A DNA stretch of 64,000 nucleotides. Source: Chitinophagaceae bacterium 26-R-25. Lineage in GTDB: Bacteria > Bacteroidota > Bacteroidia > Chitinophagales > Chitinophagaceae. Below the pieces are notes generated by a model that did not search any database, was not told the origin of the DNA, and saw nothing but the letters and a program-made list of their open reading frames with translations. Of this stretch, positions 1 to 64,000 are shown piece after piece; position 1 is the first letter of the stretch; each line of letters starts with the position of its first letter. The position numbers and the translations under genes are program-made. The stretch covers positions 2,976,001-3,040,000 of the forward strand of contig JARWSJ010000001.1 of NCBI GenBank assembly GCA_029906195.1, read 5' to 3'.

Positions 1-1344
1 CGTTCCTGTTTTCGGAGAAATAACTACACTTGTTACAGTAGCCACTTCAGAGAACGATTGGCCACCAGGATATCCGTAGGCATCGTCATTATTAAATCCA
101 TACATGAACACACCAAACGGAAGTGTTCCATTAAGTGTATGTGAACCCGGCTGAACCGTTAATTGCGCACCTGAAAAACCTGTTGTACCAATCGGCGTAA
201 ATGAGCCCGCCGGGATTATAACTCCATCCATGGTCAATGTTCCCACAATAGCCTTCGGAGCCACCACATTTATAAAGTGTGTTACATAACCCGATACTGT
301 GGTTACTGTATAGTTGGCCAGGAACTGCTCCAATGGTGGAATTAACATCATAAACGGATCACCGGGGTTACCGGAAAATGTTGATCCGTTTGCATACTGA
401 CAAACCAATATTGGATTGTTGGACTCAATTACATTTTGTCCCTGCAATACCTTTTCAACGAATTGTCCTTTGTTAACAGCTGGTTGAGCAACGCCGTTAA
501 TAGAAACAACTGTTCCGTTTTCTGATGCCAGGAAGCGCCATGTATCACCATTAATACGTGACTTCAACGGCACCAATCCAAATTTTTTACCCCATGTTGA
601 AGTTGGAGGAAGCATTTCAACAAGGTGATCACAAAATGCAGCTCCACCCGGAACGTTACCGCACATGTGAGCGCCAAACACACCTATTGGTTGTGTTGAT
701 GTAATGGTTGTTCCTGTAAAATCACCGCTCGCGGTAGTATTATTCATCAACTCATAAGTTTGTCCTTTATTGAGCGTGATGGTAAAAGGAACACCGGCAG
801 TGCGAGTTAGGGTAGTAACGGTTGGTGTAATGGTTACCTGGTTGTTGTCTGCGGTAGATACAACACCAATTTCAACACCATTTACCAATGAGTTTTTGTA
901 AGTAACTACTATGTAATCAGTACCCAGCGCATCAACCGGCAGGCCCAGGTAGGCATCCGCCGTGAAAGGAATATAGTTTAGACCATACACTGTTACTTCA
1001 TCTACTGAGGTGATATGTATTCCCTTATTGTCAACTACGTTATTAGTGTGAGTGGCAGAAGCCGCTGGCACTACAACGCTGGTTACTTTATTTGCCTGCA
1101 CAGTAAAAGCCTGACTGAAGCTAAGGCCGGGGATTTCAACTTTACCCGAAGTATTTACGTTAGAGGTGATAAAAAGAGTAAGGGTTGGTGTTCCAAGATT
1201 GCTGTTAAACATCAGCCAGAAATCCTTTCCCTTGCTATCTTTATTTTGTGCTTGTGCAAACTGGATTTGCATCAAACAACAAATGCAAAGCGTGAAGTAT
1301 AGCAGCGCTTTGCTTACGGAAGGCTTTAGTAACTTTGGTATCAT
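1..1344 (-). CDS. IgGFc-binding-like surface protein, C-terminus cut by window edge
   Basis: The minus strand stays open from an ATG at 1344 to the window edge, giving 448 codons with no stop, so the C-terminus is missing. The start encodes a basic N-terminus and a hydrophobic stretch ending FAQAQ, typical of a Sec signal peptide. From about residue 40 the protein reads GKDFWLMF, then beta-rich repeats with Ala-His-Met-Cys and Gly-Asp-Pro-Phe motifs. This pattern matches the IgGFc-binding N-terminal domain common in secreted Bacteroidota proteins, which often carry a T9SS sorting domain at the missing end. It lies 31 bases after the small secreted protein at 1376-1900 on the same strand, so the two are probably co-transcribed. 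A role in adhesion is inference from the family name; no binding partner can be seen. Confidence 0.8.
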   Translation of the reverse strand, partial: MIPKLLKPSVSKALLYFTLCICCLMQIQFAQAQNKDSKGKDFWLMFNSNLGTPTLTLFITSNVNTSGKVEIPGLSFSQAFTVQANKVTSVVVPAASATHTNNVVDNKGIHITSVDEVTVYGLNYIPFTADAYLGLPVDALGTDYIVVTYKNSLVNGVEIGVVSTADNNQVTITPTVTTLTRTAGVPFTITLNKGQTYELMNNTTASGDFTGTTITSTQPIGVFGAHMCGNVPGGAAFCDHLVEMLPPTSTWGKKFGLVPLKSRINGDTWRFLASENGTVVSINGVAQPAVNKGQFVEKVLQGQNVIESNNPILVCQYANGSTFSGNPGDPFMMLIPPLEQFLANYTVTTVSGYVTHFINVVAPKAIVGTLTMDGVIIPAGSFTPIGTTGFSGAQLTVQPGSHTLNGTLPFGVFMYGFNNDDAYGYPGGQSFSEVATVTSVVISPKTGT

Positions 1345-1375
1345 AATGGGCTTTTTTGTTGATTAAAAATGTTTC

Positions 1376-1900
1376 TTAGTTTTTTGATACTGATAAGTTT
1401 GATACATCGTATTTTGATACATCTGCTTTAAATGCAGGTGTTATTTGAGATGCAGCTATCACGCATTCTTTCGCTGCATCGTTGTCGCAACTTGCCTGGA
1501 CTATTTCACCGGCAGCCAACACGAGCTGTTTGCCTGCAGCGCCTTCAACGGTTACCTTCTGTTGGGTTTCGAATTTTTCTTTCCAGCTTACCGTTACTGC
1601 ATAATTGTTTTTATTGTCCACTTTAAGAAAAACGGTCTTCTGACCTTTGCAGTCTTTAATCACATAATAGATGTCTACTTTATTGGTGGACTTTGCAAGT
1701 GTCCATTGCTCATCGGCGTTAGGCGTTGAAATGATTTTGTTTGTGGATGAAGAAGCATGTTTGCCATTGCCTGATTGAAGAGGAGCAATGAAACAAAATG
1801 AAACGGCAAGCAATAAAACAGTTCTTAGTAAGTGTGGGCTTTGACTGGCAAGCCATCTGGCGACGGATGATTTCCCGGTATCGCAAATTTTCTTAACCAT
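1376..1900 (-). CDS. small secreted protein, unknown function
   Basis: A 174-residue protein. Residues about 26-43 are hydrophobic (LLRTVLLLAVSFCFIAPL), preceded by a long basic N-region, so it is likely exported. The mature part starts with a Ser/Thr/Lys-rich linker and continues as one small domain with alternating polar and hydrophobic residues (YYVIKDCKGQKTVFLKVDN) and a pair of cysteines (CDNDAAKEC) that could form a disulfide. I do not recognise the family. It is followed after 31 bases by the IgGFc-binding-like gene on the same strand, suggesting one transcript and an envelope role. Confidence 0.7.
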   Translation of the reverse strand: MVKKICDTGKSSVARWLASQSPHLLRTVLLLAVSFCFIAPLQSGNGKHASSSTNKIISTPNADEQWTLAKSTNKVDIYYVIKDCKGQKTVFLKVDNKNNYAVTVSWKEKFETQQKVTVEGAAGKQLVLAAGEIVQASCDNDAAKECVIAASQITPAFKADVSKYDVSNLSVSKN

Positions 1901-2265
1901 ACAATTTCTTTTTTAAGGTTATTGAAATAATTAAACTGACCGAGTGGTATAAACATAGAATTGCCACGGCGAATGATTACCATAGTTTCCACATGCGTTT
2001 GTTGTGTTGTAATCAAAAACCTGGCTTAAGTGTACGGCTGTATCATTAGATATGCTTGATAAAGAATATCGTGAAAAGGATATTATAACTTTTATGCGGG
2101 CAAGGAATTTGCTCTTGTGGTAAGGATCGAATTAGTAAAGATTTAATTGAGACTCAGCAGGAGATTTTTTATAGGACACTAGTAGAAGTAGACAAATGTA
2201 TTAAGATAAACACGCTCATCATATAGCCATAAATAGCTATATTTACTGACGCTAACGAACCTCCT
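1901..2265. other. divergent intergenic region
   Basis: This 365-base spacer separates the minus-strand small secreted protein from the plus-strand LuxR-type gene and must hold both promoters. A box TATATTTA at 2238-2245 resembles the Bacteroidota -7 element TAnnTTTG and lies 21 bases before the LuxR-type ATG. No word array of the kind found in other spacers is visible here. Confidence 0.4.
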
Positions 2266-3081
2266 ATGCAAAGTTTTCGATCTGCCTTTTATCAACTAAA
2301 TGAAGAGAAGGTGCATGTTGATCTTCATACAAACGCTCAGCAATTGTTGCAGGAGATAGATGTTGCAAACAACTCTTTTGCAATGGCAACATCATCATTT
2401 TTATTCATACTCGACAAGAATCAATTCGAATATTTTTACGTCGATGGCAATGCAAAAAATGTTTTAGCGGGTAATCATTTTTCAGAAAGCAATCCGATGA
2501 TCGAATTGCATTTGAACACTGATGACGAAAAAGTATTGTTGGAAAAAATATTTCCCACCATCGATTTCCTGTGCAGAAAAAATCATTGCGAAAAAGATAA
2601 ACTTACATTCTCATTTAATTTTCGTGTTTCCTCAAAACTAGGCACAGAGCGCATTTTCATACAAAACATTTCTTTCCTCAATAACTTTAGCAAAGAATCG
2701 CCACTACATTTTGTTGGAACATTTACAGACATCACACATTTCAAAAACGACAACAAGATAATTTTCGTTGCAGAAAAAAATGGTGCAGATAACAATAGCT
2801 GCGAGCTGATCACACGCGATGTTTTTTCTCCAGATCAAAACACAGTGCATCTCACAAAACGTGAAATCGAAGTATTGAAATGCATCAATGATGGACTCAG
2901 CAGTAAACAAATTGCAGACAAGCTTTTTGCAAGCCTCAACACGATCAACAATCACCGCAAAAACATTTTAAAAAAGACCCACACAAAGAATACTTCGGAG
3001 CTCATCAGTTTTGCACTGAAACAGGGTTTGCTGCAGGTGTGGTTGTTAGTTGATAGTTGTTGTCTGCTGGCGAGCTTGTAG
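2266..3081 (+). CDS. LuxR-type HTH transcriptional regulator
   Basis: A 271-residue protein. Residues about 196-258 form a LuxR/GerE helix-turn-helix (LTKREIEVLKCINDGLSSKQ, then NTINNHRKNIL). The N-terminal 190 residues look like a PAS-type sensor fold, but no ligand site can be named. No receiver domain with a phospho-acceptor Asp is evident. The last 14 residues or so (after ALKQGLLQ) are encoded by the left arm of the intergenic inverted repeat at 3041-3265, so the original C-terminus was probably shorter and has been extended by repeat invasion. The ATG at 2266 follows TATATTTA at 2238-2245. Targets are unknown; the ccm genes downstream are 217 bases away. Confidence 0.85.
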   Translation: MQSFRSAFYQLNEEKVHVDLHTNAQQLLQEIDVANNSFAMATSSFLFILDKNQFEYFYVDGNAKNVLAGNHFSESNPMIELHLNTDDEKVLLEKIFPTIDFLCRKNHCEKDKLTFSFNFRVSSKLGTERIFIQNISFLNNFSKESPLHFVGTFTDITHFKNDNKIIFVAEKNGADNNSCELITRDVFSPDQNTVHLTKREIEVLKCINDGLSSKQIADKLFASLNTINNHRKNILKKTHTKNTSELISFALKQGLLQVWLLVDSCCLLASL

Positions 3082-3265
3082 CCGGTGGCCAGCGGCCTGA
3101 AGCCGGTACTTTGTGGCAGCAGCCTTTGCAAAACTTTACCAACGCTATTTTTTTTATTAAGAAACAACTTTACGATCCGTCTCGGTCATCGACCTAAAAC
3201 ACCAGCCACCGGCCGCTGGCTACCGACCACTTCCTCCTAACAACTATCAACCAACAACTAACAAC
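3041..3265. repeat. heptad-word inverted repeat, overlaps LuxR gene end
   Basis: Outer arms at 3041-3062 and 3239-3265 are built of 7-base words such as GTTGTTA GTTGATA and their complements; the right arm has one extra word. Inner arms at 3077-3110 (words GTGGCCA GCGGCCT) and 3201-3228 also run in heptads and are GC-rich. The left outer arm lies inside the reading frame of the LuxR-type gene. Confidence 0.75.
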
Positions 3266-3272
3266 TTCTTCC

Positions 3273-3280
3273 TACCTTCG
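3273..3280 (+). promoter_or_regulatory. candidate -7 promoter box for ccmB
   Basis: TACCTTCG differs from the Bacteroidota -7 consensus TAnnTTTG at one base and lies 18 bases before the ccmB start. No clear TTG at -33 is visible. The same TTCG variant precedes prs. Confidence 0.35.
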
Positions 3281-3298
3281 CCCGCATAATCGCATCCC

Positions 3299-3949
3299 TT
3301 GAGTCACATCCTAACACTTTTCAAGAAAGATTTTTTGCTGGAAATCCGCCAGCAGCATACTTTTTATGGCATTTTGCTGTATGTGGCAGCTACTATTTTC
3401 GTTCTGTACCTTGCAATGGGCCAGCCGGAAAGCGCCGTATGGAATGGCCTTTTCTGGATGATTCAATTGTTTGTCTGTGTAAATGCGGTGGCTAAAAGTT
3501 TTCTTCAGGAAAGCCGCGGAAGAATGTTGTACTTCTACTCCATTACCGGTGCCAGGAACTTCATCATCGCTAAATTGGTTTTCAACGCTCTTTTGATGAT
3601 GGCCATGAGCCTTGTAAGCTGGGCGCTATTCACCATTTTGCTCGGCAACGAGGTAAGATATGGTATGATGTTTTTTGGCCTTACCGTACTGGGCGGCATG
3701 AGCCTGAGCCTGGTTTTCACGTTTTTATCTGCCATAGCTGCACGTGCTCAGCAAAATGCATCTCTGATGGCAATTCTGGGTTTTCCCATCATCATTCCTC
3801 AACTAATGCTCCTGATGAAAGTGGCCAACGCCGCCTTCTCTGACGTTATCCAGGCAGGTATGTTCCAAATGGTGTCGCTGTTAGTGGCCATGGATATCCT
3901 GGTGATTACGCTCGCCATTATCTTGTTTCCGTTTTTGTGGAAGGACTAA
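3299..3949 (+). CDS. ccmB: heme exporter subunit CcmB
   Basis: A 216-residue, six-helix membrane protein. The N-terminus (LFKKDFLLEIRQQHTFYG) and the following helices match CcmB, the permease of the CcmAB ABC transporter of system I cytochrome c maturation, which helps release holo-CcmE from CcmC. The best start is TTG at 3299, since the family N-terminus begins here and no in-frame ATG precedes the first helix. It is followed by ccmC and a ccmD-like gene. The ATPase ccmA and the chaperone ccmE are not in the window. Confidence 0.88.
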   Translation: MSHILTLFKKDFLLEIRQQHTFYGILLYVAATIFVLYLAMGQPESAVWNGLFWMIQLFVCVNAVAKSFLQESRGRMLYFYSITGARNFIIAKLVFNALLMMAMSLVSWALFTILLGNEVRYGMMFFGLTVLGGMSLSLVFTFLSAIAARAQQNASLMAILGFPIIIPQLMLLMKVANAAFSDVIQAGMFQMVSLLVAMDILVITLAIILFPFLWKD

Positions 3950-3952
3950 ATG

Positions 3953-4082
3953 CTGGCCGGTAGCCAGTTACAGGTAGCCAGGGGGTCCGCTATTTTTTTC
4001 CTTATCTCCAAACATCATGGAGCCCTTTATATAAGAATGAATCTTACATAATAAACACCGGCAACCGGCTACTGGCCGCCGG
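3953..4082. repeat. heptad-word inverted repeat between ccmB and ccmC
   Basis: The left arm at 3953-3982 reads in words such as CCGGTAG CCAGTTA. The right arm at 4056-4082 reads ACCGGCA ACCGGCT in complement order. A 17-base core matches between the arms with three transitions (GGCCRGTAGCCRGTTRC). It shares words with the inner arms at 3077-3228. Confidence 0.7.
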
Positions 4083-4232
4083 AATCTCCTGTCCCTCAGC
4101 TTGCATCCAATCCACATCCGCCCCCACCTGACCAAACTCTCTTTTTTCTTATCCCTGTTTACACTAAATTTGCCCACACTTTCAACTTGTGAAAGCGAAT
4201 GCGACTCATAAGTTATTACCAATCTGATATTT

Positions 4233-4913
4233 ATGCACAAGAAATGGTGGAAAATACTCTGTGTCATTCTTCTTACCTACACAGTCATCGGCGGTTTCCT
4301 GTTTAGCGTTCCGGCAAGGGAAATTTTACACGAAACAATTCGCAACCTGTACTTCCATGTGTGCATGTGGTTTGGCATGATGATCCTTTTTACCACTTCA
4401 GTTGTTTATTCTATAAAGTATTTGCGTTCGCAAAATTTACGTGATGATCTGTATGCGGTGAACTTTACCAAAGTAGGTATCGTGTTCGGCATACTTGGCT
4501 ACACAACAGGTGCTTTGTGGGCGAAATATACATGGACAGAATTCGCTTCCGATACAGAAATTTTTCGCGAGCCTAAACTATTAGGTGCCGCAATAGCGTT
4601 ACTTATATACTTTGCGTACCTGGTGTTGAGAGGCTCTTTATCAGACATTGACAAGAGGGCAAGAATAAGTGCCGTGTATGCCATTTTCGCGTATGCAATG
4701 CTTTTTCCGTCTATCTGGATTTTGCCGAGATTACTGGATAGTTTGCATCCGGGAAAAGAAGGCAACCCGGCCTTGAATTTTAAAGACAGCGATGCCCGTT
4801 TAAGAATGGTTTTTTATCCTGCCATCATCGGATGGACGTTGTTAGGCGTTTGGATAACATCATTAAAGATCAGGCTAGATTTAATAAAAGAAAGAAGCAT
4901 TTTAAATGACTAA
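4233..4913 (+). CDS. ccmC: cytochrome c assembly protein CcmC (heme handling)
   Basis: A 226-residue, six-helix membrane protein of the CcmC/CcmF/CcsA heme-handling family. His42 (LYFHVCMWFG) and His172 (DSLHPG) sit where the family has its two axial heme ligands. The Trp-rich periplasmic loop starts canonically (LWAKYTW, W96) but continues TEFASDTEIFREPK, so part of the usual WWD motif is replaced. CcmC loads heme onto CcmE in the periplasm. The gene overlaps the next one by 8 bases (ATG at 4906 inside its end), so the two are translationally coupled. Confidence 0.9.
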   Translation: MHKKWWKILCVILLTYTVIGGFLFSVPAREILHETIRNLYFHVCMWFGMMILFTTSVVYSIKYLRSQNLRDDLYAVNFTKVGIVFGILGYTTGALWAKYTWTEFASDTEIFREPKLLGAAIALLIYFAYLVLRGSLSDIDKRARISAVYAIFAYAMLFPSIWILPRLLDSLHPGKEGNPALNFKDSDARLRMVFYPAIIGWTLLGVWITSLKIRLDLIKERSILND

Positions 4914-5130
4914 AATTCAATTATTGCTGGCAATTGTATTGCTTCAGCTAATCCCCGTTTCCCTTTGGGCACAGGTAACAGAAGCCCAACAAAAATACAC
5001 AGCCTTTGAAATGCGCAGCAATGGAAAAATTTACGTGGTTGTCGCTGTAGTATTGATCATCCTGTTTGGCTTATTGACTTATCTGGTAAGACTAGACAGA
5101 AAGATCACTAAGCTGGAAAAAGAAAAGTAA
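4906..5130 (+). CDS. CcmD-like small membrane protein
   Basis: A 74-residue protein with an N-terminal hydrophobic signal-like segment ending SLWAQ, one central transmembrane helix (IYVVVAVVLIILFGLLTYLV) and a basic tail. Size, topology and position directly after ccmC match the CcmD family of Bacteroidota, which stabilises CcmC with CcmE in the heme-loading step. Sequence similarity between CcmD proteins is weak, so the call rests mainly on context. Confidence 0.75.
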   Translation: MTKIQLLLAIVLLQLIPVSLWAQVTEAQQKYTAFEMRSNGKIYVVVAVVLIILFGLLTYLVRLDRKITKLEKEK

Positions 5131-5201
5131 AAAGTAAAAATTCAAAAGTAAAAATGCATCCTGCGCAGCCTTTTGAATTTTGATTTTTGACTTTTGAATT
5201 T
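5122..5201. repeat. heptad-word inverted repeat after ccmD
   Basis: The left arm at 5122-5155 holds words such as AAAAGTA AAAATTC. The right arm at 5170-5201 is its imperfect complement, and the loop is GC-richer (CATCCTGCGCAGCC). The left arm starts over the ccmD-like stop codon. It is the same family as the arrays at 24851-24962 and 43571-43730. Confidence 0.75.
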
Positions 5202-5337
5202 CCCAACATTTAACGTCTAATTTTTCAAAATACCCTTAGCTTGCACGCCAAAATGAAAGACAAAGAAAACCTGTAATTCATTTTTTCTTATTTAGCCCGG
5301 TAGCAACCAACGATTGTAATACCATAAATTTCAAACT

Positions 5338-6756
5338 ATGTCTACTAAACATGAGTACAGCTTTTTTGGAGCTGTAGAGAAAAGCTTTGACAAAGCCGCC
5401 AAATTCACGACCGTTGATGAAGGTGTGCTTGAACAAATTAAACAATGTAATGCCGTTTACCGTATGCACTTTCCGGTTAAGATCGGAGAAAAAGTGGAAG
5501 TTATAAAAGCATATCGTGTACAACACTCTCACCACAAAACACCTTGTAAAGGTGGTATCCGCTTCGCTACTTCTGTAAATCTTGATGAAGTAATGGCCCT
5601 TGCCGCGCTGATGACATTTAAATGTGCCATCGTAAACGTACCATTTGGCGGAGCTAAAGGCGGTATCAACATCGACCCTAAAAAATATACCCCTTACGAA
5701 CTGGAAAAAATTACGCGCCGCTACACTGCGGAGCTGATCAAGAAAAACTTTATTGGACCAGGTACAGACGTTCCTGCCCCTGATTATGGTACAGGTGAGC
5801 GCGAAATGTCATGGATCCTCGATACATATACAAGCATGCGCCCCGGCGAGATTGACGCATTGGGTTGTGTTACCGGCAAACCGGTTTCCCAGGGCGGTGT
5901 CCGCGGTCGACGCGAAGCAACAGGTCTTGGTGTATTTTACGGCCTGCGCGAAGTATGTAATATGCCAGAAATGATGCAGCGTGTTGGTATGGAAGTAGGC
6001 ATTAAAAACAAGCGCGTTATCGTACAAGGTTTAGGAAACGTGGGTTACCACGCCGCTAAATTCTTCCGCGAAGGTGGTGCTAAAGTAATTGCTTTGGCAG
6101 AATACGAAGGTGCTATTACAAACCCTGATGGTTTAAACGAAGAAGAAGTTTTCCAACACAGAAAGAAAACTGGTTCCATCTTAAATTTCCCTGGCGCAAC
6201 AAATGTTGAAAATTCAAATCTTGCATTGGAACTGGATTGTGATATCCTGATCCCCGCGGCTTTGGAAAACGTTATCAACGGCGAAAATGCACCAAGAGTA
6301 AAAGCAAGAATCATAGGCGAGGCGGCGAACGGCCCTCTTACTCCAGAGGCAGACGAAGTGTTTGCAAAAAGAGGAGTACTGGTTGTTCCTGATATGTACC
6401 TGAATGCTGGTGGTGTGACCGTTTCATACTTCGAATGGTTGAAAAACCTTAGCCACGTACGCTACGGTCGCCTTGAAAAAAGATTCACAGAAAACATGAA
6501 TGCCCGCATTCTTGAGCAAATGGAAGACCTTACCGGCAAAAAAGTAGTTGACCAGGAAAGACAATTCATTATGCACGGTGCAGATGAAGTTGACCTGGTT
6601 TACAGCGGCCTTGAAGAAACAATGATCACTGCAACACGTGAAATTGTTGACTGCTGGCACGCCAATCCATCGATTCCCGACATGCGTACAGCTGCATATG
6701 TAGTAGCCATCAATAAAGTTGCTACAAGCTATGCAGAGCTGGGCATTTTCCCATAG
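5338..6756 (+). CDS. gdhA: glutamate dehydrogenase (Glu/Leu/Phe/Val family)
   Basis: A 472-residue protein. It interconverts glutamate and 2-oxoglutarate plus ammonia with NAD(P). The substrate-site lysines lie in CKGGIRF (about K71) and GGAKGG (about K107); [14 protein letters not shown] gives the catalytic region. The nucleotide-binding fold starts at [15 protein letters not shown]. Length and motifs fit the hexameric enzyme of about 420-470 residues; coenzyme preference cannot be read safely. The gene stands alone, with a word-array inverted repeat on each side acting as probable transcript boundaries. Confidence 0.93.
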
Positions 6757-6765
6757 CAGAAACCG

Positions 6766-6845
6766 GAACGCAGATCATCATGATCGTCATTATTTCTATG
6801 ATTTTTTAATCTTGATAATCATGACAACCATGAAAATCTGCGTTC
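6766..6845. repeat. inverted repeat of the GAACGCAGAT family, between convergent genes
   Basis: The arms at 6766-6790 and 6821-6845 match at 21 of 25 positions. They start and end with GAACGCAGAT and its complement and contain CATGATnGTCAT words. It fills the gap between gdhA and the convergent gene at 6852-7286 and probably acts as a bidirectional terminator. Relatives lie at 17326, 18515 and 61382, with a fragment at 7305. Confidence 0.75.
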
Positions 6846-6851
6846 TTTTTC

Positions 6852-7286
6852 TCAATACTCGGGCAGCTCCATCAACCACTCCACTCTCCCACTTTCGTTT
6901 TTGCAGCAAAAAGTATTGTTGCCGTTTGTTACCATCATATAAGTTACAGGCAGCGCCATGTTGTATTGAATAATTTGTTGCAACACTTTTTCATTCACAG
7001 GCACATGCATCGCTTTACACTCCACCATTAGCCACGGCAGATGTTGGTTATTGTACACCACGATATCGAATCTTTTCTTTACCTCTCCAATCAACAGCTC
7101 CCGTTCAAGCGCGATCAATGCAGCAGGATATTTCTTCACCTGCACCATGTATTGCAAAATATTTTGACGCACCCACTCCTCCGGTGTTATCACCAGCCAT
7201 TTTTTTCTAAACTCATCCCATATTAATTCTTTCCCGTCCTCCTCTTTTATTTTAAAAGGATGTTCGGGAAAAACAAGTTTTATCAT
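6852..7286 (-). CDS. stand-alone HsdR N-terminal-type nuclease domain protein
   Basis: A 144-residue protein matching the type I restriction enzyme R N-terminal domain (HSDR_N_2, a PD-(D/E)XK fold). The motif series is visible: an early Glu in the RQNILQYM helix region, Asp in KKRFDIVVYN, then MVECKA with Glu and Lys. It lacks the helicase and the other Hsd subunits, and none lie nearby. This short form is common in Bacteroidota as a single gene, so it may be a stand-alone nuclease. The target is unknown. It diverges from amn across a word-array inverted repeat. Confidence 0.8.
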   Translation of the reverse strand: MIKLVFPEHPFKIKEEDGKELIWDEFRKKWLVITPEEWVRQNILQYMVQVKKYPAALIALERELLIGEVKKRFDIVVYNNQHLPWLMVECKAMHVPVNEKVLQQIIQYNMALPVTYMMVTNGNNTFCCKNESGRVEWLMELPEY

Positions 7287-7304
7287 GCGCCAAACCTAGC
7301 AAAA

Positions 7305-7402
7305 GGAACGCAGATTTTCGTTAATTGAAAATTGAAAGTTGAAAATTGAAAATGATTTCACTTGCTTTATCACTTTCAATTTTCAACTTTCAATTTTCAA
7401 CT
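7305..7402. repeat. heptad-word inverted repeat in a divergent promoter region
   Basis: The arms at 7322-7353 and 7371-7402 are made of GTTGAAA ATTGAAA words and match with about three mismatches over 32 bases. A fragment of the GAACGCAGAT family precedes it at 7305-7320. Unlike most others it sits between divergent genes, so it cannot serve as a simple 3' terminator for either one. Confidence 0.8.
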
Positions 7403-7424
7403 CTTTAGTTTTATATTTACTTGT

Positions 7425-8195
7425 ATGAAAACAAAAGAAGAAATTGTAAACAACTGGTTACCCCGGTACACGGGACAGAAATTAGAGAACTTTGGTAAAT
7501 ACATATTGCTTACCAATTTCAGTAACTACGTGAAGCTGTTTGCAGAGTGGAACAATGTGGAAATAGTTGGACTTGACAAACCAATGCAATGTGCAACAGC
7601 TGATGACATCACCATCATAAACTTCGGAATGGGCAGCCCTACTGCCGCTACCGTCATGGATCTCTTAACCGCCATCGAACCTAAGGCAGTTTTGTTTTTG
7701 GGCAAATGTGGAGGTTTGAAAAAAAGAAACAAAGTCGGCGACCTTATTTTGCCTATCGCTGCTATCAGAGGTGAAGGTACTTCAAACGACTACTTCCCAC
7801 CGGAAGTTCCTGCACTGCCTGCATTTGCTTTGCAAAAAGCAGTATCCACCACCATCCGCGATTATGCCGTTGACTACTGGACGGGCACTGTTTACACTAC
7901 CAACCGCCGTGTGTGGGAGCACGACGAAGAGTTTAAAGCATATCTGCAAAAAGTAAGGGCCTACGCCATCGATATGGAAACAGCGACTATTTTTTCTGTA
8001 GGATTTTATAACAAAATTCCAACCGGCGCTTTGCTTCTCGTGAGCGATTCACCAATGATTCCAGAAGGCGTTAAAACAGAAGAAAGCGATAAAAAAGTAA
8101 CCGGCGACTTCGTTGAAAAACACATTCGCATCGGCATCGACTCGCTAAAACAATTGATCAATGATGGCCACACCGTGAGGCACCTGAGGTTTTAA
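7425..8195 (+). CDS. amn: AMP nucleosidase
   Basis: A 256-residue protein matching the short AMP nucleosidase of Bacteroidota, which splits AMP to adenine and ribose 5-phosphate. It has the nucleoside phosphorylase fold: FGMGSPTAA near residue 67 for phosphate binding, LGKCGG, and the closing AIDMETATIF with SDSPM for base and ribose contacts. The frame is open upstream to 7362, but those 21 codons translate the inverted repeat, so ATG 7425 is the start. TATATTTA at 7412-7419 resembles a -7 box; if used, the transcript would be nearly leaderless. Confidence 0.88.
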   Translation: MKTKEEIVNNWLPRYTGQKLENFGKYILLTNFSNYVKLFAEWNNVEIVGLDKPMQCATADDITIINFGMGSPTAATVMDLLTAIEPKAVLFLGKCGGLKKRNKVGDLILPIAAIRGEGTSNDYFPPEVPALPAFALQKAVSTTIRDYAVDYWTGTVYTTNRRVWEHDEEFKAYLQKVRAYAIDMETATIFSVGFYNKIPTGALLLVSDSPMIPEGVKTEESDKKVTGDFVEKHIRIGIDSLKQLINDGHTVRHLRF

Positions 8196-8240
8196 GCTGG
8201 TTAGCGTGGAACGTATTCAAGCGATCGTTTATGTGCAACA

Positions 8241-8300
8241 GGGCGAATGATTCGCCCCTACCATTTTCAACTTTCAACTTTCAACTTTCCATTTTCAATT
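8241..8300. repeat. composite repeat: GGGCGAA hairpin plus heptad array
   Basis: A 7-bp hairpin GGGCGAA-TGA-TTCGCCC at 8241-8257 is followed by CCTAC and an array of CAACTTT words to 8300. The reverse complement of the whole composite, with the array before GTAGGGGCGAAT, recurs at 22369-22429, so hairpin and array appear to travel as one unit. Confidence 0.7.
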
Positions 8301-8306
8301 AAATAA

Positions 8307-9995
8307 ATGCCTCTCCTTCAAATAAAAAATCTTGACGTTGAATTTACCAACAACGATGCCCCTACAAAGGCATTGCACGGGATTTCGTTTGAAGTGAATA
8401 AAGGTGAAATTGTGGCCGTGGTGGGAGAATCTGGTTCCGGTAAATCGGTAACGGCAATGTCGATCCTGCAGCTGCTTCCTTCTCCTCCGGCAAAATATAC
8501 GAGTGGCGAAATATTGTTTAGTGATGATGATGAAAAGACGGTCAATCTGTTAAATCTGTCGGAAAAAGAATTACGAAGCATTCGTGGCAACAAGACCTCC
8601 ATGATCTTCCAGGAGCCAATGACGTCTTTAAATCCGGTGTTTTCATGCGGGCAACAAGTTGCTGAAGCAATACAACTACACGATAGAGTTTCAAAAAAAG
8701 AAGCGCTGCAAAGAACTGTTGCATTATTCAAACAGGTTCAACTTCCCGATCCTGAAAAAATAATCAGTCGTTACCCTTTTCAACTAAGCGGTGGGCAAAA
8801 GCAACGCGTGATGATTGCAATGGCAATGAGTTGCAACCCTTCCTTACTAATTGCCGACGAACCTACAACCGCGCTTGATGTTACTGTTCAAAAAAGAATA
8901 CTGCAACTCATCAAAGAACTGCAACAACAAAACAACATGGGTGTGATTTTCATTACCCATGATCTTGGTGTTGTGGCAGAAATAGCGGACAAAGTTGTGG
9001 TGATGTACAAAGGAAAAATTGTTGAGCAGGGCCCAACCCAAACTGTTCTGAAATCGCCAAAACATCCCTACACGCGGGCATTGCTGCAATGCAGACCAGC
9101 CTTGCATCCCAAGGGTGAAAGACTTCCTGTTATCAGCGATTTTCTTGAGCCGAAACAACAGGCAAAACCACTTGTAAAAGCAGTTCCCGAACTGAAGAAA
9201 AATAGCGCCGAAGTCCTGTTAGAAGTTAAAGACCTAACTGTCAAATTTCCTTCTGTCAAGAACTTTTTTGGGAAAACGCTTGAATATAATACTGCTGTCA
9301 ACCATGTAAGTTTTGACATTTACAAAGGAGAAACGCTCGGCCTTGTGGGTGAATCGGGCTGCGGTAAAACGACTTTAGGCAGAACGCTCCTACGCCTGCA
9401 GGATGCGCAGGAAGGCAAAATTATTTTTGAAGGAAAGGACCTTCTCTCCATTGATAAAAATGAATTAAGAACCAGGCGCAAAGATTTTCAAATTGTTTTC
9501 CAGGACCCATATTCTTCTTTAAATCCGAGAAAAACGGCTGGACGGGCCATTGTAGAACCATTGCAGGTTCATGAAGTACTCACTTCTACCAGTAAACGAA
9601 AAGAACTTGCTATGGAGCTGCTTGGCAAGGTAAATCTTCAGCCCGAGCATTTTTATCGTTATCCCCATGAGTTTAGCGGCGGCCAGCGCCAGCGGATCGG
9701 TATTGCCAGGGCCTTGGCACTCAATCCCGGCTTTATCGTTTTTGATGAGTCGGTAAGCGCATTGGACGTCAGCGTACAGGCCCAGGTACTGAATTTATTG
9801 ACGGACTTAAAGAATGAATTCAATTTTACGGCCATTTTTATATCACACGATCTTTCCGTGGTAAAATACATCAGTGACCGCATCATGGTTATGCGAAAAG
9901 GGAAAATAGAAGAGATCGGCTATGCGGAAGCAGTATACAACAATCCTCAAAGCGCATACACATCACAGCTTTTAAGCGCTATTCCCGCAGGTTAG
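8307..9995 (+). CDS. peptide-type ABC transporter, fused double ATPase
   Basis: A 562-residue protein with two complete ABC ATPase domains, as in a DppD-DppF fusion (GsiA/YejF-like). Domain one has Walker A GESGSGKS near residue 40, signature LSGGQKQR near 159 and Walker B LLIADEPT. Domain two has GESGCGKT near 348, signature FSGGQRQR near 455 and [11 protein letters not shown]. Each domain ends with the oligopeptide-type C-terminal extension (HPYTRALL, and QSAYTSQLL). It would energise uptake of peptides or similar solutes, but the permease and binding-protein genes are not adjacent. Confidence 0.92.
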
Positions 9996-10147
9996 CCCTT
10001 GTGGAAATAAAATGAGAGTGGTAGAAACCACCCTCGTAACACATGAGAAAACAATAACTGCCTTGAGATTTACTTTCTGTGCCCGACAGTTGACCAGAAA
10101 TATTGTGCAAAATTATTACATAATACGCATTCAAAATCAATCAAAGA

Positions 10148-10795
10148 TTAATAAATAGAAAAATGTTTTTGCATAACACCGAGTAGAACGGTATTTATGT
10201 CATCGTTTCTATAATTATACCTGAACTCACATTCTTTAACGTGCAGATAAAGCATATTCTTGTGCAAACCGCGAAACTTTACCATTCTATTTTTGGTATC
10301 ATTCCAAAAACAGAAGATGTCATCTTCAGCCACATCGCTGCTGTTCTGAATGTTAAACAACTTCCAGTTTTTGAAATCGGCCACCGCATGGTAGTTATGC
10401 AGCTTGTACTGGTCGAGATTGTGGTCACTTACAGTTTGTCCATTGCCATTTTCGGATTTTTCTTTCCTTTCTAATGAGCTGGCAAAAACTTTCCCATTGT
10501 GCCAATGAAAACCATAGAGCGTTTGGTGTCTCTCTGGTCCATTTTCATAGTCGTTGCTTTGCTTTTTCAGGTAAACAACGGAATGGTTTTTTGAATAATT
10601 GGAAGTTGGGTTCTTCTCCTCACAATGCCTGGCTATGCGCAGACGGATGGTTCTGAAATAATTGTTGACGGTAACCCTACTTACTCCTGTGAGGTTTGCT
10701 ATCTGTGTAGCAGTGAGGTCTTCAGAAAAATAACGCAGGATATCCTGGCTTTTTCCTTCAGATAAGTGGGCACCCTTTAGCATACTGTTCTTCAT
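10148..10795 (-). CDS. IS1595-type transposase-derived protein, catalytic core lost
   Basis: A 215-residue intact reading frame. Residues about 10-55 match the IS1595 N-terminal helix-turn-helix (LTATQIANLTGVSRVTVNNY, then RIARHCEEKNP). The C-terminus FRGLHKNMLYLHVKECEFRY also matches the end of IS1595 transposases. In between, the DESYFG box with the first catalytic Asp is replaced by an unrelated stretch, TDGW is not recognisable, and the usual IESFW is DDIFCFW. No terminal inverted repeats or target duplication are visible. An uninterrupted frame without the DDE residues suggests a domesticated DNA-binding protein, though slow decay is possible. Confidence 0.7.
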   Translation of the reverse strand: MKNSMLKGAHLSEGKSQDILRYFSEDLTATQIANLTGVSRVTVNNYFRTIRLRIARHCEEKNPTSNYSKNHSVVYLKKQSNDYENGPERHQTLYGFHWHNGKVFASSLERKEKSENGNGQTVSDHNLDQYKLHNYHAVADFKNWKLFNIQNSSDVAEDDIFCFWNDTKNRMVKFRGLHKNMLYLHVKECEFRYNYRNDDINTVLLGVMQKHFSIY

Positions 10796-11048
10796 TTCCG
10801 GGTAGTTCAGGTGTGTGTTTTACGAAAAATTTCGCATTCAAATTTTTTACTAATTCACTGCAGCGAAAACATAAAATACATCAGCGGATTATTTTATGGG
10901 TTGAGTGAACATACAAGATCATTTTCTTATATATGACGCAATGAATTAAAAAATGTTACATCAGACCTTGACAAGGATCAAGTCCAAAACGTTGGATGGC
11001 AATAAAGAAATAATTGAGGATTTTTTTGAGGATGAGCGGCAAGAAAAA
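10796..11048. other. intergenic region upstream of the transposase-derived gene
   Basis: AT-rich spacer with no gene seen. It must contain the promoter of the minus-strand gene at 10148-10795. No clear -7 box was identified. Confidence 0.3.
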
Positions 11049-11176
11049 GTGGAGAGTTGAGAATTGAAAGTTGAGAGTTATAGATTCTTGTGCTTTGGTA
11101 TTGTTAGTCGCTGGTGGCGAGTGGTTAAAGTCTCGCTCACTCTCAACTCCCCACTCTCAATTCTCAATTCTCAATT
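11049..11176. repeat. heptad-word inverted repeat
   Basis: The left arm at 11049-11080 (GAGTTGA GAATTGA words) and right arm at 11139-11176 (ACTCTCA ATTCTCA words) are complementary in word order with several mismatches. It is related to the GTTGAAA family at 7322 and 22369. Confidence 0.7.
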
Positions 11177-11184
11177 ATGCACAC

Positions 11185-11217
11185 AAAAAAGGCAAACGTT
11201 CCGTTGGAGCGTTTGCC
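11185..11217 (-). terminator. intrinsic terminator of the FAH-family gene
   Basis: On the minus strand GGCAAACG pairs with CGTTTGCC around a short loop, followed by six T. It lies 23 bases past the stop codon of the gene at 11240-11857. Confidence 0.85.
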
Positions 11218-11239
11218 TTGCTAAAAAAATAAAAAACCA

Positions 11240-11857
11240 CTATTTCACATCGAGTTGAAACATGCTTTCATTTTCGAGGAATCCCTCCAACTCATCTCCC
11301 ACAACCAGTTCCCCTACTCCAGCCGGCGTACCGGTAAAGATGAGATCGCCGATGTTTATGGAGAAATAATTAGAGATATAAGCCACGACTTTATCAAAAT
11401 TGTTGATCATCAGCCCGGAGTTGCCTTGTTGGACAACCTCCCCGTTTTTCTTCAATGAAAAATTGATATCTTTCTTACTCTTGATATTTGTAAATGGTAT
11501 CCATTTGCCAATAGCAGCGGAATTATCCCAGGCTTTTGCCTTTTCCCATGGCAGCCCCTTTTCTTTTAATTCGGTCTGGATATCACGGGCAGTAAAATCA
11601 ATACCTACAGTTACAGCGTCGTAGTATTTGCTGGCAAATCTTTCCTGAATGTATTTACCGTTCTTATTTATTCTTAAAACAAGCTCGCATTCGTAATGTA
11701 GTTCATTGGTAAATTCAGGGTAATAGAAAGGAGTATGCGCCTGCAATAAGGCACTTTTGGGCTTCATAAATATTACTGGCTCGTCTGGAACTTCATTTCC
11801 CAACTCCTGGGCATGCGCTACATAGTTACGGCCAACACAGAATATTTTCATATTCAA
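11240..11857 (-). CDS. fumarylacetoacetate hydrolase family protein
   Basis: A 205-residue protein of the FAH superfamily, whose members cleave C-C bonds in acylpyruvate-type substrates or decarboxylate oxaloacetate. The core metal ligands are visible: Glu-x-Glu in HYECELVLR and Asp in GIDFTARDIQ. The C-terminal GDLIFTGTPAGVGELVVGD is the usual active-site loop. The short single-domain length fits the FAHD1-like acylpyruvase group more than the two-domain fumarylacetoacetase. The start reads ATG AAT ATG, so translation may begin at 11857 or 11851. An intrinsic terminator follows. Confidence 0.88.
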   Translation of the reverse strand: MNMKIFCVGRNYVAHAQELGNEVPDEPVIFMKPKSALLQAHTPFYYPEFTNELHYECELVLRINKNGKYIQERFASKYYDAVTVGIDFTARDIQTELKEKGLPWEKAKAWDNSAAIGKWIPFTNIKSKKDINFSLKKNGEVVQQGNSGLMINNFDKVVAYISNYFSINIGDLIFTGTPAGVGELVVGDELEGFLENESMFQLDVK

Positions 11858-11970
11858 TAAAACGGTTTAATGATTTAATAATCATGTTTAAAAAGGGGCT
11901 AACCCCCGCGGTTAATATCTCGGATATTGAATAGAAAAGTATCGCGAAAATAAAGATTCGCTTTTACATC

Positions 11971-12549
11971 TCATAATGAGAAGGTGAGTTTGTTATAAAG
12001 ATTCATTGTCTGCTCGATGCCCACTTGTGAATAAGTTTCAATTAGTTCTACGCAACTGTTCACTTTTTTTACCACCAATGGCCACTCATCGGAAGTCCAT
12101 TTTCCCAATACAAAATCAACCTGGCGTCCTTTGGGGAAATTATTACCTATTCCGAAACGAAGCTTTGGAAAATTGTCCGTACCCAAATGTTCCTGGATGC
12201 TTTTCAAACCGTTATGACCGGCGTCGCTTCCGCCTCTGCGCAATCTGATTTTGTCAAGTGGCAATGCCAGATCATCTACAATCACCAATATATTCTCAAT
12301 TCCTATCTTTTCCTTATCCATCCAGTATTTTACCGTTTTACCACTAAGGTTCATGTAAGTGGTGGGCTTAACACAAATGAATATTTTTCCTTTCCATCTT
12401 ATTTCAGAAACATCTGCAAGGCGATCCGGGTTAAAAGATGCCGCATGCTTGCCGGCAAACGTGTCCAACACATCGAAGCCAATATTGTGCCGCGTGAGCT
12501 CATATTCAGCTCCTATATTACCTAACCCAATTAGGAGAAATTTGTTCAT
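11971..12549 (-). CDS. pth: peptidyl-tRNA hydrolase
   Basis: A 192-residue protein that frees tRNAs from peptidyl-tRNA that dropped off the ribosome. The N-terminus FLLIGLGNIGAEYELTRHNI contains the catalytic His at about residue 21; KPTTYMNLSG, the catalytic Asp in DDLALP and GGSDAGHNGLKS complete the family signature. It follows rplY and prs on the same strand, a gene order common in bacteria, although an intrinsic terminator after rplY at 12677-12704 would limit read-through. Confidence 0.95.
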   Translation of the reverse strand: MNKFLLIGLGNIGAEYELTRHNIGFDVLDTFAGKHAASFNPDRLADVSEIRWKGKIFICVKPTTYMNLSGKTVKYWMDKEKIGIENILVIVDDLALPLDKIRLRRGGSDAGHNGLKSIQEHLGTDNFPKLRFGIGNNFPKGRQVDFVLGKWTSDEWPLVVKKVNSCVELIETYSQVGIEQTMNLYNKLTFSL

Positions 12550-12560
12550 TTGGAATCAAA

Positions 12561-12659
12561 ATTTGATACTTGATATCTGAAATCTGACAAATTCTAGCCG
12601 TAAGACTAATGGAAGGGGCTTACAGTTAATAACTTCAAATCTCAAACTTCAAATCTCAG
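12561..12659. repeat. heptad-word arrays, weakly inverted
   Basis: Words such as ACTTGAT ATCTGAA at 12561-12589 face ACTTCAA ATCTCAA words at 12632-12659. Period seven is clear in each, but complementarity between the arms is weaker than elsewhere. It lies between rplY and pth. Confidence 0.6.
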
Positions 12660-12676
12660 ATATTATATTTCTAATG

Positions 12677-12704
12677 AAAAAGCCCGGTTGCAAATAACCG
12701 GGCT
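12677..12704 (-). terminator. intrinsic terminator after rplY
   Basis: On the minus strand AGCCCGGTT pairs with AACCGGGCT around a short loop and is followed by TTTTTC. It lies 19 bases beyond the rplY stop codon. Confidence 0.85.
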
Positions 12705-12722
12705 CTATTGAAATGAAATTAT

Positions 12723-13304
12723 TTATTTCTTTCCTTTTTCCGCACTTTCTTCTTGTTTCAACTGACGAGTCATAACAATTGAAGCGATAGGAATACGTGG
12801 AGAGTTCATAAATTCGTAGTTCTCAGCCTTAACATCTTCTACACGGATGTTTTCGTTAAGTTCCAGGTTAGTGATATCTACCGTAATATTTTCTTTCAAA
12901 TATTTAGGGTAAGTTTTCACTTTCAAAGATTTCATTTTCACAACGAATTTACCACCGGCTTTAACACCTGCAGCAGCTCCTGTAAATTCTAGAGGCAAAG
13001 TTGCTACTACTTTTTTGTCTTCTACCAGTTCCATAAGGTCGATGTGGATCAATAGGTCTGATACTTTGTCAAATTGCAAATCTTTCAAAATGCATTTGTA
13101 AACATTGCCATCAATTTTTACTTCAGCGATCAAGAATTCGCCTGTGTAAACTAGACCTTTAAGTGCAGTCGCCGGAGCAGAGAAACTAATCTCTTTCGCA
13201 CCCCCGTAAATTACACCTGGCACTTTTTCCTCAGAGCGAAGTTGGCGGGTGGCTTTTTTGCCAATGTCGGTCCTGAGTTGTCCTTCGATTGTAATTGTCT
13301 TCAT
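12723..13304 (-). CDS. rplY: 50S ribosomal protein L25 (Ctc form)
   Basis: A 193-residue protein with the L25 N-terminal domain (RTDIGKKATRQLRSEEKVPG, then VIYGG) that binds 5S rRNA, followed by the C-terminal beta domain of the longer CTC/TL5 type. A Lys/Glu-rich tail ends the protein. It begins 20 bases after the prs stop on the same strand, so the two form a transcription unit closed by the terminator at 12677-12704. Confidence 0.93.
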   Translation of the reverse strand: MKTITIEGQLRTDIGKKATRQLRSEEKVPGVIYGGAKEISFSAPATALKGLVYTGEFLIAEVKIDGNVYKCILKDLQFDKVSDLLIHIDLMELVEDKKVVATLPLEFTGAAAGVKAGGKFVVKMKSLKVKTYPKYLKENITVDITNLELNENIRVEDVKAENYEFMNSPRIPIASIVMTRQLKQEESAEKGKK

Positions 13305-13324
13305 TTTTATTTTGTTTTAAATTT

Positions 13325-14275
13325 CTACTTGTTCCTTCTTTGCGAATGGATGAACAGACTGGTGATACTTTGGTGCTCAAAAGCATTCCTGATCGCTACC
13401 GCAAACAAATTTGCAACTGACAACACCTTGATTTTATCTATTTGCTGTTTTACCGGTATGGTATCACAAACCACCATTTCATCCAACACACTGTTTTGAA
13501 TGTTTTCATATGCTTTACCACTGAAAACAGGGTGTGTACAAAGAGCTCTTACGCTTCTGGCGCCTTTATCCATCAACAATCCGGCACTTTTTGTAAGCGT
13601 GCCGCCTGTATCACAAATATCATCTATCAACACTACGTTCCTGTCTGTCACATCTCCTATCACCACCATGCTTGCTATCTCATTTGCGCGTTTACGGTGT
13701 TTGTCGCAAATCACCATTTCCGCGTTAAAATAGCTGGCAATTTCCCTGATCCTGTTGGCGCTACCCACGTCAGGGGCCGCAAAGGTAAGGTTTTCAAGAT
13801 TTAGTTGCTCTATATATGGGATAAAAATTGCAGAACTGTCAAGGTGATCCACGGGAATATCGAAGTAACCCTGGATCTGCGGAGCGTGTAAATCCATGGT
13901 AATCACGCGGTCGGCACCTGCTGCGGTGAGCATATTGGCCACCAGTTTGGACCCAATTGCCACGCGGGGTTTATCTTTTCTATCCTGTCTTGCATACCCG
14001 TAGTACGGCATGACTGCAATTACTTTCTCTGCCGAAGCTCTCCTGGCTGCATCAATCATTAACAAAAGTTCCATTATGTTATCTGTTGGCGCACAAGTAC
14101 TTTGCACCAAAAAGACAACATCGCCGCGAATACTTTCATTAAAAATCGGCTGAATTTCGCCATCGCTGAACTTCTGGATGGTTATTTTTCCCAAGGGGGC
14201 GCCGAATTTCTCTGCAATTTTTTCAGCCAGGTATTGCGAACCTGTTCCGGAAAATATCTTAGCTGAACTCTGCAT
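13325..14275 (-). CDS. prs: ribose-phosphate pyrophosphokinase
   Basis: A 316-residue protein making PRPP from ribose 5-phosphate and ATP for nucleotide, His and Trp synthesis. Visible motifs are FSDGEIQ near residue 38, YYGYARQDRKD with the catalytic loop, the metal-binding DLHAPQIQGYFDIPVDHL, and the PRPP loop VVLIDDICDTGGTL. The length equals the usual family length. A promoter candidate lies at 14297-14324; rplY follows after 20 bases. Confidence 0.96.
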   Translation of the reverse strand: MQSSAKIFSGTGSQYLAEKIAEKFGAPLGKITIQKFSDGEIQPIFNESIRGDVVFLVQSTCAPTDNIMELLLMIDAARRASAEKVIAVMPYYGYARQDRKDKPRVAIGSKLVANMLTAAGADRVITMDLHAPQIQGYFDIPVDHLDSSAIFIPYIEQLNLENLTFAAPDVGSANRIREIASYFNAEMVICDKHRKRANEIASMVVIGDVTDRNVVLIDDICDTGGTLTKSAGLLMDKGARSVRALCTHPVFSGKAYENIQNSVLDEMVVCDTIPVKQQIDKIKVLSVANLFAVAIRNAFEHQSITSLFIHSQRRNK

Positions 14276-14296
14276 ATGGGGAATAAATTGATGCGA

Positions 14297-14324
14297 CGAA
14301 GATAAAAACTTAGCAGAGAATCAA
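14297..14324 (-). promoter_or_regulatory. candidate prs promoter
   Basis: On the minus strand TTG at 14324-14322 is followed after 17 bases by TATCTTCG (14304-14297), one base from the -7 consensus TAnnTTTG. It lies 22 bases before the prs ATG. Confidence 0.5.
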
Positions 14325-14388
14325 CGAACTAAAAGCGGGGAATTAGAAATTAAAATTGAGTTTGCGCAGAAAACTGCATTTGTTGTGG

Positions 14389-14440
14389 AAAAAAATTTCC
14401 CTTTGAAACGCAATCTTTAAAGGACGCTTCCAAAGGGAAA
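14389..14440 (-). terminator. intrinsic terminator after the 59-residue membrane protein gene
   Basis: TTTCCCTTTG (14396-14405) pairs perfectly with CAAAGGGAAA (14431-14440). On the minus strand a run of T follows the stem, 46 bases beyond the small gene's stop. Confidence 0.75.
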
Positions 14441-14486
14441 ATAAAATTTGTGTGTAAAAACTTAAAAACCTGATCAATTGGTTTAA

Positions 14487-14666
14487 CTATTTCACAGACG
14501 CCAGAGCCTGCGTCTCAGTTGCTTTTACATTTGTTGATTTTGAATTAAATGCATAGAAAATTGAGGAGCAAACAAAAATTGAGAAAAAAAGCGCTACAAG
14601 GTAAATGCCTGCGCAGAAGAATAGGGACTGCATTCCCCCTAATTGGTTTACATTTTTACTTTTCAT
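14487..14666 (-). CDS. 59-residue single-helix membrane protein, unknown function
   Basis: A minus-strand frame from ATG 14666 to TAG 14487. The protein begins MKSKNVNQLGGMQS, then has one strongly hydrophobic helix of about 25 residues (LFFCAGIYLVALFFSIFVCS), and ends in a Ser/Thr/Ala-rich tail. A perfect 10-bp terminator stem with a T-run follows its stop, which supports a real transcript ending before prs. It diverges from radC. I recognise no family; the length, single helix and own terminator suggest a small envelope protein. Confidence 0.55.
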   Translation of the reverse strand: MKSKNVNQLGGMQSLFFCAGIYLVALFFSIFVCSSIFYAFNSKSTNVKATETQALASVK

Positions 14667-14779
14667 GGATGTTGAATTTAGCTTGTTCTAAGGATGTTGA
14701 ATTGGAACCTAACGTTTTCCGAAAACTGTTATAGTTACGTTAACGTTTGTGATTCAAATTTATTACCTAAAATTGTTCG

Positions 14780-15472
14780 ATGCAAGAGAAAAAGTACTCG
14801 ATAAAAGACTGGGCAGATGATGATAAACCCCGCGAAAAATTACGATCAAAAGGCGCAAATTCACTAAGCAACGCTGAACTTCTTGCAATACTTATCCGCG
14901 ATGGAGACACCAAAAAAAATGCGATAGAGCTGGGACAAGAGCTCTTGAAGATGGCAGATGACGATTTAATTAAGCTTGGTAAACTTACGATCAAGGATTA
15001 CATGACCGTTAGGGGTATAGGTGAAGCAAAAGCTGTTATCATTGCAGCAGCGATGGAGTTGGGTCGTAGACGGGAAGGGGCTTCCTTTCTGGAAAAACCC
15101 ATTGTTAAAAACAGTAAAGGTGTTGCCACCTTTTGCAGAAGTCTTTTAAGAGACATGAGGCAGGAGGCATTCCTGGTTCTTTTTCTCAGCCAATCTAACA
15201 AAGTTTACCGCCATGAAGTTGTAAGTATTGGTGGTATTACCAGCACGGTTGTTGATGTCCGCATTATTATAAAAAAGGCGCTTGAGGAAAATGCCGTTTC
15301 TCTAATTGTTTGCCACAATCACCCTTCGGGTAGCCTGAAACCGAGCAAAGCCGATGAATTAATGACAATCAAAATAAAAGAAGCTGCCGCTTTTTTTGAT
15401 ATCAAACTCCTCGATCATCTTATTGTAAGCGAGGATGGGTATTATAGTTTTGCGGATGACGGAAGACTTTGA
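14780..15472 (+). CDS. radC: RadC/JAB-domain protein
   Basis: A 230-residue protein. The N-terminal helix-hairpin-helix region (GANSLSNAELLAILIRDG, then YMTVRGIGEAKA) precedes the RadC JAB domain with the MPN+ metal motif CHNHPSGSLKPSKAD; the first His is near residue 178. The family is named for DNA repair, but its biochemical role is uncertain and the earlier E. coli radC phenotype has been reassigned. It ends at a composite inverted repeat and hairpin shared with the convergent gene at 15611. Confidence 0.92.
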   Translation: MQEKKYSIKDWADDDKPREKLRSKGANSLSNAELLAILIRDGDTKKNAIELGQELLKMADDDLIKLGKLTIKDYMTVRGIGEAKAVIIAAAMELGRRREGASFLEKPIVKNSKGVATFCRSLLRDMRQEAFLVLFLSQSNKVYRHEVVSIGGITSTVVDVRIIIKKALEENAVSLIVCHNHPSGSLKPSKADELMTIKIKEAAAFFDIKLLDHLIVSEDGYYSFADDGRL

Positions 15473-15475
15473 GCG

Positions 15476-15613
15476 CAATTAATAATTAATAATGAATAAT
15501 TAATAGACGTAGCAGTATAAGGCAAATTATGCTTTCCTCTGTTCAAAAATTAGCAGGGCCGCATTCAATGAAGAATGCGGCCCTATTAATTATTCATTAT
15601 TAATTGTTAATTA
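15476..15613. repeat. heptad-word inverted repeat around a GC hairpin
   Basis: AATTAAT AATGAAT words at 15476-15505 pair with 15584-15613; 22 bases match perfectly. The right arm reaches into the stop codon of the convergent gene at 15611. Confidence 0.85.
15555..15584. terminator. bidirectional terminator hairpin between convergent genes
   Basis: A perfect 12-bp stem (AGGGCCGCATTC with its complement) around the loop AATGAA lies in the middle of the spacer between radC and the gene at 15611, nested in the word arrays. Confidence 0.75.
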
Positions 15614-16003
15614 CTTCTTCTCTTCTATTGTCATATCCGGAAACAACGCCGCTACCATCATAAAAATTGAGAAAATGGCAACGAGAAACAGTCCGATCTT
15701 TTTTGTAGGGCAATCACCCGCCGCGCAGGCAGGGATGATGATGAAGTTACGGGCGGTCCAGGCGAGGTTAAAGGCGCACACGAAAATGTTGGTACGCTTT
15801 GCCCATACGCGTTGGATCAAAAATAGAAATATGGCCAATACACTTACGATAATGTTCATCAGGCCGGGTTTTCCAAAGTTGGTACCTGGTGCGTCGATGC
15901 CGGTTACTGTGCTATTGATGGGCTCAATATAAACCCATGGCAGCAAACAAGACCCGATAACCAATAATGCCATTGCAACGCCCACCCATTTGGAAAACTT
16001 CAT
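15611..16003 (-). CDS. four-helix membrane protein, unknown function
   Basis: A 130-residue protein with four predicted membrane helices: about 8-26 (VAMALLVIGSCLLPWVYI), 49-65, 70-92 and 104-122. A conserved-looking CAAGDCPTKK loop follows the third helix, with two Cys that might pair. It resembles small uncharacterised membrane proteins of Bacteroidota; no function can be assigned. Confidence 0.7.
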   Translation of the reverse strand: MKFSKWVGVAMALLVIGSCLLPWVYIEPINSTVTGIDAPGTNFGKPGLMNIIVSVLAIFLFLIQRVWAKRTNIFVCAFNLAWTARNFIIIPACAAGDCPTKKIGLFLVAIFSIFMMVAALFPDMTIEEKK

Positions 16004-16037
16004 ATGCGATGTTTAAAGTTGCGCAAATATAGTTAAT

Positions 16038-16070
16038 GAGTTGAAAGTTGAGAATGGAGAATGGAGAGTT
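16038..16070. repeat. single heptad-word array
   Basis: A run of GAGTTGA AAGTTGA and GAATGGA GAATGGA words in exact period seven. No facing partner is seen nearby. It lies in the spacer shared by the divergent genes at 15611 and 16181. Confidence 0.65.
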
Positions 16071-16180
16071 ATGAGTTTGGGTCAAAACAGAAAAGCTATA
16101 GGTCAATTAATAATCCAATTAAACGTTTTACCACTAAATAGATACATTTAGGATAAATTGCAGCTTTTTTTGCAGAGAGT

Positions 16181-17320
16181 ATGAATAGACGCCTTCCAGC
16201 GCAGAGATATTACAGAATAGCAACCAGTGTATTTTTCTTTGTTCAGGGTATAACGTTTGCCAGTTGGGCAAACCGGATACCAACGATTAAAGGCATGCTG
16301 CAGTTGAACGATGCAAGCCTTGGGGCGTTGCTGTTTGCTTTGCCTGCGGGACAAATTTTTGGATTGCCTTTGGCCGGCTATCTGGTGAGCCGTTATGGAA
16401 GCCGGAAGATTTTGATTGCCGGCGCTATTTTGTACCCTGCTACGCTGATATTACTTGGTTTGGTTACCGCAGTCTGGCAACTGGCATTGGCGCTTGCCCT
16501 ATTTGGTTTCTTTGTAAACCTGATGAACATTTCGGTGAACACGCAGGCTGTAGGTATTGAAAAATTGTACAGAAGATCGATCATGGCTTCCTTTCACGGT
16601 TTGTGGAGCCTTGGGGGATTTATGGGCGGATTGGTGAGCACCTCCATGATCGCAAAAAATATTTCTCCTTTCATACACTTTGTAGTTATTTGGGCCTTTA
16701 CACTTTTATGCCTGATCGTGTTTTACAAATACCTGCTACGTCGCGATGAGAGCCACGAATCAAAACAGCCCATTTTCGTAAAGCCAGATAAATATATTCT
16801 TAATCTCGGCCTGATTGCGTTGGCGAGTATGGTGAGTGAAGGTGCCATGTTTGACTGGAGCGGAGTGTATTTCGAAAAGGTAGTGATGGCGCCGAAAGCA
16901 TTGATCACACTGGGCTACATAGCGTTCATGTCGACGATGGCCGGAGGAAGATTTACTGCGGACTACTTCGTAACGAAATTTGGGGTAAAAAATGTATTAC
17001 AAGCAAGTGGTGTCATCATTGCAATTGGGTTGCTTCTTTCTATTTTGTTTCCATACATAATTCCAGCAACGATTGGTTTTCTGATGGTAGGAATTGGCGT
17101 TTCATCGATTGTACCACTCGTATACGGACTTGCAGGAAGAAGCAAGACGATGAGGCCGGGTGTTGCGCTTGCTGCGGTGTCATCAATTGGTTTCTTAGGC
17201 TTTTTGTTTGGCCCGCCCTTTATTGGTTTTATTGCGCAGATGGCAAGTTTACGCTGGTCATTTGCTGTGATCGCGATACTTGGCTTGAGTACTACTTTTC
17301 TTTCGAGAAACATTAAATAA
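16181..17320 (+). CDS. MFS transporter (YbjJ-like)
   Basis: A 379-residue protein with about twelve membrane helices and the MFS signature after helix two (GYLVSRYGSRKILIAG). The N-terminus GITFASWANRIPTIKGML is typical of the YbjJ/FucP-like group of sugar or drug MFS permeases. The substrate cannot be read from sequence. GAGAG precedes the ATG, and TACATTTA at 16143-16150 resembles a -7 box, giving a leader of about 25 bases. Confidence 0.85.
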   Translation: MNRRLPAQRYYRIATSVFFFVQGITFASWANRIPTIKGMLQLNDASLGALLFALPAGQIFGLPLAGYLVSRYGSRKILIAGAILYPATLILLGLVTAVWQLALALALFGFFVNLMNISVNTQAVGIEKLYRRSIMASFHGLWSLGGFMGGLVSTSMIAKNISPFIHFVVIWAFTLLCLIVFYKYLLRRDESHESKQPIFVKPDKYILNLGLIALASMVSEGAMFDWSGVYFEKVVMAPKALITLGYIAFMSTMAGGRFTADYFVTKFGVKNVLQASGVIIAIGLLLSILFPYIIPATIGFLMVGIGVSSIVPLVYGLAGRSKTMRPGVALAAVSSIGFLGFLFGPPFIGFIAQMASLRWSFAVIAILGLSTTFLSRNIK

Positions 17321-17325
17321 GAGAA

Positions 17326-17452
17326 GGAACGCAGATTGTCATGATCGTCAAGATCTGTTAAGATTTTATTTGGAAATTTGAGATTGCAAAATTCCAATCA
17401 AGCCTAAATTTCAGATCATAAAAATCATGACAATCATGAAAATCTGCGTCCT
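17326..17452. repeat. inverted repeat of the GAACGCAGAT family
   Basis: The arms at 17326-17358 and 17412-17452 share GGAACGCAGAT and TCATGATnGTCA words. An inner hairpin TTGGAA...TTCCAA lies at 17370-17398. It separates the MFS gene from the LLM gene, which are in the same direction. Confidence 0.75.
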
Positions 17453-17505
17453 CCCTGCCCCACCTCTTCCATAGAACAATCATCTCTAATTTTTAAAAAG
17501 TGGAC

Positions 17506-18525
17506 ATGGCAAAGAAGAATATTAAACTTAGTGTACTGGATCAATCGATTGTAAGAAAGGGTTTTACTGCAAGAGATGCCGTAATGGAAACCATTGCCAC
17601 GGCTAAGTTTACTGAGAATTTAGGCTATCATAGATTTTGGGTCTCCGAACATCACAACTCAGATATTATTGCAGGCTCGGCTCCGGAGCTTTTGCTTGTT
17701 AAACTGGGTGATGAAACGAATACGATCCGACTTGGCTCCGGTGGAATTATGCTGCCTAATCATAGTTCCCTGAAAGTGGCAGAAAACTTTCGCATGCTGG
17801 AAACACTTTTCCCCGGACGCATTGATCTGGGCATGGGTCGTGCGCCTGGCGGAGATCGCATTACCGCAACGCTCCTAAATCCATCAAATGATTTTAGCGA
17901 AGAGCGTTACTTAACACAACTGGAACATCTGCAAGCATTCTTTACTGATACAGCTGGCACGCAATATGGCCCGATACTGGCTGTGCCACAATCTCCCAGT
18001 ATTCCGGCGCAGTGGATACTTAGCTCAAGTGGCGGCAGCAGCAGCATTGCGGCGAAATTTGGAATGGGATTGGCAGTGGCGAAATTCATTAACGGTCACG
18101 CTACTCCTGATGTTGTTGCAACCTACCGCAAGCAATTTCAGCCTTCTGCTCAAATGGAACAACCACATGCATTTCTTGCCATCAGTGTGTTGTGTGCACC
18201 AACCAAAGAGAAAGCAAACCAGCTTCGCAAACAGGCTCACTATTTTTTCATTCAATTTGAAAAAGGCAAGTTTATGCCGCCTCCTTCCTACGAGGAAATA
18301 AAGGACTATGAGTTTTCTGATGATGAGCTCGCAATTATCGAGAGGAACAAGGGACGTATTGTTGTAGGCACGCAGCAGGAAGTGAAGGAGCAACTAACGC
18401 AACTGGCAGAAGACTTTGATGTGGATGAAATAATGATCACTTCCATGACACATAGCAGGGATGATAGATTCAAGTCTTTTGAATTATTGGCTGAAGCCTT
18501 TGAGCTGGCAACGATGGAACGCTGA
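17506..18525 (+). CDS. LLM-class flavin-dependent oxidoreductase
   Basis: A 339-residue luciferase-like monooxygenase. It begins IKLSVLDQS, has RFWVSEHHN near residue 45 and the flavin-region motifs IRLGSGGIMLPNHSSLKVAE and GRIDLGMGRAPGGD. These place it in the bacterial luciferase-like group with FMN supplied by a reductase; the substrate is unknown. GTG at 17500 is in frame, but ATG 17506 is the likelier start. The last three codons and stop lie in the left arm of the repeat at 18515-18627. Confidence 0.9.
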   Translation: MAKKNIKLSVLDQSIVRKGFTARDAVMETIATAKFTENLGYHRFWVSEHHNSDIIAGSAPELLLVKLGDETNTIRLGSGGIMLPNHSSLKVAENFRMLETLFPGRIDLGMGRAPGGDRITATLLNPSNDFSEERYLTQLEHLQAFFTDTAGTQYGPILAVPQSPSIPAQWILSSSGGSSSIAAKFGMGLAVAKFINGHATPDVVATYRKQFQPSAQMEQPHAFLAISVLCAPTKEKANQLRKQAHYFFIQFEKGKFMPPPSYEEIKDYEFSDDELAIIERNKGRIVVGTQQEVKEQLTQLAEDFDVDEIMITSMTHSRDDRFKSFELLAEAFELATMER

Positions 18526-18627
18526 TTTTCATGATTGTCATGATCAGGATGATTTTTTATTTGAGATTTTGCGCACCATTAAATCTGGAATCATGAAAAT
18601 CATGAAAATCTTGAGAATCTGTGTTCT
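18515..18627. repeat. inverted repeat with nonamer words, between convergent genes
   Basis: The arms at 18515-18552 and 18589-18627 run in nine-base words such as GATTTTCAT GATTGTCAT and AATCATGAA. It belongs to the GAACGCAGAT family and covers the stop codon of the LLM gene. Confidence 0.75.
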
Positions 18628-18629
18628 CC

Positions 18630-19667
18630 CTAAGAGACTGACTGCCACCACTGTTCTTGCGGATATAATTTATCGATGATGATAGGTTCGCCGATCATGG
18701 GTGTGGTGAGGGGAACCTTGAGTTCTTTTGCTTTCGCTGCAACCCGTTTTATGGGTTCGTCCCAGGGGTGAAGTGCCAATGCGAATTTTGCCCAATGCAC
18801 GGGCAGCAACACTTTTGTTTTTAAATCGATCGCGGCTTGTATTGCCTGTTCTGGCATCATGTGAATATAGCGCCAGTCCTCATTGTATTGCCCGGTTTCC
18901 AACATGGCAATATCGAAAGGCCCGTACTTGTCTCCTATCTCTTTAAAATGCGTATCATAGCCGCTGTCTGCCCCAATGTAAAATGAATAATTACCGGATT
19001 TCAAAACGAAAGAGGACCACAGGGTTTTGTATCGTGACAAGCTTCTTCCTGAAAAATGTCGCGCAGGCGCAGCAGCAAGAAAAATATTTTCGTCAATTTG
19101 CTTTTCGTTCCACCAGTCAAACTCTATGATCTTGTTTTTGTCAAAGCCCCAGTAGTTCAGCGTTGTTCCAATTCCAAGCGATGTGCAAACAAGTGATGTT
19201 TTCGACTTTAGTTTTGTGATCGTTTCATAATCCATGTGATCGTAGTGATCGTGGGTGATGATCAAAATATCTATTGGCGGCATGTCTTCGACTGAATAAA
19301 CATTGGAGCCCGGAAAGCTTTTGGCGAAAAAGGAAAATGGCGATGCATGCCCACTGAATACAGGATCAATCAAAATATTCTTTCCGTTTACACGGATAAA
19401 ATAAGATGAATGGCCAAACCAGACTATAACAGGATTTTCTTCTTTAATATTTTTCAAGTCGGTGCGAACAGAAGGCAATTCCTTTGGTGGAGCGGTTTCT
19501 GCGGGTTTGTTCATGAAACGCCATATCTGTTTGATCATCGGCGACTCGCTCGTCATCATGGGCGTGTCATGAAGATTATTGAAAATATCGTTGTTATAGT
19601 TTGGCGATAATTTTACTCTGTCTAACTCTTCTCCCGATGGATTTTTACCAAATGCTTTTATTGCCAT
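18630..19667 (-). CDS. MBL-fold metal-dependent hydrolase (NAPE-PLD/UlaG-like)
   Basis: A 345-residue metallo-beta-lactamase fold protein. The zinc motif is THDHYDHMD, followed by a His in PARHFSG, Asp in GADSGYD and the final His in PVHWAKF. The N-terminal WFGHSSYFIRVNGKNILIDP strand is typical of the NAPE-PLD/UlaG-like branch. GTG at 19685 is in frame, but ATG 19667 is the better start. The substrate is unknown, possibly a phosphodiester or lactone. Confidence 0.87.
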   Translation of the reverse strand: MAIKAFGKNPSGEELDRVKLSPNYNNDIFNNLHDTPMMTSESPMIKQIWRFMNKPAETAPPKELPSVRTDLKNIKEENPVIVWFGHSSYFIRVNGKNILIDPVFSGHASPFSFFAKSFPGSNVYSVEDMPPIDILIITHDHYDHMDYETITKLKSKTSLVCTSLGIGTTLNYWGFDKNKIIEFDWWNEKQIDENIFLAAAPARHFSGRSLSRYKTLWSSFVLKSGNYSFYIGADSGYDTHFKEIGDKYGPFDIAMLETGQYNEDWRYIHMMPEQAIQAAIDLKTKVLLPVHWAKFALALHPWDEPIKRVAAKAKELKVPLTTPMIGEPIIIDKLYPQEQWWQSVS

Positions 19668-19710
19668 ACACGTTTGCTTGAACACTCAAATGTACGACGT
19701 TCCTGGAGGC

Positions 19711-19748
19711 AATTTGAAAATTTGAGGATTTGAAAATTTGAAAATTCC
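19711..19748. repeat. octad-word array
   Basis: ATTTGAAA ATTTGAGG words in period eight with no facing partner in the spacer. Confidence 0.6.
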
Positions 19749-19782
19749 AGTTGTTAGTCACAAATAGATACGCCGCCTTTTT

Positions 19783-19871
19783 AATCGCAAAGAACGCGAA
19801 GTGAGCGCAAACGTAGCAAAGAGAAAATCATCTTAGCTATCTTTGCGCACCCTTTGAGCGCTTTGCGGTTA
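19783..19871. repeat. inverted repeat of CGCAAAG words
   Basis: AATCGCAAAG-type words at 19783-19821 face CTTTGCG-type words at 19841-19871. The word length is about 10-11, unlike the heptad families. The rest of the spacer to 20159 is AT-rich and must hold the AraC-gene promoter; no further gene is seen. Confidence 0.65.
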
Positions 19872-20159
19872 AAGTTTTAGTCGAAATGTGCAAGAATTAC
19901 CATATTGCTGTACTATTTTAACATTAACCCAAAACATTCAAATTCCGTTTTTTGATGCAATACAGCAGTTTCAAAAAAAGCGAAAATCACTAAAACATAT
20001 TCATTATCAAAATCTTACAATCTTTCAGAAACCATTCTTTTTCATTAATTTATTAAAGGTCAGGTTGACAATCAATCGACATGCAATGATAAAATTCCAT
20101 ACTTTTATTTTAAATAGTTTAATCGTTGTAATATTTTAGCATCAATTAACGATTGTGAT

Positions 20160-21038
20160 ATGAGACCGAGCCTCAGAAAAATTTCTATCAATCCCTTATC
20201 ATCTTTCAGTGTAAGAATTGATCGCGAAGAAAAACTGAACAGTAACTGGCACTATCATCCGGAGTTGGAGCTTTTGCTTATCAAAAATGCTTCGGGCACT
20301 TCCATCATTGCAGATAAGGTGGAGCACTTTAACAGCACGTATCTTGTGCTGCTTGGCCCTAATCTTCCCCACACTTTTTTGTTTGAACAAAAGGGCCTGA
20401 ATAAGAAATCGGAAGCTATCGTTGTTCATTTTTATGAAAACTTTTGGGGCGATGCATTCCTGCAACTTCCTGAGATGAAGGAGATAAAACAACTTTTGCA
20501 AACAGCAAGGTCAGGCTTGAGATTATCACATGATGTGCAAAGGGAAATTACTCCATTGCTGGAGAAAATGCCCGACGCGTCTGGACTGGACAGAATGCTG
20601 CTGCTCATTAAGATCCTTAAAATTGCGGCGCAGAAAAAAGATTATTCAATCATCGCCAGCAAAGGATTTGTTTACGATATTTCCGACGAGAATGACATCC
20701 GCATAAAAAAAGTGTACGAGTTTACCATTCAGAATTATGACCGCGAGATTACAATCAATGAAGTTGCGGAACTGGTGAACCTTACCAAGGAATCATTCTG
20801 CCGTTTCTTCAAGAAGATCGCACGCAAAACATATTTTCAATTCCTGATAGAATTCAGGATCGGCATGGCTTGCAGAATGCTGGTGGAAAGCAATCTGTCG
20901 ATAAAGGAAATCGGCTACAGCTGTGGCTACTACAACCTTTCCAACTTTTATCATCAGTTCAATAAATTAATGGGCATTAGTCCATTGCAATATCAAAGAG
21001 ATTACTTCAATCTTGTAAGAGAAAGCGAGGTTGCATAA
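20160..21038 (+). CDS. AraC-family transcriptional regulator
   Basis: A 292-residue protein. The N-terminal cupin sensor begins with the NSNWHYHPELELLLI motif near residue 27, as in sugar-sensing AraC proteins. The C-terminal AraC domain, about 190-285, has two helix-turn-helix units (ITINEVAELVNLTKESFCRF and SIKEIGYSCGYYNLSNFYHQ). The fucosidase gene starts 24 bases after its stop in the same direction, so it probably controls that gene in response to a sugar, perhaps fucose; this is inference from position. Confidence 0.9.
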   Translation: MRPSLRKISINPLSSFSVRIDREEKLNSNWHYHPELELLLIKNASGTSIIADKVEHFNSTYLVLLGPNLPHTFLFEQKGLNKKSEAIVVHFYENFWGDAFLQLPEMKEIKQLLQTARSGLRLSHDVQREITPLLEKMPDASGLDRMLLLIKILKIAAQKKDYSIIASKGFVYDISDENDIRIKKVYEFTIQNYDREITINEVAELVNLTKESFCRFFKKIARKTYFQFLIEFRIGMACRMLVESNLSIKEIGYSCGYYNLSNFYHQFNKLMGISPLQYQRDYFNLVRESEVA

Positions 21039-21062
21039 TACATAAACAAACCATTGTTACGA

Positions 21063-22367
21063 ATGAAAAAACTACTGACGATTGCGTTATTTGCGGCTTT
21101 GTGTCCGCTACTTTCAAAGGCGCAACCCAACTACACTCCTACTGCTGAGAACCTTGCAAACAGGCAGGAGTTTCAAAATGACAAGTTTGGCATTTTTATT
21201 CACTGGGGCATTTACAGTATGCTGGCCGATGGTGAATGGGCATTACAAACAAAGAACCTTAAGCAGAAAAATTACGAGCAACTGGCTTCTGGTTTTTATC
21301 CTTCAAAGTTCAATGCTGATGCCTGGGTTGCGGCGATAAAAGCTTCTGGAGCAAAATACATTTGCATCACTTCACGTCACCATGATGGATTCTCCATGTT
21401 TGACACAAAATATTCTGACTATAACATTGTGAAGGCTACGCCTTTTAAAAGAGATATTTTGAAAGAACTATCTGAAGCGTGCGCAAAACAAGGTATAAGA
21501 TTGCATGTTTACTATTCGCATCTGGATTGGGGTAGAGAAGATTACCCGGTTGGCAGAACGGGCCACAATACTGGTCGTACTGGCAAATCGCAGAACTATG
21601 ACAGCTATTTCAAGTTCATGAACAATCAATTAACGGAGATACTGACCAACTACGGGAAGATCGGTGCTATATGGTTTGATGGAAAATGGGACCAGGATCA
21701 GAATAAAAATTTTGACTGGCGCCTTGATGAACAGTACGCGTTGATCCATTCTCTTCAACCGGCCTGTATGATTGGCAATAACCATCATGAAGCAACTATT
21801 TCAGGAGAAGATTTTCAGATGTTTGAAAAAGACCTGCCTGGTCAAAACACTACAGGATTTGCCAATGAACAAAAAGTTGGTGCACTTCCTATGGAGACTT
21901 GTGAAACAATGAATAATTCATGGGGTTATAACATCACTGATAACAGTTTCAAATCAACAAAAGACATTGTTCAATATCTAGTAAAGGCGGCAGGGAACAA
22001 TGCAAACTTCCTGCTAAATGTAGGGCCTCAGCCAAATGGCGAAATACCTGCAGTAAGTATTCAACGTTTGAAGGAGGTGGGCGACTGGATGCAGACTTAC
22101 GGCGAGACTGTTTATGGCACGCGAGGTGGTGCGGTTTCTCCAAGAGTATGGGGCGTGACCACTCAAAAAGACAACAAGCTTTTTGTACACATTTTGAAAC
22201 TGCAGGATAACGTTTTATTTGTTCCTCTGAAAGATAAAAAAATCAAAAAGGCGACTGTCTTCGCAACAAAGGCTCCGTTGAAGTTTACGCAAAACCAGGA
22301 TGGCGTGGTGATTACGCTTGACAAGGTGCCGGATGATATGGATTATGTGGTGGAATTGGCGATGTAA
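21063..22367 (+). CDS. alpha-L-fucosidase, GH29
   Basis: A 434-residue secreted enzyme. Signal peptide MKKLLTIALFAALCPLLSKA, then the GH29 catalytic domain from FGIFIHWGIYSMLADGEW. The RHHDGFSMFDTKYSDYN motif and the nucleophile Asp in GAIWFDG (about D206) identify the family. It removes terminal alpha-L-fucose from glycans in the periplasm. An in-frame TTG at 21054 is less likely than ATG 21063. It is probably one transcript with the AraC gene. Confidence 0.93.
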   Translation: MKKLLTIALFAALCPLLSKAQPNYTPTAENLANRQEFQNDKFGIFIHWGIYSMLADGEWALQTKNLKQKNYEQLASGFYPSKFNADAWVAAIKASGAKYICITSRHHDGFSMFDTKYSDYNIVKATPFKRDILKELSEACAKQGIRLHVYYSHLDWGREDYPVGRTGHNTGRTGKSQNYDSYFKFMNNQLTEILTNYGKIGAIWFDGKWDQDQNKNFDWRLDEQYALIHSLQPACMIGNNHHEATISGEDFQMFEKDLPGQNTTGFANEQKVGALPMETCETMNNSWGYNITDNSFKSTKDIVQYLVKAAGNNANFLLNVGPQPNGEIPAVSIQRLKEVGDWMQTYGETVYGTRGGAVSPRVWGVTTQKDNKLFVHILKLQDNVLFVPLKDKKIKKATVFATKAPLKFTQNQDGVVITLDKVPDDMDYVVELAM

Positions 22368-22368
22368 T

Positions 22369-22494
22369 GGAGAGTTGAAAATTGAAAGTTGAAAATTGAA
22401 AATGCCGTAGGGGCGAATCGCATTCGCCCAATGGTTAAGCGTTAGGCATTCAGCATAGCATTAGGCGTTAGGCATTGAGCCTTGCGCCTTTTTT
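22369..22494. repeat. composite repeat region with terminator after GH29
   Basis: A GTTGAAA ATTGAAA array (22369-22403) runs into the hairpin GGGCGAAT-CGC-ATTCGCCC at 22411-22429. A heptad array follows (GCGTTAG GCATTCA words, 22438-22490) whose end folds as GGCG...CGCC with a T-run at 22463-22494, a likely terminator. Array plus hairpin is the reverse complement of 8241-8300. Confidence 0.75.
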
Positions 22495-22532
22495 ATTAGT
22501 TTTATTGCATTACTTCACCACAATTTATCGAT

Positions 22533-23303
22533 ATGAAGATTGCAACTTATAATGTGAATGGTGTGAATGGCCGGCTGCCGGTTTTATTGCGGTGGCTGGA
22601 GGAGTCGAAGCCTGATGTTGCTTGCTTGCAGGAATTGAAAGCACCTGAGGAAAAATTTCCTGAGCAGGCAATTAAAGATGCGGGATATAACTGCATCTGG
22701 CACGGACAAAAAAGTTGGAACGGCGTTGCTATCCTTTCGCGCAAACACGCGATTGAAGAGGTTTGCAGAGCGCTCCCCGGCGATCCGGAGGACTTGCACA
22801 GCCGCTACATTGAGGCGAAGATTAATGGTATAACGATCGGTTGTTTGTACTTGCCCAATGGCAATCCCGCACCGGGCCCAAAGCTCGATTATAAGTTAGC
22901 CTGGTTCAAAAGATTAACGGCGCATGCAAAAGATCTTTTGTCGCGTGGCGAGCCAACGATTCTAACTGGCGATTACAATGTGATGCCAACAGAACTTGAC
23001 GTTTACAAACCGGAGAAGTGGGTGGATGACGCATTGTTCCGTCCGGAGGTGCGTGAGGCGTTTCACACACTGGTGGCGCAGGGCTGGACGGATGCGTTGC
23101 GCAAACTGCATCCCGGCGAAAAGATCTATACGTTCTGGGATTATTTCCGCAATGCATTTGGCAGAGATGCAGGTCTGCGCATTGATCACTTTTTATTAAG
23201 CGCTCATTTCGATAAAAAATTAAAATCTGCCGGGGTTGATAAATATGTGAGGGGTTGGGAAAAATCGAGTGACCATGCTCCGGTTTGGATTGAGATTAAC
23301 TGA
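22533..23303 (+). CDS. xth: exodeoxyribonuclease III
   Basis: A 256-residue AP endonuclease/3'-5' exonuclease of the exonuclease III family, acting in base-excision repair. It starts MKIATYNVNGVNGRL, with the metal Glu in CLQELKAP (about E34), GDYNVMP for the catalytic Asp/Asn pair, LRIDHFLLS and the terminal SSDHAPVW with the catalytic Asp-His. The length equals the family norm. The stop codon is the second to fourth base of a perfect 39-bp hairpin. Confidence 0.94.
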   Translation: MKIATYNVNGVNGRLPVLLRWLEESKPDVACLQELKAPEEKFPEQAIKDAGYNCIWHGQKSWNGVAILSRKHAIEEVCRALPGDPEDLHSRYIEAKINGITIGCLYLPNGNPAPGPKLDYKLAWFKRLTAHAKDLLSRGEPTILTGDYNVMPTELDVYKPEKWVDDALFRPEVREAFHTLVAQGWTDALRKLHPGEKIYTFWDYFRNAFGRDAGLRIDHFLLSAHFDKKLKSAGVDKYVRGWEKSSDHAPVWIEIN

Positions 23304-23382
23304 AGTGCTCAACGCTGAACGCCTAACGCTAAACGCAGGGACTCTGCGTTTAGCGTTAGGCGTTCAGCGTTGAGCACTTCAG
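23300..23382. terminator. perfect 39-bp hairpin between convergent genes, heptad words
   Basis: 23300-23338 and 23344-23382 are exact reverse complements around the 5-base loop GGACT. Each arm reads in words AACGCTG AACGCCT and AACGCTA. The stem covers the xth stop codon and ends 8 bases before the GH30 stop, so it fills the whole gap and probably stops transcription from both sides. Confidence 0.9.
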
Positions 23383-23390
23383 CATTTTCA

Positions 23391-24794
23391 TTACCACACG
23401 AATGTCGCTGCGGCTCCTTTTGCCAGTGAACTTTTGAATGTTTTTCCACCATCACTAACAGAGAATTCTTGTGTCTGCTCAGATTCGTTTAAAACGATCA
23501 ATACCTTCTTTCCATCTGTTGTTTTGAAGGCAACATTTGCCAGACCTTTCGGCTCATCTGAAGCAATTCTTAGAGAACCGGGACGCACAAATTTTGATGC
23601 CTGGGCTATGATGTAATAAGCAGGATTTCTTTTGACGTTGTTTCCATCAATTGTTACAGCGCCTAAGCATTCAGTACAACCTCCCGGCGTATGTGGTTGC
23701 CATTGTGAGTTGGCGGCAAGGTTCCACTCCAGCGCGGTTTTACACCAGTTGCGCATGGTTCCGATGATCACGTTCTTTGTGTGCCATTTAAAGTCTACCG
23801 GCAAATCGCCCGGTGCTCCTACCCATTCTTCGGTGAAGTACAGGTTCTTTGCAGGAAACGCATCGTGCAACATTGAAAGTGTGTCAATGGGACCTGCATA
23901 CAAATGGAACGCAGCACCATCAACATATTGCGCAGCTTCTTTATCATTGTAAATAGTCACCGGGTAATCAGGTCTGTCGCAATTGTGATCGTATACAATT
24001 ATTTTGGTGGCGATGTTGTTTGCCCTGAAAGCCGGACCCAGGCTTTGCTTTATAAAATCTGCCTGTTCATTTGCCTGCATTAAGAGACTCGGATTATTAC
24101 CGGGATGCAGCGGTTCGTTCTGTACAGTAACGGCATCTATGGTAATGCCTTCAGCCTTCATGGCGTGTATGTACTTCACAAAATATTTTGAGTAGGCGTT
24201 GTAGTATTCTTTTTTCAAACTTCCACCTTTGGAGTTGTTGTTGGTTTTCATCCATGTGGGTGGAGACCATGGTGAGCCAAGAATTTTGATGGAAGGATTG
24301 ATGGCTAAAATCTCTTTTAGCACAGGAATAAGAAATTGTTTGTCTGGTGCAATGCTAAACTTTTGCATTGCTGTATCTGTTTCGCCGGCCGGCAAATCAT
24401 TGTAAGAAAAAACTTTTGCGTCCAGGTCAGATGCTCCGATACTTAGCCTCAAATAACTCACGCCGATGTTGTTTCCATCCGTTGCGAACAACTCTTTCAA
24501 CAATGCAGCCCTGTCAGCTTTATTCATGTTGTACAAATGAAAGGCGCAGCCACCTGTTAAGCAGTAGCCAAAGCCATCAATTGTTTGAAATGTTTTAGAA
24601 ACATCAACATGAATAGTTGCTTCATTTCCGTTTGCGGATGCAACAACCGCATTGTCTTTTTTCTGAAATAAAATTCCGGCTGCAGGATCAGTTGCCCATA
24701 CTTCTACATCGCCCTTATTGCTTGTTGGGTGCATCTTACTGGAACATGCACACACCAGGAGTATTATGGCAAAAAGCAAACTCAGTTTTCTCAT
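23391..24794 (-). CDS. GH30 glycosidase lipoprotein, likely beta-1,6-glucanase type
   Basis: A 467-residue enzyme. The N-terminus has a lipobox (LLVCAC) after a hydrophobic stretch, so it is a lipoprotein. FQTIDGFGYCLTGGCA starts the GH30 barrel; the acid/base Glu is in VQNEP (about E227) and the nucleophile in FTEEW (about E322). A beta-sandwich closes the chain. GH30 includes glucosylceramidases and beta-1,6-glucanases; the subgroup with SusCD partners in Bacteroidota is known for beta-1,6-glucan. It is the last gene of a sigma/FecR/SusC/SusD locus, which favours surface glycan degradation. Confidence 0.87.
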   Translation of the reverse strand: MRKLSLLFAIILLVCACSSKMHPTSNKGDVEVWATDPAAGILFQKKDNAVVASANGNEATIHVDVSKTFQTIDGFGYCLTGGCAFHLYNMNKADRAALLKELFATDGNNIGVSYLRLSIGASDLDAKVFSYNDLPAGETDTAMQKFSIAPDKQFLIPVLKEILAINPSIKILGSPWSPPTWMKTNNNSKGGSLKKEYYNAYSKYFVKYIHAMKAEGITIDAVTVQNEPLHPGNNPSLLMQANEQADFIKQSLGPAFRANNIATKIIVYDHNCDRPDYPVTIYNDKEAAQYVDGAAFHLYAGPIDTLSMLHDAFPAKNLYFTEEWVGAPGDLPVDFKWHTKNVIIGTMRNWCKTALEWNLAANSQWQPHTPGGCTECLGAVTIDGNNVKRNPAYYIIAQASKFVRPGSLRIASDEPKGLANVAFKTTDGKKVLIVLNESEQTQEFSVSDGGKTFKSSLAKGAAATFVW

Positions 24795-24850
24795 CGTGAT
24801 GATTGTTTGAATCTAAGACACCGGGAGTGCGGGAATATACTCGGTTGTAG

Positions 24851-24962
24851 AAAAAGTCAAAAGTAAAAAGTAAAAATTCAAAAAGCTTTAATGCTGTCTT
24901 GCCTGGGTTTCTGCAGAGACCTCGCAACGCGGTTTCCTATTTTTTACTTTTTACTTTTTACT
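24851..24962. repeat. heptad-word inverted repeat between SusD and GH30 genes
   Basis: AAAAGTC AAAAGTA words at 24851-24885 face TTTTTAC words at 24939-24962. It lies inside the PUL, between co-directional susD and the GH30 gene, so it could lower expression of the downstream enzyme. Confidence 0.7.
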
Positions 24963-24967
24963 TCCCG

Positions 24968-26440
24968 TCAATATCCATCATTCTGAATCAGGAACGGATT
25001 CAAATCTATCTGGGCCTGTGGTATTGGCATTAGCAGGCGGTATGGTTGTACATTATAATTCAGGTTATTGCCATTGCCGTCTGTTTGTGCGTTCATGGTG
25101 GTCAAAGCTGTTCCTGTTCGTAATAGGTCGTACCATCTGTTTCCTTCAAATGCCAATTCCAGTCTTCTTTCTTTAGCAATGATAGTTCTTGCGTCATCAG
25201 CACTGGTGGCAGTTTTGGGGTTGAGTTTTACTCTTGCTCTGACCTGGTTCACCAATGTCATAGCGCCGTTAATGTCGCCTTTTTCAACAAGGGCTTCTGC
25301 CTTCAGCAAAAGAATGTCCGGGAGCCTAATAAGATAAAAATCATTTAATCCGTTGTATGGATCATTGTATTTAACCATGAACGGATATCTTGCAAGGTTC
25401 CAGTGCGGATCTGTCCAGTGGCCCGTAATATCAGAAAAGGAAATGGTTGCATTCAGGCGAATGCTATCGCCCTCTGTATCAAACGCACTAACGAGGTCGT
25501 TGGATGGTGTATTGAATTTCTTCCAGTCGGTTCCTATGAACTGACTTGGTACCCAGTTACCAATCACATTGTAGCCTTCATAATTCAGCTCCCAAATTGC
25601 TTCGGAATTGTTTTTATGTTTGTTGTCCCAGAGTTGTCTGTAATCTGGCAGCATCGTGTAATTCGGAATTGTTTGATCAGCGTAATAAGCAACGGAATCC
25701 CAGTTTTTTGTTGGCATGGTTGCATACACCTTTGCCAGCACGGCATTCACCTGGCCAATGCTAATGATCATTTTTGTGGCAGCATCTTTTACTTGCCTTA
25801 CACCTGATCTTGCAAACCACAAATCACTTAAAATTTGCAGGTACACAGAATCCGTTGATGACTGGTGCAGCAGTGTTGCATTTAGCAAAATTTCCGCATT
25901 TTTTGTATCGGCAGGTTTCAAAAACAGAGGCACCCGTCCATACAACCTCACCAGATCAAAATAGGTAAACGCTCTAATAAAGCGGGCCTCACCCAGCATT
26001 TGATTTTTTCTTGTGGCAGTTAATGCAGGGTCCACACATTTTTGAATTTGATCCAGTGTGATGTTGATACGCCCAATTATGCCATATGCATCTTTCCAGT
26101 CGCGGGCCACGTTTCCATTCAACGAGTTTGCAGTGAATAGATCCAATGTGATGTTATCGGTGTTATCACCACCTGCATAAGCATTATCGGAAATCGCATC
26201 ACCATTTGTTATTCTGTCGAGCACATTAAACTCAAGTCCATAATCATAGCCTCTGTAAGTTGTGTACACCCCGCCAATCTGGTTTTCTGCATCGGCGGCG
26301 GATATTGACGCGCTGTCTTCGGACGCAACTACCTGCGTTTTTGGCTGCTTGTCCAGCACCTTTGAGCAGCCAGCGATCATAGTGACAGCAGCAATCATTA
26401 ATGCAATGCTGCTTTTTATTTTGATTTTATATTTTTTCAT
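24968..26440 (-). CDS. SusD/RagB-family glycan-binding lipoprotein
   Basis: A 490-residue outer-membrane lipoprotein with lipobox MIAGCS and the SusD pattern: N-terminal TPR-like helices (DVLDRI...GRINITLDQI), the GEARFIRAFTYFDLVRLYG helix, and the C-terminal KERRLELAFEGNRWYDLLRTG. It captures glycan at the cell surface and sits on the SusC transporter encoded just upstream (38-base gap). With GH30 it forms a small PUL. Confidence 0.95.
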   Translation of the reverse strand: MKKYKIKIKSSIALMIAAVTMIAGCSKVLDKQPKTQVVASEDSASISAADAENQIGGVYTTYRGYDYGLEFNVLDRITNGDAISDNAYAGGDNTDNITLDLFTANSLNGNVARDWKDAYGIIGRINITLDQIQKCVDPALTATRKNQMLGEARFIRAFTYFDLVRLYGRVPLFLKPADTKNAEILLNATLLHQSSTDSVYLQILSDLWFARSGVRQVKDAATKMIISIGQVNAVLAKVYATMPTKNWDSVAYYADQTIPNYTMLPDYRQLWDNKHKNNSEAIWELNYEGYNVIGNWVPSQFIGTDWKKFNTPSNDLVSAFDTEGDSIRLNATISFSDITGHWTDPHWNLARYPFMVKYNDPYNGLNDFYLIRLPDILLLKAEALVEKGDINGAMTLVNQVRARVKLNPKTATSADDARTIIAKERRLELAFEGNRWYDLLRTGTALTTMNAQTDGNGNNLNYNVQPYRLLMPIPQAQIDLNPFLIQNDGY

Positions 26441-26478
26441 AACGACAATTTTTATCCCAACTCAAAGAATCGGGAACA

Positions 26479-29400
26479 TTATTTGAGAGACAGATTCAAA
26501 CCAAACAAAATTATCTTCGGCTGAGGGTATGCACCATAATCCACGCCAATGGAAACGTTCCTGTTATCAATGTCCGGAGCACCGGTGCTGGTGACAGCTG
26601 TTCCATAAGTGCTTACTTCAGGATCAAATCCTTTGTACTTGGTAATGGTGATAAGATTCTGTGCAGACACGTAAACAGAGGCTGCACTCAAGCCAATATG
26701 GCTAAGTACTTTAGGATCTATCCTGTATGCCAGCGTAATTGTTTTAAACCGCAGGTAAGACCCATTTTCAAGGAACCTTGTTGATATCTGGCTGTTGTCA
26801 TTACTGTTGGCTTTAATGCCCGGCATGTCGGTCATATCTCCTGGGTTTTGCCATCTTCCAAGCACGGCTGTGCTTTGATTGCGGGAGTCCTTCATTCCTT
26901 CTGTTTCCACTCTTACCCCATTGAAAATTTTGTTACCCTGAGAGCCCTGGAAAAATACAGTAAGGTCAAAATTTTTATAGGTAAGATTATTTGTCATTCC
27001 ATAAATAAAATCAGGCTGTGCACTACCGATCAATCTTCGGTCAGACACTTTGATATTTGCATAATTATATTTTTTACCATCTCCTGAAAGGTACAGCTGA
27101 TCGCCCGTTTGCGGATCTACGCCTGCAGCCACAAAGCCGTAAAATTCACCCAATCCATAACCTTGTACAAGCGCTATTGCATTTCCTCTTTCATAAATAC
27201 TTCCATAGATATTCATGAAAGTGATGTTATTACCAATGCTCGTTACCTTGTTTTTATTAAATGAAATATTGAAGTCTGTTGACCACGTAAAATCTTTCTT
27301 CACAATATTCTTGCTGGATATTAAAAACTCTGCGCCTTTGTTTTCCATATTACCCATATTCAACAACACACTTTCCACAATTTGAGAGGATAATGGCACC
27401 CTTACAAGAACGTCTTTTGTTTTCTTAATATAAAAATCTCCGGTAAAAGTTAACCTGCCGCTCAGGAAAGTCGCATCAACACCAATGTTTGTCTGGGTAG
27501 TTGTTTCCCAGCGAAGATCTTTTGAGGCAATAGTCGCGGGAGAAACAGTACCATCAGAAGCATTGATATTCATTAACGACAAATACTCATAGCTTCCTAC
27601 TCCTTCCTGGTTACCATTTTGACCCCAACCAGCTCTTAGTTTAAGATCTGTAACGGCGGTGACATTCTTCATGAAATTTTCCTGGGAAATTCTCCATCCT
27701 GCAGACACCGAAGGGAACGTTGCAGTCCGATTGCCCGGAGCAAACTTTGAAGAGTTATCTGACCGCAAATTTGCCTGTAATAAATACTTACCTGCATAGT
27801 CGTAGGTAATGCGGCCAAGGTAAGATACAAGCCCCCATTCATCTATTGTTTTTGTGCCCGGTTGCTTGGTTTGAGTGCGCATGTACATTTCATCCCATGA
27901 CTTATGCCTGTAAGCAGTGTCAAGGTTGCTTCCTGAAATGTAGGTTTGGTTATATTTGGATTCCTGCACTGTATAACCTGCCATTGCCATAAAGTGATGT
28001 TCTCCAACTGCCTTTGTATAGCTCAATGTTTGTTCACCCAACCACACAAATTCAGTGTACTTGGTTTGATTCAATTGTCCTTGTGTTGATTGACCATAGG
28101 TGGTTAAATACGGATCAAGGAAAAAATTCTTTCCATAATTGGTGTAGTCAATACCCCAGCTGGATCGGAACAACAACCCTTTTGCAAGTCTAACATCTGC
28201 GGAAAGACTGGACACCAATCTATCGCTTACAATTTTTGTGTATTGTCCATCGATGGCACCTAATGGGTTTTGCCAACCAGAGAAAGGATTTAAGCCAATG
28301 GTTCCGTCAGCGTTGTACTTCGGTACTGTTGGAGGGGTTGCCAGTGCACTTAATACCACACCACCTCTTGCAACGCCTGTATTGTCTGTAACGTCGTTGG
28401 TGTTGGTTCTTGTAATAATGGTGTTGGTTGTTAATGTTAACCAGTCTGCAGCTTTTGTAGTCAGATTCATTCTTCCGGTTAAGCGATTAAATTTTGCCGG
28501 CCTGATGGTACCTACCTGGTCGTTATAACCCAATGAAATAAAGTGTTGCGTCTTTTCATTTCCTCCGGAAAATGACAACTGGTAGTTTTGTTGATTTCCT
28601 TTTCTGAACACTTCATCCGGCCAGTTTATATTGTTGGCATTCACCAGTGAATCTGTGATGGAGTTGGGCCCCAGCACCTTGTTTGCATAATCCTGGTATT
28701 GCTTTGCATTCAGCACATCCAATTTTTTTGTCGTGGATGATGCTCCATAATAAGCGCTGAAATCAATCCTTGATTTTCCTGCAACACCTTTCTTCGTAGT
28801 AATAACCACCACACCATTTGCGGCACGCGTACCATAAATAGAAGCCGATGCAGCGTCTTTAAGAATACTGATTGATTCAATATCGTTTGTTGTGTAGGCG
28901 GAAATATCTGTCATAGGAACACCATCAACGACATACAGCGGTTCGTTACCGGCACTGATGGAAGAGGAACCCCTCACGCGAATAGTCAAGCCTGCGCCGG
29001 GTTTTCCTGAATTGGACACTACCTGCACACCAGCAGCTTTACCCTGCAAAGCTTCACCGGCGTTTACCAATGGCCTGTTGGCCATATCGGCAGCGGTTAC
29101 TACAGATACAGAGCCTGTAAGATCTTTTTTGCGCTGACTACCATAACCCACCACCACTATCTGTTCAAGTTGTTTGTTGGAAAGAACGAGTTGAACCACT
29201 ATGTTGGTTTGGCCTGCAACCGCTACCTCTTTGTCTTCGTAACCAACATATGAAATAACAAGCACTGCATCATTGGGAGCAGTGATTCTGAAGGCACCTT
29301 TTGTATCTGTAAACACACCGTTGTTGGTGCCTTTTACTTTTACAGTTACACCGGTCAAAGGCTGTTGGTTTTCACCAACTACGGAACCAGTTATTACATC

Positions 29401-29787
29401 AGCTTTGTATGTGGAGGCTTCTGCTTTTGCGAGAATCACCACGAGTTTATTATCAAGTAAGCGATAAGCGAATTCCGTATTTTGAAACAACTTGTTCATC
29501 GCTTCTTCAAAACTCTGGTCGTTTACGCTATAGTCCACTTTTTTACTTAGTGAAGAATTGAGATTGTAGTTATACAGGAAACGTACGTCTGCCTGTTTTT
29601 CGAGAAGCGTTAAAATGTTTTTGATCTCCGTTTGCTGTACCTTAAGTGTTATTCTTTGCCCGAAGACACCTTCGGCATGTATCTGATAAGCAGTGAATAG
29701 CGTAAGAAAAATAATCATTTTCATAACAAGCAAGCATTTGACAAGCACGGCGTGCCGGTACCTGGAGACAGGTCCATTTTTTTTCAT
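26479..29787 (-). CDS. SusC/RagA TonB-dependent receptor with STN domain
   Basis: A 1102-residue outer-membrane transporter. After the signal peptide comes an STN domain (about 45-120, ITLKVQQTEIKNILTLLEKQ), used in signalling to a FecR/FecI pair. Then follow a carboxypeptidase-D-like domain (about 135-215), the plug with VVVGYGSQRKKDLTGSVSVV and GTRAANGVVVITTK, and the beta-barrel. The STN domain and the sigma and FecR genes upstream fit trans-envelope signalling: substrate binding releases the sigma factor. Paired with the SusD gene downstream. Confidence 0.95.
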   Translation of the reverse strand: MKKNGPVSRYRHAVLVKCLLVMKMIIFLTLFTAYQIHAEGVFGQRITLKVQQTEIKNILTLLEKQADVRFLYNYNLNSSLSKKVDYSVNDQSFEEAMNKLFQNTEFAYRLLDNKLVVILAKAEASTYKADVITGSVVGENQQPLTGVTVKVKGTNNGVFTDTKGAFRITAPNDAVLVISYVGYEDKEVAVAGQTNIVVQLVLSNKQLEQIVVVGYGSQRKKDLTGSVSVVTAADMANRPLVNAGEALQGKAAGVQVVSNSGKPGAGLTIRVRGSSSISAGNEPLYVVDGVPMTDISAYTTNDIESISILKDAASASIYGTRAANGVVVITTKKGVAGKSRIDFSAYYGASSTTKKLDVLNAKQYQDYANKVLGPNSITDSLVNANNINWPDEVFRKGNQQNYQLSFSGGNEKTQHFISLGYNDQVGTIRPAKFNRLTGRMNLTTKAADWLTLTTNTIITRTNTNDVTDNTGVARGGVVLSALATPPTVPKYNADGTIGLNPFSGWQNPLGAIDGQYTKIVSDRLVSSLSADVRLAKGLLFRSSWGIDYTNYGKNFFLDPYLTTYGQSTQGQLNQTKYTEFVWLGEQTLSYTKAVGEHHFMAMAGYTVQESKYNQTYISGSNLDTAYRHKSWDEMYMRTQTKQPGTKTIDEWGLVSYLGRITYDYAGKYLLQANLRSDNSSKFAPGNRTATFPSVSAGWRISQENFMKNVTAVTDLKLRAGWGQNGNQEGVGSYEYLSLMNINASDGTVSPATIASKDLRWETTTQTNIGVDATFLSGRLTFTGDFYIKKTKDVLVRVPLSSQIVESVLLNMGNMENKGAEFLISSKNIVKKDFTWSTDFNISFNKNKVTSIGNNITFMNIYGSIYERGNAIALVQGYGLGEFYGFVAAGVDPQTGDQLYLSGDGKKYNYANIKVSDRRLIGSAQPDFIYGMTNNLTYKNFDLTVFFQGSQGNKIFNGVRVETEGMKDSRNQSTAVLGRWQNPGDMTDMPGIKANSNDNSQISTRFLENGSYLRFKTITLAYRIDPKVLSHIGLSAASVYVSAQNLITITKYKGFDPEVSTYGTAVTSTGAPDIDNRNVSIGVDYGAYPQPKIILFGLNLSLK

Positions 29788-29990
29788 ACATTTGAAATTG
29801 TGGGTTTAACAATTGGAACGTACAATTGTCCAAGATTGTACATCTCCGTTTAAGCCTTCGTTTTTCGGGGGCAACCTCGCTTTTTTCAACCTGTAATTTT
29901 TGCAAGAGATGCAGATTGTAAAAGCAGGTTTCCCTTTTTACGTAATAAATTTTTTAATGGTTCTTGTCTATAGTGTATTGTTTTGGTTTA

Positions 29991-30059
29991 AGTAATAAGT
30001 TCTGAGTATTAAGTTTTGTGTTATGAGTAAAACATCGCCACATAACACTTGTACAATTA
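29991..30059. repeat. heptad-word inverted repeat between fecR and susC
   Basis: AGTAATA AGTTCTG words (29991-30032) face CATAACA CTTGTAC words (30040-30059), which run up to the FecR stop codon. The remaining 203 bases to the SusC start must contain its sigma-dependent promoter. Confidence 0.6.
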
Positions 30060-31163
30060 CTAATAAATCTCTACTTCGCCTCCATCAATATTGTATTTAA
30101 AATCTGCAGTTAGCTGCAACGCTTTTAATGCTTGTTCTATCGTTTCATTTTTAAATACTCCCTTAAAGCGATAGCCCGCCACTTTTTCACTTTTGAATGT
30201 GATTCGCACATTGAACCAGCGTTCCATTTTTGCAGCCAACTCAGCAAATGTGTCTCCATCAAAATAAAGTTTGTTGTACATCCAGGAGGTTTCTTTTATC
30301 ACGCTGTCTGGTACATTCGCAGTTACTGATGTAACCATCATTTCCTGTTGTGGCGCTTTAGCGATGCCTATTTTCTGCAAGCTGTCGATCGCTTTTGTAA
30401 AAACAAGTTTTTCGTGCGGTTGCAGGATGACTTTTGGCCCCATCGGCTCATCTGCTTTGACTACTTCTATTGACCCACGCACAAGCGTGGCTTCTATCGT
30501 TTGTTCGTGAGGATAAGATTTTACATTAAATGCCGTGCCAAGCACTTTGATGTCAATGCCAGTGGTGTGCACAATAAAAGGACTCCCTGGATTTTTTACA
30601 ACATCAAAAAAAGCTTCGCCTTCTAGTTCTACTTCTCTTGTTTTTGTGTTGAAATTATTGTTGTAGGTAATTCTGCTTTCCGCGTTCAGCCACACTTTTG
30701 TGCCGTCTGGTAGTGTAAGTCGTGATTTGGCACCGCTTTTCGCTTTTACTTCATTTTTGTGAGGAGCTGTTTTGGCTATTTCTGTTTGAACGGCTTTTGG
30801 GGAAGTGGTGATACTGTAGCCAATAATTACAACCGCCGCCAATACTGCGGCAGCAGCGCTCCATGCGTATATTTTTTTACGGCCAATGGAGAAAATTTTA
30901 TTCGGTGCAGGTTCGGGAGATGCATCCAATGCGGCGTTTTCTGTTTCGTCGGCCAGGGCAAGAATGTGGTTGAAGTGCTCATCGTCTTCATCATATTTTA
31001 CCGCAGATGATTTTGTCGCCGACCAGAAGTTATTGAGCAATTCAAAGAAATATTGTTGTTCAGGATCTTTTTCCAAAAGGTTAAACAATTCCTCCAGCTC
31101 CTCTTTCGAAGCTTCTTTGGACAAATACCTTGTCATTAAAACGGCAAGTCTTTCGTTCTGCAT
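30060..31163 (-). CDS. FecR-family anti-sigma factor
   Basis: A 367-residue inner-membrane protein. The N-terminal cytoplasmic part (DPEQQYFFELLNNFW) is the anti-sigma region; one membrane helix lies at about 107-125 (AWSAAAAVLAAVVIIGYSIT). The periplasmic FecR domain contains LPDGTKVWLNAESRITYN and GEAFFDV, followed by the DUF4974 C-terminal domain (NVRITFKSEKVAGYRFKGVF). It relays the state of the STN-containing SusC to the sigma factor encoded upstream. Confidence 0.94.
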   Translation of the reverse strand: MQNERLAVLMTRYLSKEASKEELEELFNLLEKDPEQQYFFELLNNFWSATKSSAVKYDEDDEHFNHILALADETENAALDASPEPAPNKIFSIGRKKIYAWSAAAAVLAAVVIIGYSITTSPKAVQTEIAKTAPHKNEVKAKSGAKSRLTLPDGTKVWLNAESRITYNNNFNTKTREVELEGEAFFDVVKNPGSPFIVHTTGIDIKVLGTAFNVKSYPHEQTIEATLVRGSIEVVKADEPMGPKVILQPHEKLVFTKAIDSLQKIGIAKAPQQEMMVTSVTANVPDSVIKETSWMYNKLYFDGDTFAELAAKMERWFNVRITFKSEKVAGYRFKGVFKNETIEQALKALQLTADFKYNIDGGEVEIY

Positions 31164-31215
31164 AACGGTGTGTTAGTAATACAGACAGGGAAATGGGGGG
31201 ATGACCTTAAGGGGA
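31164..31215 (-). promoter_or_regulatory. C-rich leader upstream of fecR
   Basis: On the minus strand this stretch reads CATCCCCTTAAGGTCAT then a six-C run and CCCTGTCTGT, ending 20 bases before the fecR ATG. From memory, similar C-rich blocks precede fecR genes in other Bacteroidota, so it may be a sigma-linked control region. This is weakly supported. Confidence 0.35.
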
Positions 31216-31245
31216 TGTGAGATTTTTTTTAATGAGACACGCTGA

Positions 31246-31402
31246 GGAATTAAGAATTAAGAATTAGGAATTAAGAATTCCTTTTGTGGATCATTGTTTA
31301 TTTTGTTTGACAAGTTGAACTTTTACCAATAAAGATGTGTCGGCATTTTAGTGAATGCAACACCTAAAGCATTCTTAATTCTTAATTCCTAATTCTTAAT
31401 TA
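31246..31402. repeat. heptad-word inverted repeat between sigma and fecR genes
   Basis: AATTAAG AATTAGG words at 31246-31280 pair with 31371-31402 over about 30 bases with few mismatches. It separates the co-directional sigma factor and fecR genes, which may uncouple their expression. Confidence 0.8.
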
Positions 31403-31414
31403 CAGCCCAGAACT

Positions 31415-32011
31415 CTATTTGCTTTTATTTTGAAGCCTGAACTGGGGCAAACTCAAATTCCCTCTCATGCTCTCACTAATGCGCCTAACGGCAATGACCA
31501 TTTGAGCATCTACGGTGTTTATGGAAATGTTCAGGATGTCAGCCACGTCTTTATATTTTAGGCCGTCTTCGCGCACCAGCTTGAAAACCATTTTGCATCG
31601 CGGTGGCAGCTGATCTATCGCAGATTCTATTTTCTTGAATAGCTCCTTGGTGATCATTTTTTGCTCTGGAGTCTGATCGGCGGAAATATTGATGTTAATG
31701 AAATCAAACGGATCGGTAACCTGTTCTTTTGCTTTTTTTGAAAGGTAATTGAGAGAGGAATTTTTTACGGCGGTATACAGATATACGCTGATATTTTGAA
31801 TGTTAAGAGCCTGCTGGCGATTCTTCCAAAGTTTCACAAACACGTCGTCTACCATTTCCACGGCGGTTTCGCGGCTATTCAATAATGCTTGTGAAAAATT
31901 TACAAGACGGTGCGCAAAAAGATCAAATAGCTTTCTGAAAGATTGCTGATCGTTTTCAGCAATTCCCTGAAGGATTAAGAAAATCTCCTTTTCTCCGTTT
32001 AAATTGTTCAT
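31415..32011 (-). CDS. FecI-type ECF sigma-70 factor
   Basis: A 198-residue sigma factor. Region 2 spans FRKLFDLFAHRLVNFSQALL and EMVDDVFVKLW; region 4 spans IDQLPPRCKMVFKLVREDGL and the helix-turn-helix KDVADILNISINTVDAQMV. The length and the FecR gene downstream identify the FecI-like group that directs transcription of the neighbouring SusC operon. TTG at 32020 is in frame, but ATG 32011 is preferred. Confidence 0.93.
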   Translation of the reverse strand: MNNLNGEKEIFLILQGIAENDQQSFRKLFDLFAHRLVNFSQALLNSRETAVEMVDDVFVKLWKNRQQALNIQNISVYLYTAVKNSSLNYLSKKAKEQVTDPFDFININISADQTPEQKMITKELFKKIESAIDQLPPRCKMVFKLVREDGLKYKDVADILNISINTVDAQMVIAVRRISESMRGNLSLPQFRLQNKSK

Positions 32012-32095
32012 AAGCAGCAAACGCCCTTTAGATAGATAAATTTATGAAAGAATATGCTGCATTGAAATTCAAATTTATGAGAGGTAGCACTAATG

Positions 32096-32207
32096 GACTG
32101 AATAACTGAATGACTGAATAACTGAGTCGTTGCACTTTGAACAGCATGATTCCCCTGAAACCTCAATAATTCAATGATTCAGTTATTCAGTTACTCAGTT
32201 ATTCAGC
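32096..32207. repeat. octad-word inverted repeat in a divergent promoter region
   Basis: ACTGAATA ACTGAATG words at 32096-32126 pair with 32170-32207. It lies between the divergent sigma gene and the gene at 32328, so it is not a simple terminator. Nothing else was found in the 316-base spacer. Confidence 0.8.
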
Positions 32208-32327
32208 TAATTTCGACCAGATCCGTGTAAATCAGTCCAATCAGTGTCATCAGGTGCTAAAAGTCCCCGAAACGTGAACAATATTCGACCAAAATTGTTC
32301 AATTTTTATGCACAAACCTTAAAACTT

Positions 32328-33215
32328 ATGACCCGTATTATCGCCTTATTTTTCGCCCTCTTTTTTCTCGTAGGCTCTTATGCGCAATCGACGAAGCCTG
32401 ATATTATTACGAAGCAAAATGGCGAGCAAATGAAGGGCAAAATTTTAGAAGTAAATGACGCCGGCGTCAAGTTTACTTACACCGGCGAAACAGTCGTGTA
32501 CGTCATCAAAAAGTCTGACATCGCAAAGATCACTTTTTCCAGCGGACGGGTAGAAACATACAACCAGCCTGCAACGCAAACCGTTCCGGCTCAACCTGCA
32601 CAACCAGCAACGCCGGAAAAGCCTTCTGTTAATTCTTCAGCCACTCCTTCAAGAGGCGGCGATCCTCATAACAAAGTGGCCATTCTACCATTTACCTTGT
32701 TGAAAGATGGTCAGTATGCCGCCGATGAACTGAACGAAAAAGCGCAGGATGAATGCTTCAGTTACCTAAACAAACATGCCGGCACACTTACGGTGCTTGA
32801 CCCGCAAACAACAAATTCATTTTTACTCAAGTCAGGTATAAAAAAAGAAACGCTCAAAGAATATACACGGGATGAATTGTGCCGCCTGCTTAGTGTAGAG
32901 TATGTTGTAGAAGGAACTATTATGCAGAGTAAGGCAACTCAAACAAGCACACAGTCTTCGAGCTATTCAGACAAAAGCAAAAGCACGGACAACAGTAAAA
33001 GTAGCGACGGCAATAAAAACACCACAGGCTACTCCTCTTCTACTTCATATACTCAACAGAATTTTGACAACACCGTAATCTTAAAAGTCTTTAACGACAA
33101 AGGAGAAAGTTTATACAACGAACAAAGAAAGGCTTTGTTTTCTTCCACTTCACAAGATGGATACGTGAGCACATTGCAGTATTTGTTGAAGAGAACTCCA
33201 TTGTATCATAAATAG
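32328..33215 (+). CDS. secreted protein with TolB/CsgG-like domain
   Basis: A 295-residue protein. ATG 32328 starts a clear signal peptide (TRIIALFFALFFLVGSYAQ); the longer open frame from 32244 lacks such a start. Residues about 25-75 form a small beta domain (GEQMKGKILEVNDAGVKFTY), followed by a Pro/Gln/Ala linker. From about 120 the sequence NKVAILPFTLLKDGQYAADE and VEYVVEGTIMQ resembles the N-terminal fold of TolB/CsgG-like proteins, often linked to export or outer-membrane assembly. A low-complexity Ser/Lys/Asp segment lies within. The exact role is unknown. Confidence 0.7.
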   Translation: MTRIIALFFALFFLVGSYAQSTKPDIITKQNGEQMKGKILEVNDAGVKFTYTGETVVYVIKKSDIAKITFSSGRVETYNQPATQTVPAQPAQPATPEKPSVNSSATPSRGGDPHNKVAILPFTLLKDGQYAADELNEKAQDECFSYLNKHAGTLTVLDPQTTNSFLLKSGIKKETLKEYTRDELCRLLSVEYVVEGTIMQSKATQTSTQSSSYSDKSKSTDNSKSSDGNKNTTGYSSSTSYTQQNFDNTVILKVFNDKGESLYNEQRKALFSSTSQDGYVSTLQYLLKRTPLYHK

Positions 33216-33574
33216 ATCGTCTGTTCGTTTACGTAACTTCACTACCAACATTCTTATCGCTCAACAGTTATTGATTCGTTCTGAATTTTGAAACACAGAC
33301 AAACCCGCAACTTTTTTACAAAAACCATCTCCGTAAATTCTGCAAATCGATGTCGTAATATTTCGATTTGTCATAATACTTATTAACATTTCTACCGTCG
33401 TATTAGCATTTTTTACCATACACATACCTGTTAGTTATCATTTGGAATGGCAGCTTTTTCAATTTAACCCTGTGCATTTCAGTTAGTTGAAAAGATAAAG
33501 GCCTTGCACTATCGGATTCCGATTTGTATTTTTCACCCGTCATAATCCGTCTTTTTAATTAAATCCGTGTTCCC
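33216..33574. other. intergenic region with promoter candidate
   Basis: No gene is seen. TTG at 33504-33506 is followed after 20 bases by TATTTTTC (33527-33534), one base off TAnnTTTG, which could drive the gene at 33575. No word array is present. Confidence 0.4.
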
Positions 33575-35803
33575 ATGAAAAAGAATTTTATAAAACTTCT
33601 TTTTTTTCTCCTGCTCAGCAGTCCGCTGGCGGGCTTTTCCCAACTTTTAAACGGAGGCATTAATGCTTATTTCGGCATTGACGGTGATACCCGTGGTAAC
33701 TATGTGAAATACGGCCCGGCTACAGGATTCATTTCAAGTGATGACTGGTTTTCGAGTATAGCTTCCGGCCAAAACGTTGTCGATACATCAAACGCGTCGT
33801 ACTACCGAACCCTACTGTCGGGTGGAGCTAACCTTAGTTTCAACAAAAGGATGCCGGTTCCGCTTTTTTCAAAAGTGAATGGCAAATTGTGGCTCGACGC
33901 CGTTTACGGAAGGGATTATATCTGCACAAGCCCTTTGTTTGACTCAACGGCATTTGTCTCAACCTCTGCAAAAAACGGGGACAATCCCGTAAACTGGACT
34001 GGGGGTGTTTCTAACATTCCAAACAAGAATGACCTTGTAGACGTTTTCGCGCACATGCGCAGAGATGGCAGCAGCGTATATGATTCACTGTGGCTTTTCA
34101 CAGGCGTGTCAACCGTAGGAACATCAGGTTCACGATATTTTGACGTGGAACTATACAAAGACAGTTTTAACTATAAGGGCAGCTCTTTTATCAGTAAAGG
34201 TCCAGATGCGGGGCATACACAATGGAAATTTGATGCTACCGGCAACATTACCCAGACAGGAGATATGATCCTGGCCGTGAGTTTTAATCCGGGTGCTCCG
34301 CCGGTGGTTGATGTGCGTATCTGGGTAAGCAGACCGACTTTCACCAGCATTATTCCTAAATATTTTGATTTTGGAACTGTTCTTGACGGTTCCACTGCTG
34401 CCTTTGGTTACGTGTCCATTACATCAAAAGCTGGCACGACAAACTTTGGCACTGGTACCTCAAATTATTCGGCGACCGCAACAAAAGACACTACGTACTC
34501 CACACCATGGGGAACACAAACTACTTCAGGAAGTTGGGGTACCCAATACGAATCTTTACAGCTGGTGGAAATTGGCCTGAACCTAACGAGGATTGGTGTA
34601 GATCCGGCACTTTATTCGGCTTTGAGCCCATGTCAACCAATGTTTACGGATCTCTTCTTCAAATCAAGGTCATCAAATTCGTTCACGTCGAACATGCAGG
34701 ATTTTGTTACCCCTCTTCCTTTTGTCTCATTGCCAATCATGGACTTCACGGTTCAGTCGGACACATTGAGATGTAACAGATCTGCAGGCGGTATTACCAT
34801 TACAAATCACTCAACAATCGGCAAGTATACATGGACAACTGCTGACGGTGCAAGCATCACAAGCTCAAGTGCAGACGGCTCCCAAATTTCACTTAACAAG
34901 CCAGGAACTTATATCGTATCAGGATCACCTGCCACGGGATGTCCTCCAACACGTATAGACACTATTGTTGTGCCTTTGGATACCTTCCCTCCTGTTGCTT
35001 CTGTGTATGTGGGCATAGGTGCGGACCTTGGGCATGTGCAGTTTTTTGGTGGCGACCCCGTGGCCAGCAACTACCTTACTCCATTTGGACGTTCTGATGG
35101 TTTGACCTGGAGCTGGGTTGGACCAAATGGTTTTGTATCCTCTTCACAGAACCCCGTGAATGATACAACCTGGGGAAACTACAAACTGGTTGTTACAGAA
35201 AACAGAAACGGCTGTTCAGATACTGTAAGCCAGGATTTGATCAGGGGAATGTTTACGGTGATGTCAAGTCCAAATATTCTTCTTACCGGAAAATATAGCA
35301 ACAAGGCAATTACAATAAAATGGGATGACAAAGGTTCAAACTATGTTGACCGTTACCAAATAGAAAAAAGCACTGACGGAATCAGTTACATGACTGTGAG
35401 TGTAGTGTCTCCGGCTTCGGGAATAAACAATCAGTTTAGTTTTACGGATGCGCAGCCCGGTTACAAAACAAACTGGTACCGCATCAAAGGCATACAAAAA
35501 AATGGAACGGCTGCCTATTCCAACGTACTTAAGATTGCCGATGGAGCGGACAGCAGATTCTACCTTACGAGGAACTCGCAAAGTCAAAACATATCGCTAA
35601 CCTGTGATGTAGAAACAGACTACAATTGCAACCTGCTTATCTGCAATATTCTTGGACAGGTACTGGTTAAAAAACCGGTTCATTTGCAGAAAGGTTTAAA
35701 TACCCTGGAAATAACATCGAATGCATTCCAGAAAAATGTAGTGGGTGTGGTTGTATTGTTGAAAAACAACGCAATATTATTCAGCGACAAAGTGGTGTTC
35801 TAG
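33575..35803 (+). CDS. large secreted protein, T9SS-associated type
   Basis: A 742-residue protein with a signal peptide (FIKLLFFLLLSSPLAGFSQ). The middle contains a long beta-rich region, a PKD-like segment (SRSAGGITITNHSTIGKYTW style) around 400-450, and a fibronectin-like stretch near 590-650 ending TNWYRIKGIQKNGTAAYSNV, common before T9SS sorting domains. The last 80 residues resemble a T9SS C-terminal domain but lack the clear PNP motif. It is likely displayed or released at the surface; the function is unknown. The terminator with GAAA loop follows. Confidence 0.75.
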   Translation: MKKNFIKLLFFLLLSSPLAGFSQLLNGGINAYFGIDGDTRGNYVKYGPATGFISSDDWFSSIASGQNVVDTSNASYYRTLLSGGANLSFNKRMPVPLFSKVNGKLWLDAVYGRDYICTSPLFDSTAFVSTSAKNGDNPVNWTGGVSNIPNKNDLVDVFAHMRRDGSSVYDSLWLFTGVSTVGTSGSRYFDVELYKDSFNYKGSSFISKGPDAGHTQWKFDATGNITQTGDMILAVSFNPGAPPVVDVRIWVSRPTFTSIIPKYFDFGTVLDGSTAAFGYVSITSKAGTTNFGTGTSNYSATATKDTTYSTPWGTQTTSGSWGTQYESLQLVEIGLNLTRIGVDPALYSALSPCQPMFTDLFFKSRSSNSFTSNMQDFVTPLPFVSLPIMDFTVQSDTLRCNRSAGGITITNHSTIGKYTWTTADGASITSSSADGSQISLNKPGTYIVSGSPATGCPPTRIDTIVVPLDTFPPVASVYVGIGADLGHVQFFGGDPVASNYLTPFGRSDGLTWSWVGPNGFVSSSQNPVNDTTWGNYKLVVTENRNGCSDTVSQDLIRGMFTVMSSPNILLTGKYSNKAITIKWDDKGSNYVDRYQIEKSTDGISYMTVSVVSPASGINNQFSFTDAQPGYKTNWYRIKGIQKNGTAAYSNVLKIADGADSRFYLTRNSQSQNISLTCDVETDYNCNLLICNILGQVLVKKPVHLQKGLNTLEITSNAFQKNVVGVVVLLKNNAILFSDKVVF

Positions 35804-35846
35804 TAATCTACAAACGACGACAAAAGTCGGTCCTATATTGATTTCT

Positions 35847-35885
35847 AAAAGCTATTGAACTGAAAAGTTTGATAGCTTTTTTTTT
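35847..35885 (+). terminator. terminator, GAAA-tetraloop family copy 1
   Basis: A 15-bp stem (left 35847-35861, right 35866-35880, two G-U pairs) closed by a GAAA loop and followed by TTTTT. Near-identical elements lie at 40340 and 41701. Confidence 0.9.
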
Positions 35886-36020
35886 GCTTTGGAATCAATA
35901 ACCGCCTCCTGTGGACAGGGTAAAAACATGTTGTTTAACGGTAAAATCTAAACCTTCTTCCGATTTGATATATCTTTAAAATCACTTCAATACCACATCA
36001 TTTCCTTAAAAAAATTCGTT

Positions 36021-36629
36021 ATGAAATCATATTTCATTATCATCGTCGCCTGTATGACGCTTTCTTTCTTTGTACAAGGTCAAAATGCCGCAACATCACT
36101 TCAAACACTTGATACGACTGTTAAACCGGGGGCAGACACAACTGTTAAGCCACTGGCAGATACAATGGCGAAACCTGTAGTTGACACGGCAGCATTAGCT
36201 AAAAAAATTGCAGACAGTATTAAGACGTCAGCAAACTGTTACACTAAATGGTATGACTTCATGCGTGCCCATGGTGCAAAACCAGTTCCCGATGGAATGC
36301 AGAAAGTTGTTATCACTTTTAAAAGCGGAGAAAGCTGCCATTGCTTCATGGGAAAAATAGAGGTGGTGGGTGGAAAAATAAAACCACCGTTGTACGTTCA
36401 GGAAGAAAACGGGGATTACAAAACCTCTACAGAATTAGGCAAGAAGCTGGATCCGGAATTTGTCACTTCTATAGGTGCCGACCTTTGGAAAATTAGTGAC
36501 GGCATGAGTGCCTTGTTCCGCACTACCGATCAGGAATACGGAAGGATCTTTTTTTATGAATTCGCAAACAAAGGCAAAAGCACCAAAAAAGTTGCACCCT
36601 CACCTGAAGAGTTGATAAAACCAGAATAG
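36021..36629 (+). CDS. secreted protein with short tandem repeat, unknown function
   Basis: A 202-residue protein with signal peptide (SYFIIIVACMTLSFFVQG). Residues about 28-58 contain an imperfect 9-residue repeat (DTTVKPGAD, DTTVKPLAD, DTMAKPVVD) forming a Pro/Thr linker. The mature domain has Cys residues in SANCYTKW and ESCHCFMG. I do not recognise the family. It lies alone between two terminators. Confidence 0.7.
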   Translation: MKSYFIIIVACMTLSFFVQGQNAATSLQTLDTTVKPGADTTVKPLADTMAKPVVDTAALAKKIADSIKTSANCYTKWYDFMRAHGAKPVPDGMQKVVITFKSGESCHCFMGKIEVVGGKIKPPLYVQEENGDYKTSTELGKKLDPEFVTSIGADLWKISDGMSALFRTTDQEYGRIFFYEFANKGKSTKKVAPSPEELIKPE

Positions 36630-36668
36630 TTCAGTTTGTCTGACAAACTTGTTTTTTTATAGCACCAA

Positions 36669-36699
36669 AAAGGGCCGCATTTCTGCGGTCCTTTTTTTT
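36669..36699 (+). terminator. intrinsic terminator
   Basis: An 11-bp stem (AAAGGGCCGCA with TGCGGTCCTTT) around TTTC, followed by a T-run, 40 bases past the stop at 36629. Confidence 0.9.
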
Positions 36700-37021
36700 C
36701 GGAGGTGCCATGCGACCGTATAATACTTTGCAGTGGACGAATCTATAACCAGTTTACTTTTTTGTCCACCTATTACCCGAATTAGAGTTCAACCTCATCT
36801 GACCTGAAGCAACTACGAAAATTAAAATTGCCCTGACCAACTAGAAAGTTTTAAAATCACTTCAAATACAATCATTTAGTAATGTGCAACTGCCAGTATT
36901 TAAGGACTTAGTGAAAATCTCAGTTCCTTTTTCAAAAACAAATTATATTTTCGACGCACCCAAGCCCTTGCCGTATCCCAAAATACCTGACAGAGGCAGA
37001 CGGTGTTTTTAAATATTTACT
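36700..37021. other. intergenic region with repeated upstream motif
   Basis: No gene is seen. TTTAAAATCACTTCAA at 36850-36865 also occurs upstream of the previous gene (35975-35990), with related flanking bases. It might be a shared control site. Confidence 0.35.
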
Positions 37022-40000
37022 ATGTACAAGGTATCCCTTACCCTTCTAGTTGGCTGTCTCCTATTACATTTTGTAGGTTTTTCTCAACCGATCCCGGGAG
37101 TCTCCTGGATGCACAAACAAGGAGGCAGTAAAGCAGACCGTTTCCGTCACGTATCTATTCTAAATAATGGAACGCTGGTCTGTTCCGGCGTAACCTTATC
37201 AACCAATGGGGATGGCGTTGGCAACAAAGGAGGAGCCGATTTTTTTCTGCAGTGTTTCGACCAAAGGGGAAAGATGCTTTGGAAAAAAGTTTTTGGAGGT
37301 TCCGATGACGACGGAGGTAGCTACAGTGGAAATAGAGAACTGACCGTGCCGACCCAGGATGGAGGTTTTTATTTTGCCGGTTCAACACCTTCCAAGGATG
37401 GCGATATTCCCGGTAATAAAGGCTATGCGGATGCTTTTATTGTAAAATTTGACAGCATTGGAAATATAATTTGGAAAAAAACTTACGGAGGGGACTGGAA
37501 CGAATTTGTATCCGGGGTCGTGGCTACGCCGGATGGAGGCTGTATTATTTCTGCCTTGACTCTTTCAAACAATTTCGGAGACGTGCCAGCGACCCGGGGG
37601 AGCAGCGATATCTGGATTTTTAAATTAGATGCATCAGGTGCAATTCAATGGAGCAAAACTTATGGCGGCACAAACGCCGAAACGGCTACATGTTTACAAG
37701 CAACCAACGATGGCAACTATATTTTTGCAGCAAATACTACTTCCACAAACGGGGACCTTGCCAGTTTGCCCGCACATGGCAGCACGGACGCATGGATCGT
37801 AAAAATTAATCCCTCAGGGGATATCTTATGGCAAAAGCGTTTCGGTGGTTCGAATGTTGATGAAGCCACAGTTGTCTATGTTTCCGGCAACAATTACTAT
37901 ATAGGTTGTAATTCGTTTTCTGCAGATGGCGACTTCCCGGAAAACGGCGACCTGTGTGACATTCATCTTTTAAAACTGTCTTCAACCGGGGATCTCGTCT
38001 GGAGAAACCATTTCAATGCCAGAGGAGGTCAGGATTACATTGAAGCAATCACGCAAACCGCAGATGGAAATATTGTGTATACCGGAAGTGTATACTCCGG
38101 AACATTTGATGGTATATACAAAGGGCTTAAAGGCGAATGCGATGTTTTGATATGTAAAGTGGATAGCGGAACTGGTCAAACTGTGTGGCATACTGAGTTT
38201 GGCGGAAGGGCGAGAGATTTTGGCGGTGACGTAGTTTGCACCAAAAACAATGAACTCATCGTCGTTGGAGAAACAGCCTCCAGTGATTACGATTTGCCGG
38301 ATGGACTGGGAGACTATGATGCTTTCGTTATGAAGTTGTCTGCATTTAATGGAATAAGCGGTTATGTGTATTTTGACAACAACGGCAACAATATAAAAGA
38401 CAACAATGAACCTTACGTAGAGAATGTGCATGTTGCCAGTTATAAAAAAGATTCATACAACATTGCTTCATTTACAGGCCCCGATGGGTTCTATAACAAT
38501 GACCTGGACAGTGGGTCTTTCGTTACTAAAGTCAGGTTATTAAATCCGCAGTATTTCACAGTCACTCCCGATTCCTTTGTTAACACATTCAATACTTATT
38601 ATCAATCTGTCACCACCAATTTCGCAGTGAAGCCCGTTGCCAATAAACAGGACCTGAGAACGGTGTTGGTGGCTATCGATCCCGCACGGCCCGGTTTCGA
38701 CTGCCGGTATAAATTGATCGGCTACAATGTGGGCACGAAAGATATTGCCAGTGGTACCATCAGTTTTATCAAGGACCCGAGAGTAACCTTTTTATCAGCG
38801 CTTCCGGTAGAGGCGTCTGTTGTCGGAGACACAGTTCGATGGTCATTTTCCAACTTGAAATCGCTTGACTCGATAGCAATTGAAATAACATGTAAAATTG
38901 GCCGCCCCCCTTTTGTCACAACACGGGACTGGCTGCATTATCAATCTACCGTAGACCCTGTAGCCGGTGATCTGCAGCCCGGTGATAACAAGTTTACATT
39001 GTTCCATATGGTTACAGGCTCTTTTGACCCAAATGATAAATCAGAAGCCCACGGTGGCAAATTCAGCACTGCGAATTTGGCCAACAAAGATTTCTTATAC
39101 TACACGATCCGTTTTCAAAACACAGGAACAGATACTGCGTTTACCGTTGTAGTCAAAGATACGCTTGATGAAAATCTTGACTGGAACAGTATTGATATGG
39201 TTTCTGCGAGTCACTCTTGTCGACTCTCTGTTCAGCAGGGCAAGTTTTGTACCTGGACCTTCAATAAAATCAACCTGCCGGATAGCAATATAAATGAGCC
39301 GAAGAGCCATGGATATATTTGCTACAGAATAAGGCCAAAAGCCAATCTTCAAATTAATGACACCATAAAAAATGCCGCGGCGATTTATTTCGACTATAAT
39401 CTGCCTGTTCAAACAAATACACAGTTTACAATAATTACACCTCCATTGCAAAATCCTGTAGTGAGCGGGCTGGCGAGTAACTATTGCAGCAATGCTGGTG
39501 CAAACAAAATAAAAATCGCAAATCTTCCTGCATCTTCCGAGAATATAAAAGTTATTGTTAAACTGGACAACTCCACTGAATTGGCAGTCGAAACTGACAG
39601 TACTTTTTCAGTAAAAACGGATACGCTGAAGGTGGGAAGTCATAAAATAGACGTGAACTACACAGACTTTGAGAACGTCAAATCCTACTCCTATGTTTTT
39701 ACCATTAAACCATCCTCCAGGCCCACGGTAAAAGTAAGTGTAAATACTGCGCACATAGTTTCGGCTAGCCAGCAGGTTATCATCACTGCTACCAATGCTG
39801 CCGGCGGGGGCACTTACCCTTTATTTGCTTTTTCAAAAAACAGAAACATGACAGATCTGTTACAAGATGAAGGCACGAACAAGACTGCGACACTCAATGC
39901 TTCATCTTTATTAACGGGCGATAATTGGATATATGTAAGAATGAAAACGAGCGACGATTGTTACGATTACCTAACCTCTATGGATAGCGTAAAAATAACA

Positions 40001-40282
40001 AAGGACGCAGAACCCGCTAACAGCCCGGTCAATTTGATAGTGGTGTATCCAAACCCTGTAAAAAGAAACAGCAATATAAAGGTAGCAGGATTGTCCTCCG
40101 GGAAAATTTATAAGATCATTCTATACAACAATAAGGGAAATGTGATAGCTAATGTTTCAGTGCAAAACAAAAAAGAAGCGGAGATTTCTCTGCCAACATA
40201 TACAACAGGTATTTACCTTTTATCTGTCTACGACGCCGATAGCAATCACCTGTTAAAAACAATAAGAGTTTTGAGGGAGTAA
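37022..40282 (+). CDS. large T9SS-sorted surface protein with beta-propeller-like repeats
   Basis: A 1086-residue secreted protein. After the signal peptide, residues about 25-440 contain repeats of the type DAFIVKFDSIGNIIWKKTYG and GGDWNEF, as in SBBP/delta-60 beta-propeller proteins. About 445-540 is an SdrD-B-like stalk (GYVYFDNNGNNIKDNNEP). Around 670-800 lies a domain starting GSFDPNDKSE, seen in many Bacteroidota surface proteins (DUF7619-like). The end, from about 1010 (VVYPNPVKRNSNIKV to LLKTIRVLRE), is a T9SS type A sorting domain. It is probably anchored on the outer membrane; ligand unknown. Confidence 0.87.
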   Translation: MYKVSLTLLVGCLLLHFVGFSQPIPGVSWMHKQGGSKADRFRHVSILNNGTLVCSGVTLSTNGDGVGNKGGADFFLQCFDQRGKMLWKKVFGGSDDDGGSYSGNRELTVPTQDGGFYFAGSTPSKDGDIPGNKGYADAFIVKFDSIGNIIWKKTYGGDWNEFVSGVVATPDGGCIISALTLSNNFGDVPATRGSSDIWIFKLDASGAIQWSKTYGGTNAETATCLQATNDGNYIFAANTTSTNGDLASLPAHGSTDAWIVKINPSGDILWQKRFGGSNVDEATVVYVSGNNYYIGCNSFSADGDFPENGDLCDIHLLKLSSTGDLVWRNHFNARGGQDYIEAITQTADGNIVYTGSVYSGTFDGIYKGLKGECDVLICKVDSGTGQTVWHTEFGGRARDFGGDVVCTKNNELIVVGETASSDYDLPDGLGDYDAFVMKLSAFNGISGYVYFDNNGNNIKDNNEPYVENVHVASYKKDSYNIASFTGPDGFYNNDLDSGSFVTKVRLLNPQYFTVTPDSFVNTFNTYYQSVTTNFAVKPVANKQDLRTVLVAIDPARPGFDCRYKLIGYNVGTKDIASGTISFIKDPRVTFLSALPVEASVVGDTVRWSFSNLKSLDSIAIEITCKIGRPPFVTTRDWLHYQSTVDPVAGDLQPGDNKFTLFHMVTGSFDPNDKSEAHGGKFSTANLANKDFLYYTIRFQNTGTDTAFTVVVKDTLDENLDWNSIDMVSASHSCRLSVQQGKFCTWTFNKINLPDSNINEPKSHGYICYRIRPKANLQINDTIKNAAAIYFDYNLPVQTNTQFTIITPPLQNPVVSGLASNYCSNAGANKIKIANLPASSENIKVIVKLDNSTELAVETDSTFSVKTDTLKVGSHKIDVNYTDFENVKSYSYVFTIKPSSRPTVKVSVNTAHIVSASQQVIITATNAAGGGTYPLFAFSKNRNMTDLLQDEGTNKTATLNASSLLTGDNWIYVRMKTSDDCYDYLTSMDSVKITKDAEPANSPVNLIVVYPNPVKRNSNIKVAGLSSGKIYKIILYNNKGNVIANVSVQNKKEAEISLPTYTTGIYLLSVYDADSNHLLKTIRVLRE

Positions 40283-40339
40283 TGATTCTGGTGCAGTTGT
40301 GCATAACGGGAGATTAAACCCGTTAATTAAGTTTTTCTG

Positions 40340-40377
40340 AAAGCTATCGAACTGAAAAGTTGATAGCTTTTTGTTTT
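40340..40377 (+). terminator. terminator, GAAA-tetraloop family copy 2
   Basis: A 13-bp stem with one bulged G (left 40340-40353, right 40358-40370), GAAA loop 40354-40357 and a T-rich tail, 58 bases past the stop at 40282. Confidence 0.9.
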
Positions 40378-40606
40378 ATCGCACGCAACTCACTGAAATC
40401 AGGTAAGATATGTTTTGCCGCCAAAAAATAGGAAATGTTATATTTTCAAAAAACAGCCACTATCGGGATAGAAACGTTACTTTCGGGGAAATCCAGTATT
40501 TGGTACTGAGTGAAAGACCGGTTTGCCCTTGTTAAACGATACCCGAACCCAATACTTCACTTCCATAATCACACAAATTTTCGTTTTAATAAGAGCTACT
40601 TACACA
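40378..40606. other. intergenic region upstream of desaturase gene
   Basis: No gene or word array is seen. The desaturase frame is open from 40523 with a TTG, but the protein family starts at ATG 40607. Confidence 0.3.
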
Positions 40607-41677
40607 ATGAATAAAGTCACTTACAACAACAGCAATGCAGTCTTCTTTGCATCGCTAAAAAAAAGCGTTGACAAATATTTTGAAGAAACGGGTTTGAGAA
40701 AAACCGGGAATATCTTTTTGTATATCAAAACAGTAGTTTTAATACTTGCTGCTGTTGCCCTGTATGCAGCGCTGCTACTTGTTAAGATGCCAATATTTAC
40801 AGGTATACTGACGAGTCTGTTGTTTGGTTTTGTATTGGCGTGCATAGGTTTCAATGTTATGCATGATGCCAATCATGATAGCTATTCTTCAAAAAAGTGG
40901 GTGAATAAAACGCTTGGCTTAACGCTTAATGCTTTGGGTGGAAACAGTTTTATATGGAAGCAAAAGCACAACATTATTCATCATACTTATACCAATATTG
41001 ATGGGGTTGATGATGATATTGCCAAAAGCCCTTTTATTCGCATGTGCAGCACGCAGCGCTGGGCCCCTGCTCACAAACTACAACATTTATATACGCCGGC
41101 ACTATATGCCATCAGTTCAATGATTTGGGTACTCTATCAGGATTTTGAAAAGTACTTCAAGAAAAAGATCTGCAGCACCCAGCTCCGAAAAATGACAGGC
41201 ACAGATCATTTCCTTTTTTGGATCAGCAAAGCATTGTATGTTGCTTTTTACCTTGTCATTCCAATGCTGGTAGTTGGTTGGAAATTGTGGCTACTATATT
41301 TTGTCTGTATGCATGTCGGCCTGGGATTTACGTTGTCTATCGTATTTCAGCTGGCACATGTGGTAGAAGAAACAGAATTTGAATCTGCAAACGGCTGCAG
41401 TAAACAAATAGAAAATGAGTGGGCCGTGCACCAGGTTAAAACAACAGCAAATTTCTCGGCTCAAAATAAAATTATTTCATGGTTTGCCGGCGGCCTGAAT
41501 TACCAAATTGAACATCACTTGTTTCCACGTATAAGCCATGTTCATTATCCTGCGCTTAGCCATCTTGTAGAAACTGAATGTATCGCTTATAATATCCCTT
41601 ATAACAACAACCTTTCTATGGGAGGCGCAATAAACTCTCATTTCCGTTTCATAAAATCGATGGGAAAAAAACCATAA
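40607..41677 (+). CDS. membrane fatty acid / acyl-CoA desaturase
   Basis: A 356-residue integral membrane diiron desaturase. The three His boxes are HDANHD (about H86), HNIIHH (about H121) and QIEHH (about 300-303). The Gln in the third box is typical of front-end or acyl-lipid desaturases. Four helices lie in two pairs. It introduces a double bond into membrane fatty acids, using an electron donor not encoded here. It ends in the third GAAA terminator. Confidence 0.92.
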   Translation: MNKVTYNNSNAVFFASLKKSVDKYFEETGLRKTGNIFLYIKTVVLILAAVALYAALLLVKMPIFTGILTSLLFGFVLACIGFNVMHDANHDSYSSKKWVNKTLGLTLNALGGNSFIWKQKHNIIHHTYTNIDGVDDDIAKSPFIRMCSTQRWAPAHKLQHLYTPALYAISSMIWVLYQDFEKYFKKKICSTQLRKMTGTDHFLFWISKALYVAFYLVIPMLVVGWKLWLLYFVCMHVGLGFTLSIVFQLAHVVEETEFESANGCSKQIENEWAVHQVKTTANFSAQNKIISWFAGGLNYQIEHHLFPRISHVHYPALSHLVETECIAYNIPYNNNLSMGGAINSHFRFIKSMGKKP

Positions 41678-41700
41678 TTACGAAACAGACGCAAATGCAA

Positions 41701-41736
41701 AAAAGCTATCTGACTGAAAAGTTGGATAGCTTTTTT
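41701..41736 (+). terminator. terminator, GAAA-tetraloop family copy 3
   Basis: A 15-bp stem (41701-41715 with 41720-41734, including two G-U pairs) around GAAA, then a T-rich tail, 23 bases past the desaturase stop. Confidence 0.9.
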
Positions 41737-41804
41737 GTTTAAATGATGTTTAAGCTTGTTTACAACTTAAAGCTTTCTTTATCGGGCAGGTACCTTGCAT
41801 TGTA

Positions 41805-42611
41805 TCAATCTGCGCCACCATCCACACTATCAAATGTTTCGCGCTCTTTGGGTTTAATGGTGTATTTGAGCGACACCATTGGACCATAATAAACATCGAA
41901 CTGCGTGCCATTGGTACGCAGCTGCATTTGCCCAATAATGCCAGCCAAAAAGTGAAGATTCGGAGTGATGCCCGCGCTATAATACACCGATAACCGAAAT
42001 ATGTCAAAATGCTCCTCCGCGTAGTCCTTGGAGGCAAACTTGAGCATCAGTTCTGTATAGTAGGAAATGTTTGGCGCCTGGAACAATGGCTTTTCACTGC
42101 TTTGGCGAAGGAAATGGTTCACTCCAAACCTCGCCCGTAGCCGTGGAACCGTTTGATGTACACCATTCCTGTCATCAAAGAATTTGGTTTCAAAGCGCAC
42201 CTGCTCGAAGATTGATCCCTTAGGCATATTCTGCGAATAAGTACCCATCACGATCAGGCGCTGCTCCAGCGTTTCATAGTTACCAGCTTCTTTGATCTCA
42301 TATTTCTTATTGTGTGCATAGCCAAGCCAGAGTTTCATATTTTTAAAACCAGAGTAGACAATCCACGGACGTACAACAAAGCGTTGTGCATACGCAAACG
42401 GATTCTTGTTGGTATAAGCGCCCTGGGTTACGAGCTGCAGATCCGCCTGACCACTCAAATGCCATTTCTCATAAAGCGGGAATGCTACATCCGTCTCCGC
42501 GATCGATGCAGGAATAAAGCCCATCGTATAAGGCGGAGGTGACTGTGCATACATACTACACGCTGCCACCAAGCCAAAAATTAACATCGTCGCTCTTTTA
42601 ACTACATTCAT
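41805..42611 (-). CDS. DUF2490-like outer-membrane barrel protein
   Basis: A 268-residue protein with signal peptide (ATMLIFGLVAACSMYAQ). The mature part is a run of amphipathic strands with aromatic girdles (LWLGYAHNKK, EQRLIVMGTYSQN, FRLSVYYSAGI) and a final strand ending in charged residues, as in the DUF2490 barrel family. The role is unknown. It begins 16 bases after the stop of the next gene upstream, so the two are co-transcribed. Confidence 0.72.
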   Translation of the reverse strand: MNVVKRATMLIFGLVAACSMYAQSPPPYTMGFIPASIAETDVAFPLYEKWHLSGQADLQLVTQGAYTNKNPFAYAQRFVVRPWIVYSGFKNMKLWLGYAHNKKYEIKEAGNYETLEQRLIVMGTYSQNMPKGSIFEQVRFETKFFDDRNGVHQTVPRLRARFGVNHFLRQSSEKPLFQAPNISYYTELMLKFASKDYAEEHFDIFRLSVYYSAGITPNLHFLAGIIGQMQLRTNGTQFDVYYGPMVSLKYTIKPKERETFDSVDGGAD

Positions 42612-42627
42612 ATTACTTCATTATCTT

Positions 42628-43257
42628 TTAATCGACCACTGCGCCTTTTTTTTGCTTGCCGAACGCTTTTGAAATGCCAAGTCCTATGGTCCAGGTGTCA
42701 TATGCGTTCCAGCGAATATCATATTGCAATACGCCAAAGACCTCCCATCCGTTTCTTATCTCTGCACCATATTCTATAGCAATCCGGTTCAATACATAAT
42801 TCTCTTCTTTTTCAAATTCAGCACCCATACCCAGCCCAAAACTCCAATGCTCAGTAGGTTTGTAAAAGCCCATCACTGCAGGTGCTATAGGGAATGACCT
42901 TTCTACCACTTCTTTTTCCCCGGCTTCGAGGTTCTTTTCTACCTTAAAGGTTTCGGTGACAAAATCCGTATGAAGGCCTATGGCGAACTTGCGTGCAAAC
43001 TGGAAATTATAGTCAAGCCCCCAGTAAGGCAATCCTACTAATTTTCTTTTTCCATTTTCATCAACACCGCTGAATGACTGCTCATGACCGATATTGAGCC
43101 CAAGGCTGTGCTTTGGTTTAAACGGCTCTTTGTCTTGCGCATAGACGTTAACGTTATTAAATAATATTGAAGCAACTATCCCCAACACTGTACACAATGG
43201 AGTTATTTTTCTCAAGCGCCATAGCTGTTTGTTGCAATTCAGAAAAGCCCAGTGCAT
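42628..43257 (-). CDS. outer-membrane beta-barrel protein, unknown function
   Basis: A 209-residue protein with a long basic N-region and hydrophobic stretch (LCTVLGIVASILFNNVNVYA) before the mature part. Strands such as HSLGLNIGHEQSF, FAIGLHTDF and WTIGLGISKAFG are typical of an eight-stranded outer-membrane barrel. It lies directly upstream of the DUF2490-like gene on the same strand; both may serve one envelope process. Confidence 0.65.
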   Translation of the reverse strand: MHWAFLNCNKQLWRLRKITPLCTVLGIVASILFNNVNVYAQDKEPFKPKHSLGLNIGHEQSFSGVDENGKRKLVGLPYWGLDYNFQFARKFAIGLHTDFVTETFKVEKNLEAGEKEVVERSFPIAPAVMGFYKPTEHWSFGLGMGAEFEKEENYVLNRIAIEYGAEIRNGWEVFGVLQYDIRWNAYDTWTIGLGISKAFGKQKKGAVVD

Positions 43258-43570
43258 TAGCTAAAAAATTTGAGTCAAACAAAAATGCATGCGCGCCGAA
43301 CGCCGCCGCGTGTCTTGATAACCCAAAACACACGACACCAGCCGTTTGTTCTATTCACATTCAATTTTTCACAAAATTCTTTAGTAAGTACCGCGTATTA
43401 AGTCACGGCATAGGATCTCAGAAGAAGGCTTAACTACCGGCGAGTGAAGTTTTTACATGCCCCGGACTTGCAATTAAATTATGAAGTTGTTCTGCTTTCG
43501 GAGGCAAAACAGATGGAAAGGGATGATGGCGCAGAAGAGAATTTATTTTCGACTATACTTATACGTTATA
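43258..43570. other. intergenic region, no confident gene
   Basis: About 310 bases with no supported gene. A GTG-started plus-strand frame from 43444 runs into the repeat and is not accepted. The promoter of the minus-strand barrel genes must lie here. Confidence 0.35.
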
Positions 43571-43730
43571 CAATTCAAAAGTCAAAAGTAAAAATTCAAA
43601 AATGTCCGATTGTCGAAGTTCGTTTTTCTTGTACAACAAGGGAGATGTTTAAGATTTTTTTGACTTTTGACTTTTGACTTTTGACTTTTGACTTTTGACT
43701 TTTGACTTTTGACTTTTGACTTTTGACTTT
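43571..43730. repeat. heptamer tandem array (TGACTTT)10 with facing arm
   Basis: 43661-43730 is exactly ten copies of TGACTTT. The left arm 43571-43603 has AAAAGTC AAAAGTA words complementary to it. The array ends one base before the stop codon of the minus-strand gene at 43732. Confidence 0.95.
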
Positions 43731-43731
43731 G

Positions 43732-45798
43732 CTAGTTCTGAAAAATAGGCGGAGCAGGCGAGTCGAAAGGCTTGACATTTTGTTGTATCTCACTTATCGG
43801 TTTACCCGTTTTTTTAGCCATGCTTATTTGTACGGCGCGAATAGGTCCATGATACATGTTTATTAATGTTCCTTCACAACCTCTATCGGGCATCATCCGG
43901 GCATAAGTTTTCATACAGTCCTTAAAAAGGTAAATCACCTGTTCACTAATTGCATCAAACTCGGCATTGGATAAGTTTTTATTCTGCAATTCATTTTGCT
44001 TTAAATATGCCTTGAAATACATCAGTGTCACATCCATTCTATTATCCAAAAACTTAAGTGTATAATCAGCATATGCGTTGCCCGTACCTGTTATACAATT
44101 TTTCAATGTTGCGGAGGCATTTTGATACAATACATATTGTTTTTTCAACGCATCTGCATCTTCAAACCTGATCCCATTTTTCCAGTATCCGAGCCATGCA
44201 AATGCCATATTGGATTTTCTGGAATCGTAGGCTGTTCCTATTAAATTCATAGCAACTGCAAATGAATCGGCCTGAACAATACCTATCTGCTTTGCGTAGG
44301 CTTTGTAGAATGCGGTTGGCTCAATGGGCCCTTCCATGGTTGCAACAGCCGCATATCTTGCAGTGATTTTATTTTCAGAAGTCCGCCAGTGATTAAATGC
44401 CAGCGTATTGATCCTCGATGACGGGAAATTATCCTTCTGATATTTCAATAGGTTATAAATACCATCGATACCGTTTTGTTGCAAAAACATCATACCGTCA
44501 AATTCCAACCAGGAATAAAGTTGGGTAATGCCCCAGTCTGATTTCTCTTTTAACAAATTGGCCGTATGCTTTGCCACACCTTCGCTTCCGTGTGAAGGCA
44601 GCAAAGCTATTTCATGCCCTGAAGCGAATTTTTTTGCTAAATAATAAGCAGGCACATTATACTTGCTATCGCAATAGATACCGATCCTTAGTTCTTTGGT
44701 TTTAATTTTTCTCTCTTTGATGGTTTTAAACGTTTTAACGAAATGTCCCAACTGAGCATACAGATAACCAAGGTCTGCTTGTTTGGGCTGAATGTAACGG
44801 GTCACCATTGTATCCTTTAAAATTTCGTTTCCAAAGAACGAAGCCAGGTATTGCTTCGTTTCTACATCGGTACTAACCGGCCCCCATCCCCCTGCTTCTT
44901 CTGTCATTAGCTCAAGTGCATCCGCTAAAGGAAATTGTTGCTGTATTTGCTGGATGAGGCGGATGGTTGAATCAACGTCGGGAGAAGTGCTTCTAGGTTC
45001 AAATGAAAGCTGCACTTTAAGTCCAACATGTTTGGCTTCTTTCATCACTTCCTGCAACCATTGAACGGCCATTCTGCTTTTGATGGCAACGCTGTCATAG
45101 TAATGTTCTATCTCCGGAATACAAAAAACATTCTGATTCTTGATGTACTCATGAAAAAACGGATCATTTGGTACCGGATGTCTATGCCCGTAGAAAAAGT
45201 TGCCTGCTAAAAATGTAGTGTCTTTTCCTTTGAATTCATACCATTGACCGGGGTAACTATGAAACGTAATAAAGTTAAATCTCATCCTCGCCAGATTGCG
45301 AATGTACTGTTTGGCATCTTCAATAGTGTAGGATGAAATATCCATCGGAAAATTAATATGCTGCCTGATGCCTCTATACTTTACAACCGGGATAATTGTA
45401 TCACAACCGTTTTTAAGTGTGTTCACTTTCAATTGGTCAGGAGCCTGGTAACCGTTTAATTCAAATGTATAACCCACGCGTTCCAGCAATGTATAAGCAG
45501 CGCAAAGCACATCACTATTGTTGTGCCCTGCCAGTTCAACATATAACTTAGATTGTTTGCTTGCTGTTTTAATGCTGAAGGCTGATTCTGCCAGGCTAGT
45601 TTTTTTTGACAGGACAATTACCCAATCAGCGTCTTTTACATCGGAGGAATAATGCCAATCATTTTTGTTATCCAAAAACAATTTCAATTCCTGTTTTGCA
45701 TACGCTAATTCGTTCGTAGCATTTTTATCAATTATTGTAAACTTTTTGCCGAATACAATCAAAGGCAAACACATTAAAACACAAAGACAATATTTCAT
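43732..45798 (-). CDS. putative glycoside hydrolase, GH67-N-like architecture
   Basis: A 688-residue secreted protein. Residues about 20-130 (NELAYAKQELKLFL, DVLCAAYTLLERVGYTFEL) match the N-terminal alpha-glucuronidase/GH20b-type domain. A TIM-barrel-like part follows (NLARMRFNFITFHSYPGQW, IPEIEHYYDS, LSFEPRS, ALELMTEEAGGWGP), then a helical C-terminal domain. Glu residues in PEIEH, FEPRS and TEEAGG could be catalytic. I cannot place it in a numbered GH family with certainty. It is the last gene of the second PUL and likely cleaves a uronate- or hexose-linked bond. Confidence 0.7.
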   Translation of the reverse strand: MKYCLCVLMCLPLIVFGKKFTIIDKNATNELAYAKQELKLFLDNKNDWHYSSDVKDADWVIVLSKKTSLAESAFSIKTASKQSKLYVELAGHNNSDVLCAAYTLLERVGYTFELNGYQAPDQLKVNTLKNGCDTIIPVVKYRGIRQHINFPMDISSYTIEDAKQYIRNLARMRFNFITFHSYPGQWYEFKGKDTTFLAGNFFYGHRHPVPNDPFFHEYIKNQNVFCIPEIEHYYDSVAIKSRMAVQWLQEVMKEAKHVGLKVQLSFEPRSTSPDVDSTIRLIQQIQQQFPLADALELMTEEAGGWGPVSTDVETKQYLASFFGNEILKDTMVTRYIQPKQADLGYLYAQLGHFVKTFKTIKERKIKTKELRIGIYCDSKYNVPAYYLAKKFASGHEIALLPSHGSEGVAKHTANLLKEKSDWGITQLYSWLEFDGMMFLQQNGIDGIYNLLKYQKDNFPSSRINTLAFNHWRTSENKITARYAAVATMEGPIEPTAFYKAYAKQIGIVQADSFAVAMNLIGTAYDSRKSNMAFAWLGYWKNGIRFEDADALKKQYVLYQNASATLKNCITGTGNAYADYTLKFLDNRMDVTLMYFKAYLKQNELQNKNLSNAEFDAISEQVIYLFKDCMKTYARMMPDRGCEGTLINMYHGPIRAVQISMAKKTGKPISEIQQNVKPFDSPAPPIFQN

Positions 45799-45817
45799 AG
45801 TGAGGTTATTGATTTAT

Positions 45818-47773
45818 CTATTTGCTATTTACTGGTTTTATGTTAGAATAAGCTTTCTCTAATCCTGCATTGCTCATGATCTTTACTGCAGCCGGCGGCC
45901 AATCACCGTTGGTAACAAGAGTAGCATTTGTCATGCTGGTATTGATTCCCTTGTTTATATTATCTAGTGTGGTTGTATAATTGTTATTGATGTTGATATC
46001 ATGAATGGAACGTGTCCAGATGTGTGCGTACCGGGGAGACTTGTTTATCACATTATCGCTTAGATCAAACCAACTGCTACCTTCGTCCGCATACAAAGCG
46101 CCAAACTGGTTATTTACATTTTGAATATAGTTGTTTGTGATGTAACCTTTATTCGTAGCGGAACCGTTGGTAGGTCCCAATGTGTAGATCGCTCCGCCAT
46201 CTCTTAATACGGACATGATATCGTGAATGTAGTTGTACTGAATATTCGTTCGCTGGGAAACGGAAGTCGCGAACCTATCCCATCCCCAACCAATATGAAT
46301 ACCGGAGTAAGGCGCATTACTAATTTCATTATGCACGATATCCATATCTACCGGCAGGGTTGCGGCTATGGCCGAGGAGGAGAAGTATTCAACGCCAATC
46401 TTGTTAAAGTAACTGTTGTATATATCGTTATTGCGAAGCCACACTAGGCTATCGGTATTCTGCATATAGCTTTCTGTTCCTGCAGTAAATATCCCTGCGT
46501 AATCACCCACCTGTATACCATTGCCGGAGATGTCGGTGAATACACATCCTGCAACGAGGTTATCCTGTGAACCACTATACATGTTGAGGCCACTACCTCC
46601 CAGATGTTCAAAAACAACTCTTTCAAATTTGATGGCTCTTGCATACTTAAGATTAACAGCTGCATTGATAATGCTCTCTCCCTGGTCATCTCTCATCACA
46701 TTGTTTTGCGCATCGGGCAATCCGCGATTTCCGCTTACTCTTAAGTAAGTGGCGTGTGAAAAAGTAAGCCCTCTGAATTGGATGTTGCCGGTCTTATTGC
46801 CTGCATCAGCGCCTTGAATCCTTACCAATTCTTCTAACACAGGCACCACAACAGAAGCGCTAGCCATGTTTTCACCAGCCCCTGGTTTATAATAAATGAA
46901 GCCCGTTGCTCTGTCAAGGTACCATTCACCTTCTTCATCCAACAGCTCATACGCATTTTCAATATACCACGGGAGACCTTTGGCATTGTGGCTTCCGCCA
47001 ACAGAGGTTCCTCCTTTATTGGTTACAAAGCCCCAACCGGGTTGCTTCATGTTGATGGTGGTAATGCTGTCGTTGCTGGAAATCGTACTCACTCCTATTC
47101 TCGGCGCTGTCCATTCGTTTTTAAAAACAAACTCAATATCGCCCTGGTTTTTCCAGCGCTGCATTGGAATGGGTGAGTTCGCAAATACATCACCTTTCGC
47201 TGTGTAGCCAAACGCTTTAACGAAGGTTAATGGCGAAGGCACTACTGTGCTTCTGGCGCGTGTTGCGCGAATGCCGTTCACAAACAACTGTCTCGTTTCG
47301 AGGCCCTTGCCAGCGTACGCTCTGTAAATGTTTTTTGTTGTATCAAACAGTGTCCAGTCTTTGATTTCCTTGCCTCCGCTGATAACAGGCTTTTCATTTT
47401 TATACGCTGCATAAATAATATTGAAGCCCCTGGTGCCCGAGTCTGTTGTATCGAAAAGCAAAGTGGACTTCAACCAGTAAGTGCCTCCCCTCAAATATAC
47501 ATGTATGTCGCCTTTCATATTTGCATGCATGGTGCGCACCACATCGCGGGCTTTTTCAATCGTTCGAAATGCCTTTGCTACGCTGGTGCCATCATGAGTG
47601 ATGTCATCCCCTTTAACAGGATCCACATAGTAGTTGATTGGTTTGCCGGCCATTGCTCCCAAACGCGTTAGTACAACCAACAATACAATAAAACATAGCC
47701 TCAGCAAACGAAAGTAAGAGGCTTTATTGTTACTTGATTTAATAGTGCTTCGATTATTCTTTAGATTCATCAT
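45818..47773 (-). CDS. secreted right-handed beta-helix protein, putative glycosidase
   Basis: A 651-residue protein with signal peptide and the opening YYVDPVKGDDITHDGTSVAK, AFRTIEKARD typical of pectin-lyase-fold enzymes. The body (IQFRGLTFSHATYLRV, GSGLNMYSGSQDNLVAGCVF, SGIHIGWGW, DGGAIYTLG) is a right-handed parallel beta-helix. It is similar in build to GH141 and related helix glycosidases. Asp/Glu in the RDGGAIY and ADEGSSW turns may be catalytic. The substrate is unknown; the neighbours suggest a side-chain enzyme. Confidence 0.75.
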   Translation of the reverse strand: MMNLKNNRSTIKSSNNKASYFRLLRLCFIVLLVVLTRLGAMAGKPINYYVDPVKGDDITHDGTSVAKAFRTIEKARDVVRTMHANMKGDIHVYLRGGTYWLKSTLLFDTTDSGTRGFNIIYAAYKNEKPVISGGKEIKDWTLFDTTKNIYRAYAGKGLETRQLFVNGIRATRARSTVVPSPLTFVKAFGYTAKGDVFANSPIPMQRWKNQGDIEFVFKNEWTAPRIGVSTISSNDSITTINMKQPGWGFVTNKGGTSVGGSHNAKGLPWYIENAYELLDEEGEWYLDRATGFIYYKPGAGENMASASVVVPVLEELVRIQGADAGNKTGNIQFRGLTFSHATYLRVSGNRGLPDAQNNVMRDDQGESIINAAVNLKYARAIKFERVVFEHLGGSGLNMYSGSQDNLVAGCVFTDISGNGIQVGDYAGIFTAGTESYMQNTDSLVWLRNNDIYNSYFNKIGVEYFSSSAIAATLPVDMDIVHNEISNAPYSGIHIGWGWDRFATSVSQRTNIQYNYIHDIMSVLRDGGAIYTLGPTNGSATNKGYITNNYIQNVNNQFGALYADEGSSWFDLSDNVINKSPRYAHIWTRSIHDININNNYTTTLDNINKGINTSMTNATLVTNGDWPPAAVKIMSNAGLEKAYSNIKPVNSK

Positions 47774-47812
47774 TAACTTGTTGATAGATGAAATTTCATT
47801 TCAATTTATTCT

Positions 47813-50161
47813 CTAATTAACTGAGTGCAAACCTGTGCCCCATGCTTTGTTGGGCGTTGGTCCCAGCTCGATCTTCATAGTACCGCCACGCGCAAATTCA
47901 CTAAATGGCATTTCAAAACTTTTCCAGGATTTGCCGTTCAATGTTGCAGACTGTATGTAGGTGTTGTCCTTTCCTGCAGGAGCTGATGTTTGAATCACAA
48001 ATGTTTTTTTGCCTGGCAAATGAAATATGATCTTTTCAAAAATGGGTGAAGTAATTTCAAGCGTGGGGTTAACATCAGCCAGACCTTGCACATCAAATAA
48101 GCCAACAGACATCAAAGCACTCAACGCCCCCATTTGTCCCTGGTCTTCGTCGCCTCTGTAACCTGCATAGTAAGTGGTATCACCGAAAGTGTTTTCTTTC
48201 ACCTGGCGAACCCAGTACTGTGTGAGCCATGGCGCACTGGCATGGCTAAACAGGTGAGCAAGTTCACAGCCGGGTTCATTATCGTAGTCAACACGTGCGG
48301 CATAATGTTCGCCATGTTCCGCTGCAAAGCCCTTGCTTCTCGCACTTTCAAAATCGGCACTTAATCTTTTTATAAACGCTTCATTGCCACCCATGATCTT
48401 TATTAGTCCTTTCACATCCTGGGGAACATAATAACTGTAGATGGATGAGTTCGATTCAATGAAACCCGGTGTAGCATAGTTAACGCCGGTTTTGCTGCCT
48501 ATGGCTTCGAATGGAGTCAGCCAGTGCCCTAAGGTATCTTTAGGTCTGACGTAGCCTACGGATGTGTCGAAAATATTTTTCCAGTACCCTGCTCTTTGCA
48601 AAAACTCAGGGCAGTATTTCTTTTTGTTCAAGATCGATGCCATGTTGGCTATGCACCAATCCTGGTAAGCATACTCAAGCGTCATAGAAGCTCCACCACG
48701 ATTATATCCATCGCCTCTGGCCCTGATTTCAATAGGCACATAACCATATTTTAAATACCAGTCTATACCACCGCCTTTTGGAGACGGCCCTGCTTCATAC
48801 CCTCCCCTGTCTCTTGTTCCACCGGGAAATGCATTTTTGTACGCTCCTTTAAAAGCATCTTCTGTATTAAATGTTGCACGATGTGTTTGAATTAATGCGG
48901 CCATTAAGGGCACCGTTTGATCGCCCACCATCACCCAACATTCCTGTCCTCCCCAGGAGGTGCGGCCCATAATACCGGTATTGTAGTAGTAGTCAAGAAA
49001 AGTGGTGGCAACATCATTTCCCGCTTCAGGAAAAACCATTGACCACAAAATGTTGAGGTTCCAATGACTTCCCCACAACCCATCTGCATCCAGGAAATGA
49101 TATGTTGGCGTACCGCTTGCTGTGAGTGGGACTTTTCTTACAATTGGCTGTAGCCCGCTATTGTCTGTATACTCGCCGTTCACATCTTCGGTTAACCTGC
49201 GGCCAATTGCAGTATGCATCAAATCAGTATAAAACTTTACCTGTTGTTTTCTCGTTCCGCCGTTTACTTCAATTCTTCCCAGGTAATCGTTCCATGCTGA
49301 TTTTGCTCTTGCCACCGCTGCATCAAAATTCCAATCAGGCATTTCCTTTTCAAGATTCATTCTTGCATTTTCGATGCTTACAAATGATATTCCCACTTGC
49401 ATCAATATCTGCTCTCCATCGTGAAGGTTATAATAACTTGCGTACACGCCTGCTTTCTTATCATCAGTAACATCTCCATTAACAAGTTCCTTTGTGGAAT
49501 CGGAAGCAGACTTCCAGAAGTTGATTTTATCGAATGGCTTGCTGAATCTTGCTACAAAATAAACAGTGCAGTTTTTCTTTCTCCTGAAAGTGGGTGCATT
49601 GACTGAGTAACCTTCTATTTCATTGCTACTTACTTTTTTGGCATATCCCTTTACCATATTTACGGGACCAAGGGCAGCAGTTAGATCCATAATGATATGC
49701 GCTTCCTTAGCAGCAGGAAAAGTATAACGATGAAAACCCACACGCTGTGATGCAGTTAGTTCTGCGGTGATGCCATAATCCGGCAACAATATTTTATGAT
49801 ATCCGGCTTTCGCTATTTCTGTCGTGTGGTCTAGTTTGGCACGAGAGGCTTCCAACCCCTGCAATGCTTTACAGGCACCGGTTACAGGCATTACGGGAAT
49901 ACCTGCAGTTTGCGCGTTATGAATGTGACTAAAGTTGAGAATATAAGGATCGTTATATCGATAGCCGGCGTTCCACAATTCACCATGATGTGTATCTGGA
50001 CTTAAAGCCACCATGCCATAGGGTAGTGATGCAGCTGCAAAAAAATCAAACCGTGGCTTTGTTGTAGCTACGAGTGGGTTCGCGAGGTCAGCGGGTTGCT
50101 GGCTGTATGCTTTTGCAAACATGAAAAAAGATAACACACAGAAAAGATTTCGCATTTTCAT
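47813..50161 (-). CDS. alpha-mannosidase, GH92
   Basis: A 782-residue secreted enzyme. The N-terminal beta domain begins NPLVATTKPRFDFFAAASLP with YGMVALSPDT and NFSHIHNAQTAG, signatures of the calcium-dependent GH92 alpha-mannosidases. The (alpha/alpha)6 domain has WGSHWNLNILWSM, GRTSWGGQECWVM, EYAYQDWCIA and the active-site region YRGDEDQGQMGALSA. GH92 enzymes are exo-acting on alpha-mannosides. This is the only firmly placed enzyme of the second PUL. Confidence 0.93.
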   Translation of the reverse strand: MKMRNLFCVLSFFMFAKAYSQQPADLANPLVATTKPRFDFFAAASLPYGMVALSPDTHHGELWNAGYRYNDPYILNFSHIHNAQTAGIPVMPVTGACKALQGLEASRAKLDHTTEIAKAGYHKILLPDYGITAELTASQRVGFHRYTFPAAKEAHIIMDLTAALGPVNMVKGYAKKVSSNEIEGYSVNAPTFRRKKNCTVYFVARFSKPFDKINFWKSASDSTKELVNGDVTDDKKAGVYASYYNLHDGEQILMQVGISFVSIENARMNLEKEMPDWNFDAAVARAKSAWNDYLGRIEVNGGTRKQQVKFYTDLMHTAIGRRLTEDVNGEYTDNSGLQPIVRKVPLTASGTPTYHFLDADGLWGSHWNLNILWSMVFPEAGNDVATTFLDYYYNTGIMGRTSWGGQECWVMVGDQTVPLMAALIQTHRATFNTEDAFKGAYKNAFPGGTRDRGGYEAGPSPKGGGIDWYLKYGYVPIEIRARGDGYNRGGASMTLEYAYQDWCIANMASILNKKKYCPEFLQRAGYWKNIFDTSVGYVRPKDTLGHWLTPFEAIGSKTGVNYATPGFIESNSSIYSYYVPQDVKGLIKIMGGNEAFIKRLSADFESARSKGFAAEHGEHYAARVDYDNEPGCELAHLFSHASAPWLTQYWVRQVKENTFGDTTYYAGYRGDEDQGQMGALSALMSVGLFDVQGLADVNPTLEITSPIFEKIIFHLPGKKTFVIQTSAPAGKDNTYIQSATLNGKSWKSFEMPFSEFARGGTMKIELGPTPNKAWGTGLHSVN

Positions 50162-50206
50162 TGTTACTTCGTATTTATTTTTTATAAACGATCCAAACGA
50201 AAAAAA

Positions 50207-51997
50207 TTATTTAGTTACTGCAGCCTTATCATGCAGGCTTCCAGTGTTAACCAACTTTCTATACTTGTCAACCGAGGCGCCTATGCCTTTTTTCAAATGA
50301 TACTCCGGTCCTATGTACACAAAAGCATAAGGTTTGTACAACGTAGCACAGGAAGGGTTTTGATTCTTCAACGCTTCATACTGCTTCCAATAACGATCAT
50401 AATTTTCTATGGACGTTTTTATCTTAGCCTTTTTGTAAACGCCTGTTTTATCTCCTTCAAACCCAAGCGCCATGATGTTCCAGCCTTCGGCAATGATCTT
50501 ATGTAACAATAGTCCGTATTGACTAGACACTCTAACATAAGCCTGGTCAGCTTTATCACGCATTGTTATACTCTGGCTTAACGCTTCAATCTTTTCCCAC
50601 ATGGCTACTGCTTCATATTTTTCTGCAACTGCTTTTTCCAACGCACCCTGATCGTAGTATTTGGAAAACGCACGGTACAACAGTCCTTCAGAGGCATATG
50701 ATGGACTTTCAGGAATGGAGTCTACTCCGGCAAGGAACTCGTCTCTCATCCAGAATGACCATCCATTTTCAAATGGCAGCGCACTACTGTAATGTCCTCT
50801 CAGGACAGCTTTTGTTGAAAGCAAACATAGTTCCCTAAACTTCTTACGTGAAGCTCCCGTGATACCATTTTCATCCATAAAACGATTGAAAACTTCTTCT
50901 TCTGTTTGCGCCGTATTAGCGGCCCAACGAGCAATTACATAGGCGTTGAGCTTGCACCAGAATTCGTTGCTGATGTAAGGCCCAACCCAGCCGCCACCGC
51001 GACTCCAGCTCCATACGCCTTTAAAGTTGGGACTATTTTTTATATCATTCAGAGACTTATAACCTTGTTGTGGCGAATTGGTTTCATACTCCTCAAATCC
51101 ATTGATCACACCGTTCATGACATAATTGGGGTATGCCCCTTTTCCTTCGTACTCGCGCTGGCATTGCACTTCAACTATCTGGGGATGATTGCCGAGCGTT
51201 AAAGTAGGATTAAAACCAACTGTTCTCAGGTAATCACCTTGTGTATGTTTAATAGAAAATATAAGTTGAGGATGAGGAGTTATACTGTTGACTACTTTCA
51301 AATAATAGTCAGGCGACTCATGCATGCCGCCAAAGGACCAGGTGCGATAAAATATGGTCTTGTTTCTTTTTACACACACTTCATCCCTCAACAGGTTAAG
51401 TAATTTGATATGGCTTTGTGGTCCATTGGTGATGGGATTATTACCTGTATGATAAGGCAAATTATTTAAGTAGGTTTCGCCTGTGCGAATAACCAATCCA
51501 TCCAGGTCGGGAAAAGTTTCAAACAACTCTTCCAGCATTATTCTGTGTATCTCAATTGTGCGGGGACGCTCAAAGGATATGTGACCGAGGCTGTCACATA
51601 TTTCACTGCGATACATCTCCACGAGTTTTTTTGGCAGTACAATGATATCGGTAAAATAGTATGCTTTGATTCCTGCAGCATGTGCAGCTTTAATATTTTT
51701 TCTTACGGTCTCTGCCGCGTTCATTACCCATTGCCACTCTTTGGAACCTTCCGGAAAGATAGCAGGGTTTAGTTTTTTGAAAGTTATAGCAGCGTGTGCG
51801 AATACAAAATCATTAAAAACCTGGCCTGTGTAGCCTTGATCTTTCAGTGCGTTCGGATCATTAAAAACTGATTGGGTTAATGGTTCGCCGGGGTTATTAT
51901 GAACCATGTCCAAAATATAGCGCCCATCTTTATTTTGGGAATGAGCTTGTAGCGAAAAAATACAAAGGCTGAAGAATAATAAAAGACGGGTGTTCAT
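50207..51997 (-). CDS. putative TIM-barrel glycoside hydrolase, family not recognised
   Basis: A 596-residue secreted protein. The early part has barrel-like motifs (GYTGQVFNDFVF, HAAGIKAYYFTDIIV) and LEELFETFPDLDGLVIRTGE, where the Glu could be acid/base. HNIK-type strands follow with KTIFYRTWSFGGMHES, LIFSIKHTQGDY and WSWSRGGGW. The build recalls the barrel of GH67 alpha-glucuronidases, but I cannot assign a family. It follows the SusD gene across an intercistronic hairpin and is the first enzyme of the second PUL, so a glycan-cleaving role is likely. Confidence 0.65.
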   Translation of the reverse strand: MNTRLLLFFSLCIFSLQAHSQNKDGRYILDMVHNNPGEPLTQSVFNDPNALKDQGYTGQVFNDFVFAHAAITFKKLNPAIFPEGSKEWQWVMNAAETVRKNIKAAHAAGIKAYYFTDIIVLPKKLVEMYRSEICDSLGHISFERPRTIEIHRIMLEELFETFPDLDGLVIRTGETYLNNLPYHTGNNPITNGPQSHIKLLNLLRDEVCVKRNKTIFYRTWSFGGMHESPDYYLKVVNSITPHPQLIFSIKHTQGDYLRTVGFNPTLTLGNHPQIVEVQCQREYEGKGAYPNYVMNGVINGFEEYETNSPQQGYKSLNDIKNSPNFKGVWSWSRGGGWVGPYISNEFWCKLNAYVIARWAANTAQTEEEVFNRFMDENGITGASRKKFRELCLLSTKAVLRGHYSSALPFENGWSFWMRDEFLAGVDSIPESPSYASEGLLYRAFSKYYDQGALEKAVAEKYEAVAMWEKIEALSQSITMRDKADQAYVRVSSQYGLLLHKIIAEGWNIMALGFEGDKTGVYKKAKIKTSIENYDRYWKQYEALKNQNPSCATLYKPYAFVYIGPEYHLKKGIGASVDKYRKLVNTGSLHDKAAVTK

Positions 51998-52096
51998 ATT
52001 GGCTATTATTTCTCTCGTTGATAATTTACAACAGGGCGAAGTATTGCTGAATTGAAGTGATGGAGAAGTTGAATTATCCGGTTGCTACTTAATGAG

Positions 52097-52141
52097 AAGA
52101 AAGGATATCCTATTTCTTCAGAAAATAGAATATCCTTTCTT
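52097..52141 (-). other. intercistronic hairpin between susD and the GH genes
   Basis: 52097-52108 pairs perfectly with 52130-52141 (AAGAAAGGATAT and complement), and after one mismatch the stem goes on for about six more pairs. No T-run follows on the minus strand. It may stabilise the susCD mRNA or reduce read-through into the enzyme genes. Confidence 0.7.
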
Positions 52142-52163
52142 CGGATTTAGAGATTAGGGATGC

Positions 52164-54008
52164 TTAGTGCGGAGAATCCCATCCTGGATTTTGTGTCAAC
52201 TTTTTGTTCTTTGTAAGTTGATCCAATGGAAGCGGATTCAAGTAGTCTCTTTGAGCATTGAAATGGTACACACCTCCATTAGCAGTAAACGGAATAGGAC
52301 CAGTCGGAGCGTATGGATCCATATAGCCTTGGGCATCGCGCTTTAGGATTGTTGAACGAAGGGCATCTGTTGAACTATACCTAAAGCCCTTTGGACGACT
52401 GCCGTCAAATAACGCATGTGCGCGCCATCTTTTCCAGTCATTTGTTCTAAAACCTTCTCCTCCTAATTCAACGCGTCTTTCCTGCCTTACAATCGCCAAA
52501 AGAGTTGATACAGGATAACCATAATTAGGCCAGAAGCCTGTAGTTACGTCAGGCAGATGACCTGTCAATGGAGGCATACCCACGCGGTCGCGGAGCAAAT
52601 CTATATTATCAGAAAGATCCGGTAAGGCCCCATTCAACTCAACGAAAGCTTCCACATAATTGAGCATCAGTTCCGGTATTCTGAAACAAGTACTTGCCAC
52701 ACAAGGATCAGTATAGTTCTTCATTATTGAACTTGGATTATGTCCTTTCTTGGGAGCCATACCGGTTATTGAACTTCTGGATTGTCGGGTAGGATCCATA
52801 TTCATTCGCGGTTCTTTATATACCCAATCCTTATAAGTAGGAGGAGTATTATCATACATATAGTCACCCGGTACAAAGATACTTTGGCTGAACCTCGGAT
52901 CAAGCAGATTTGCCATTTGAGTTAACCAGGCTGCACCTGTTGCTGTTGCTACATTGACAGTGTCCATGATGTCCACTGATGTTCCATCTCTTTTCAGATA
53001 ACTTCTGGCCATATCTAAAGACCAGGTACAGCCACCGTAGCCGTATTCCCATAGTACATAACCTGTTTGGCATGAATTTGGAAAAAATGCATTAGAATAG
53101 TTCCTGCTCAGGGTAACTTCCGGAACACCTGAATAGTCAAATTTGCCGAACAAGTTGTGATAGCTCTGCAGCGGACCATCGGCTTTATATAATTTCCCTG
53201 CAAAACCACCGCAATCTGTTTTGAATTGATTGAATGCATCAATTACTTTTTGGAGCATCTTATTGGCATCTACACCGGAAGCTTCAGGGTATCCTGAATG
53301 GTATTTAGCCCAGGTTCCTTCAAACAAGGCTATGCGTGATTTAAAAATCAATGCTGTTTCTTTATTGATCCTGTTCACACCAGTAGAAGCTCTTGGCGAA
53401 AGGTACTTGATGGAAGAATCGACAAGCGCCAAGATGGAATCTACCACCATCGGTCTCGGATCTCTGGCTTTATACAATTGCGCGCTATCTGTCATGTCCA
53501 GAACGTGCGTATACCAAGGTACATCACCAAGCGCCCTCACAAGGTTATGATATGCCGTTGCTTTCAAAAAGCAAGCTTCCCCATAGGTCTGCTGATAAGA
53601 CGAGAAAGGTGCCGTGCATTTTTTATAGTTATCAAAAAACGTGTTGATTTGTCGGATAGCTGTCCAACTCCATGAGCCACCGGATGCGGGAGTTACGGAG
53701 TTTTCACCATTCATATATTTGTTATAACCCGATGCCTGCACCATATTGTCCGATACCTGGTCATCTGAATAGGAGCCCATACTCCCTGCATCTGTACCTA
53801 TCTGTCCGGGAAGCCAGGTATATAAATTTATTATATAGGCATCCAATTCCTGTGGTGTTTGCCAATAGGTAGGTGTAGACACCTGATCCAGGGGAGTTCT
53901 GTCCAGAAATTTGTTACAGGAAAAAAGCGAACAGATTATACTGAAAGTAGTCCCCCAGGTAAGGGTTCTTCCTATCATTTTTTTTATTACTTTATTATTA
54001 TTGTTCAT
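52164..54008 (-). CDS. SusD/RagB-family lipoprotein
   Basis: A 614-residue SusD homologue with lipobox (CSLFSCNK), the N-terminal FLDRTPLDQVSTPTYWQT motif, helix GEACFLKATAYHNLVRALGD, and the C-terminal RQERRVELGGEGFRTNDWKR. It is longer than the 490-residue SusD of the first PUL, pointing to a different, larger ligand. It starts 19 bases after the SusC gene and works with it. Confidence 0.95.
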   Translation of the reverse strand: MNNNNKVIKKMIGRTLTWGTTFSIICSLFSCNKFLDRTPLDQVSTPTYWQTPQELDAYIINLYTWLPGQIGTDAGSMGSYSDDQVSDNMVQASGYNKYMNGENSVTPASGGSWSWTAIRQINTFFDNYKKCTAPFSSYQQTYGEACFLKATAYHNLVRALGDVPWYTHVLDMTDSAQLYKARDPRPMVVDSILALVDSSIKYLSPRASTGVNRINKETALIFKSRIALFEGTWAKYHSGYPEASGVDANKMLQKVIDAFNQFKTDCGGFAGKLYKADGPLQSYHNLFGKFDYSGVPEVTLSRNYSNAFFPNSCQTGYVLWEYGYGGCTWSLDMARSYLKRDGTSVDIMDTVNVATATGAAWLTQMANLLDPRFSQSIFVPGDYMYDNTPPTYKDWVYKEPRMNMDPTRQSRSSITGMAPKKGHNPSSIMKNYTDPCVASTCFRIPELMLNYVEAFVELNGALPDLSDNIDLLRDRVGMPPLTGHLPDVTTGFWPNYGYPVSTLLAIVRQERRVELGGEGFRTNDWKRWRAHALFDGSRPKGFRYSSTDALRSTILKRDAQGYMDPYAPTGPIPFTANGGVYHFNAQRDYLNPLPLDQLTKNKKLTQNPGWDSPH

Positions 54009-54027
54009 GATCTATTTAATTTATCTA

Positions 54028-57000
54028 TTAAAATCCAAGATTCACACCAAATGAGTATGTTGCCTGTTGTGGATACGAAAGACCCACACCATTCTCCGGA
54101 TCTATGTAGTTAGGCATGTTTTTCGCCGACAACACAGCGATGTTTTCTGCCGAGAAATAAAAGCGACAGGTCTTTATTTTTGCTACGTTCAACCATTGGT
54201 TTGGTAAACTGTAGGTTAGCATTACGTTTTTCAAACGCATATAGGCGCCACTCACCAAATATCTGCTACTGGTCGCGAAGTTTTTAGCCCCTTCAGCTCC
54301 AGTATAAGGTCTTGGGAAATAAGAATTTACATTTTGGCCCAGTACAGAAAGAACTCTTGCGTCGCTATTGGCATCTCTATAAAAGTCCAATGACTTGTCC
54401 CCTTGATATATACCTTGCGCTATCGAAGTCTGGCTGCTTATAGGACCGCCCCACCAAGAATAAGTACTTCCCATAAACAGGTCACGTTTGCCAACACCTT
54501 CCAGGAATATAGAAACATCTACACGACCTGCTTTTGGAAAACTATAACCGCTGGCCAGAGTGAAATTAAAGCGATATCGAGGCGTACTGTTTCCTATTAT
54601 TTTAAGATCACCATGATCTGCAAGACTTGAAGCACCCGGAGATATTACTTTATCCCCATTGAGGTCTTCATACTTCACATCACCGGCATACCATTTTGCA
54701 CCGTTAGATATCTTACTTTGATTGATGATGGGTTGTTGTCCAACGGTAGAGGTATTAGGAAAATCACTTTGAGTCAGCAAGCGATCAGAAACATATCCCC
54801 AAATTTCTCCAAATTTTTTCCCTACATACCAGTCAGTGAGCGCAGGAGCAGGATTGTTGTATTTGGTTACTTTCGACTGAGCATCTGACAGACCTAATCC
54901 TACACTATAGTTCCATCTTTGGTTGATGTTGTCAGCCCATTTTACTTGTGCTTCCCAACCTTTGGTTACAAATTCAGCATTGTTTACATCCGGAGCAGTT
55001 GTACCTAACACCGTTGGTACAGGAGTAGCCGGTCCGATCACATCCCATGCCCTTCTATTAAAATAATCAAACTCTGAAGTCAGGCGGTTGTTCAGGAAGC
55101 CTAATTCCAGGCCAACGTCAGCCGTGGTTAATTTTTCCCATGTACGATCCATGTTCAATATGCCCGGCATATTCACATAAGGAAGAGTTGCACCATTGAA
55201 GAGCCATGAAGACTTATTGCCTGTTGTCATGGTAGGTATATGTAAATAACCTGCTGCGTTACCCTGGTTACCTACAGTACCATAAGATGCCCTTATTTTC
55301 GCACGATTAACGATCGATGCTATGCCTTTCCAGAATTTTTCATTACTCATATTCCAACCGGCAGATGCTGAGGGGAAAACGCCCCAACGCTTATCAGCTG
55401 AATAACGGCCGGAACCATCGTAACGTCCATTCACTTCCAATAAGTATCTGCTGTCATAATTGTAATTAAACCTTCCAAAGAATCCGGCAGTAGCCCAGGT
55501 GTTTACCGCATCACTAAGGGAAGGTGATGCTCCTGATGCAACAGCGAATGCAGGTAGATCTGGTGTATAAAGGTTAATATTAGTACCGGTCATATTTTTA
55601 TAATTATCCTCTTCCGCTGAAGCACCGGCTTGAATTCTGAATGTATGTTTCTTAAGCGCATACTCATACGCCATATATCCCTGAACCGTCCAGTATGTTT
55701 CCAATGCACTCTGTTTCGTTAATGAGGATACGTTAGCCCCAGTACCTGCCATATACGATCCGTTAGGCTGCTTGGTAATTACCGGTATCGTAAGCGATTG
55801 GTAGTCAGACACTGATAAACGCCAGGTACCGTCAATATGCGCTGTCAAGCCCTTCAGGATATTAATATCAGCTCCTAAGATATTATCCAGGCGATGAGAT
55901 TTACTCACAATGCTACCACCATTACTTGCTGTGAGCATAGTGGGATTCAGCTCTCCCACTCCGGTCATCACAGGAGTAGTAGGCGCTGATCCGAAGATCC
56001 ATGTATACAGCCCGGACCTACCCAAACCCAAGCCTCCAATCGGGGCTGTTGACTGACCAAGCGAATAACGGGTATGATAACTCAATTTAAGCCAGTCATT
56101 TACCTGTGACATCAACGAGCCATTGATATTATAGCGTTTGAAATTGTCTATATCTTGTACATAATTTAAAACACCCGGTTGATTCACATATCCTCCGGAA
56201 AGGAAGTAAGTAGTTTTATCACTTCCACCTCTTACCGAGAAATTATGCTGCTGGCGAAATGAAGAACGCAACCATACATCCACCATGTCGTTGTTGTTCA
56301 TAGCAGTACCATAGCCGGACGGAGTACCGTTGGTATAGATGAAAGGATTCAGTTGAGCATAGGTATATTTTCCGGGATGAAGTATGTTGTCCTGAATGGT
56401 ATCCAAAATACCCTTTGTATAACTTACTGCATTTGCATTTCCTCCGGCAACGTTCATTTGCCCCTGATCAATGGCAAGCGCGTAAGTGTATGCATCAACC
56501 GTGTGAGGCACTCTTACAGGAGTAACTTTCGCAAAGTTCCCATCATACGTAAATTGGGGGCTTTCGTTTCTCTTAGCCATTTTTGTAGAAATCACAAGAA
56601 CACCGTAAGGTGCGCGGGCTCCGTATACAGCAGATGCTGCGGCATCCTTTAGTACAGATACGCTTTCGATATCATTTGGATTCAAAGCGTCGAAGTCTGT
56701 CATAGTGCCAGGAATACCGTCAATTACCACCAATGGTTCAGTAGTACCAACAACACCACTATTTGCTATGGCAGCAGATCCCCTGATTTGAACAGTAGGT
56801 CTTGAGCCCGGCGTGTTACCACCTGATGGTGCACTAAACACCAAACTTGGAGCCGTTCCTTGCAACATGGCGGTGGCGCTGGTTACAGGGCGGTTTTCCA
56901 ATTGTTTGGCGCTGATTGTTTCAACTGCACCAGTCATGTTGATTTTCTTTTGTTTACCGTAGCCCACTACGACTACGTCTTCAAGGCTTTTGTCGGCCAC

Positions 57001-57297
57001 AGTCAATTGTGTAATGAGGCTCGACTGAGATCCGCTGACTGGAATTTCTTTGCTGGTGTAACCTGTGAAAGACAAGATCAGTACTGCGTTTTTATCAACG
57101 GAGAGAGAGTATCTTCCCGTTTCGTCTGTAGTACTGCCGGTTTTGGTTCCTTTGACCATTACGTTTACACCTTTTAAAGGCTGTCCGCTCTGGTCTTTTA
57201 CCGTTCCGGTAATGGTTCGGGTCTGGGCCAAGGCAGTCGCGCCCAGAAAAAGTGTTAGTGTTAATGCACAAAGGCATTTTTTGGCAATTAGCTTCAT
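54028..57297 (-). CDS. SusC/RagA TonB-dependent receptor, no STN domain
   Basis: A 1089-residue outer-membrane transporter. Signal peptide, then carboxypeptidase-D-like domain (about 27-110, ITGTVKDQSGQPLKGVNVMV), plug (VVVGYGKQKKINMTGAVETI, YGARAPYGVLVISTK) and barrel to the terminal aromatic SFGVNLGF. The STN domain of the other SusC is missing, so it should not signal through FecR; no local sigma, HTCS or other regulator is present, and control must come from elsewhere. Confidence 0.95.
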   Translation of the reverse strand: MKLIAKKCLCALTLTLFLGATALAQTRTITGTVKDQSGQPLKGVNVMVKGTKTGSTTDETGRYSLSVDKNAVLILSFTGYTSKEIPVSGSQSSLITQLTVADKSLEDVVVVGYGKQKKINMTGAVETISAKQLENRPVTSATAMLQGTAPSLVFSAPSGGNTPGSRPTVQIRGSAAIANSGVVGTTEPLVVIDGIPGTMTDFDALNPNDIESVSVLKDAAASAVYGARAPYGVLVISTKMAKRNESPQFTYDGNFAKVTPVRVPHTVDAYTYALAIDQGQMNVAGGNANAVSYTKGILDTIQDNILHPGKYTYAQLNPFIYTNGTPSGYGTAMNNNDMVDVWLRSSFRQQHNFSVRGGSDKTTYFLSGGYVNQPGVLNYVQDIDNFKRYNINGSLMSQVNDWLKLSYHTRYSLGQSTAPIGGLGLGRSGLYTWIFGSAPTTPVMTGVGELNPTMLTASNGGSIVSKSHRLDNILGADINILKGLTAHIDGTWRLSVSDYQSLTIPVITKQPNGSYMAGTGANVSSLTKQSALETYWTVQGYMAYEYALKKHTFRIQAGASAEEDNYKNMTGTNINLYTPDLPAFAVASGASPSLSDAVNTWATAGFFGRFNYNYDSRYLLEVNGRYDGSGRYSADKRWGVFPSASAGWNMSNEKFWKGIASIVNRAKIRASYGTVGNQGNAAGYLHIPTMTTGNKSSWLFNGATLPYVNMPGILNMDRTWEKLTTADVGLELGFLNNRLTSEFDYFNRRAWDVIGPATPVPTVLGTTAPDVNNAEFVTKGWEAQVKWADNINQRWNYSVGLGLSDAQSKVTKYNNPAPALTDWYVGKKFGEIWGYVSDRLLTQSDFPNTSTVGQQPIINQSKISNGAKWYAGDVKYEDLNGDKVISPGASSLADHGDLKIIGNSTPRYRFNFTLASGYSFPKAGRVDVSIFLEGVGKRDLFMGSTYSWWGGPISSQTSIAQGIYQGDKSLDFYRDANSDARVLSVLGQNVNSYFPRPYTGAEGAKNFATSSRYLVSGAYMRLKNVMLTYSLPNQWLNVAKIKTCRFYFSAENIAVLSAKNMPNYIDPENGVGLSYPQQATYSFGVNLGF

Positions 57298-57662
57298 CGT
57301 TAGTTTTGTTTTAATCGAAGAATGGAAGCAAAATAGACGATAATGGAGGGAAGCCCCATGTCTGATTGCGAAAAAAAACCGTCATTTTGCGAAACCTTAG
57401 AGAATCTTCTCCCGTCGGGCAAACCGCTATTAAGTGTAGTAAAAACGACCGTCTCGCCTTATAAAAACCGTTTGTGTGCTTGATACAGCACTGCATAACA
57501 TGCAAAATACGAACTAGAAAAAATCAGATATCAATTAGCTAATTTGAAGGACCAGTTGCTAATTTCGCTTGACAAGTGAAAATGTAGGTGAAGATTTTTT
57601 GATGCCTGTAAATTTATTTCAGGACGAGGAAAAGAGACTTGAAAATAACGCTGGGTAAAATA
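57298..57662. other. intergenic region upstream of susC
   Basis: About 365 bases without a gene, containing the promoter of the second PUL. No clear -7 box, operator or word array is seen. Confidence 0.35.
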
Positions 57663-57695
57663 AAATAAGGATTACAAGAGTTGTAATCCTTATTT
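57663..57695 (-). terminator. tRNA-Cys terminator
   Basis: A perfect 15-bp stem (57663-57677 with 57681-57695) around a 3-base loop, followed on the minus strand by TTATTTTATTTTA. It starts 2 bases after the tRNA end. Confidence 0.85.
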
Positions 57696-57697
57696 CG

Positions 57698-57768
57698 AGG
57701 TCCCGAGCGGATTCGAACCGCTGTAGAAGCTTTTGCAGAGCTCTGCCTAGCCACTCGGCCACAGGACC
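57698..57768 (-). tRNA. tRNA-Cys (GCA)
   Basis: 71 bases on the minus strand fold as a cloverleaf: acceptor GGTCCTG with CGGGACC, T arm with GGTTCGAATCC, anticodon loop CTGCAAA giving anticodon GCA. The discriminator base is U, as expected for tRNA-Cys. The CCA end is not encoded. Confidence 0.95.
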
Positions 57769-57794
57769 TTATATAACCCTTTTGCGAGGGGTTG

Positions 57795-57802
57795 CAAAAA
57801 TA
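57795..57802 (-). promoter_or_regulatory. candidate tRNA-Cys -7 promoter box
   Basis: TATTTTTG on the minus strand matches TAnnTTTG exactly, 26 bases before the tRNA 5' end. A short leader hairpin (AACCC with GGGTT) lies between. No -33 TTG is seen. Confidence 0.5.
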
Positions 57803-57914
57803 AGGGTATTTTTATGTTTAAAAAAAGAACTTTCTATAAAATATTTAATCTCCAATTAAGGCTGACTTGTTAGCTTTGGGAGTATTGACCTTTCCCGTAT
57901 AAAATTTCTGCAAA

Positions 57915-58787
57915 ATGAAACAAATAGCGCCTTCTGAACTGATAATCAACAGCCGTGGAGCAGTCTATCATCTGGATGTTCGTCCCGAAGAACTGGCAAC
58001 TACTATCATTACCGTCGGCGACCCTGATCGCGTGGCGTTGCTAAGCAGGCATTTTGATAACATTGAATACAAGCGCCAGCACCGTGAATTTATTACCCAC
58101 ACCGGTACCATCAATAACAAAAGGCTGTCTGTTGTTTCTACGGGAATCGGTCCTGACAATATCGATATTGTGATTAACGAGCTGGATGCATTGGTAAACA
58201 TCGACTTTGAAACCCGCACTATTAAAGAAGAGCTTACGGCTTTGCAGATAATGCGCCTCGGCACCTGCGGTTCGCTACAGAAAGATATTCCGGTGGATAA
58301 TTTCGTGGCCTCCACGCACGGTCTTGGTCTGGACAATCTGCTTAACTTTTACCGCCACGAGCATAACGATGAAGAAAAATTGCTGTTGCAATCTTTCATG
58401 ACCCAAACCCAACTGAATAATTCTTCGCAACCCTATATAAGCGGCGCTTCGGCTTCGCTGTTAAAGAATTTTGTTGATGGTTTCCACCAGGGAATTACCG
58501 TAACCTGCCCTGGATTTTATGGCCCCCAGGGCCGCGTTTTGCGCCTTGGCCTCAGCAATCCTCAACTGGTGGACCGGCTTACAGACTTCAGTTTTGGACA
58601 ACACCGGATCTCCAATTTTGAAATGGAAACTTCTGCCATTTACGGGCTTGGCAGGCTGCTGGGTCACCATTGCCTTAGCCTGAACGCTGTGGTAGCAAAC
58701 CGGGTCGTGAAAGAATTTTCTAAAGACAGCGCTTTGGCAGTGAACAAACTGATTGAAAAGGTGCTTGGCATTGTGAGCACAATTTAG
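57915..58787 (+). CDS. nucleoside phosphorylase (uridine phosphorylase-like)
   Basis: A 290-residue protein with the PNP/UDP phosphorylase fold: VGDPDRVALLSRHF near residue 33 for phosphate, STGIGPDNIDIVINEL, RLGTCGSLQ and ISNFEMETSAIYGLG for ribose binding. It would cleave nucleosides with phosphate for salvage. The exact base preference is not certain. The word array at 58786 starts over its stop codon. Confidence 0.88.
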   Translation: MKQIAPSELIINSRGAVYHLDVRPEELATTIITVGDPDRVALLSRHFDNIEYKRQHREFITHTGTINNKRLSVVSTGIGPDNIDIVINELDALVNIDFETRTIKEELTALQIMRLGTCGSLQKDIPVDNFVASTHGLGLDNLLNFYRHEHNDEEKLLLQSFMTQTQLNNSSQPYISGASASLLKNFVDGFHQGITVTCPGFYGPQGRVLRLGLSNPQLVDRLTDFSFGQHRISNFEMETSAIYGLGRLLGHHCLSLNAVVANRVVKEFSKDSALAVNKLIEKVLGIVSTI

Positions 58788-58892
58788 CTAAACGCCAAAG
58801 GCCTAACGCTTAACGCCCTTGAGGTGCCACAATCTATTTAGCCGGTTACGCCCTAAACGCGTTAGGCGTTGGGCACTAAGCTTTAAGCGTTT
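58786..58892. repeat. heptad-word inverted repeat
   Basis: CCTAACG CTTAACG words (58786-58818) face GCGTTAG GCGTTGG words (58850-58892). It is the same word family as the perfect hairpin at 23300 and the array at 22438. Confidence 0.7.
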
Positions 58893-58908
58893 GTAAAGCA
58901 ACAAATCT

Positions 58909-58916
58909 TACCTTTG
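58909..58916 (+). promoter_or_regulatory. candidate dapF -7 promoter box
   Basis: TACCTTTG matches TAnnTTTG exactly, 40 bases before the dapF ATG. The nearest TTG upstream is 15 bases away, closer than the usual spacing. Confidence 0.5.
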
Positions 58917-58956
58917 ATAATTGCCCGAATCAATCAAAAAGGACAAAAGGAGATAT

Positions 58957-59745
58957 ATGAAACTTAATTTTTTTAAGTACCAGGGAACAGGAAATGACTT
59001 TGTGATTCTTGATAACCGTAACCATGAATACGATGCCTTAACCAATGAGCAAGTGAAATTTTTGTGTGATCGTCGTTTTGGAGTTGGTGCAGATGGCTTG
59101 ATGCTGTTGAACAGTGCTGGTGATTACGATTTCGAAATGAAATACTACAACTCAGACGGCAACACAAGTACAATGTGCGGAAATGGTGGACGCTGCCTGG
59201 TGAAGTTTGCTTTTCACCGCGGTATTACAAGGACAATTTATCGCTTTATTGCAGCAGACGGATTGCATGAAGCTGAAATTGACATGGATGGCACTGTAAG
59301 TCTGAAAATGAAAGACGTTTCTACAATTGAAGAACTCAATCATAAAGATTTTTTACTGGATACAGGTTCCCCACACTATGTGAAAATGGTCAGCGATGTA
59401 ATGGATTATGATGTGTACCAAAAAGGGCACGACATACGCTATAGCAACAAATTTGCAAAACAAGGCGTGAACGTAAATTTCGTAGAGCAAAAGAATGATG
59501 ATGAGATCATTGTTCGCACTTACGAACGCGGTGTTGAAGATGAAACACTAAGTTGTGGCACCGGCGTTACAGCAAGCGCTTTGGTTAATTTTCATAATGA
59601 AATTGGTTTTAACGAAGTAATCGTTACAACAAAAGGTGGCAAACTGTCCGTAGAATATGATCGCCACAAAGAGGGGTCGTATTCTGATATCTGGCTGTGC
59701 GGCCCTGCTGACATGGTTTTTGCCGGATGCATTGAGATTAATTAG
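58957..59745 (+). CDS. dapF: diaminopimelate epimerase
   Basis: A 262-residue enzyme converting LL- to meso-diaminopimelate for peptidoglycan and lysine. YQGTGNDFVILDN begins the chain; the two catalytic Cys are in TMCGNGGRCL (about C76) and ETLSCGTG (about C206). ATG 58957 is preceded by AAAGGAG, a good ribosome site; the upstream TTG at 58921 is not needed. The stop codon lies inside the word array at 59739. Confidence 0.96.
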   Translation: MKLNFFKYQGTGNDFVILDNRNHEYDALTNEQVKFLCDRRFGVGADGLMLLNSAGDYDFEMKYYNSDGNTSTMCGNGGRCLVKFAFHRGITRTIYRFIAADGLHEAEIDMDGTVSLKMKDVSTIEELNHKDFLLDTGSPHYVKMVSDVMDYDVYQKGHDIRYSNKFAKQGVNVNFVEQKNDDEIIVRTYERGVEDETLSCGTGVTASALVNFHNEIGFNEVIVTTKGGKLSVEYDRHKEGSYSDIWLCGPADMVFAGCIEIN

Positions 59746-59879
59746 GAATTAGAAATTAGGAGTTAGGAATTAGTGGTGTTTGATAATCATTCGATAACCT
59801 GCACCGCTAACACTTAACTCTAATTTTTTACTTCCTTGCATATTGGTTCTAATTCCTAATTTCTAATTCCTAATTCCTA
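59739..59879. repeat. heptad-word inverted repeat between dapF and corA
   Basis: AATTAGG AATTAGA words (59739-59773) pair with TAATTCC TAATTTC words (59847-59879). The left arm covers the dapF stop codon and the right arm ends 7 bases before the corA start. Confidence 0.85.
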
Positions 59880-59886
59880 TTTTTTT

Positions 59887-60825
59887 GTGATTCAAATTTT
59901 CAAAAACATTAACCACCAAACGGTTGCTATTGACAAGGCTGAAAACGGTGCATGGATCAATGTATTGCCGCCTTTGAAACAGGAAGAGTTTAACGACCTT
60001 TCTGAGCAACTGGATGTACCCTTAGACTTTTTAACTGACTCACTGGATATTGATGAACGCTCGCGCTATGAAGAAGAAGACAATGTGAAGCTGATCGTTA
60101 TCAAAACGCCTACCGAGAACAACTCTTTCAACGAGAGCGACGCGTTTTACATTACCATTCCTATTTGTATTATCCTAACGCATAATCAAATTATCACCGT
60201 AAACTCTTTCGAGAATGCTGCGATAAAGAAATTCCTTAGCACATTTCAAAACCGCCATCCAGACAACAGGAAAATGATGGTGTTGAAGATCTTCGAAAAG
60301 ATCGTGCAGAACTACATGGCGTATTTGAAAGAGATCAATCAGCGCAGAAACATACTGGAGCAAAAACTGTATGACTCTAACCGTAACGAGGAGCTGCTGG
60401 AATTAATGCGTATTCAAAAGAGCCTCGTATATTTTGTAACGGCACTTCGATCAAATGAGTTGTTACTACTAAAGCTTGAAAGAACAAACTTCCTGGGTCT
60501 GAATGATGAAGAAAAAGAATTTTTGAAGGACCTTATAGTTGACGTTTCGCAAGCGCTTGAAATGTCGAACACTTACACCAACATCTTAAGCAGTACGCTG
60601 GATGCATTTGCAAGCATCATCAGCAACAACCTTAACAATGTGATGAAGCGCCTGACATCTATCACCATCATTTTATCACTACCAGCTTTAGTGGCGGGCA
60701 TTTACGGAATGAACGTGCCGATACCATACCAAACTTATCCGCACGCATTTTACATTCCGCTGATCCTGTCGGTAGTTGCATCAATAATTTTGAGTTGGTA
60801 CTTCTTGAAGAAGAAATGGTTCTAG
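59887..60825 (+). CDS. corA: CorA-family magnesium transporter
   Basis: A 312-residue protein with a GTG start at 59887. It has a cytoplasmic alpha/beta domain, a long helical stalk and two C-terminal membrane helices; the signature YGMNVP follows the first helix (GMN at about 274-276). It forms pentameric channels for Mg2+ or related divalent ions. The C-terminal basic tail (KKKWF) matches the family. Confidence 0.93.
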   Translation: MIQIFKNINHQTVAIDKAENGAWINVLPPLKQEEFNDLSEQLDVPLDFLTDSLDIDERSRYEEEDNVKLIVIKTPTENNSFNESDAFYITIPICIILTHNQIITVNSFENAAIKKFLSTFQNRHPDNRKMMVLKIFEKIVQNYMAYLKEINQRRNILEQKLYDSNRNEELLELMRIQKSLVYFVTALRSNELLLLKLERTNFLGLNDEEKEFLKDLIVDVSQALEMSNTYTNILSSTLDAFASIISNNLNNVMKRLTSITIILSLPALVAGIYGMNVPIPYQTYPHAFYIPLILSVVASIILSWYFLKKKWF

Positions 60826-60830
60826 AAGCA

Positions 60831-60924
60831 ATAACTGAATAACCGAATAACTGAATAACCGAAAGGTTCAAGTAGTTGTAGCATGCAACACAGAAACTAA
60901 TTCCTAATTTCTAATTCCTAATTC
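60831..60924. repeat. two unpaired word arrays of different families
   Basis: An octad array AACTGAAT AACCGAAT at 60831-60862 and a heptad array TAATTCC TAATTTC at 60897-60924 share one short spacer but do not pair. The second runs to the base before the Nudix start region. Confidence 0.7.
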
Positions 60925-60925
60925 A

Positions 60926-61381
60926 ATGATCACTCTTCGCGTATACGGCATTTTAAAAGACGAATCCGGAAGAATTTTAGTAAGCGATGAGTTCATCCGC
61001 GGAGCTTATTACACTAAGTTTCCCGGCGGTGGGCTTGAGTTTGGCGAAGGCACACGCGATTGCCTGAAACGGGAGTTCAAGGAAGAAATGAATCTTGAAG
61101 TGGAGGTGCTTGAACATTTATACACCACTGATTTTTTCCAGATGAGTGCCTTTCGCGAAGGCGATCAAATTGTTTCCATTTATTATTGGGTGAAAGCACT
61201 GGAACCAATCAAAGCTCCACTTCGTGAAACACCTTTTGATTTTGATGAAAGAGAATTAAAGATGTACGAAGCAACAGGTGAAACAGAAACCTTCCGTTTT
61301 ATTGATAGTAAAGATTTTTCTGCAGAATGTGTGTCATTGCCGATTGACAAGGTTGTAGCGGATATGATAAGAGGGAAATAA
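60926..61381 (+). CDS. Nudix hydrolase
   Basis: A 151-residue protein. The Nudix box GGGLEFGEGTRDCLKREFKE and EEMN (about 34-56) is complete, with the metal-binding REFKEE. It hydrolyses a nucleoside diphosphate linked to another moiety; the substrate is unknown. Its start codon lies right after a word array, with no clear ribosome site. Confidence 0.9.
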   Translation: MITLRVYGILKDESGRILVSDEFIRGAYYTKFPGGGLEFGEGTRDCLKREFKEEMNLEVEVLEHLYTTDFFQMSAFREGDQIVSIYYWVKALEPIKAPLRETPFDFDERELKMYEATGETETFRFIDSKDFSAECVSLPIDKVVADMIRGK

Positions 61382-61420
61382 GAACGCAGATCTTCATGAT
61401 TGTCATGATGAGTTATGATC
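61382..61420. repeat. single arm of the GAACGCAGAT family
   Basis: GAACGCAGATCTTCATGATT with TGTCATGATG follows the Nudix stop directly; no facing arm is found nearby. Confidence 0.65.
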
Positions 61421-61510
61421 TAAAAACGCTTAACATTGATTAAACAAATATCTAACAAAACGATCGTCAAAATACTTTTGTTTTAAAAAGCGCTTGTACA
61501 TTTGCGTTAT

Positions 61511-61568
61511 AGATATCATATTGCACGTTTTGAAATAAAAAAGCCTTAGTTCGCAGCTAAGGCTTTTT
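61511..61568 (+). ncRNA. candidate small RNA, copy 1
   Basis: A -7 box TACATTTG (61497-61504) within GCGCTTGTACATTTG precedes about 58 bases with no reading frame, ending in a terminator: AGCCTTAG pairs with CTAAGGCT around TTCGCAG, then TTTTT. The whole unit, including about 60 bases upstream, is duplicated about 250 bases on. The 5' end is estimated. Confidence 0.55.
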
Positions 61569-61764
61569 ACGTTTATATACCTCACCCCGATTCATGTTCG
61601 CACAAATCGAAATCATTTAGAATGTTCAATTATTGTTCATTAGGCCACGAATCAAAATAGTTACTCTCAACATCCTGAAGATCTTTACATTGCACAAATA
61701 AATATCTCACATAACATTCATCAAATCGCTCACATTTTCAAATGCGCTTGTATATTTGTGGTCT

Positions 61765-61864
61765 GGATATCATGTCTTAAGGGCGTATCCCTTACCTACC
61801 AAAAGATAGGCTATATTCCCACAGACTAAATTAATTAAGCCTCAGTTCGTAGCTGAGGCTTTTT
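61765..61864 (+). ncRNA. candidate small RNA, copy 2
   Basis: A -7 box TATATTTG (61751-61758) within GCGCTTGTATATTTG precedes about 100 bases ending in AGCCTCAG/CTGAGGCT with loop TTCGTAG and TTTT. The stem differs from copy 1 by one compensatory pair (U-A to C-G), which indicates selection on RNA pairing. It has an extra central segment with hairpins AAGGG...CCCTT and CCTA...TAGG. The 5' end is estimated. Confidence 0.55.
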
Positions 61865-61952
61865 ACGTTTATGCAACTTCTTAATAAGCGCTGAGATGAT
61901 GAGGCAGCGAGAACGAACCCTCACAGTATTTCTTAACTCAAAACGAAAAGGC

Positions 61953-62099
61953 ATGAAATCCAGAAAGTTTTGTCCCAAATGCGATCAAGAAATGAAAATG
62001 GTTTTTGCCCGACATGTAGTAAGGAATGGCAAGACCATTTACCCTGTAAACAGTCAGTTCCTCAGGTTCTTTATCTGCAACTGTACAAAACAAAAGTAG
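61953..62099 (+). CDS. 48-residue zinc-ribbon-like microprotein
   Basis: A small basic protein starting MKSRKFCPKCDQEM, with CPKC near the start and CNC near the end, a four-cysteine pattern that may bind zinc. AAAAGG precedes ATG 61953; the open frame further up to 61896 is not needed. A terminator follows at 62121. The function is unknown; RNA or DNA binding is possible given the charge. Confidence 0.6.
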   Translation: MKSRKFCPKCDQEMKMVFARHVVRNGKTIYPVNSQFLRFFICNCTKQK

Positions 62100-62120
62100 G
62101 AAAGCCTTCTTTCTGAAATT

Positions 62121-62154
62121 AGGAGTCGATTACTACGAATAATCGGCTCTTTTT
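62121..62154 (+). terminator. intrinsic terminator after the zinc-ribbon gene
   Basis: A 10-bp stem (62123-62132 with 62140-62149, one G-U pair), 7-base loop, then TTTTT. Confidence 0.85.
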
Positions 62155-62213
62155 ATTAGTGCAAAAGTATTTATTTATTTTAATTCCCCAGCCTGGCTTT
62201 GAGAATGCGCGCA

Positions 62214-62675
62214 TTACGTCGACTTAATTCTTACATCGTAAACTAGATCCCTTACATCTACGATTTTAACTTTTCTAAAATCAGGATGTTTCGGATTAAA
62301 CAAAAAATTGAATTCCTGCGACACAACCACCGAGGGAATTTTTATTACAGGAAAATTAGCGCCATCCAATAATTCGGTTCCAAAATCTTTTGTGGAAGAC
62401 GGTGCGGGAAACTCCTTCCAGTCTCCGGGAAGTTGTAACATGGTCAGTTCCTGTATCGCAATATCATCCGGAATTTCAAACGTGGTGATGCTCAGGGCCC
62501 TGGGAATATCTTCGATGTTTACATTAACAGTATATTCCAACAATGCCAGCGCCCTGCTTTCTGAAGTATAAATACATGCCGTCATAACATGGTTCCAACG
62601 CCCACCGTGCAGCTTCGCTCCTTCCCCCGTTAGATCATTAGCATATCTTGTTTTACCAACTCTGTAAACTTTCAT
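62214..62675 (-). CDS. RES-domain toxin (NAD+-depleting)
   Basis: A 153-residue RES-family protein. The motifs MKVYRVGKTRYA, GGRWN, YTSESRALALLEY and the late SVVVSQEFNFLFNP match the domain, whose members degrade NAD+ (phosphorolysis or hydrolysis) and arrest growth. It starts 9 bases after the antitoxin gene, the standard order for Xre-RES pairs. Confidence 0.9.
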   Translation of the reverse strand: MKVYRVGKTRYANDLTGEGAKLHGGRWNHVMTACIYTSESRALALLEYTVNVNIEDIPRALSITTFEIPDDIAIQELTMLQLPGDWKEFPAPSSTKDFGTELLDGANFPVIKIPSVVVSQEFNFLFNPKHPDFRKVKIVDVRDLVYDVRIKST

Positions 62676-62684
62676 GCTAATTAT

Positions 62685-63203
62685 TTATGAGTATATACCG
62701 TAGTCTATTCTTCCAATGACATGCCTAACCTCTTCTCTGCCGAACTGGTTGCTGCACATTTCATATGGCGTTTTGCCTCCCAAAGCAGTGTTTTGCCTGA
62801 ACATCCATTGATTAAATTTCTCTTCATCTTCAAACACTTCGTAGCCGTATGAATAAATGTCCGCAAGGCCAATTATCCTTTCGCTTAAGGTGGGATTGAA
62901 CTTTTCTGATCCCTGCTTATTGATGAGTGTCGATCTTGTTACAGAAAGCAGTACTGCAAGTTTATCATAATCCAATTCGGCCCGGTTCTTCAACTCTTCA
63001 AGATCCTTTTTACTGATACCAACAGACAATCTTTGCATCTTTTCTATTGGCGTCATATGGCTTTCAGGTTTCTTTGAGAGAATTGTAAAATCTACTTTAT
63101 AAACCTTGCCACCACCGGCAACGGCCTTCATGCCACCACCTTTAGTCCCTTTTATAACAGAGGAAGCTTTGCCCATTCTTGAAATTTTTCGTGTTTTCGC
63201 CAT
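62685..63203 (-). CDS. Xre/MbcA/ParS-type antitoxin (DUF2384)
   Basis: A 172-residue antitoxin. A basic, Gly-rich N-terminus leads to a helix-turn-helix-like region (YDKLAVLLSVTRSTLINKQG) and the C-terminal toxin-binding domain (LADIYSYGYEVFEDEEKFNQ, GGKTPYEM, VIGRIDYGIYS). It neutralises the RES toxin encoded next and probably represses the operon; two 11-base direct repeats lie right before its start. Confidence 0.9.
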   Translation of the reverse strand: MAKTRKISRMGKASSVIKGTKGGGMKAVAGGGKVYKVDFTILSKKPESHMTPIEKMQRLSVGISKKDLEELKNRAELDYDKLAVLLSVTRSTLINKQGSEKFNPTLSERIIGLADIYSYGYEVFEDEEKFNQWMFRQNTALGGKTPYEMCSNQFGREEVRHVIGRIDYGIYS

Positions 63204-63236
63204 AGTATAAAATTTAACTATGTACAGTATAAAATT
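63204..63236 (-). promoter_or_regulatory. candidate operator of the Xre-RES operon
   Basis: AGTATAAAATT occurs exactly at 63204-63214 and 63226-63236, 22 bases apart (two helical turns), immediately upstream of the antitoxin ATG. TGTACA is centred between them. This fits an autoregulatory binding site. Confidence 0.6.
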
Positions 63237-63281
63237 ACACTTTATAGCGAATACTTCAAACTTTATTTCGGTTTGCCGAAA

Positions 63282-63312
63282 AAAAACGAAAAAGCCGCTT
63301 CGTCAGCGGCTT
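63282..63312 (-). terminator. intrinsic terminator of the gene at 63326
   Basis: AAGCCGCT (63292-63299) pairs with AGCGGCTT (63305-63312); on the minus strand a T-run follows. It lies 13 bases past the stop of the gene at 63326-63529. Confidence 0.85.
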
Positions 63313-63325
63313 ACATTTTAAGACG

Positions 63326-63529
63326 TTACTCTGGTTTAGTGATCTGCCATTCTTTGAGCAATTCAAACAAATAATTGTAATCATTTCTCTTTGTCATATC
63401 TCCGCCATTGACCCAGGCTTTGCTGGAAAGAGCATCAATAAGACCTGCATAAATCATTTTGTGTGCAAAGTCTGGGGTGCTGGTTTCGAATCGTAAAACC
63501 AAAGCATTTTTTTCAAAGGAAACAGCCAT
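63326..63529 (-). CDS. 67-residue protein, unknown function
   Basis: A small protein (MAVSFEKNALVLRFETSTPD, then FAHKMIYAGLIDALSSKAWV) with mixed helix and strand pattern. The frame is open upstream to 63649, but those codons cross a hairpin and read poorly, so ATG 63529 is preferred. It has its own terminator. The family is not recognised. Confidence 0.55.
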   Translation of the reverse strand: MAVSFEKNALVLRFETSTPDFAHKMIYAGLIDALSSKAWVNGGDMTKRNDYNYLFELLKEWQITKPE

Positions 63530-63545
63530 AATTGAATAGGATGCA

Positions 63546-63625
63546 CAAAGCCCGTGCGTTAGGTGTCCTAGTTCATTATTAAACTTTGGGGGCTTTCGCC
63601 ACACCACACCATAGCACGGGCTTTG
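63546..63625. repeat. long-loop hairpin with attC-like core
   Basis: CAAAGCCCGTGC (63546-63557) pairs perfectly with GCACGGGCTTTG (63614-63625); GGTGT/ACACC extends the fold inward. GTTAGGT at 63558-63564 fits the GTTRRRY core of integron attC sites, but no partner core is found. Confidence 0.7.
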
Positions 63626-63782
63626 CCGACAATAATTCTTTTTAAACATGATTAATAATGATTAGGAACTGCAAAGCTAAGTCCCTGAAATTGAACACAC
63701 AAAGTTAAGAATTTGCTATGCGTCCTAATCAATAAAACGACATTCCTTTTTGAATAGTTTGCGAATAATTTCGGGGTCGCAC

Positions 63783-63819
63783 CCAGACCTGACAGGTTTT
63801 AAAAACCTGTCAGGTCTGG
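63783..63819. repeat. 37-base palindrome
   Basis: CCAGACCTGACAGGTTTT (63783-63800) is the exact complement of 63802-63819 around a single A. Similar ACCTGACAGGT palindromes are, from memory, frequent in Bacteroidota genomes. Confidence 0.85.
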
Positions 63820-63868
63820 CACCCAGCAACGTCTTGCGCATCAACGCAACACAACGACCAAAACAATT

Positions 63869-63949
63869 AACGTGTCGCCCTCTGGGGCTGGAATTGGGTT
63901 GTGGTTTTTCATGATTTGGTGCTACTAACGTGCCGCCCATCCGGGGCTG
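63869..63949. repeat. pair of direct repeats with GCCC/GGGC cores
   Basis: AACGTGTCGCCC...GGGGCTG (63869-63890) and AACGTGCCGCCC...GGGGCTG (63927-63949) lie 58 bases apart; each can form a short GCCC/GGGC stem. They look like members of a dispersed repeat family. No gene is accepted in 63650-64000. Confidence 0.65.
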
Positions 63950-64000
63950 ATGTTTGGAGTGCAGACATTCATAAACGTAAATAAACAGGTCGATTAATCA

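What the first reader, a model, noticed from the sequence alone, without database searches (positions are those of the whole stretch)
3041..61420. A genome-scale class of heptad-periodic intergenic hairpins with unrelated sequences but one design
About 24 spacers hold arrays of degenerate words repeated mostly every 7 bases (some 8 or 9), usually as two facing arms. At least ten word families are seen, for example GTTGAAA, AATTAGG, AATTAAT, AAAAGTC, AACGCCT, GTTGATA, CCGGTAG and ACTTCAA. The words differ in sequence and GC content, yet period and layout recur. Variant words keep the same order in both arms (clear at 7322/7371), so the arms were copied or converted together. This points to a common generating or maintaining process that reads register, not sequence. 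Heptanucleotide STRR repeats of cyanobacteria are a known parallel, but I know of no description of facing inverted pairs like these.
Basis: partly seen in the sequence, partly recalled or inferred. Interest (0 to 1): 0.85.

Follow-up and report, generated by a model that had tools for sequence, protein, structure and literature searches.

The report
Four-unit repeat hairpins between genes
About half of the sampled gaps between genes in this soil bacterium hold small hairpin elements whose two arms are each built of about four repeats of a 7-9 letter word; many different words share this build, and one word can replace another at the same place in a sister species.

Summary
In the window 24 of 36 spacers carry such arms. 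Lag-7 signal has z = 12.8, and 415 bases lie in strongly 7-periodic stretches against 0 in 100 shuffles. The host is most likely a Pinibacter (Chitinophagaceae). In 1.66 Mb of its genome, 1,070 arms of 17 consensus families lie in 478 of 935 spacers. Unit number has a local peak at four in 6 of 7 families tested. Arms face inward and start a median 3 bp from stop codons. Loop length is family-specific but loop sequence mostly private. Between three Pinibacter species a spacer usually stays occupied while its family may change, mostly on both arms at once. Facing arrays with other words occur in 12 of 78 related loci. Most arms are no more like their own partner than like arms elsewhere, so 'reads register, not sequence' is only partly right. 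Paired opposite-strand tandem octamers were described in Geobacter metallireducens in 2009 (PMC2700814; passages), so the layout is not new. Best reading: dispersed REPIN/MITE-like elements that replace and nest in one another. The mover is unproven; a transposase beside one family is the only lead.

The parts
3041..3068 (+). T6 outer left arm (GTTGTTAG words)
3080..3106 (+). T10 inner left arm (CCGGTAG-like words)
3209..3235 (-). T10 inner right arm (0.74)
3239..3266 (-). T6 outer right arm
5130..5157 (+). T4 left arm (AAAAGTC words)
5168..5195 (-). T4 right arm
6765..6803 (+). T8 left arm (9-base TCATGATT words, GGAACGCAGAT end); G001 has T9 here, G002 a T9-like arm
6808..6846 (-). T8 right arm
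7324..7351 (+). T1 left arm, four GTTGAAA-type units
7374..7401 (-). T1 right arm
8272..8299 (-). single T1 arm
11049..11076 (+). T1 left arm
11148..11175 (-). T1 right arm
12558..12586 (-). T17 array, orientation atypical
12634..12661 (-). T17 array
15477..15504 (+). T3t left arm (AATTAAT words); the orthologous spacer in G002 is 5 bp
15555..15584 (.). inner hairpin of the T3t element; the stem covaries among T3t copies
15585..15612 (-). T3t right arm
16040..16067 (+). single T1 arm
17326..17364 (+). T8 left arm
17414..17452 (-). T8 right arm
18516..18554 (+). T8 left arm (0.74)
18589..18620 (-). facing 9-periodic array
19712..19743 (+). T2 arm (8-base ATTTGAAA words)
19781..19812 (+). T14 arm (GCAAAG words)
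19841..19872 (-). T14 right arm
22374..22401 (+). T1 arm
22430..22483 (-). two overlapping T7 arrays (AACGCCT words)
23300..23338 (+). T7 left arm of a 39-bp perfect inverted repeat
23344..23382 (-). T7 right arm
24852..24879 (+). T4 left arm
24938..24965 (-). T4 right arm
29999..30026 (+). single T15 arm (GTTTTGA words)
31248..31275 (+). T3g left arm (AATTAAG/AATTAGG words)
31374..31401 (-). T3g right arm
32093..32124 (+). T5 left arm (8-base AACTGAAT words)
32180..32211 (-). T5 right arm
32220..32258 (-). T9 arm
43570..43597 (+). T4 left arm
43655..43730 (-). T4 right array, including ten perfect TTTTGAC units at 43658-43730
57518..57546 (+). weak T17 match (0.72), doubtful
58791..58818 (+). 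T7 left arm
58857..58884 (-). T7 right arm
59740..59767 (+). T3g left arm; T3t in G002
59848..59875 (-). T3g right arm
60830..60861 (+). T5 arm of a hybrid element
60896..60923 (-). T3g arm of the same hybrid
61381..61419 (+). single T8 arm

Best explanation
These are families of short dispersed palindromic elements (median outer length 116-152 bp by gene context), built like REPINs, BIMEs or MITEs. Each has two facing arms of about four 7-9 bp units around a loop of family-typical length. Shown: copies are dispersed; they crowd gene 3' ends, are found nested in one another, and change family at the same orthologous slot, mostly on both arms together. Inferred: they spread as whole elements moved in trans by an enzyme not yet identified, arriving mainly in or beside existing elements. 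Loops then drift, while arms stay recognisable because movers, hairpin-templated repair or 3'-end function keep them. Unit-step changes and arm-to-arm copying (clear for T3g and T7) add a second layer.
For: Conserved sequence ends near the arms: 11-20 bp inside them information is 0.04-0.13 bit in T1, T3g, T4, T5 and 0.22-0.49 in T2, T3t, T6, T8 (T7 not measurable). Unit numbers: T1 13/13/120/17 arrays with 2/3/4/5 units. Family-specific loop length: T3t quartiles 78-82, T2 84-90, T5 38-56. Faint loop homology inside families: T3t 17 of 66 and T2 23 of 105 loop pairs exceed the highest shuffled pair. Family change: of 60 comparisons with both outer arms in both genomes, 32 same, 19 both arms switched, 9 one arm switched; 56 further comparisons were incomplete. 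Occupancy kept: G001 35 both, 5 one-only, 26 neither; G002 60, 16, 27. Outer T1 arms kept with unrelated content: L023:1911, L023:3259, L025:14797. Lineage restriction: T1 by the hundred in 3 of 3 Pinibacter genomes, 2 and 4 hits in two other genera, 0 in 34 genomes. An intact REP-associated tyrosine transposase (NF047646, 106.8 bits, cut-off 80), 94-95% identical in both sister genomes, has a T8 arm or pair 79-104 bp downstream in all three.
Against: No target-site duplication seen; only three filled/empty pairs, one of them a collapsed remnant, and none more in 50 further orthologous spacers. Most loops have no recognisable copy: 35 of 245 do in 1.66 Mb, and of four switched or G000-specific loops searched genome-wide three matched nothing else and one only its own hairpin. 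The RAYT link concerns T8 only and is one orthologous arrangement; G001 and G002 each have a second, 39-40% identical RAYT; in 21 other genomes no periodic array lay beside the RAYT. Differences in occupancy are rarer than family switches, which a freely moving element does not predict. 15 of the 28 switches are only between the close families T3g and T3t. Arms are less conserved than the rest of the same spacers (p 0.045 and 0.001).
Confidence: 0.5

Rival explanations
1. Host-functional 3'-end hairpins: RNA stems of any sequence act as bidirectional terminators or mRNA end protectors, so selection keeps a hairpin in the slot whatever its words.
For: Arms begin a median 3 bp from stop codons (n 452, quartiles -2 and 9) and 38 bp from starts (n 363). 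Spacers with arms: convergent 108/180, ++ 187/324, -- 117/257, divergent 66/174. Canonical terminators are rarer at 3' ends with an element, 73/479 vs 82/330, p 0.0008. Occupancy kept while family switches, mostly on both arms. Inner hairpin of T3t covaries: score 0.326 vs 0.120, 0 of 500 shuffles.
Against: 38% of divergent spacers also carry arms; no marked T tract outside the arms. 31 of 235 two-arm +- spacers are hybrids whose arms differ in family. Control 5' ends show a similar terminator depletion (11/381 vs 28/390, p 0.008). Retention is not higher at convergent than at divergent spacers. Covariation can also come from template switching.
Confidence: 0.25
2. Local mutation: polymerase slippage by seven or eight bases makes arrays and template switching at quasi-palindromes copies one arm into the other; no transposition.
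For: Unit number differs between orthologs (2956680: left arms 5, 4, 2 units, counted on the alignment). T3g and T7 arms match their own partner best. A 39-bp perfect inverted repeat at 23300-23382. Near-perfect arms in L043. Template switching homogenises inverted-repeat arms (start of abstract of PMC8604942, in the listing). PMC4679880 reports a proposal of Mrazek et al. 2007 that 7 nt may be the length that interacts with the polymerase and favours slippage (passage).
Against: Same family consensus at hundreds of unlinked places; a local peak at four units in 6 of 7 families instead of a steady fall; swaps such as T8 to T2 or T7 to T5 on both arms.
Confidence: 0.13
3. Paired binding sites for a nucleoid or global regulator protein, as proposed for the Geobacter sites (IHF/HU).
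For: Same paired layout, with family-typical spacing; authors' proposal in PMC2700814 (passage).
Against: Many different words would need as many readers or a sequence-blind one. Gene functions beside the arms were not examined.
Confidence: 0.07
4. Stop-codon cassettes: a word period not divisible by three closes all three reading frames leaving a gene.
For: In Pinibacter 57% of arms close all three frames on the gene-to-spacer strand vs 21% on the other.
Against: Not so in the related loci: 1.28 frames vs 1.64 (25 arrays). T3g, T4, T7, T11, T12 and T14 show no such bias; T8, T9 and T11 have period 9.
Confidence: 0.03

Closest known systems
Geobacter metallireducens paired 'global regulator binding sites' (PMC2700814, classes 1-3) and its four-heptamer elements
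   Same: Sites of four tandem octamers (class 1), three repeats (class 2) or five heptamers (class 3), in pairs on opposite strands, distance variable in classes 1 and 2; multicopy; classes 1-3 said to be unique to that genome; function unproven (passages and supplement legends; alignments themselves not seen)
   Different: There 24, 21 and 8 pairs; here about half of the sampled spacers, at stop codons, with family exchange at orthologous slots
REPIN / BIME (REP doublets, RAYT)
   Same: Two inverted short repeats, intergenic, hundreds of copies, lineage-specific families; an intact RAYT present in the genus
   Different: Arms are tandem 7-9-mers, not one short palindrome; many families but one intact RAYT found in G000; loops not shared between most copies
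MITEs
   Same: Short, non-coding, inverted ends, interspersed
   Different: No target-site duplication seen at three sites, core mostly not shared; a parent transposon was not searched for beyond the RAYT
TAACTGA repeats of Beggiatoaceae; STRR heptamers of cyanobacteria (the latter recalled)
   Same: Intergenic tandem heptamers
   Different: One word, direct repeats mostly upstream of start codons, one inverted case in that genome (PMC4679880, passages)
Intrinsic (Rho-independent) terminators (features recalled)
   Same: Hairpin just after stop codons
   Different: Arms 27-39 bp and AT-rich in the main families, family median loops 15-107 nt, no T tract, frequent in divergent spacers

Membership tests
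REPIN | two inverted copies of a short REP | tested here: inconclusive
   Inverted order met (318 of 332 spacers with both arm directions); arms are 27-39 bp tandem-word arrays, not REPs
REPIN | cognate RAYT with the repeat beside its gene | tested here: inconclusive
   T8 arm or pair 79-104 bp downstream of the orthologous RAYT in 3 of 3 Pinibacter genomes; no link found for other families
REPIN | dispersal observed as a transposition intermediate | not testable with these tools
   needs population sequencing
MITE | target-site duplication | tested here: inconclusive
   none seen at three filled/empty pairs; too few, one a remnant
MITE | core shared between copies | tested here: not met
   37 of 245 loops resemble another loop; 7 pairs cover 60% or more of the shorter; only faint homology in same-length stacks
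Geobacter-type paired tandem-repeat sites | 3-5 tandem 7-8-mers per site | tested here: met
   local peak at four units in 6 of 7 families, T4 without one; T8, T9 and T11 use 9-mers and were not counted
Geobacter-type paired tandem-repeat sites | paired on opposite strands, variable distance | tested here: met
   distance nearly fixed in T3t and T2
STRR / slippage microsatellite | variable copy number of a perfect unit | tested here: not met
   degenerate units, local peak at four in 6 of 7 families; perfect arrays such as 43658-43730 are exceptions
Intrinsic terminator | G+C-rich stem followed by a U tract | tested here: not met
   T is 0.34 of bases outside arms, no tract; some loops hold terminator-like hairpins

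The most novel reading that the evidence does not exclude
A slot-and-cassette system: genes in these bacteria keep 'hairpin slots' after their stop codons, and a dedicated machine rewrites both arms of a slot at once with about four units of one of many word templates, leaving a fresh loop of set length. Sequence would be exchanged while period, unit number, spacing and place are conserved.
Probability: 0.15. Interest if true: 0.88.

Novelty: new variant of a known kind. Interest (0 to 1): 0.62.

Why it matters
If about half of the spacers of a genome hold interchangeable hairpin elements, then much intergenic DNA of these bacteria is repeat-derived, and promoter, terminator and sRNA searches must take account of it. 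The four-unit peak, the family-specific loop length and the paired family switches at kept slots are concrete features that a mechanism must explain. The sister species have isolate genomes (P. soli MAH-24, P. aurantiacus MAH-26), so movement and termination should be testable. The likeness to unexplained paired sites in Geobacter suggests one wider, under-recognised class.

Tried and rejected
Rejected or weakened: (1) chance or AT-rich noise: shuffles give 0 periodic bases at lag 7 and 1-3 arm hits. (2) Stop codons in all frames as the universal design rule: true of several Pinibacter families, not of 25 arrays in the related loci. (3) General arm-to-arm conversion: only T3g and T7 clear. (4) A purine-left/pyrimidine-right rule: 74 of 91 neighbouring pairs fit, but T6 and T8 words break it. 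(5) Hypermutable loops: orthologous loops are 0.795 and 0.767 identical over aligned sites vs 0.717 and 0.616 at fourfold sites, so not faster by substitution. (6) Retention by gene context as a test of termination: no clear difference. (7) Rfam at gathering scores: only a tRNA and c4-2 RNA in the window. (8) Profile search with nhmmer found nothing for the AT-rich families; replaced by an ungapped consensus scan. (9) The reversed-sequence control (181 hits vs 364) was unsuitable, because several words read alike backwards; replaced by shuffles. (10) The first alignment of T3t elements had four rows in the wrong orientation; redone. (11) sought a second syntenic block and found no ortholog. 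(12) searched a stem-loop survey paper for five terms and found none. (13) The scan called a nested T8 at L024:17971 G000-specific, but the alignment shows a shortened T8 in G002 too, so I do not count it.

Literature: nine paper searches were made; all but bear on whether such a class was described, and they cover open-licence PMC papers only. Papers were seen as listings, abstract starts or passages; none was read whole.

Full report
WHAT WAS CHECKED. The window is G000:C1:2976001-3040000 of a 6.51-Mb genome. Its protein 5338-6756 (a glutamate dehydrogenase by my recognition, not by a call) is 99% identical to those of Pinibacter soli and P. aurantiacus. The genus assignment rests on this and on the label 'same genus' of G001 and G002, whose contigs give the same match positions. 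Spacers were taken between ORFs of 90 codons or more from a simple caller of mine, so gene ends are approximate; 30 of 364 arms in the first sample fell outside called spacers.

PERIODICITY. In the 36 window spacers (8,881 bases) lag-7 identity is 0.325 vs 0.272 in dinucleotide shuffles (z 12.8), with harmonics at 14 and 21; lags 8 and 6 rise less (z 4.5 and 3.6). Bases in strongly periodic windows: 415 at lag 7, 90 at lag 8 (shuffle maxima 0), 46 at lag 9 (shuffle maximum 25). In 464 kb of the genome intergenic arrays are 155 at lag 7, 39 at lag 8, 7 at lag 9 and 1 at lags 5, 6, 10, 11, 12 together; 31 more lie in called ORFs, 20 of them at lag 7, and were not examined.

FAMILIES AND ARCHITECTURE. 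I wrote consensus arms for 17 families (T1-T17 without T16, T3 split into T3g and T3t). In 1.664 Mb (25.5% of the genome) there are 1,070 arms, and 478 of 935 spacers carry them. The first 464 kb lie around the window and at places listed as T1-bearing, so they may be enriched: 364 arms there, 706 in the other 1.2 Mb. By proportion this would be about 4,200 arms in the genome (extrapolation). Counts per family run from 7 (T14) to 186 (T1). Of 332 spacers with arms of both directions, 318 have all + arms before all - arms and 14 do not; of 235 two-arm +- spacers 204 pair the same family and 31 are hybrids; single + arms lie in the left half in 57 of 69, single - arms in the right half in 42 of 51. 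Arrays counted without the four-unit consensus show a local peak at four units in 6 of 7 families (2/3/4/5 units: T1 13/13/120/17, T2 29/4/28/2, T3 191/41/100/78, T5 21/18/43/10, T6 21/17/30/5, T7 12/14/24/7); T4 has none (138/39/39/35). The unit patterns of T3 and T4 are loose, so their short arrays will include chance matches. Conservation mostly stops close to the arms: 11-20 bp inside, information is 0.04-0.13 bit in T1, T3g, T4 and T5 and 0.22-0.49 in T2, T3t, T6 and T8, the last four from small samples.

POSITION. The outer edge of the outermost arm lies a median 3 bp from the stop codon (n 452, quartiles -2 and 9) but 38 bp from a start codon (n 363, quartiles 12 and 88). In 78 convergent spacers the median gaps are 3 and 4 bp around a 139-bp element. 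Median spacer length with and without an element: convergent 161.5 and 131.5, ++ 180 and 152, -- 185.5 and 164, divergent 285.5 and 203.5. Occupancy is 60% convergent, 58% ++, 46% --, 38% divergent.

LOOPS. Loop length is family-specific (Kruskal p 2e-25): T3t quartiles 78-82, T2 84-90, T5 38-56, T7 10-26. Loop sequence is mostly private: 37 of 245 resemble another loop and 7 pairs cover 60% or more of the shorter. Stacking same-length elements shows faint homology (T3t mean identity 0.416 vs 0.350 shuffled; T2 0.429 vs 0.355), so common descent with strong drift is likely. Twelve of 18 T3t pairs, chosen by loop length 74-86, were aligned: an inner hairpin covaries (17 two-sided changes vs 5.8 shuffled; score 0.326 vs 0.120; slid versions 0.03-0.13). 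By a perfect stem of 8 or more only 5 of 17 T3t loops keep it, and 0-8 loops of each other family have such a stem.

ORTHOLOGOUS SPACERS. A 244-kb block of G000 was compared with 140 kb of G001 and 240 kb of G002. Fourfold-site identity is 0.717 and 0.616; spacers without elements 0.895 and 0.831; outside the element in spacers with one 0.825 and 0.780; arms 0.743 and 0.669; loops 0.559 and 0.572, counting gaps. Arms exceed loops (Wilcoxon p 2e-6 and 0.011) but fall below the rest of their spacers (p 0.045 and 0.001); repeats align easily, which may flatter arms. Occupancy by any arm is kept: G001 35 both, 3 and 2 one-only, 26 neither; G002 60, 14 and 2, 27. Where both outer arms are seen in both genomes (60 comparisons; the two genomes counted apart for one site), the family is the same in 32, switched on both arms in 19 and on one in 9; 56 comparisons were incomplete and 53 had no arms. 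Of the 28 switches 15 are only between T3g and T3t; the other 13, at 10 sites, include T8 to T2 at 2868151, T7 to T5 at 2878926, T11 to T12 at 2887770 and T8 to T9 at 2982757 (window 6757-6851). 'T10 to T6' at 2881269 is not a clean swap: G000 keeps a degenerate T6 outside its T10. T8 and T9 share the outer GG(A/C)ACGCAGAT, so that switch may be divergence of related families. At 2982757 the stop codon of the upstream gene is in the same place in G000 and G001. In a further 50 orthologous spacers: 18 none, 15 same, 3 both switched, 1 one switched, 11 partial, 2 one-only.

CONTENT EXCHANGE. In L023:1911, L023:3259 and L025:14797 the outer T1 arms are alike in G000 and G002 while the interior is unrelated, with a T8 hairpin on one side only; L024:17971 looked similar in the scan but G002 has a shortened T8 there. 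Copying of whole elements from elsewhere in the present genome was looked for in four switched or G000-specific loops: three had no other match in the 6.5-Mb genome and one matched only its own reverse complement.

BEYOND THE GENUS. Of 39 genomes searched, T1 is abundant in the three Pinibacter genomes, has 2 and 4 hits in two others and none in 34. T8 has 285 hits in G000 and one in 197 other Bacteroidota genomes. A T11-like pattern has hits in 14 of 198 genomes. Word-agnostic scanning of 78 loci around the same gene in other genomes (1.39 Mb; titles Chitinophagaceae, Puia, Niastella and others, or only Bacteroidota) gives 43 intergenic arrays at lag 7, 11 at lag 8, 2 at lag 9, against 0-5 at each other lag; 34, 10 and 8 more lie in called ORFs and were not examined. 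25 of those 56 arrays, in 12 loci, have a facing partner; the shuffled control has none. In 17 single stretches of other genomes (335 kb, 7 of them same family) only 6 intergenic arrays at lag 7-8 were seen, one of them in the same family, two a facing pair in L229. So the architecture is patchy, not universal, outside Pinibacter.

A POSSIBLE MOVER. G000 holds one intact Y1 transposase and a broken one; the intact one is a REP-associated tyrosine transposase by NCBIfam, 94-95% identical in G001 and G002, which each have a second, 39-40% identical one. A T8 pair (G000) or one T8 arm (G002, G001) lies 79, 104 and 103 bp downstream. This is one orthologous arrangement; since T8 is about 7% of arms, chance is not excluded. 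Relatives of this protein occur in 40 of 59 genomes searched. At 21 loci from other genomes no periodic array lay near the gene; 9 of 21 had another inverted repeat nearby, and two had one weak word match each.

PRIOR DESCRIPTION. Passages of PMC2700814 describe in Geobacter metallireducens 24 pairs of sites with four tandem octanucleotides, 21 paired sites with three repeats, and eight pairs with mostly five heptanucleotides, on opposite strands, read as possible IHF/HU sites; also 49 elements of four heptanucleotides. Passages of PMC4679880 describe direct TAACTGA repeats. REPIN facts come from passages of PMC3116915. No paper on these elements in Chitinophagaceae appeared, which cover open-licence PMC only.

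VERDICT. The class is not a blind register copier but a set of dispersed sequence families with a shared build. What is unusual is the four-unit build across different words, the filling of about half of the spacers, the closeness to stop codons and the paired family switch at kept slots. How the switch happens is not shown.

Noticed in passing
L131:1228-1791 (-), within G000:C1:2605217-2605777: Intact REP-associated tyrosine transposase with a T8 hairpin just downstream; orthologs in both sister species also have a T8 arm there.
   Followed up: partly
window 43658-43730: Ten perfect TTTTGAC units on one arm only, the longest array in the tandem-repeat list of the window; its partner arm has about four degenerate units.
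   Followed up: no
T1 loops, for example window 22402-22430 and L013 near 19297: A recurring GTAGGGGCGAAT...ATTCGCCC palindrome follows T1 arms directly in at least 6 of the 48 T1 rows shown.
   Followed up: no
G002 ortholog of L023:17971: The orthologous spacer holds a run of N between arms, perhaps because such hairpins are hard to assemble.
   Followed up: no
window 63548-63621 (-): c4-2 RNA (RF02944) above the gathering score.
   Followed up: no
L043: A locus titled Bacteroidetes bacterium SZAS-41 has four facing array pairs and one more array with a partner, with other words; some arms match 0.96-1.0, which looks like recent birth.
   Followed up: partly
loops of T1 elements L187:7206, L023:12149, L017:11635: Some T1 loops contain hairpins that look like classical intrinsic terminators (long stem with A and T tracts).
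   Followed up: no
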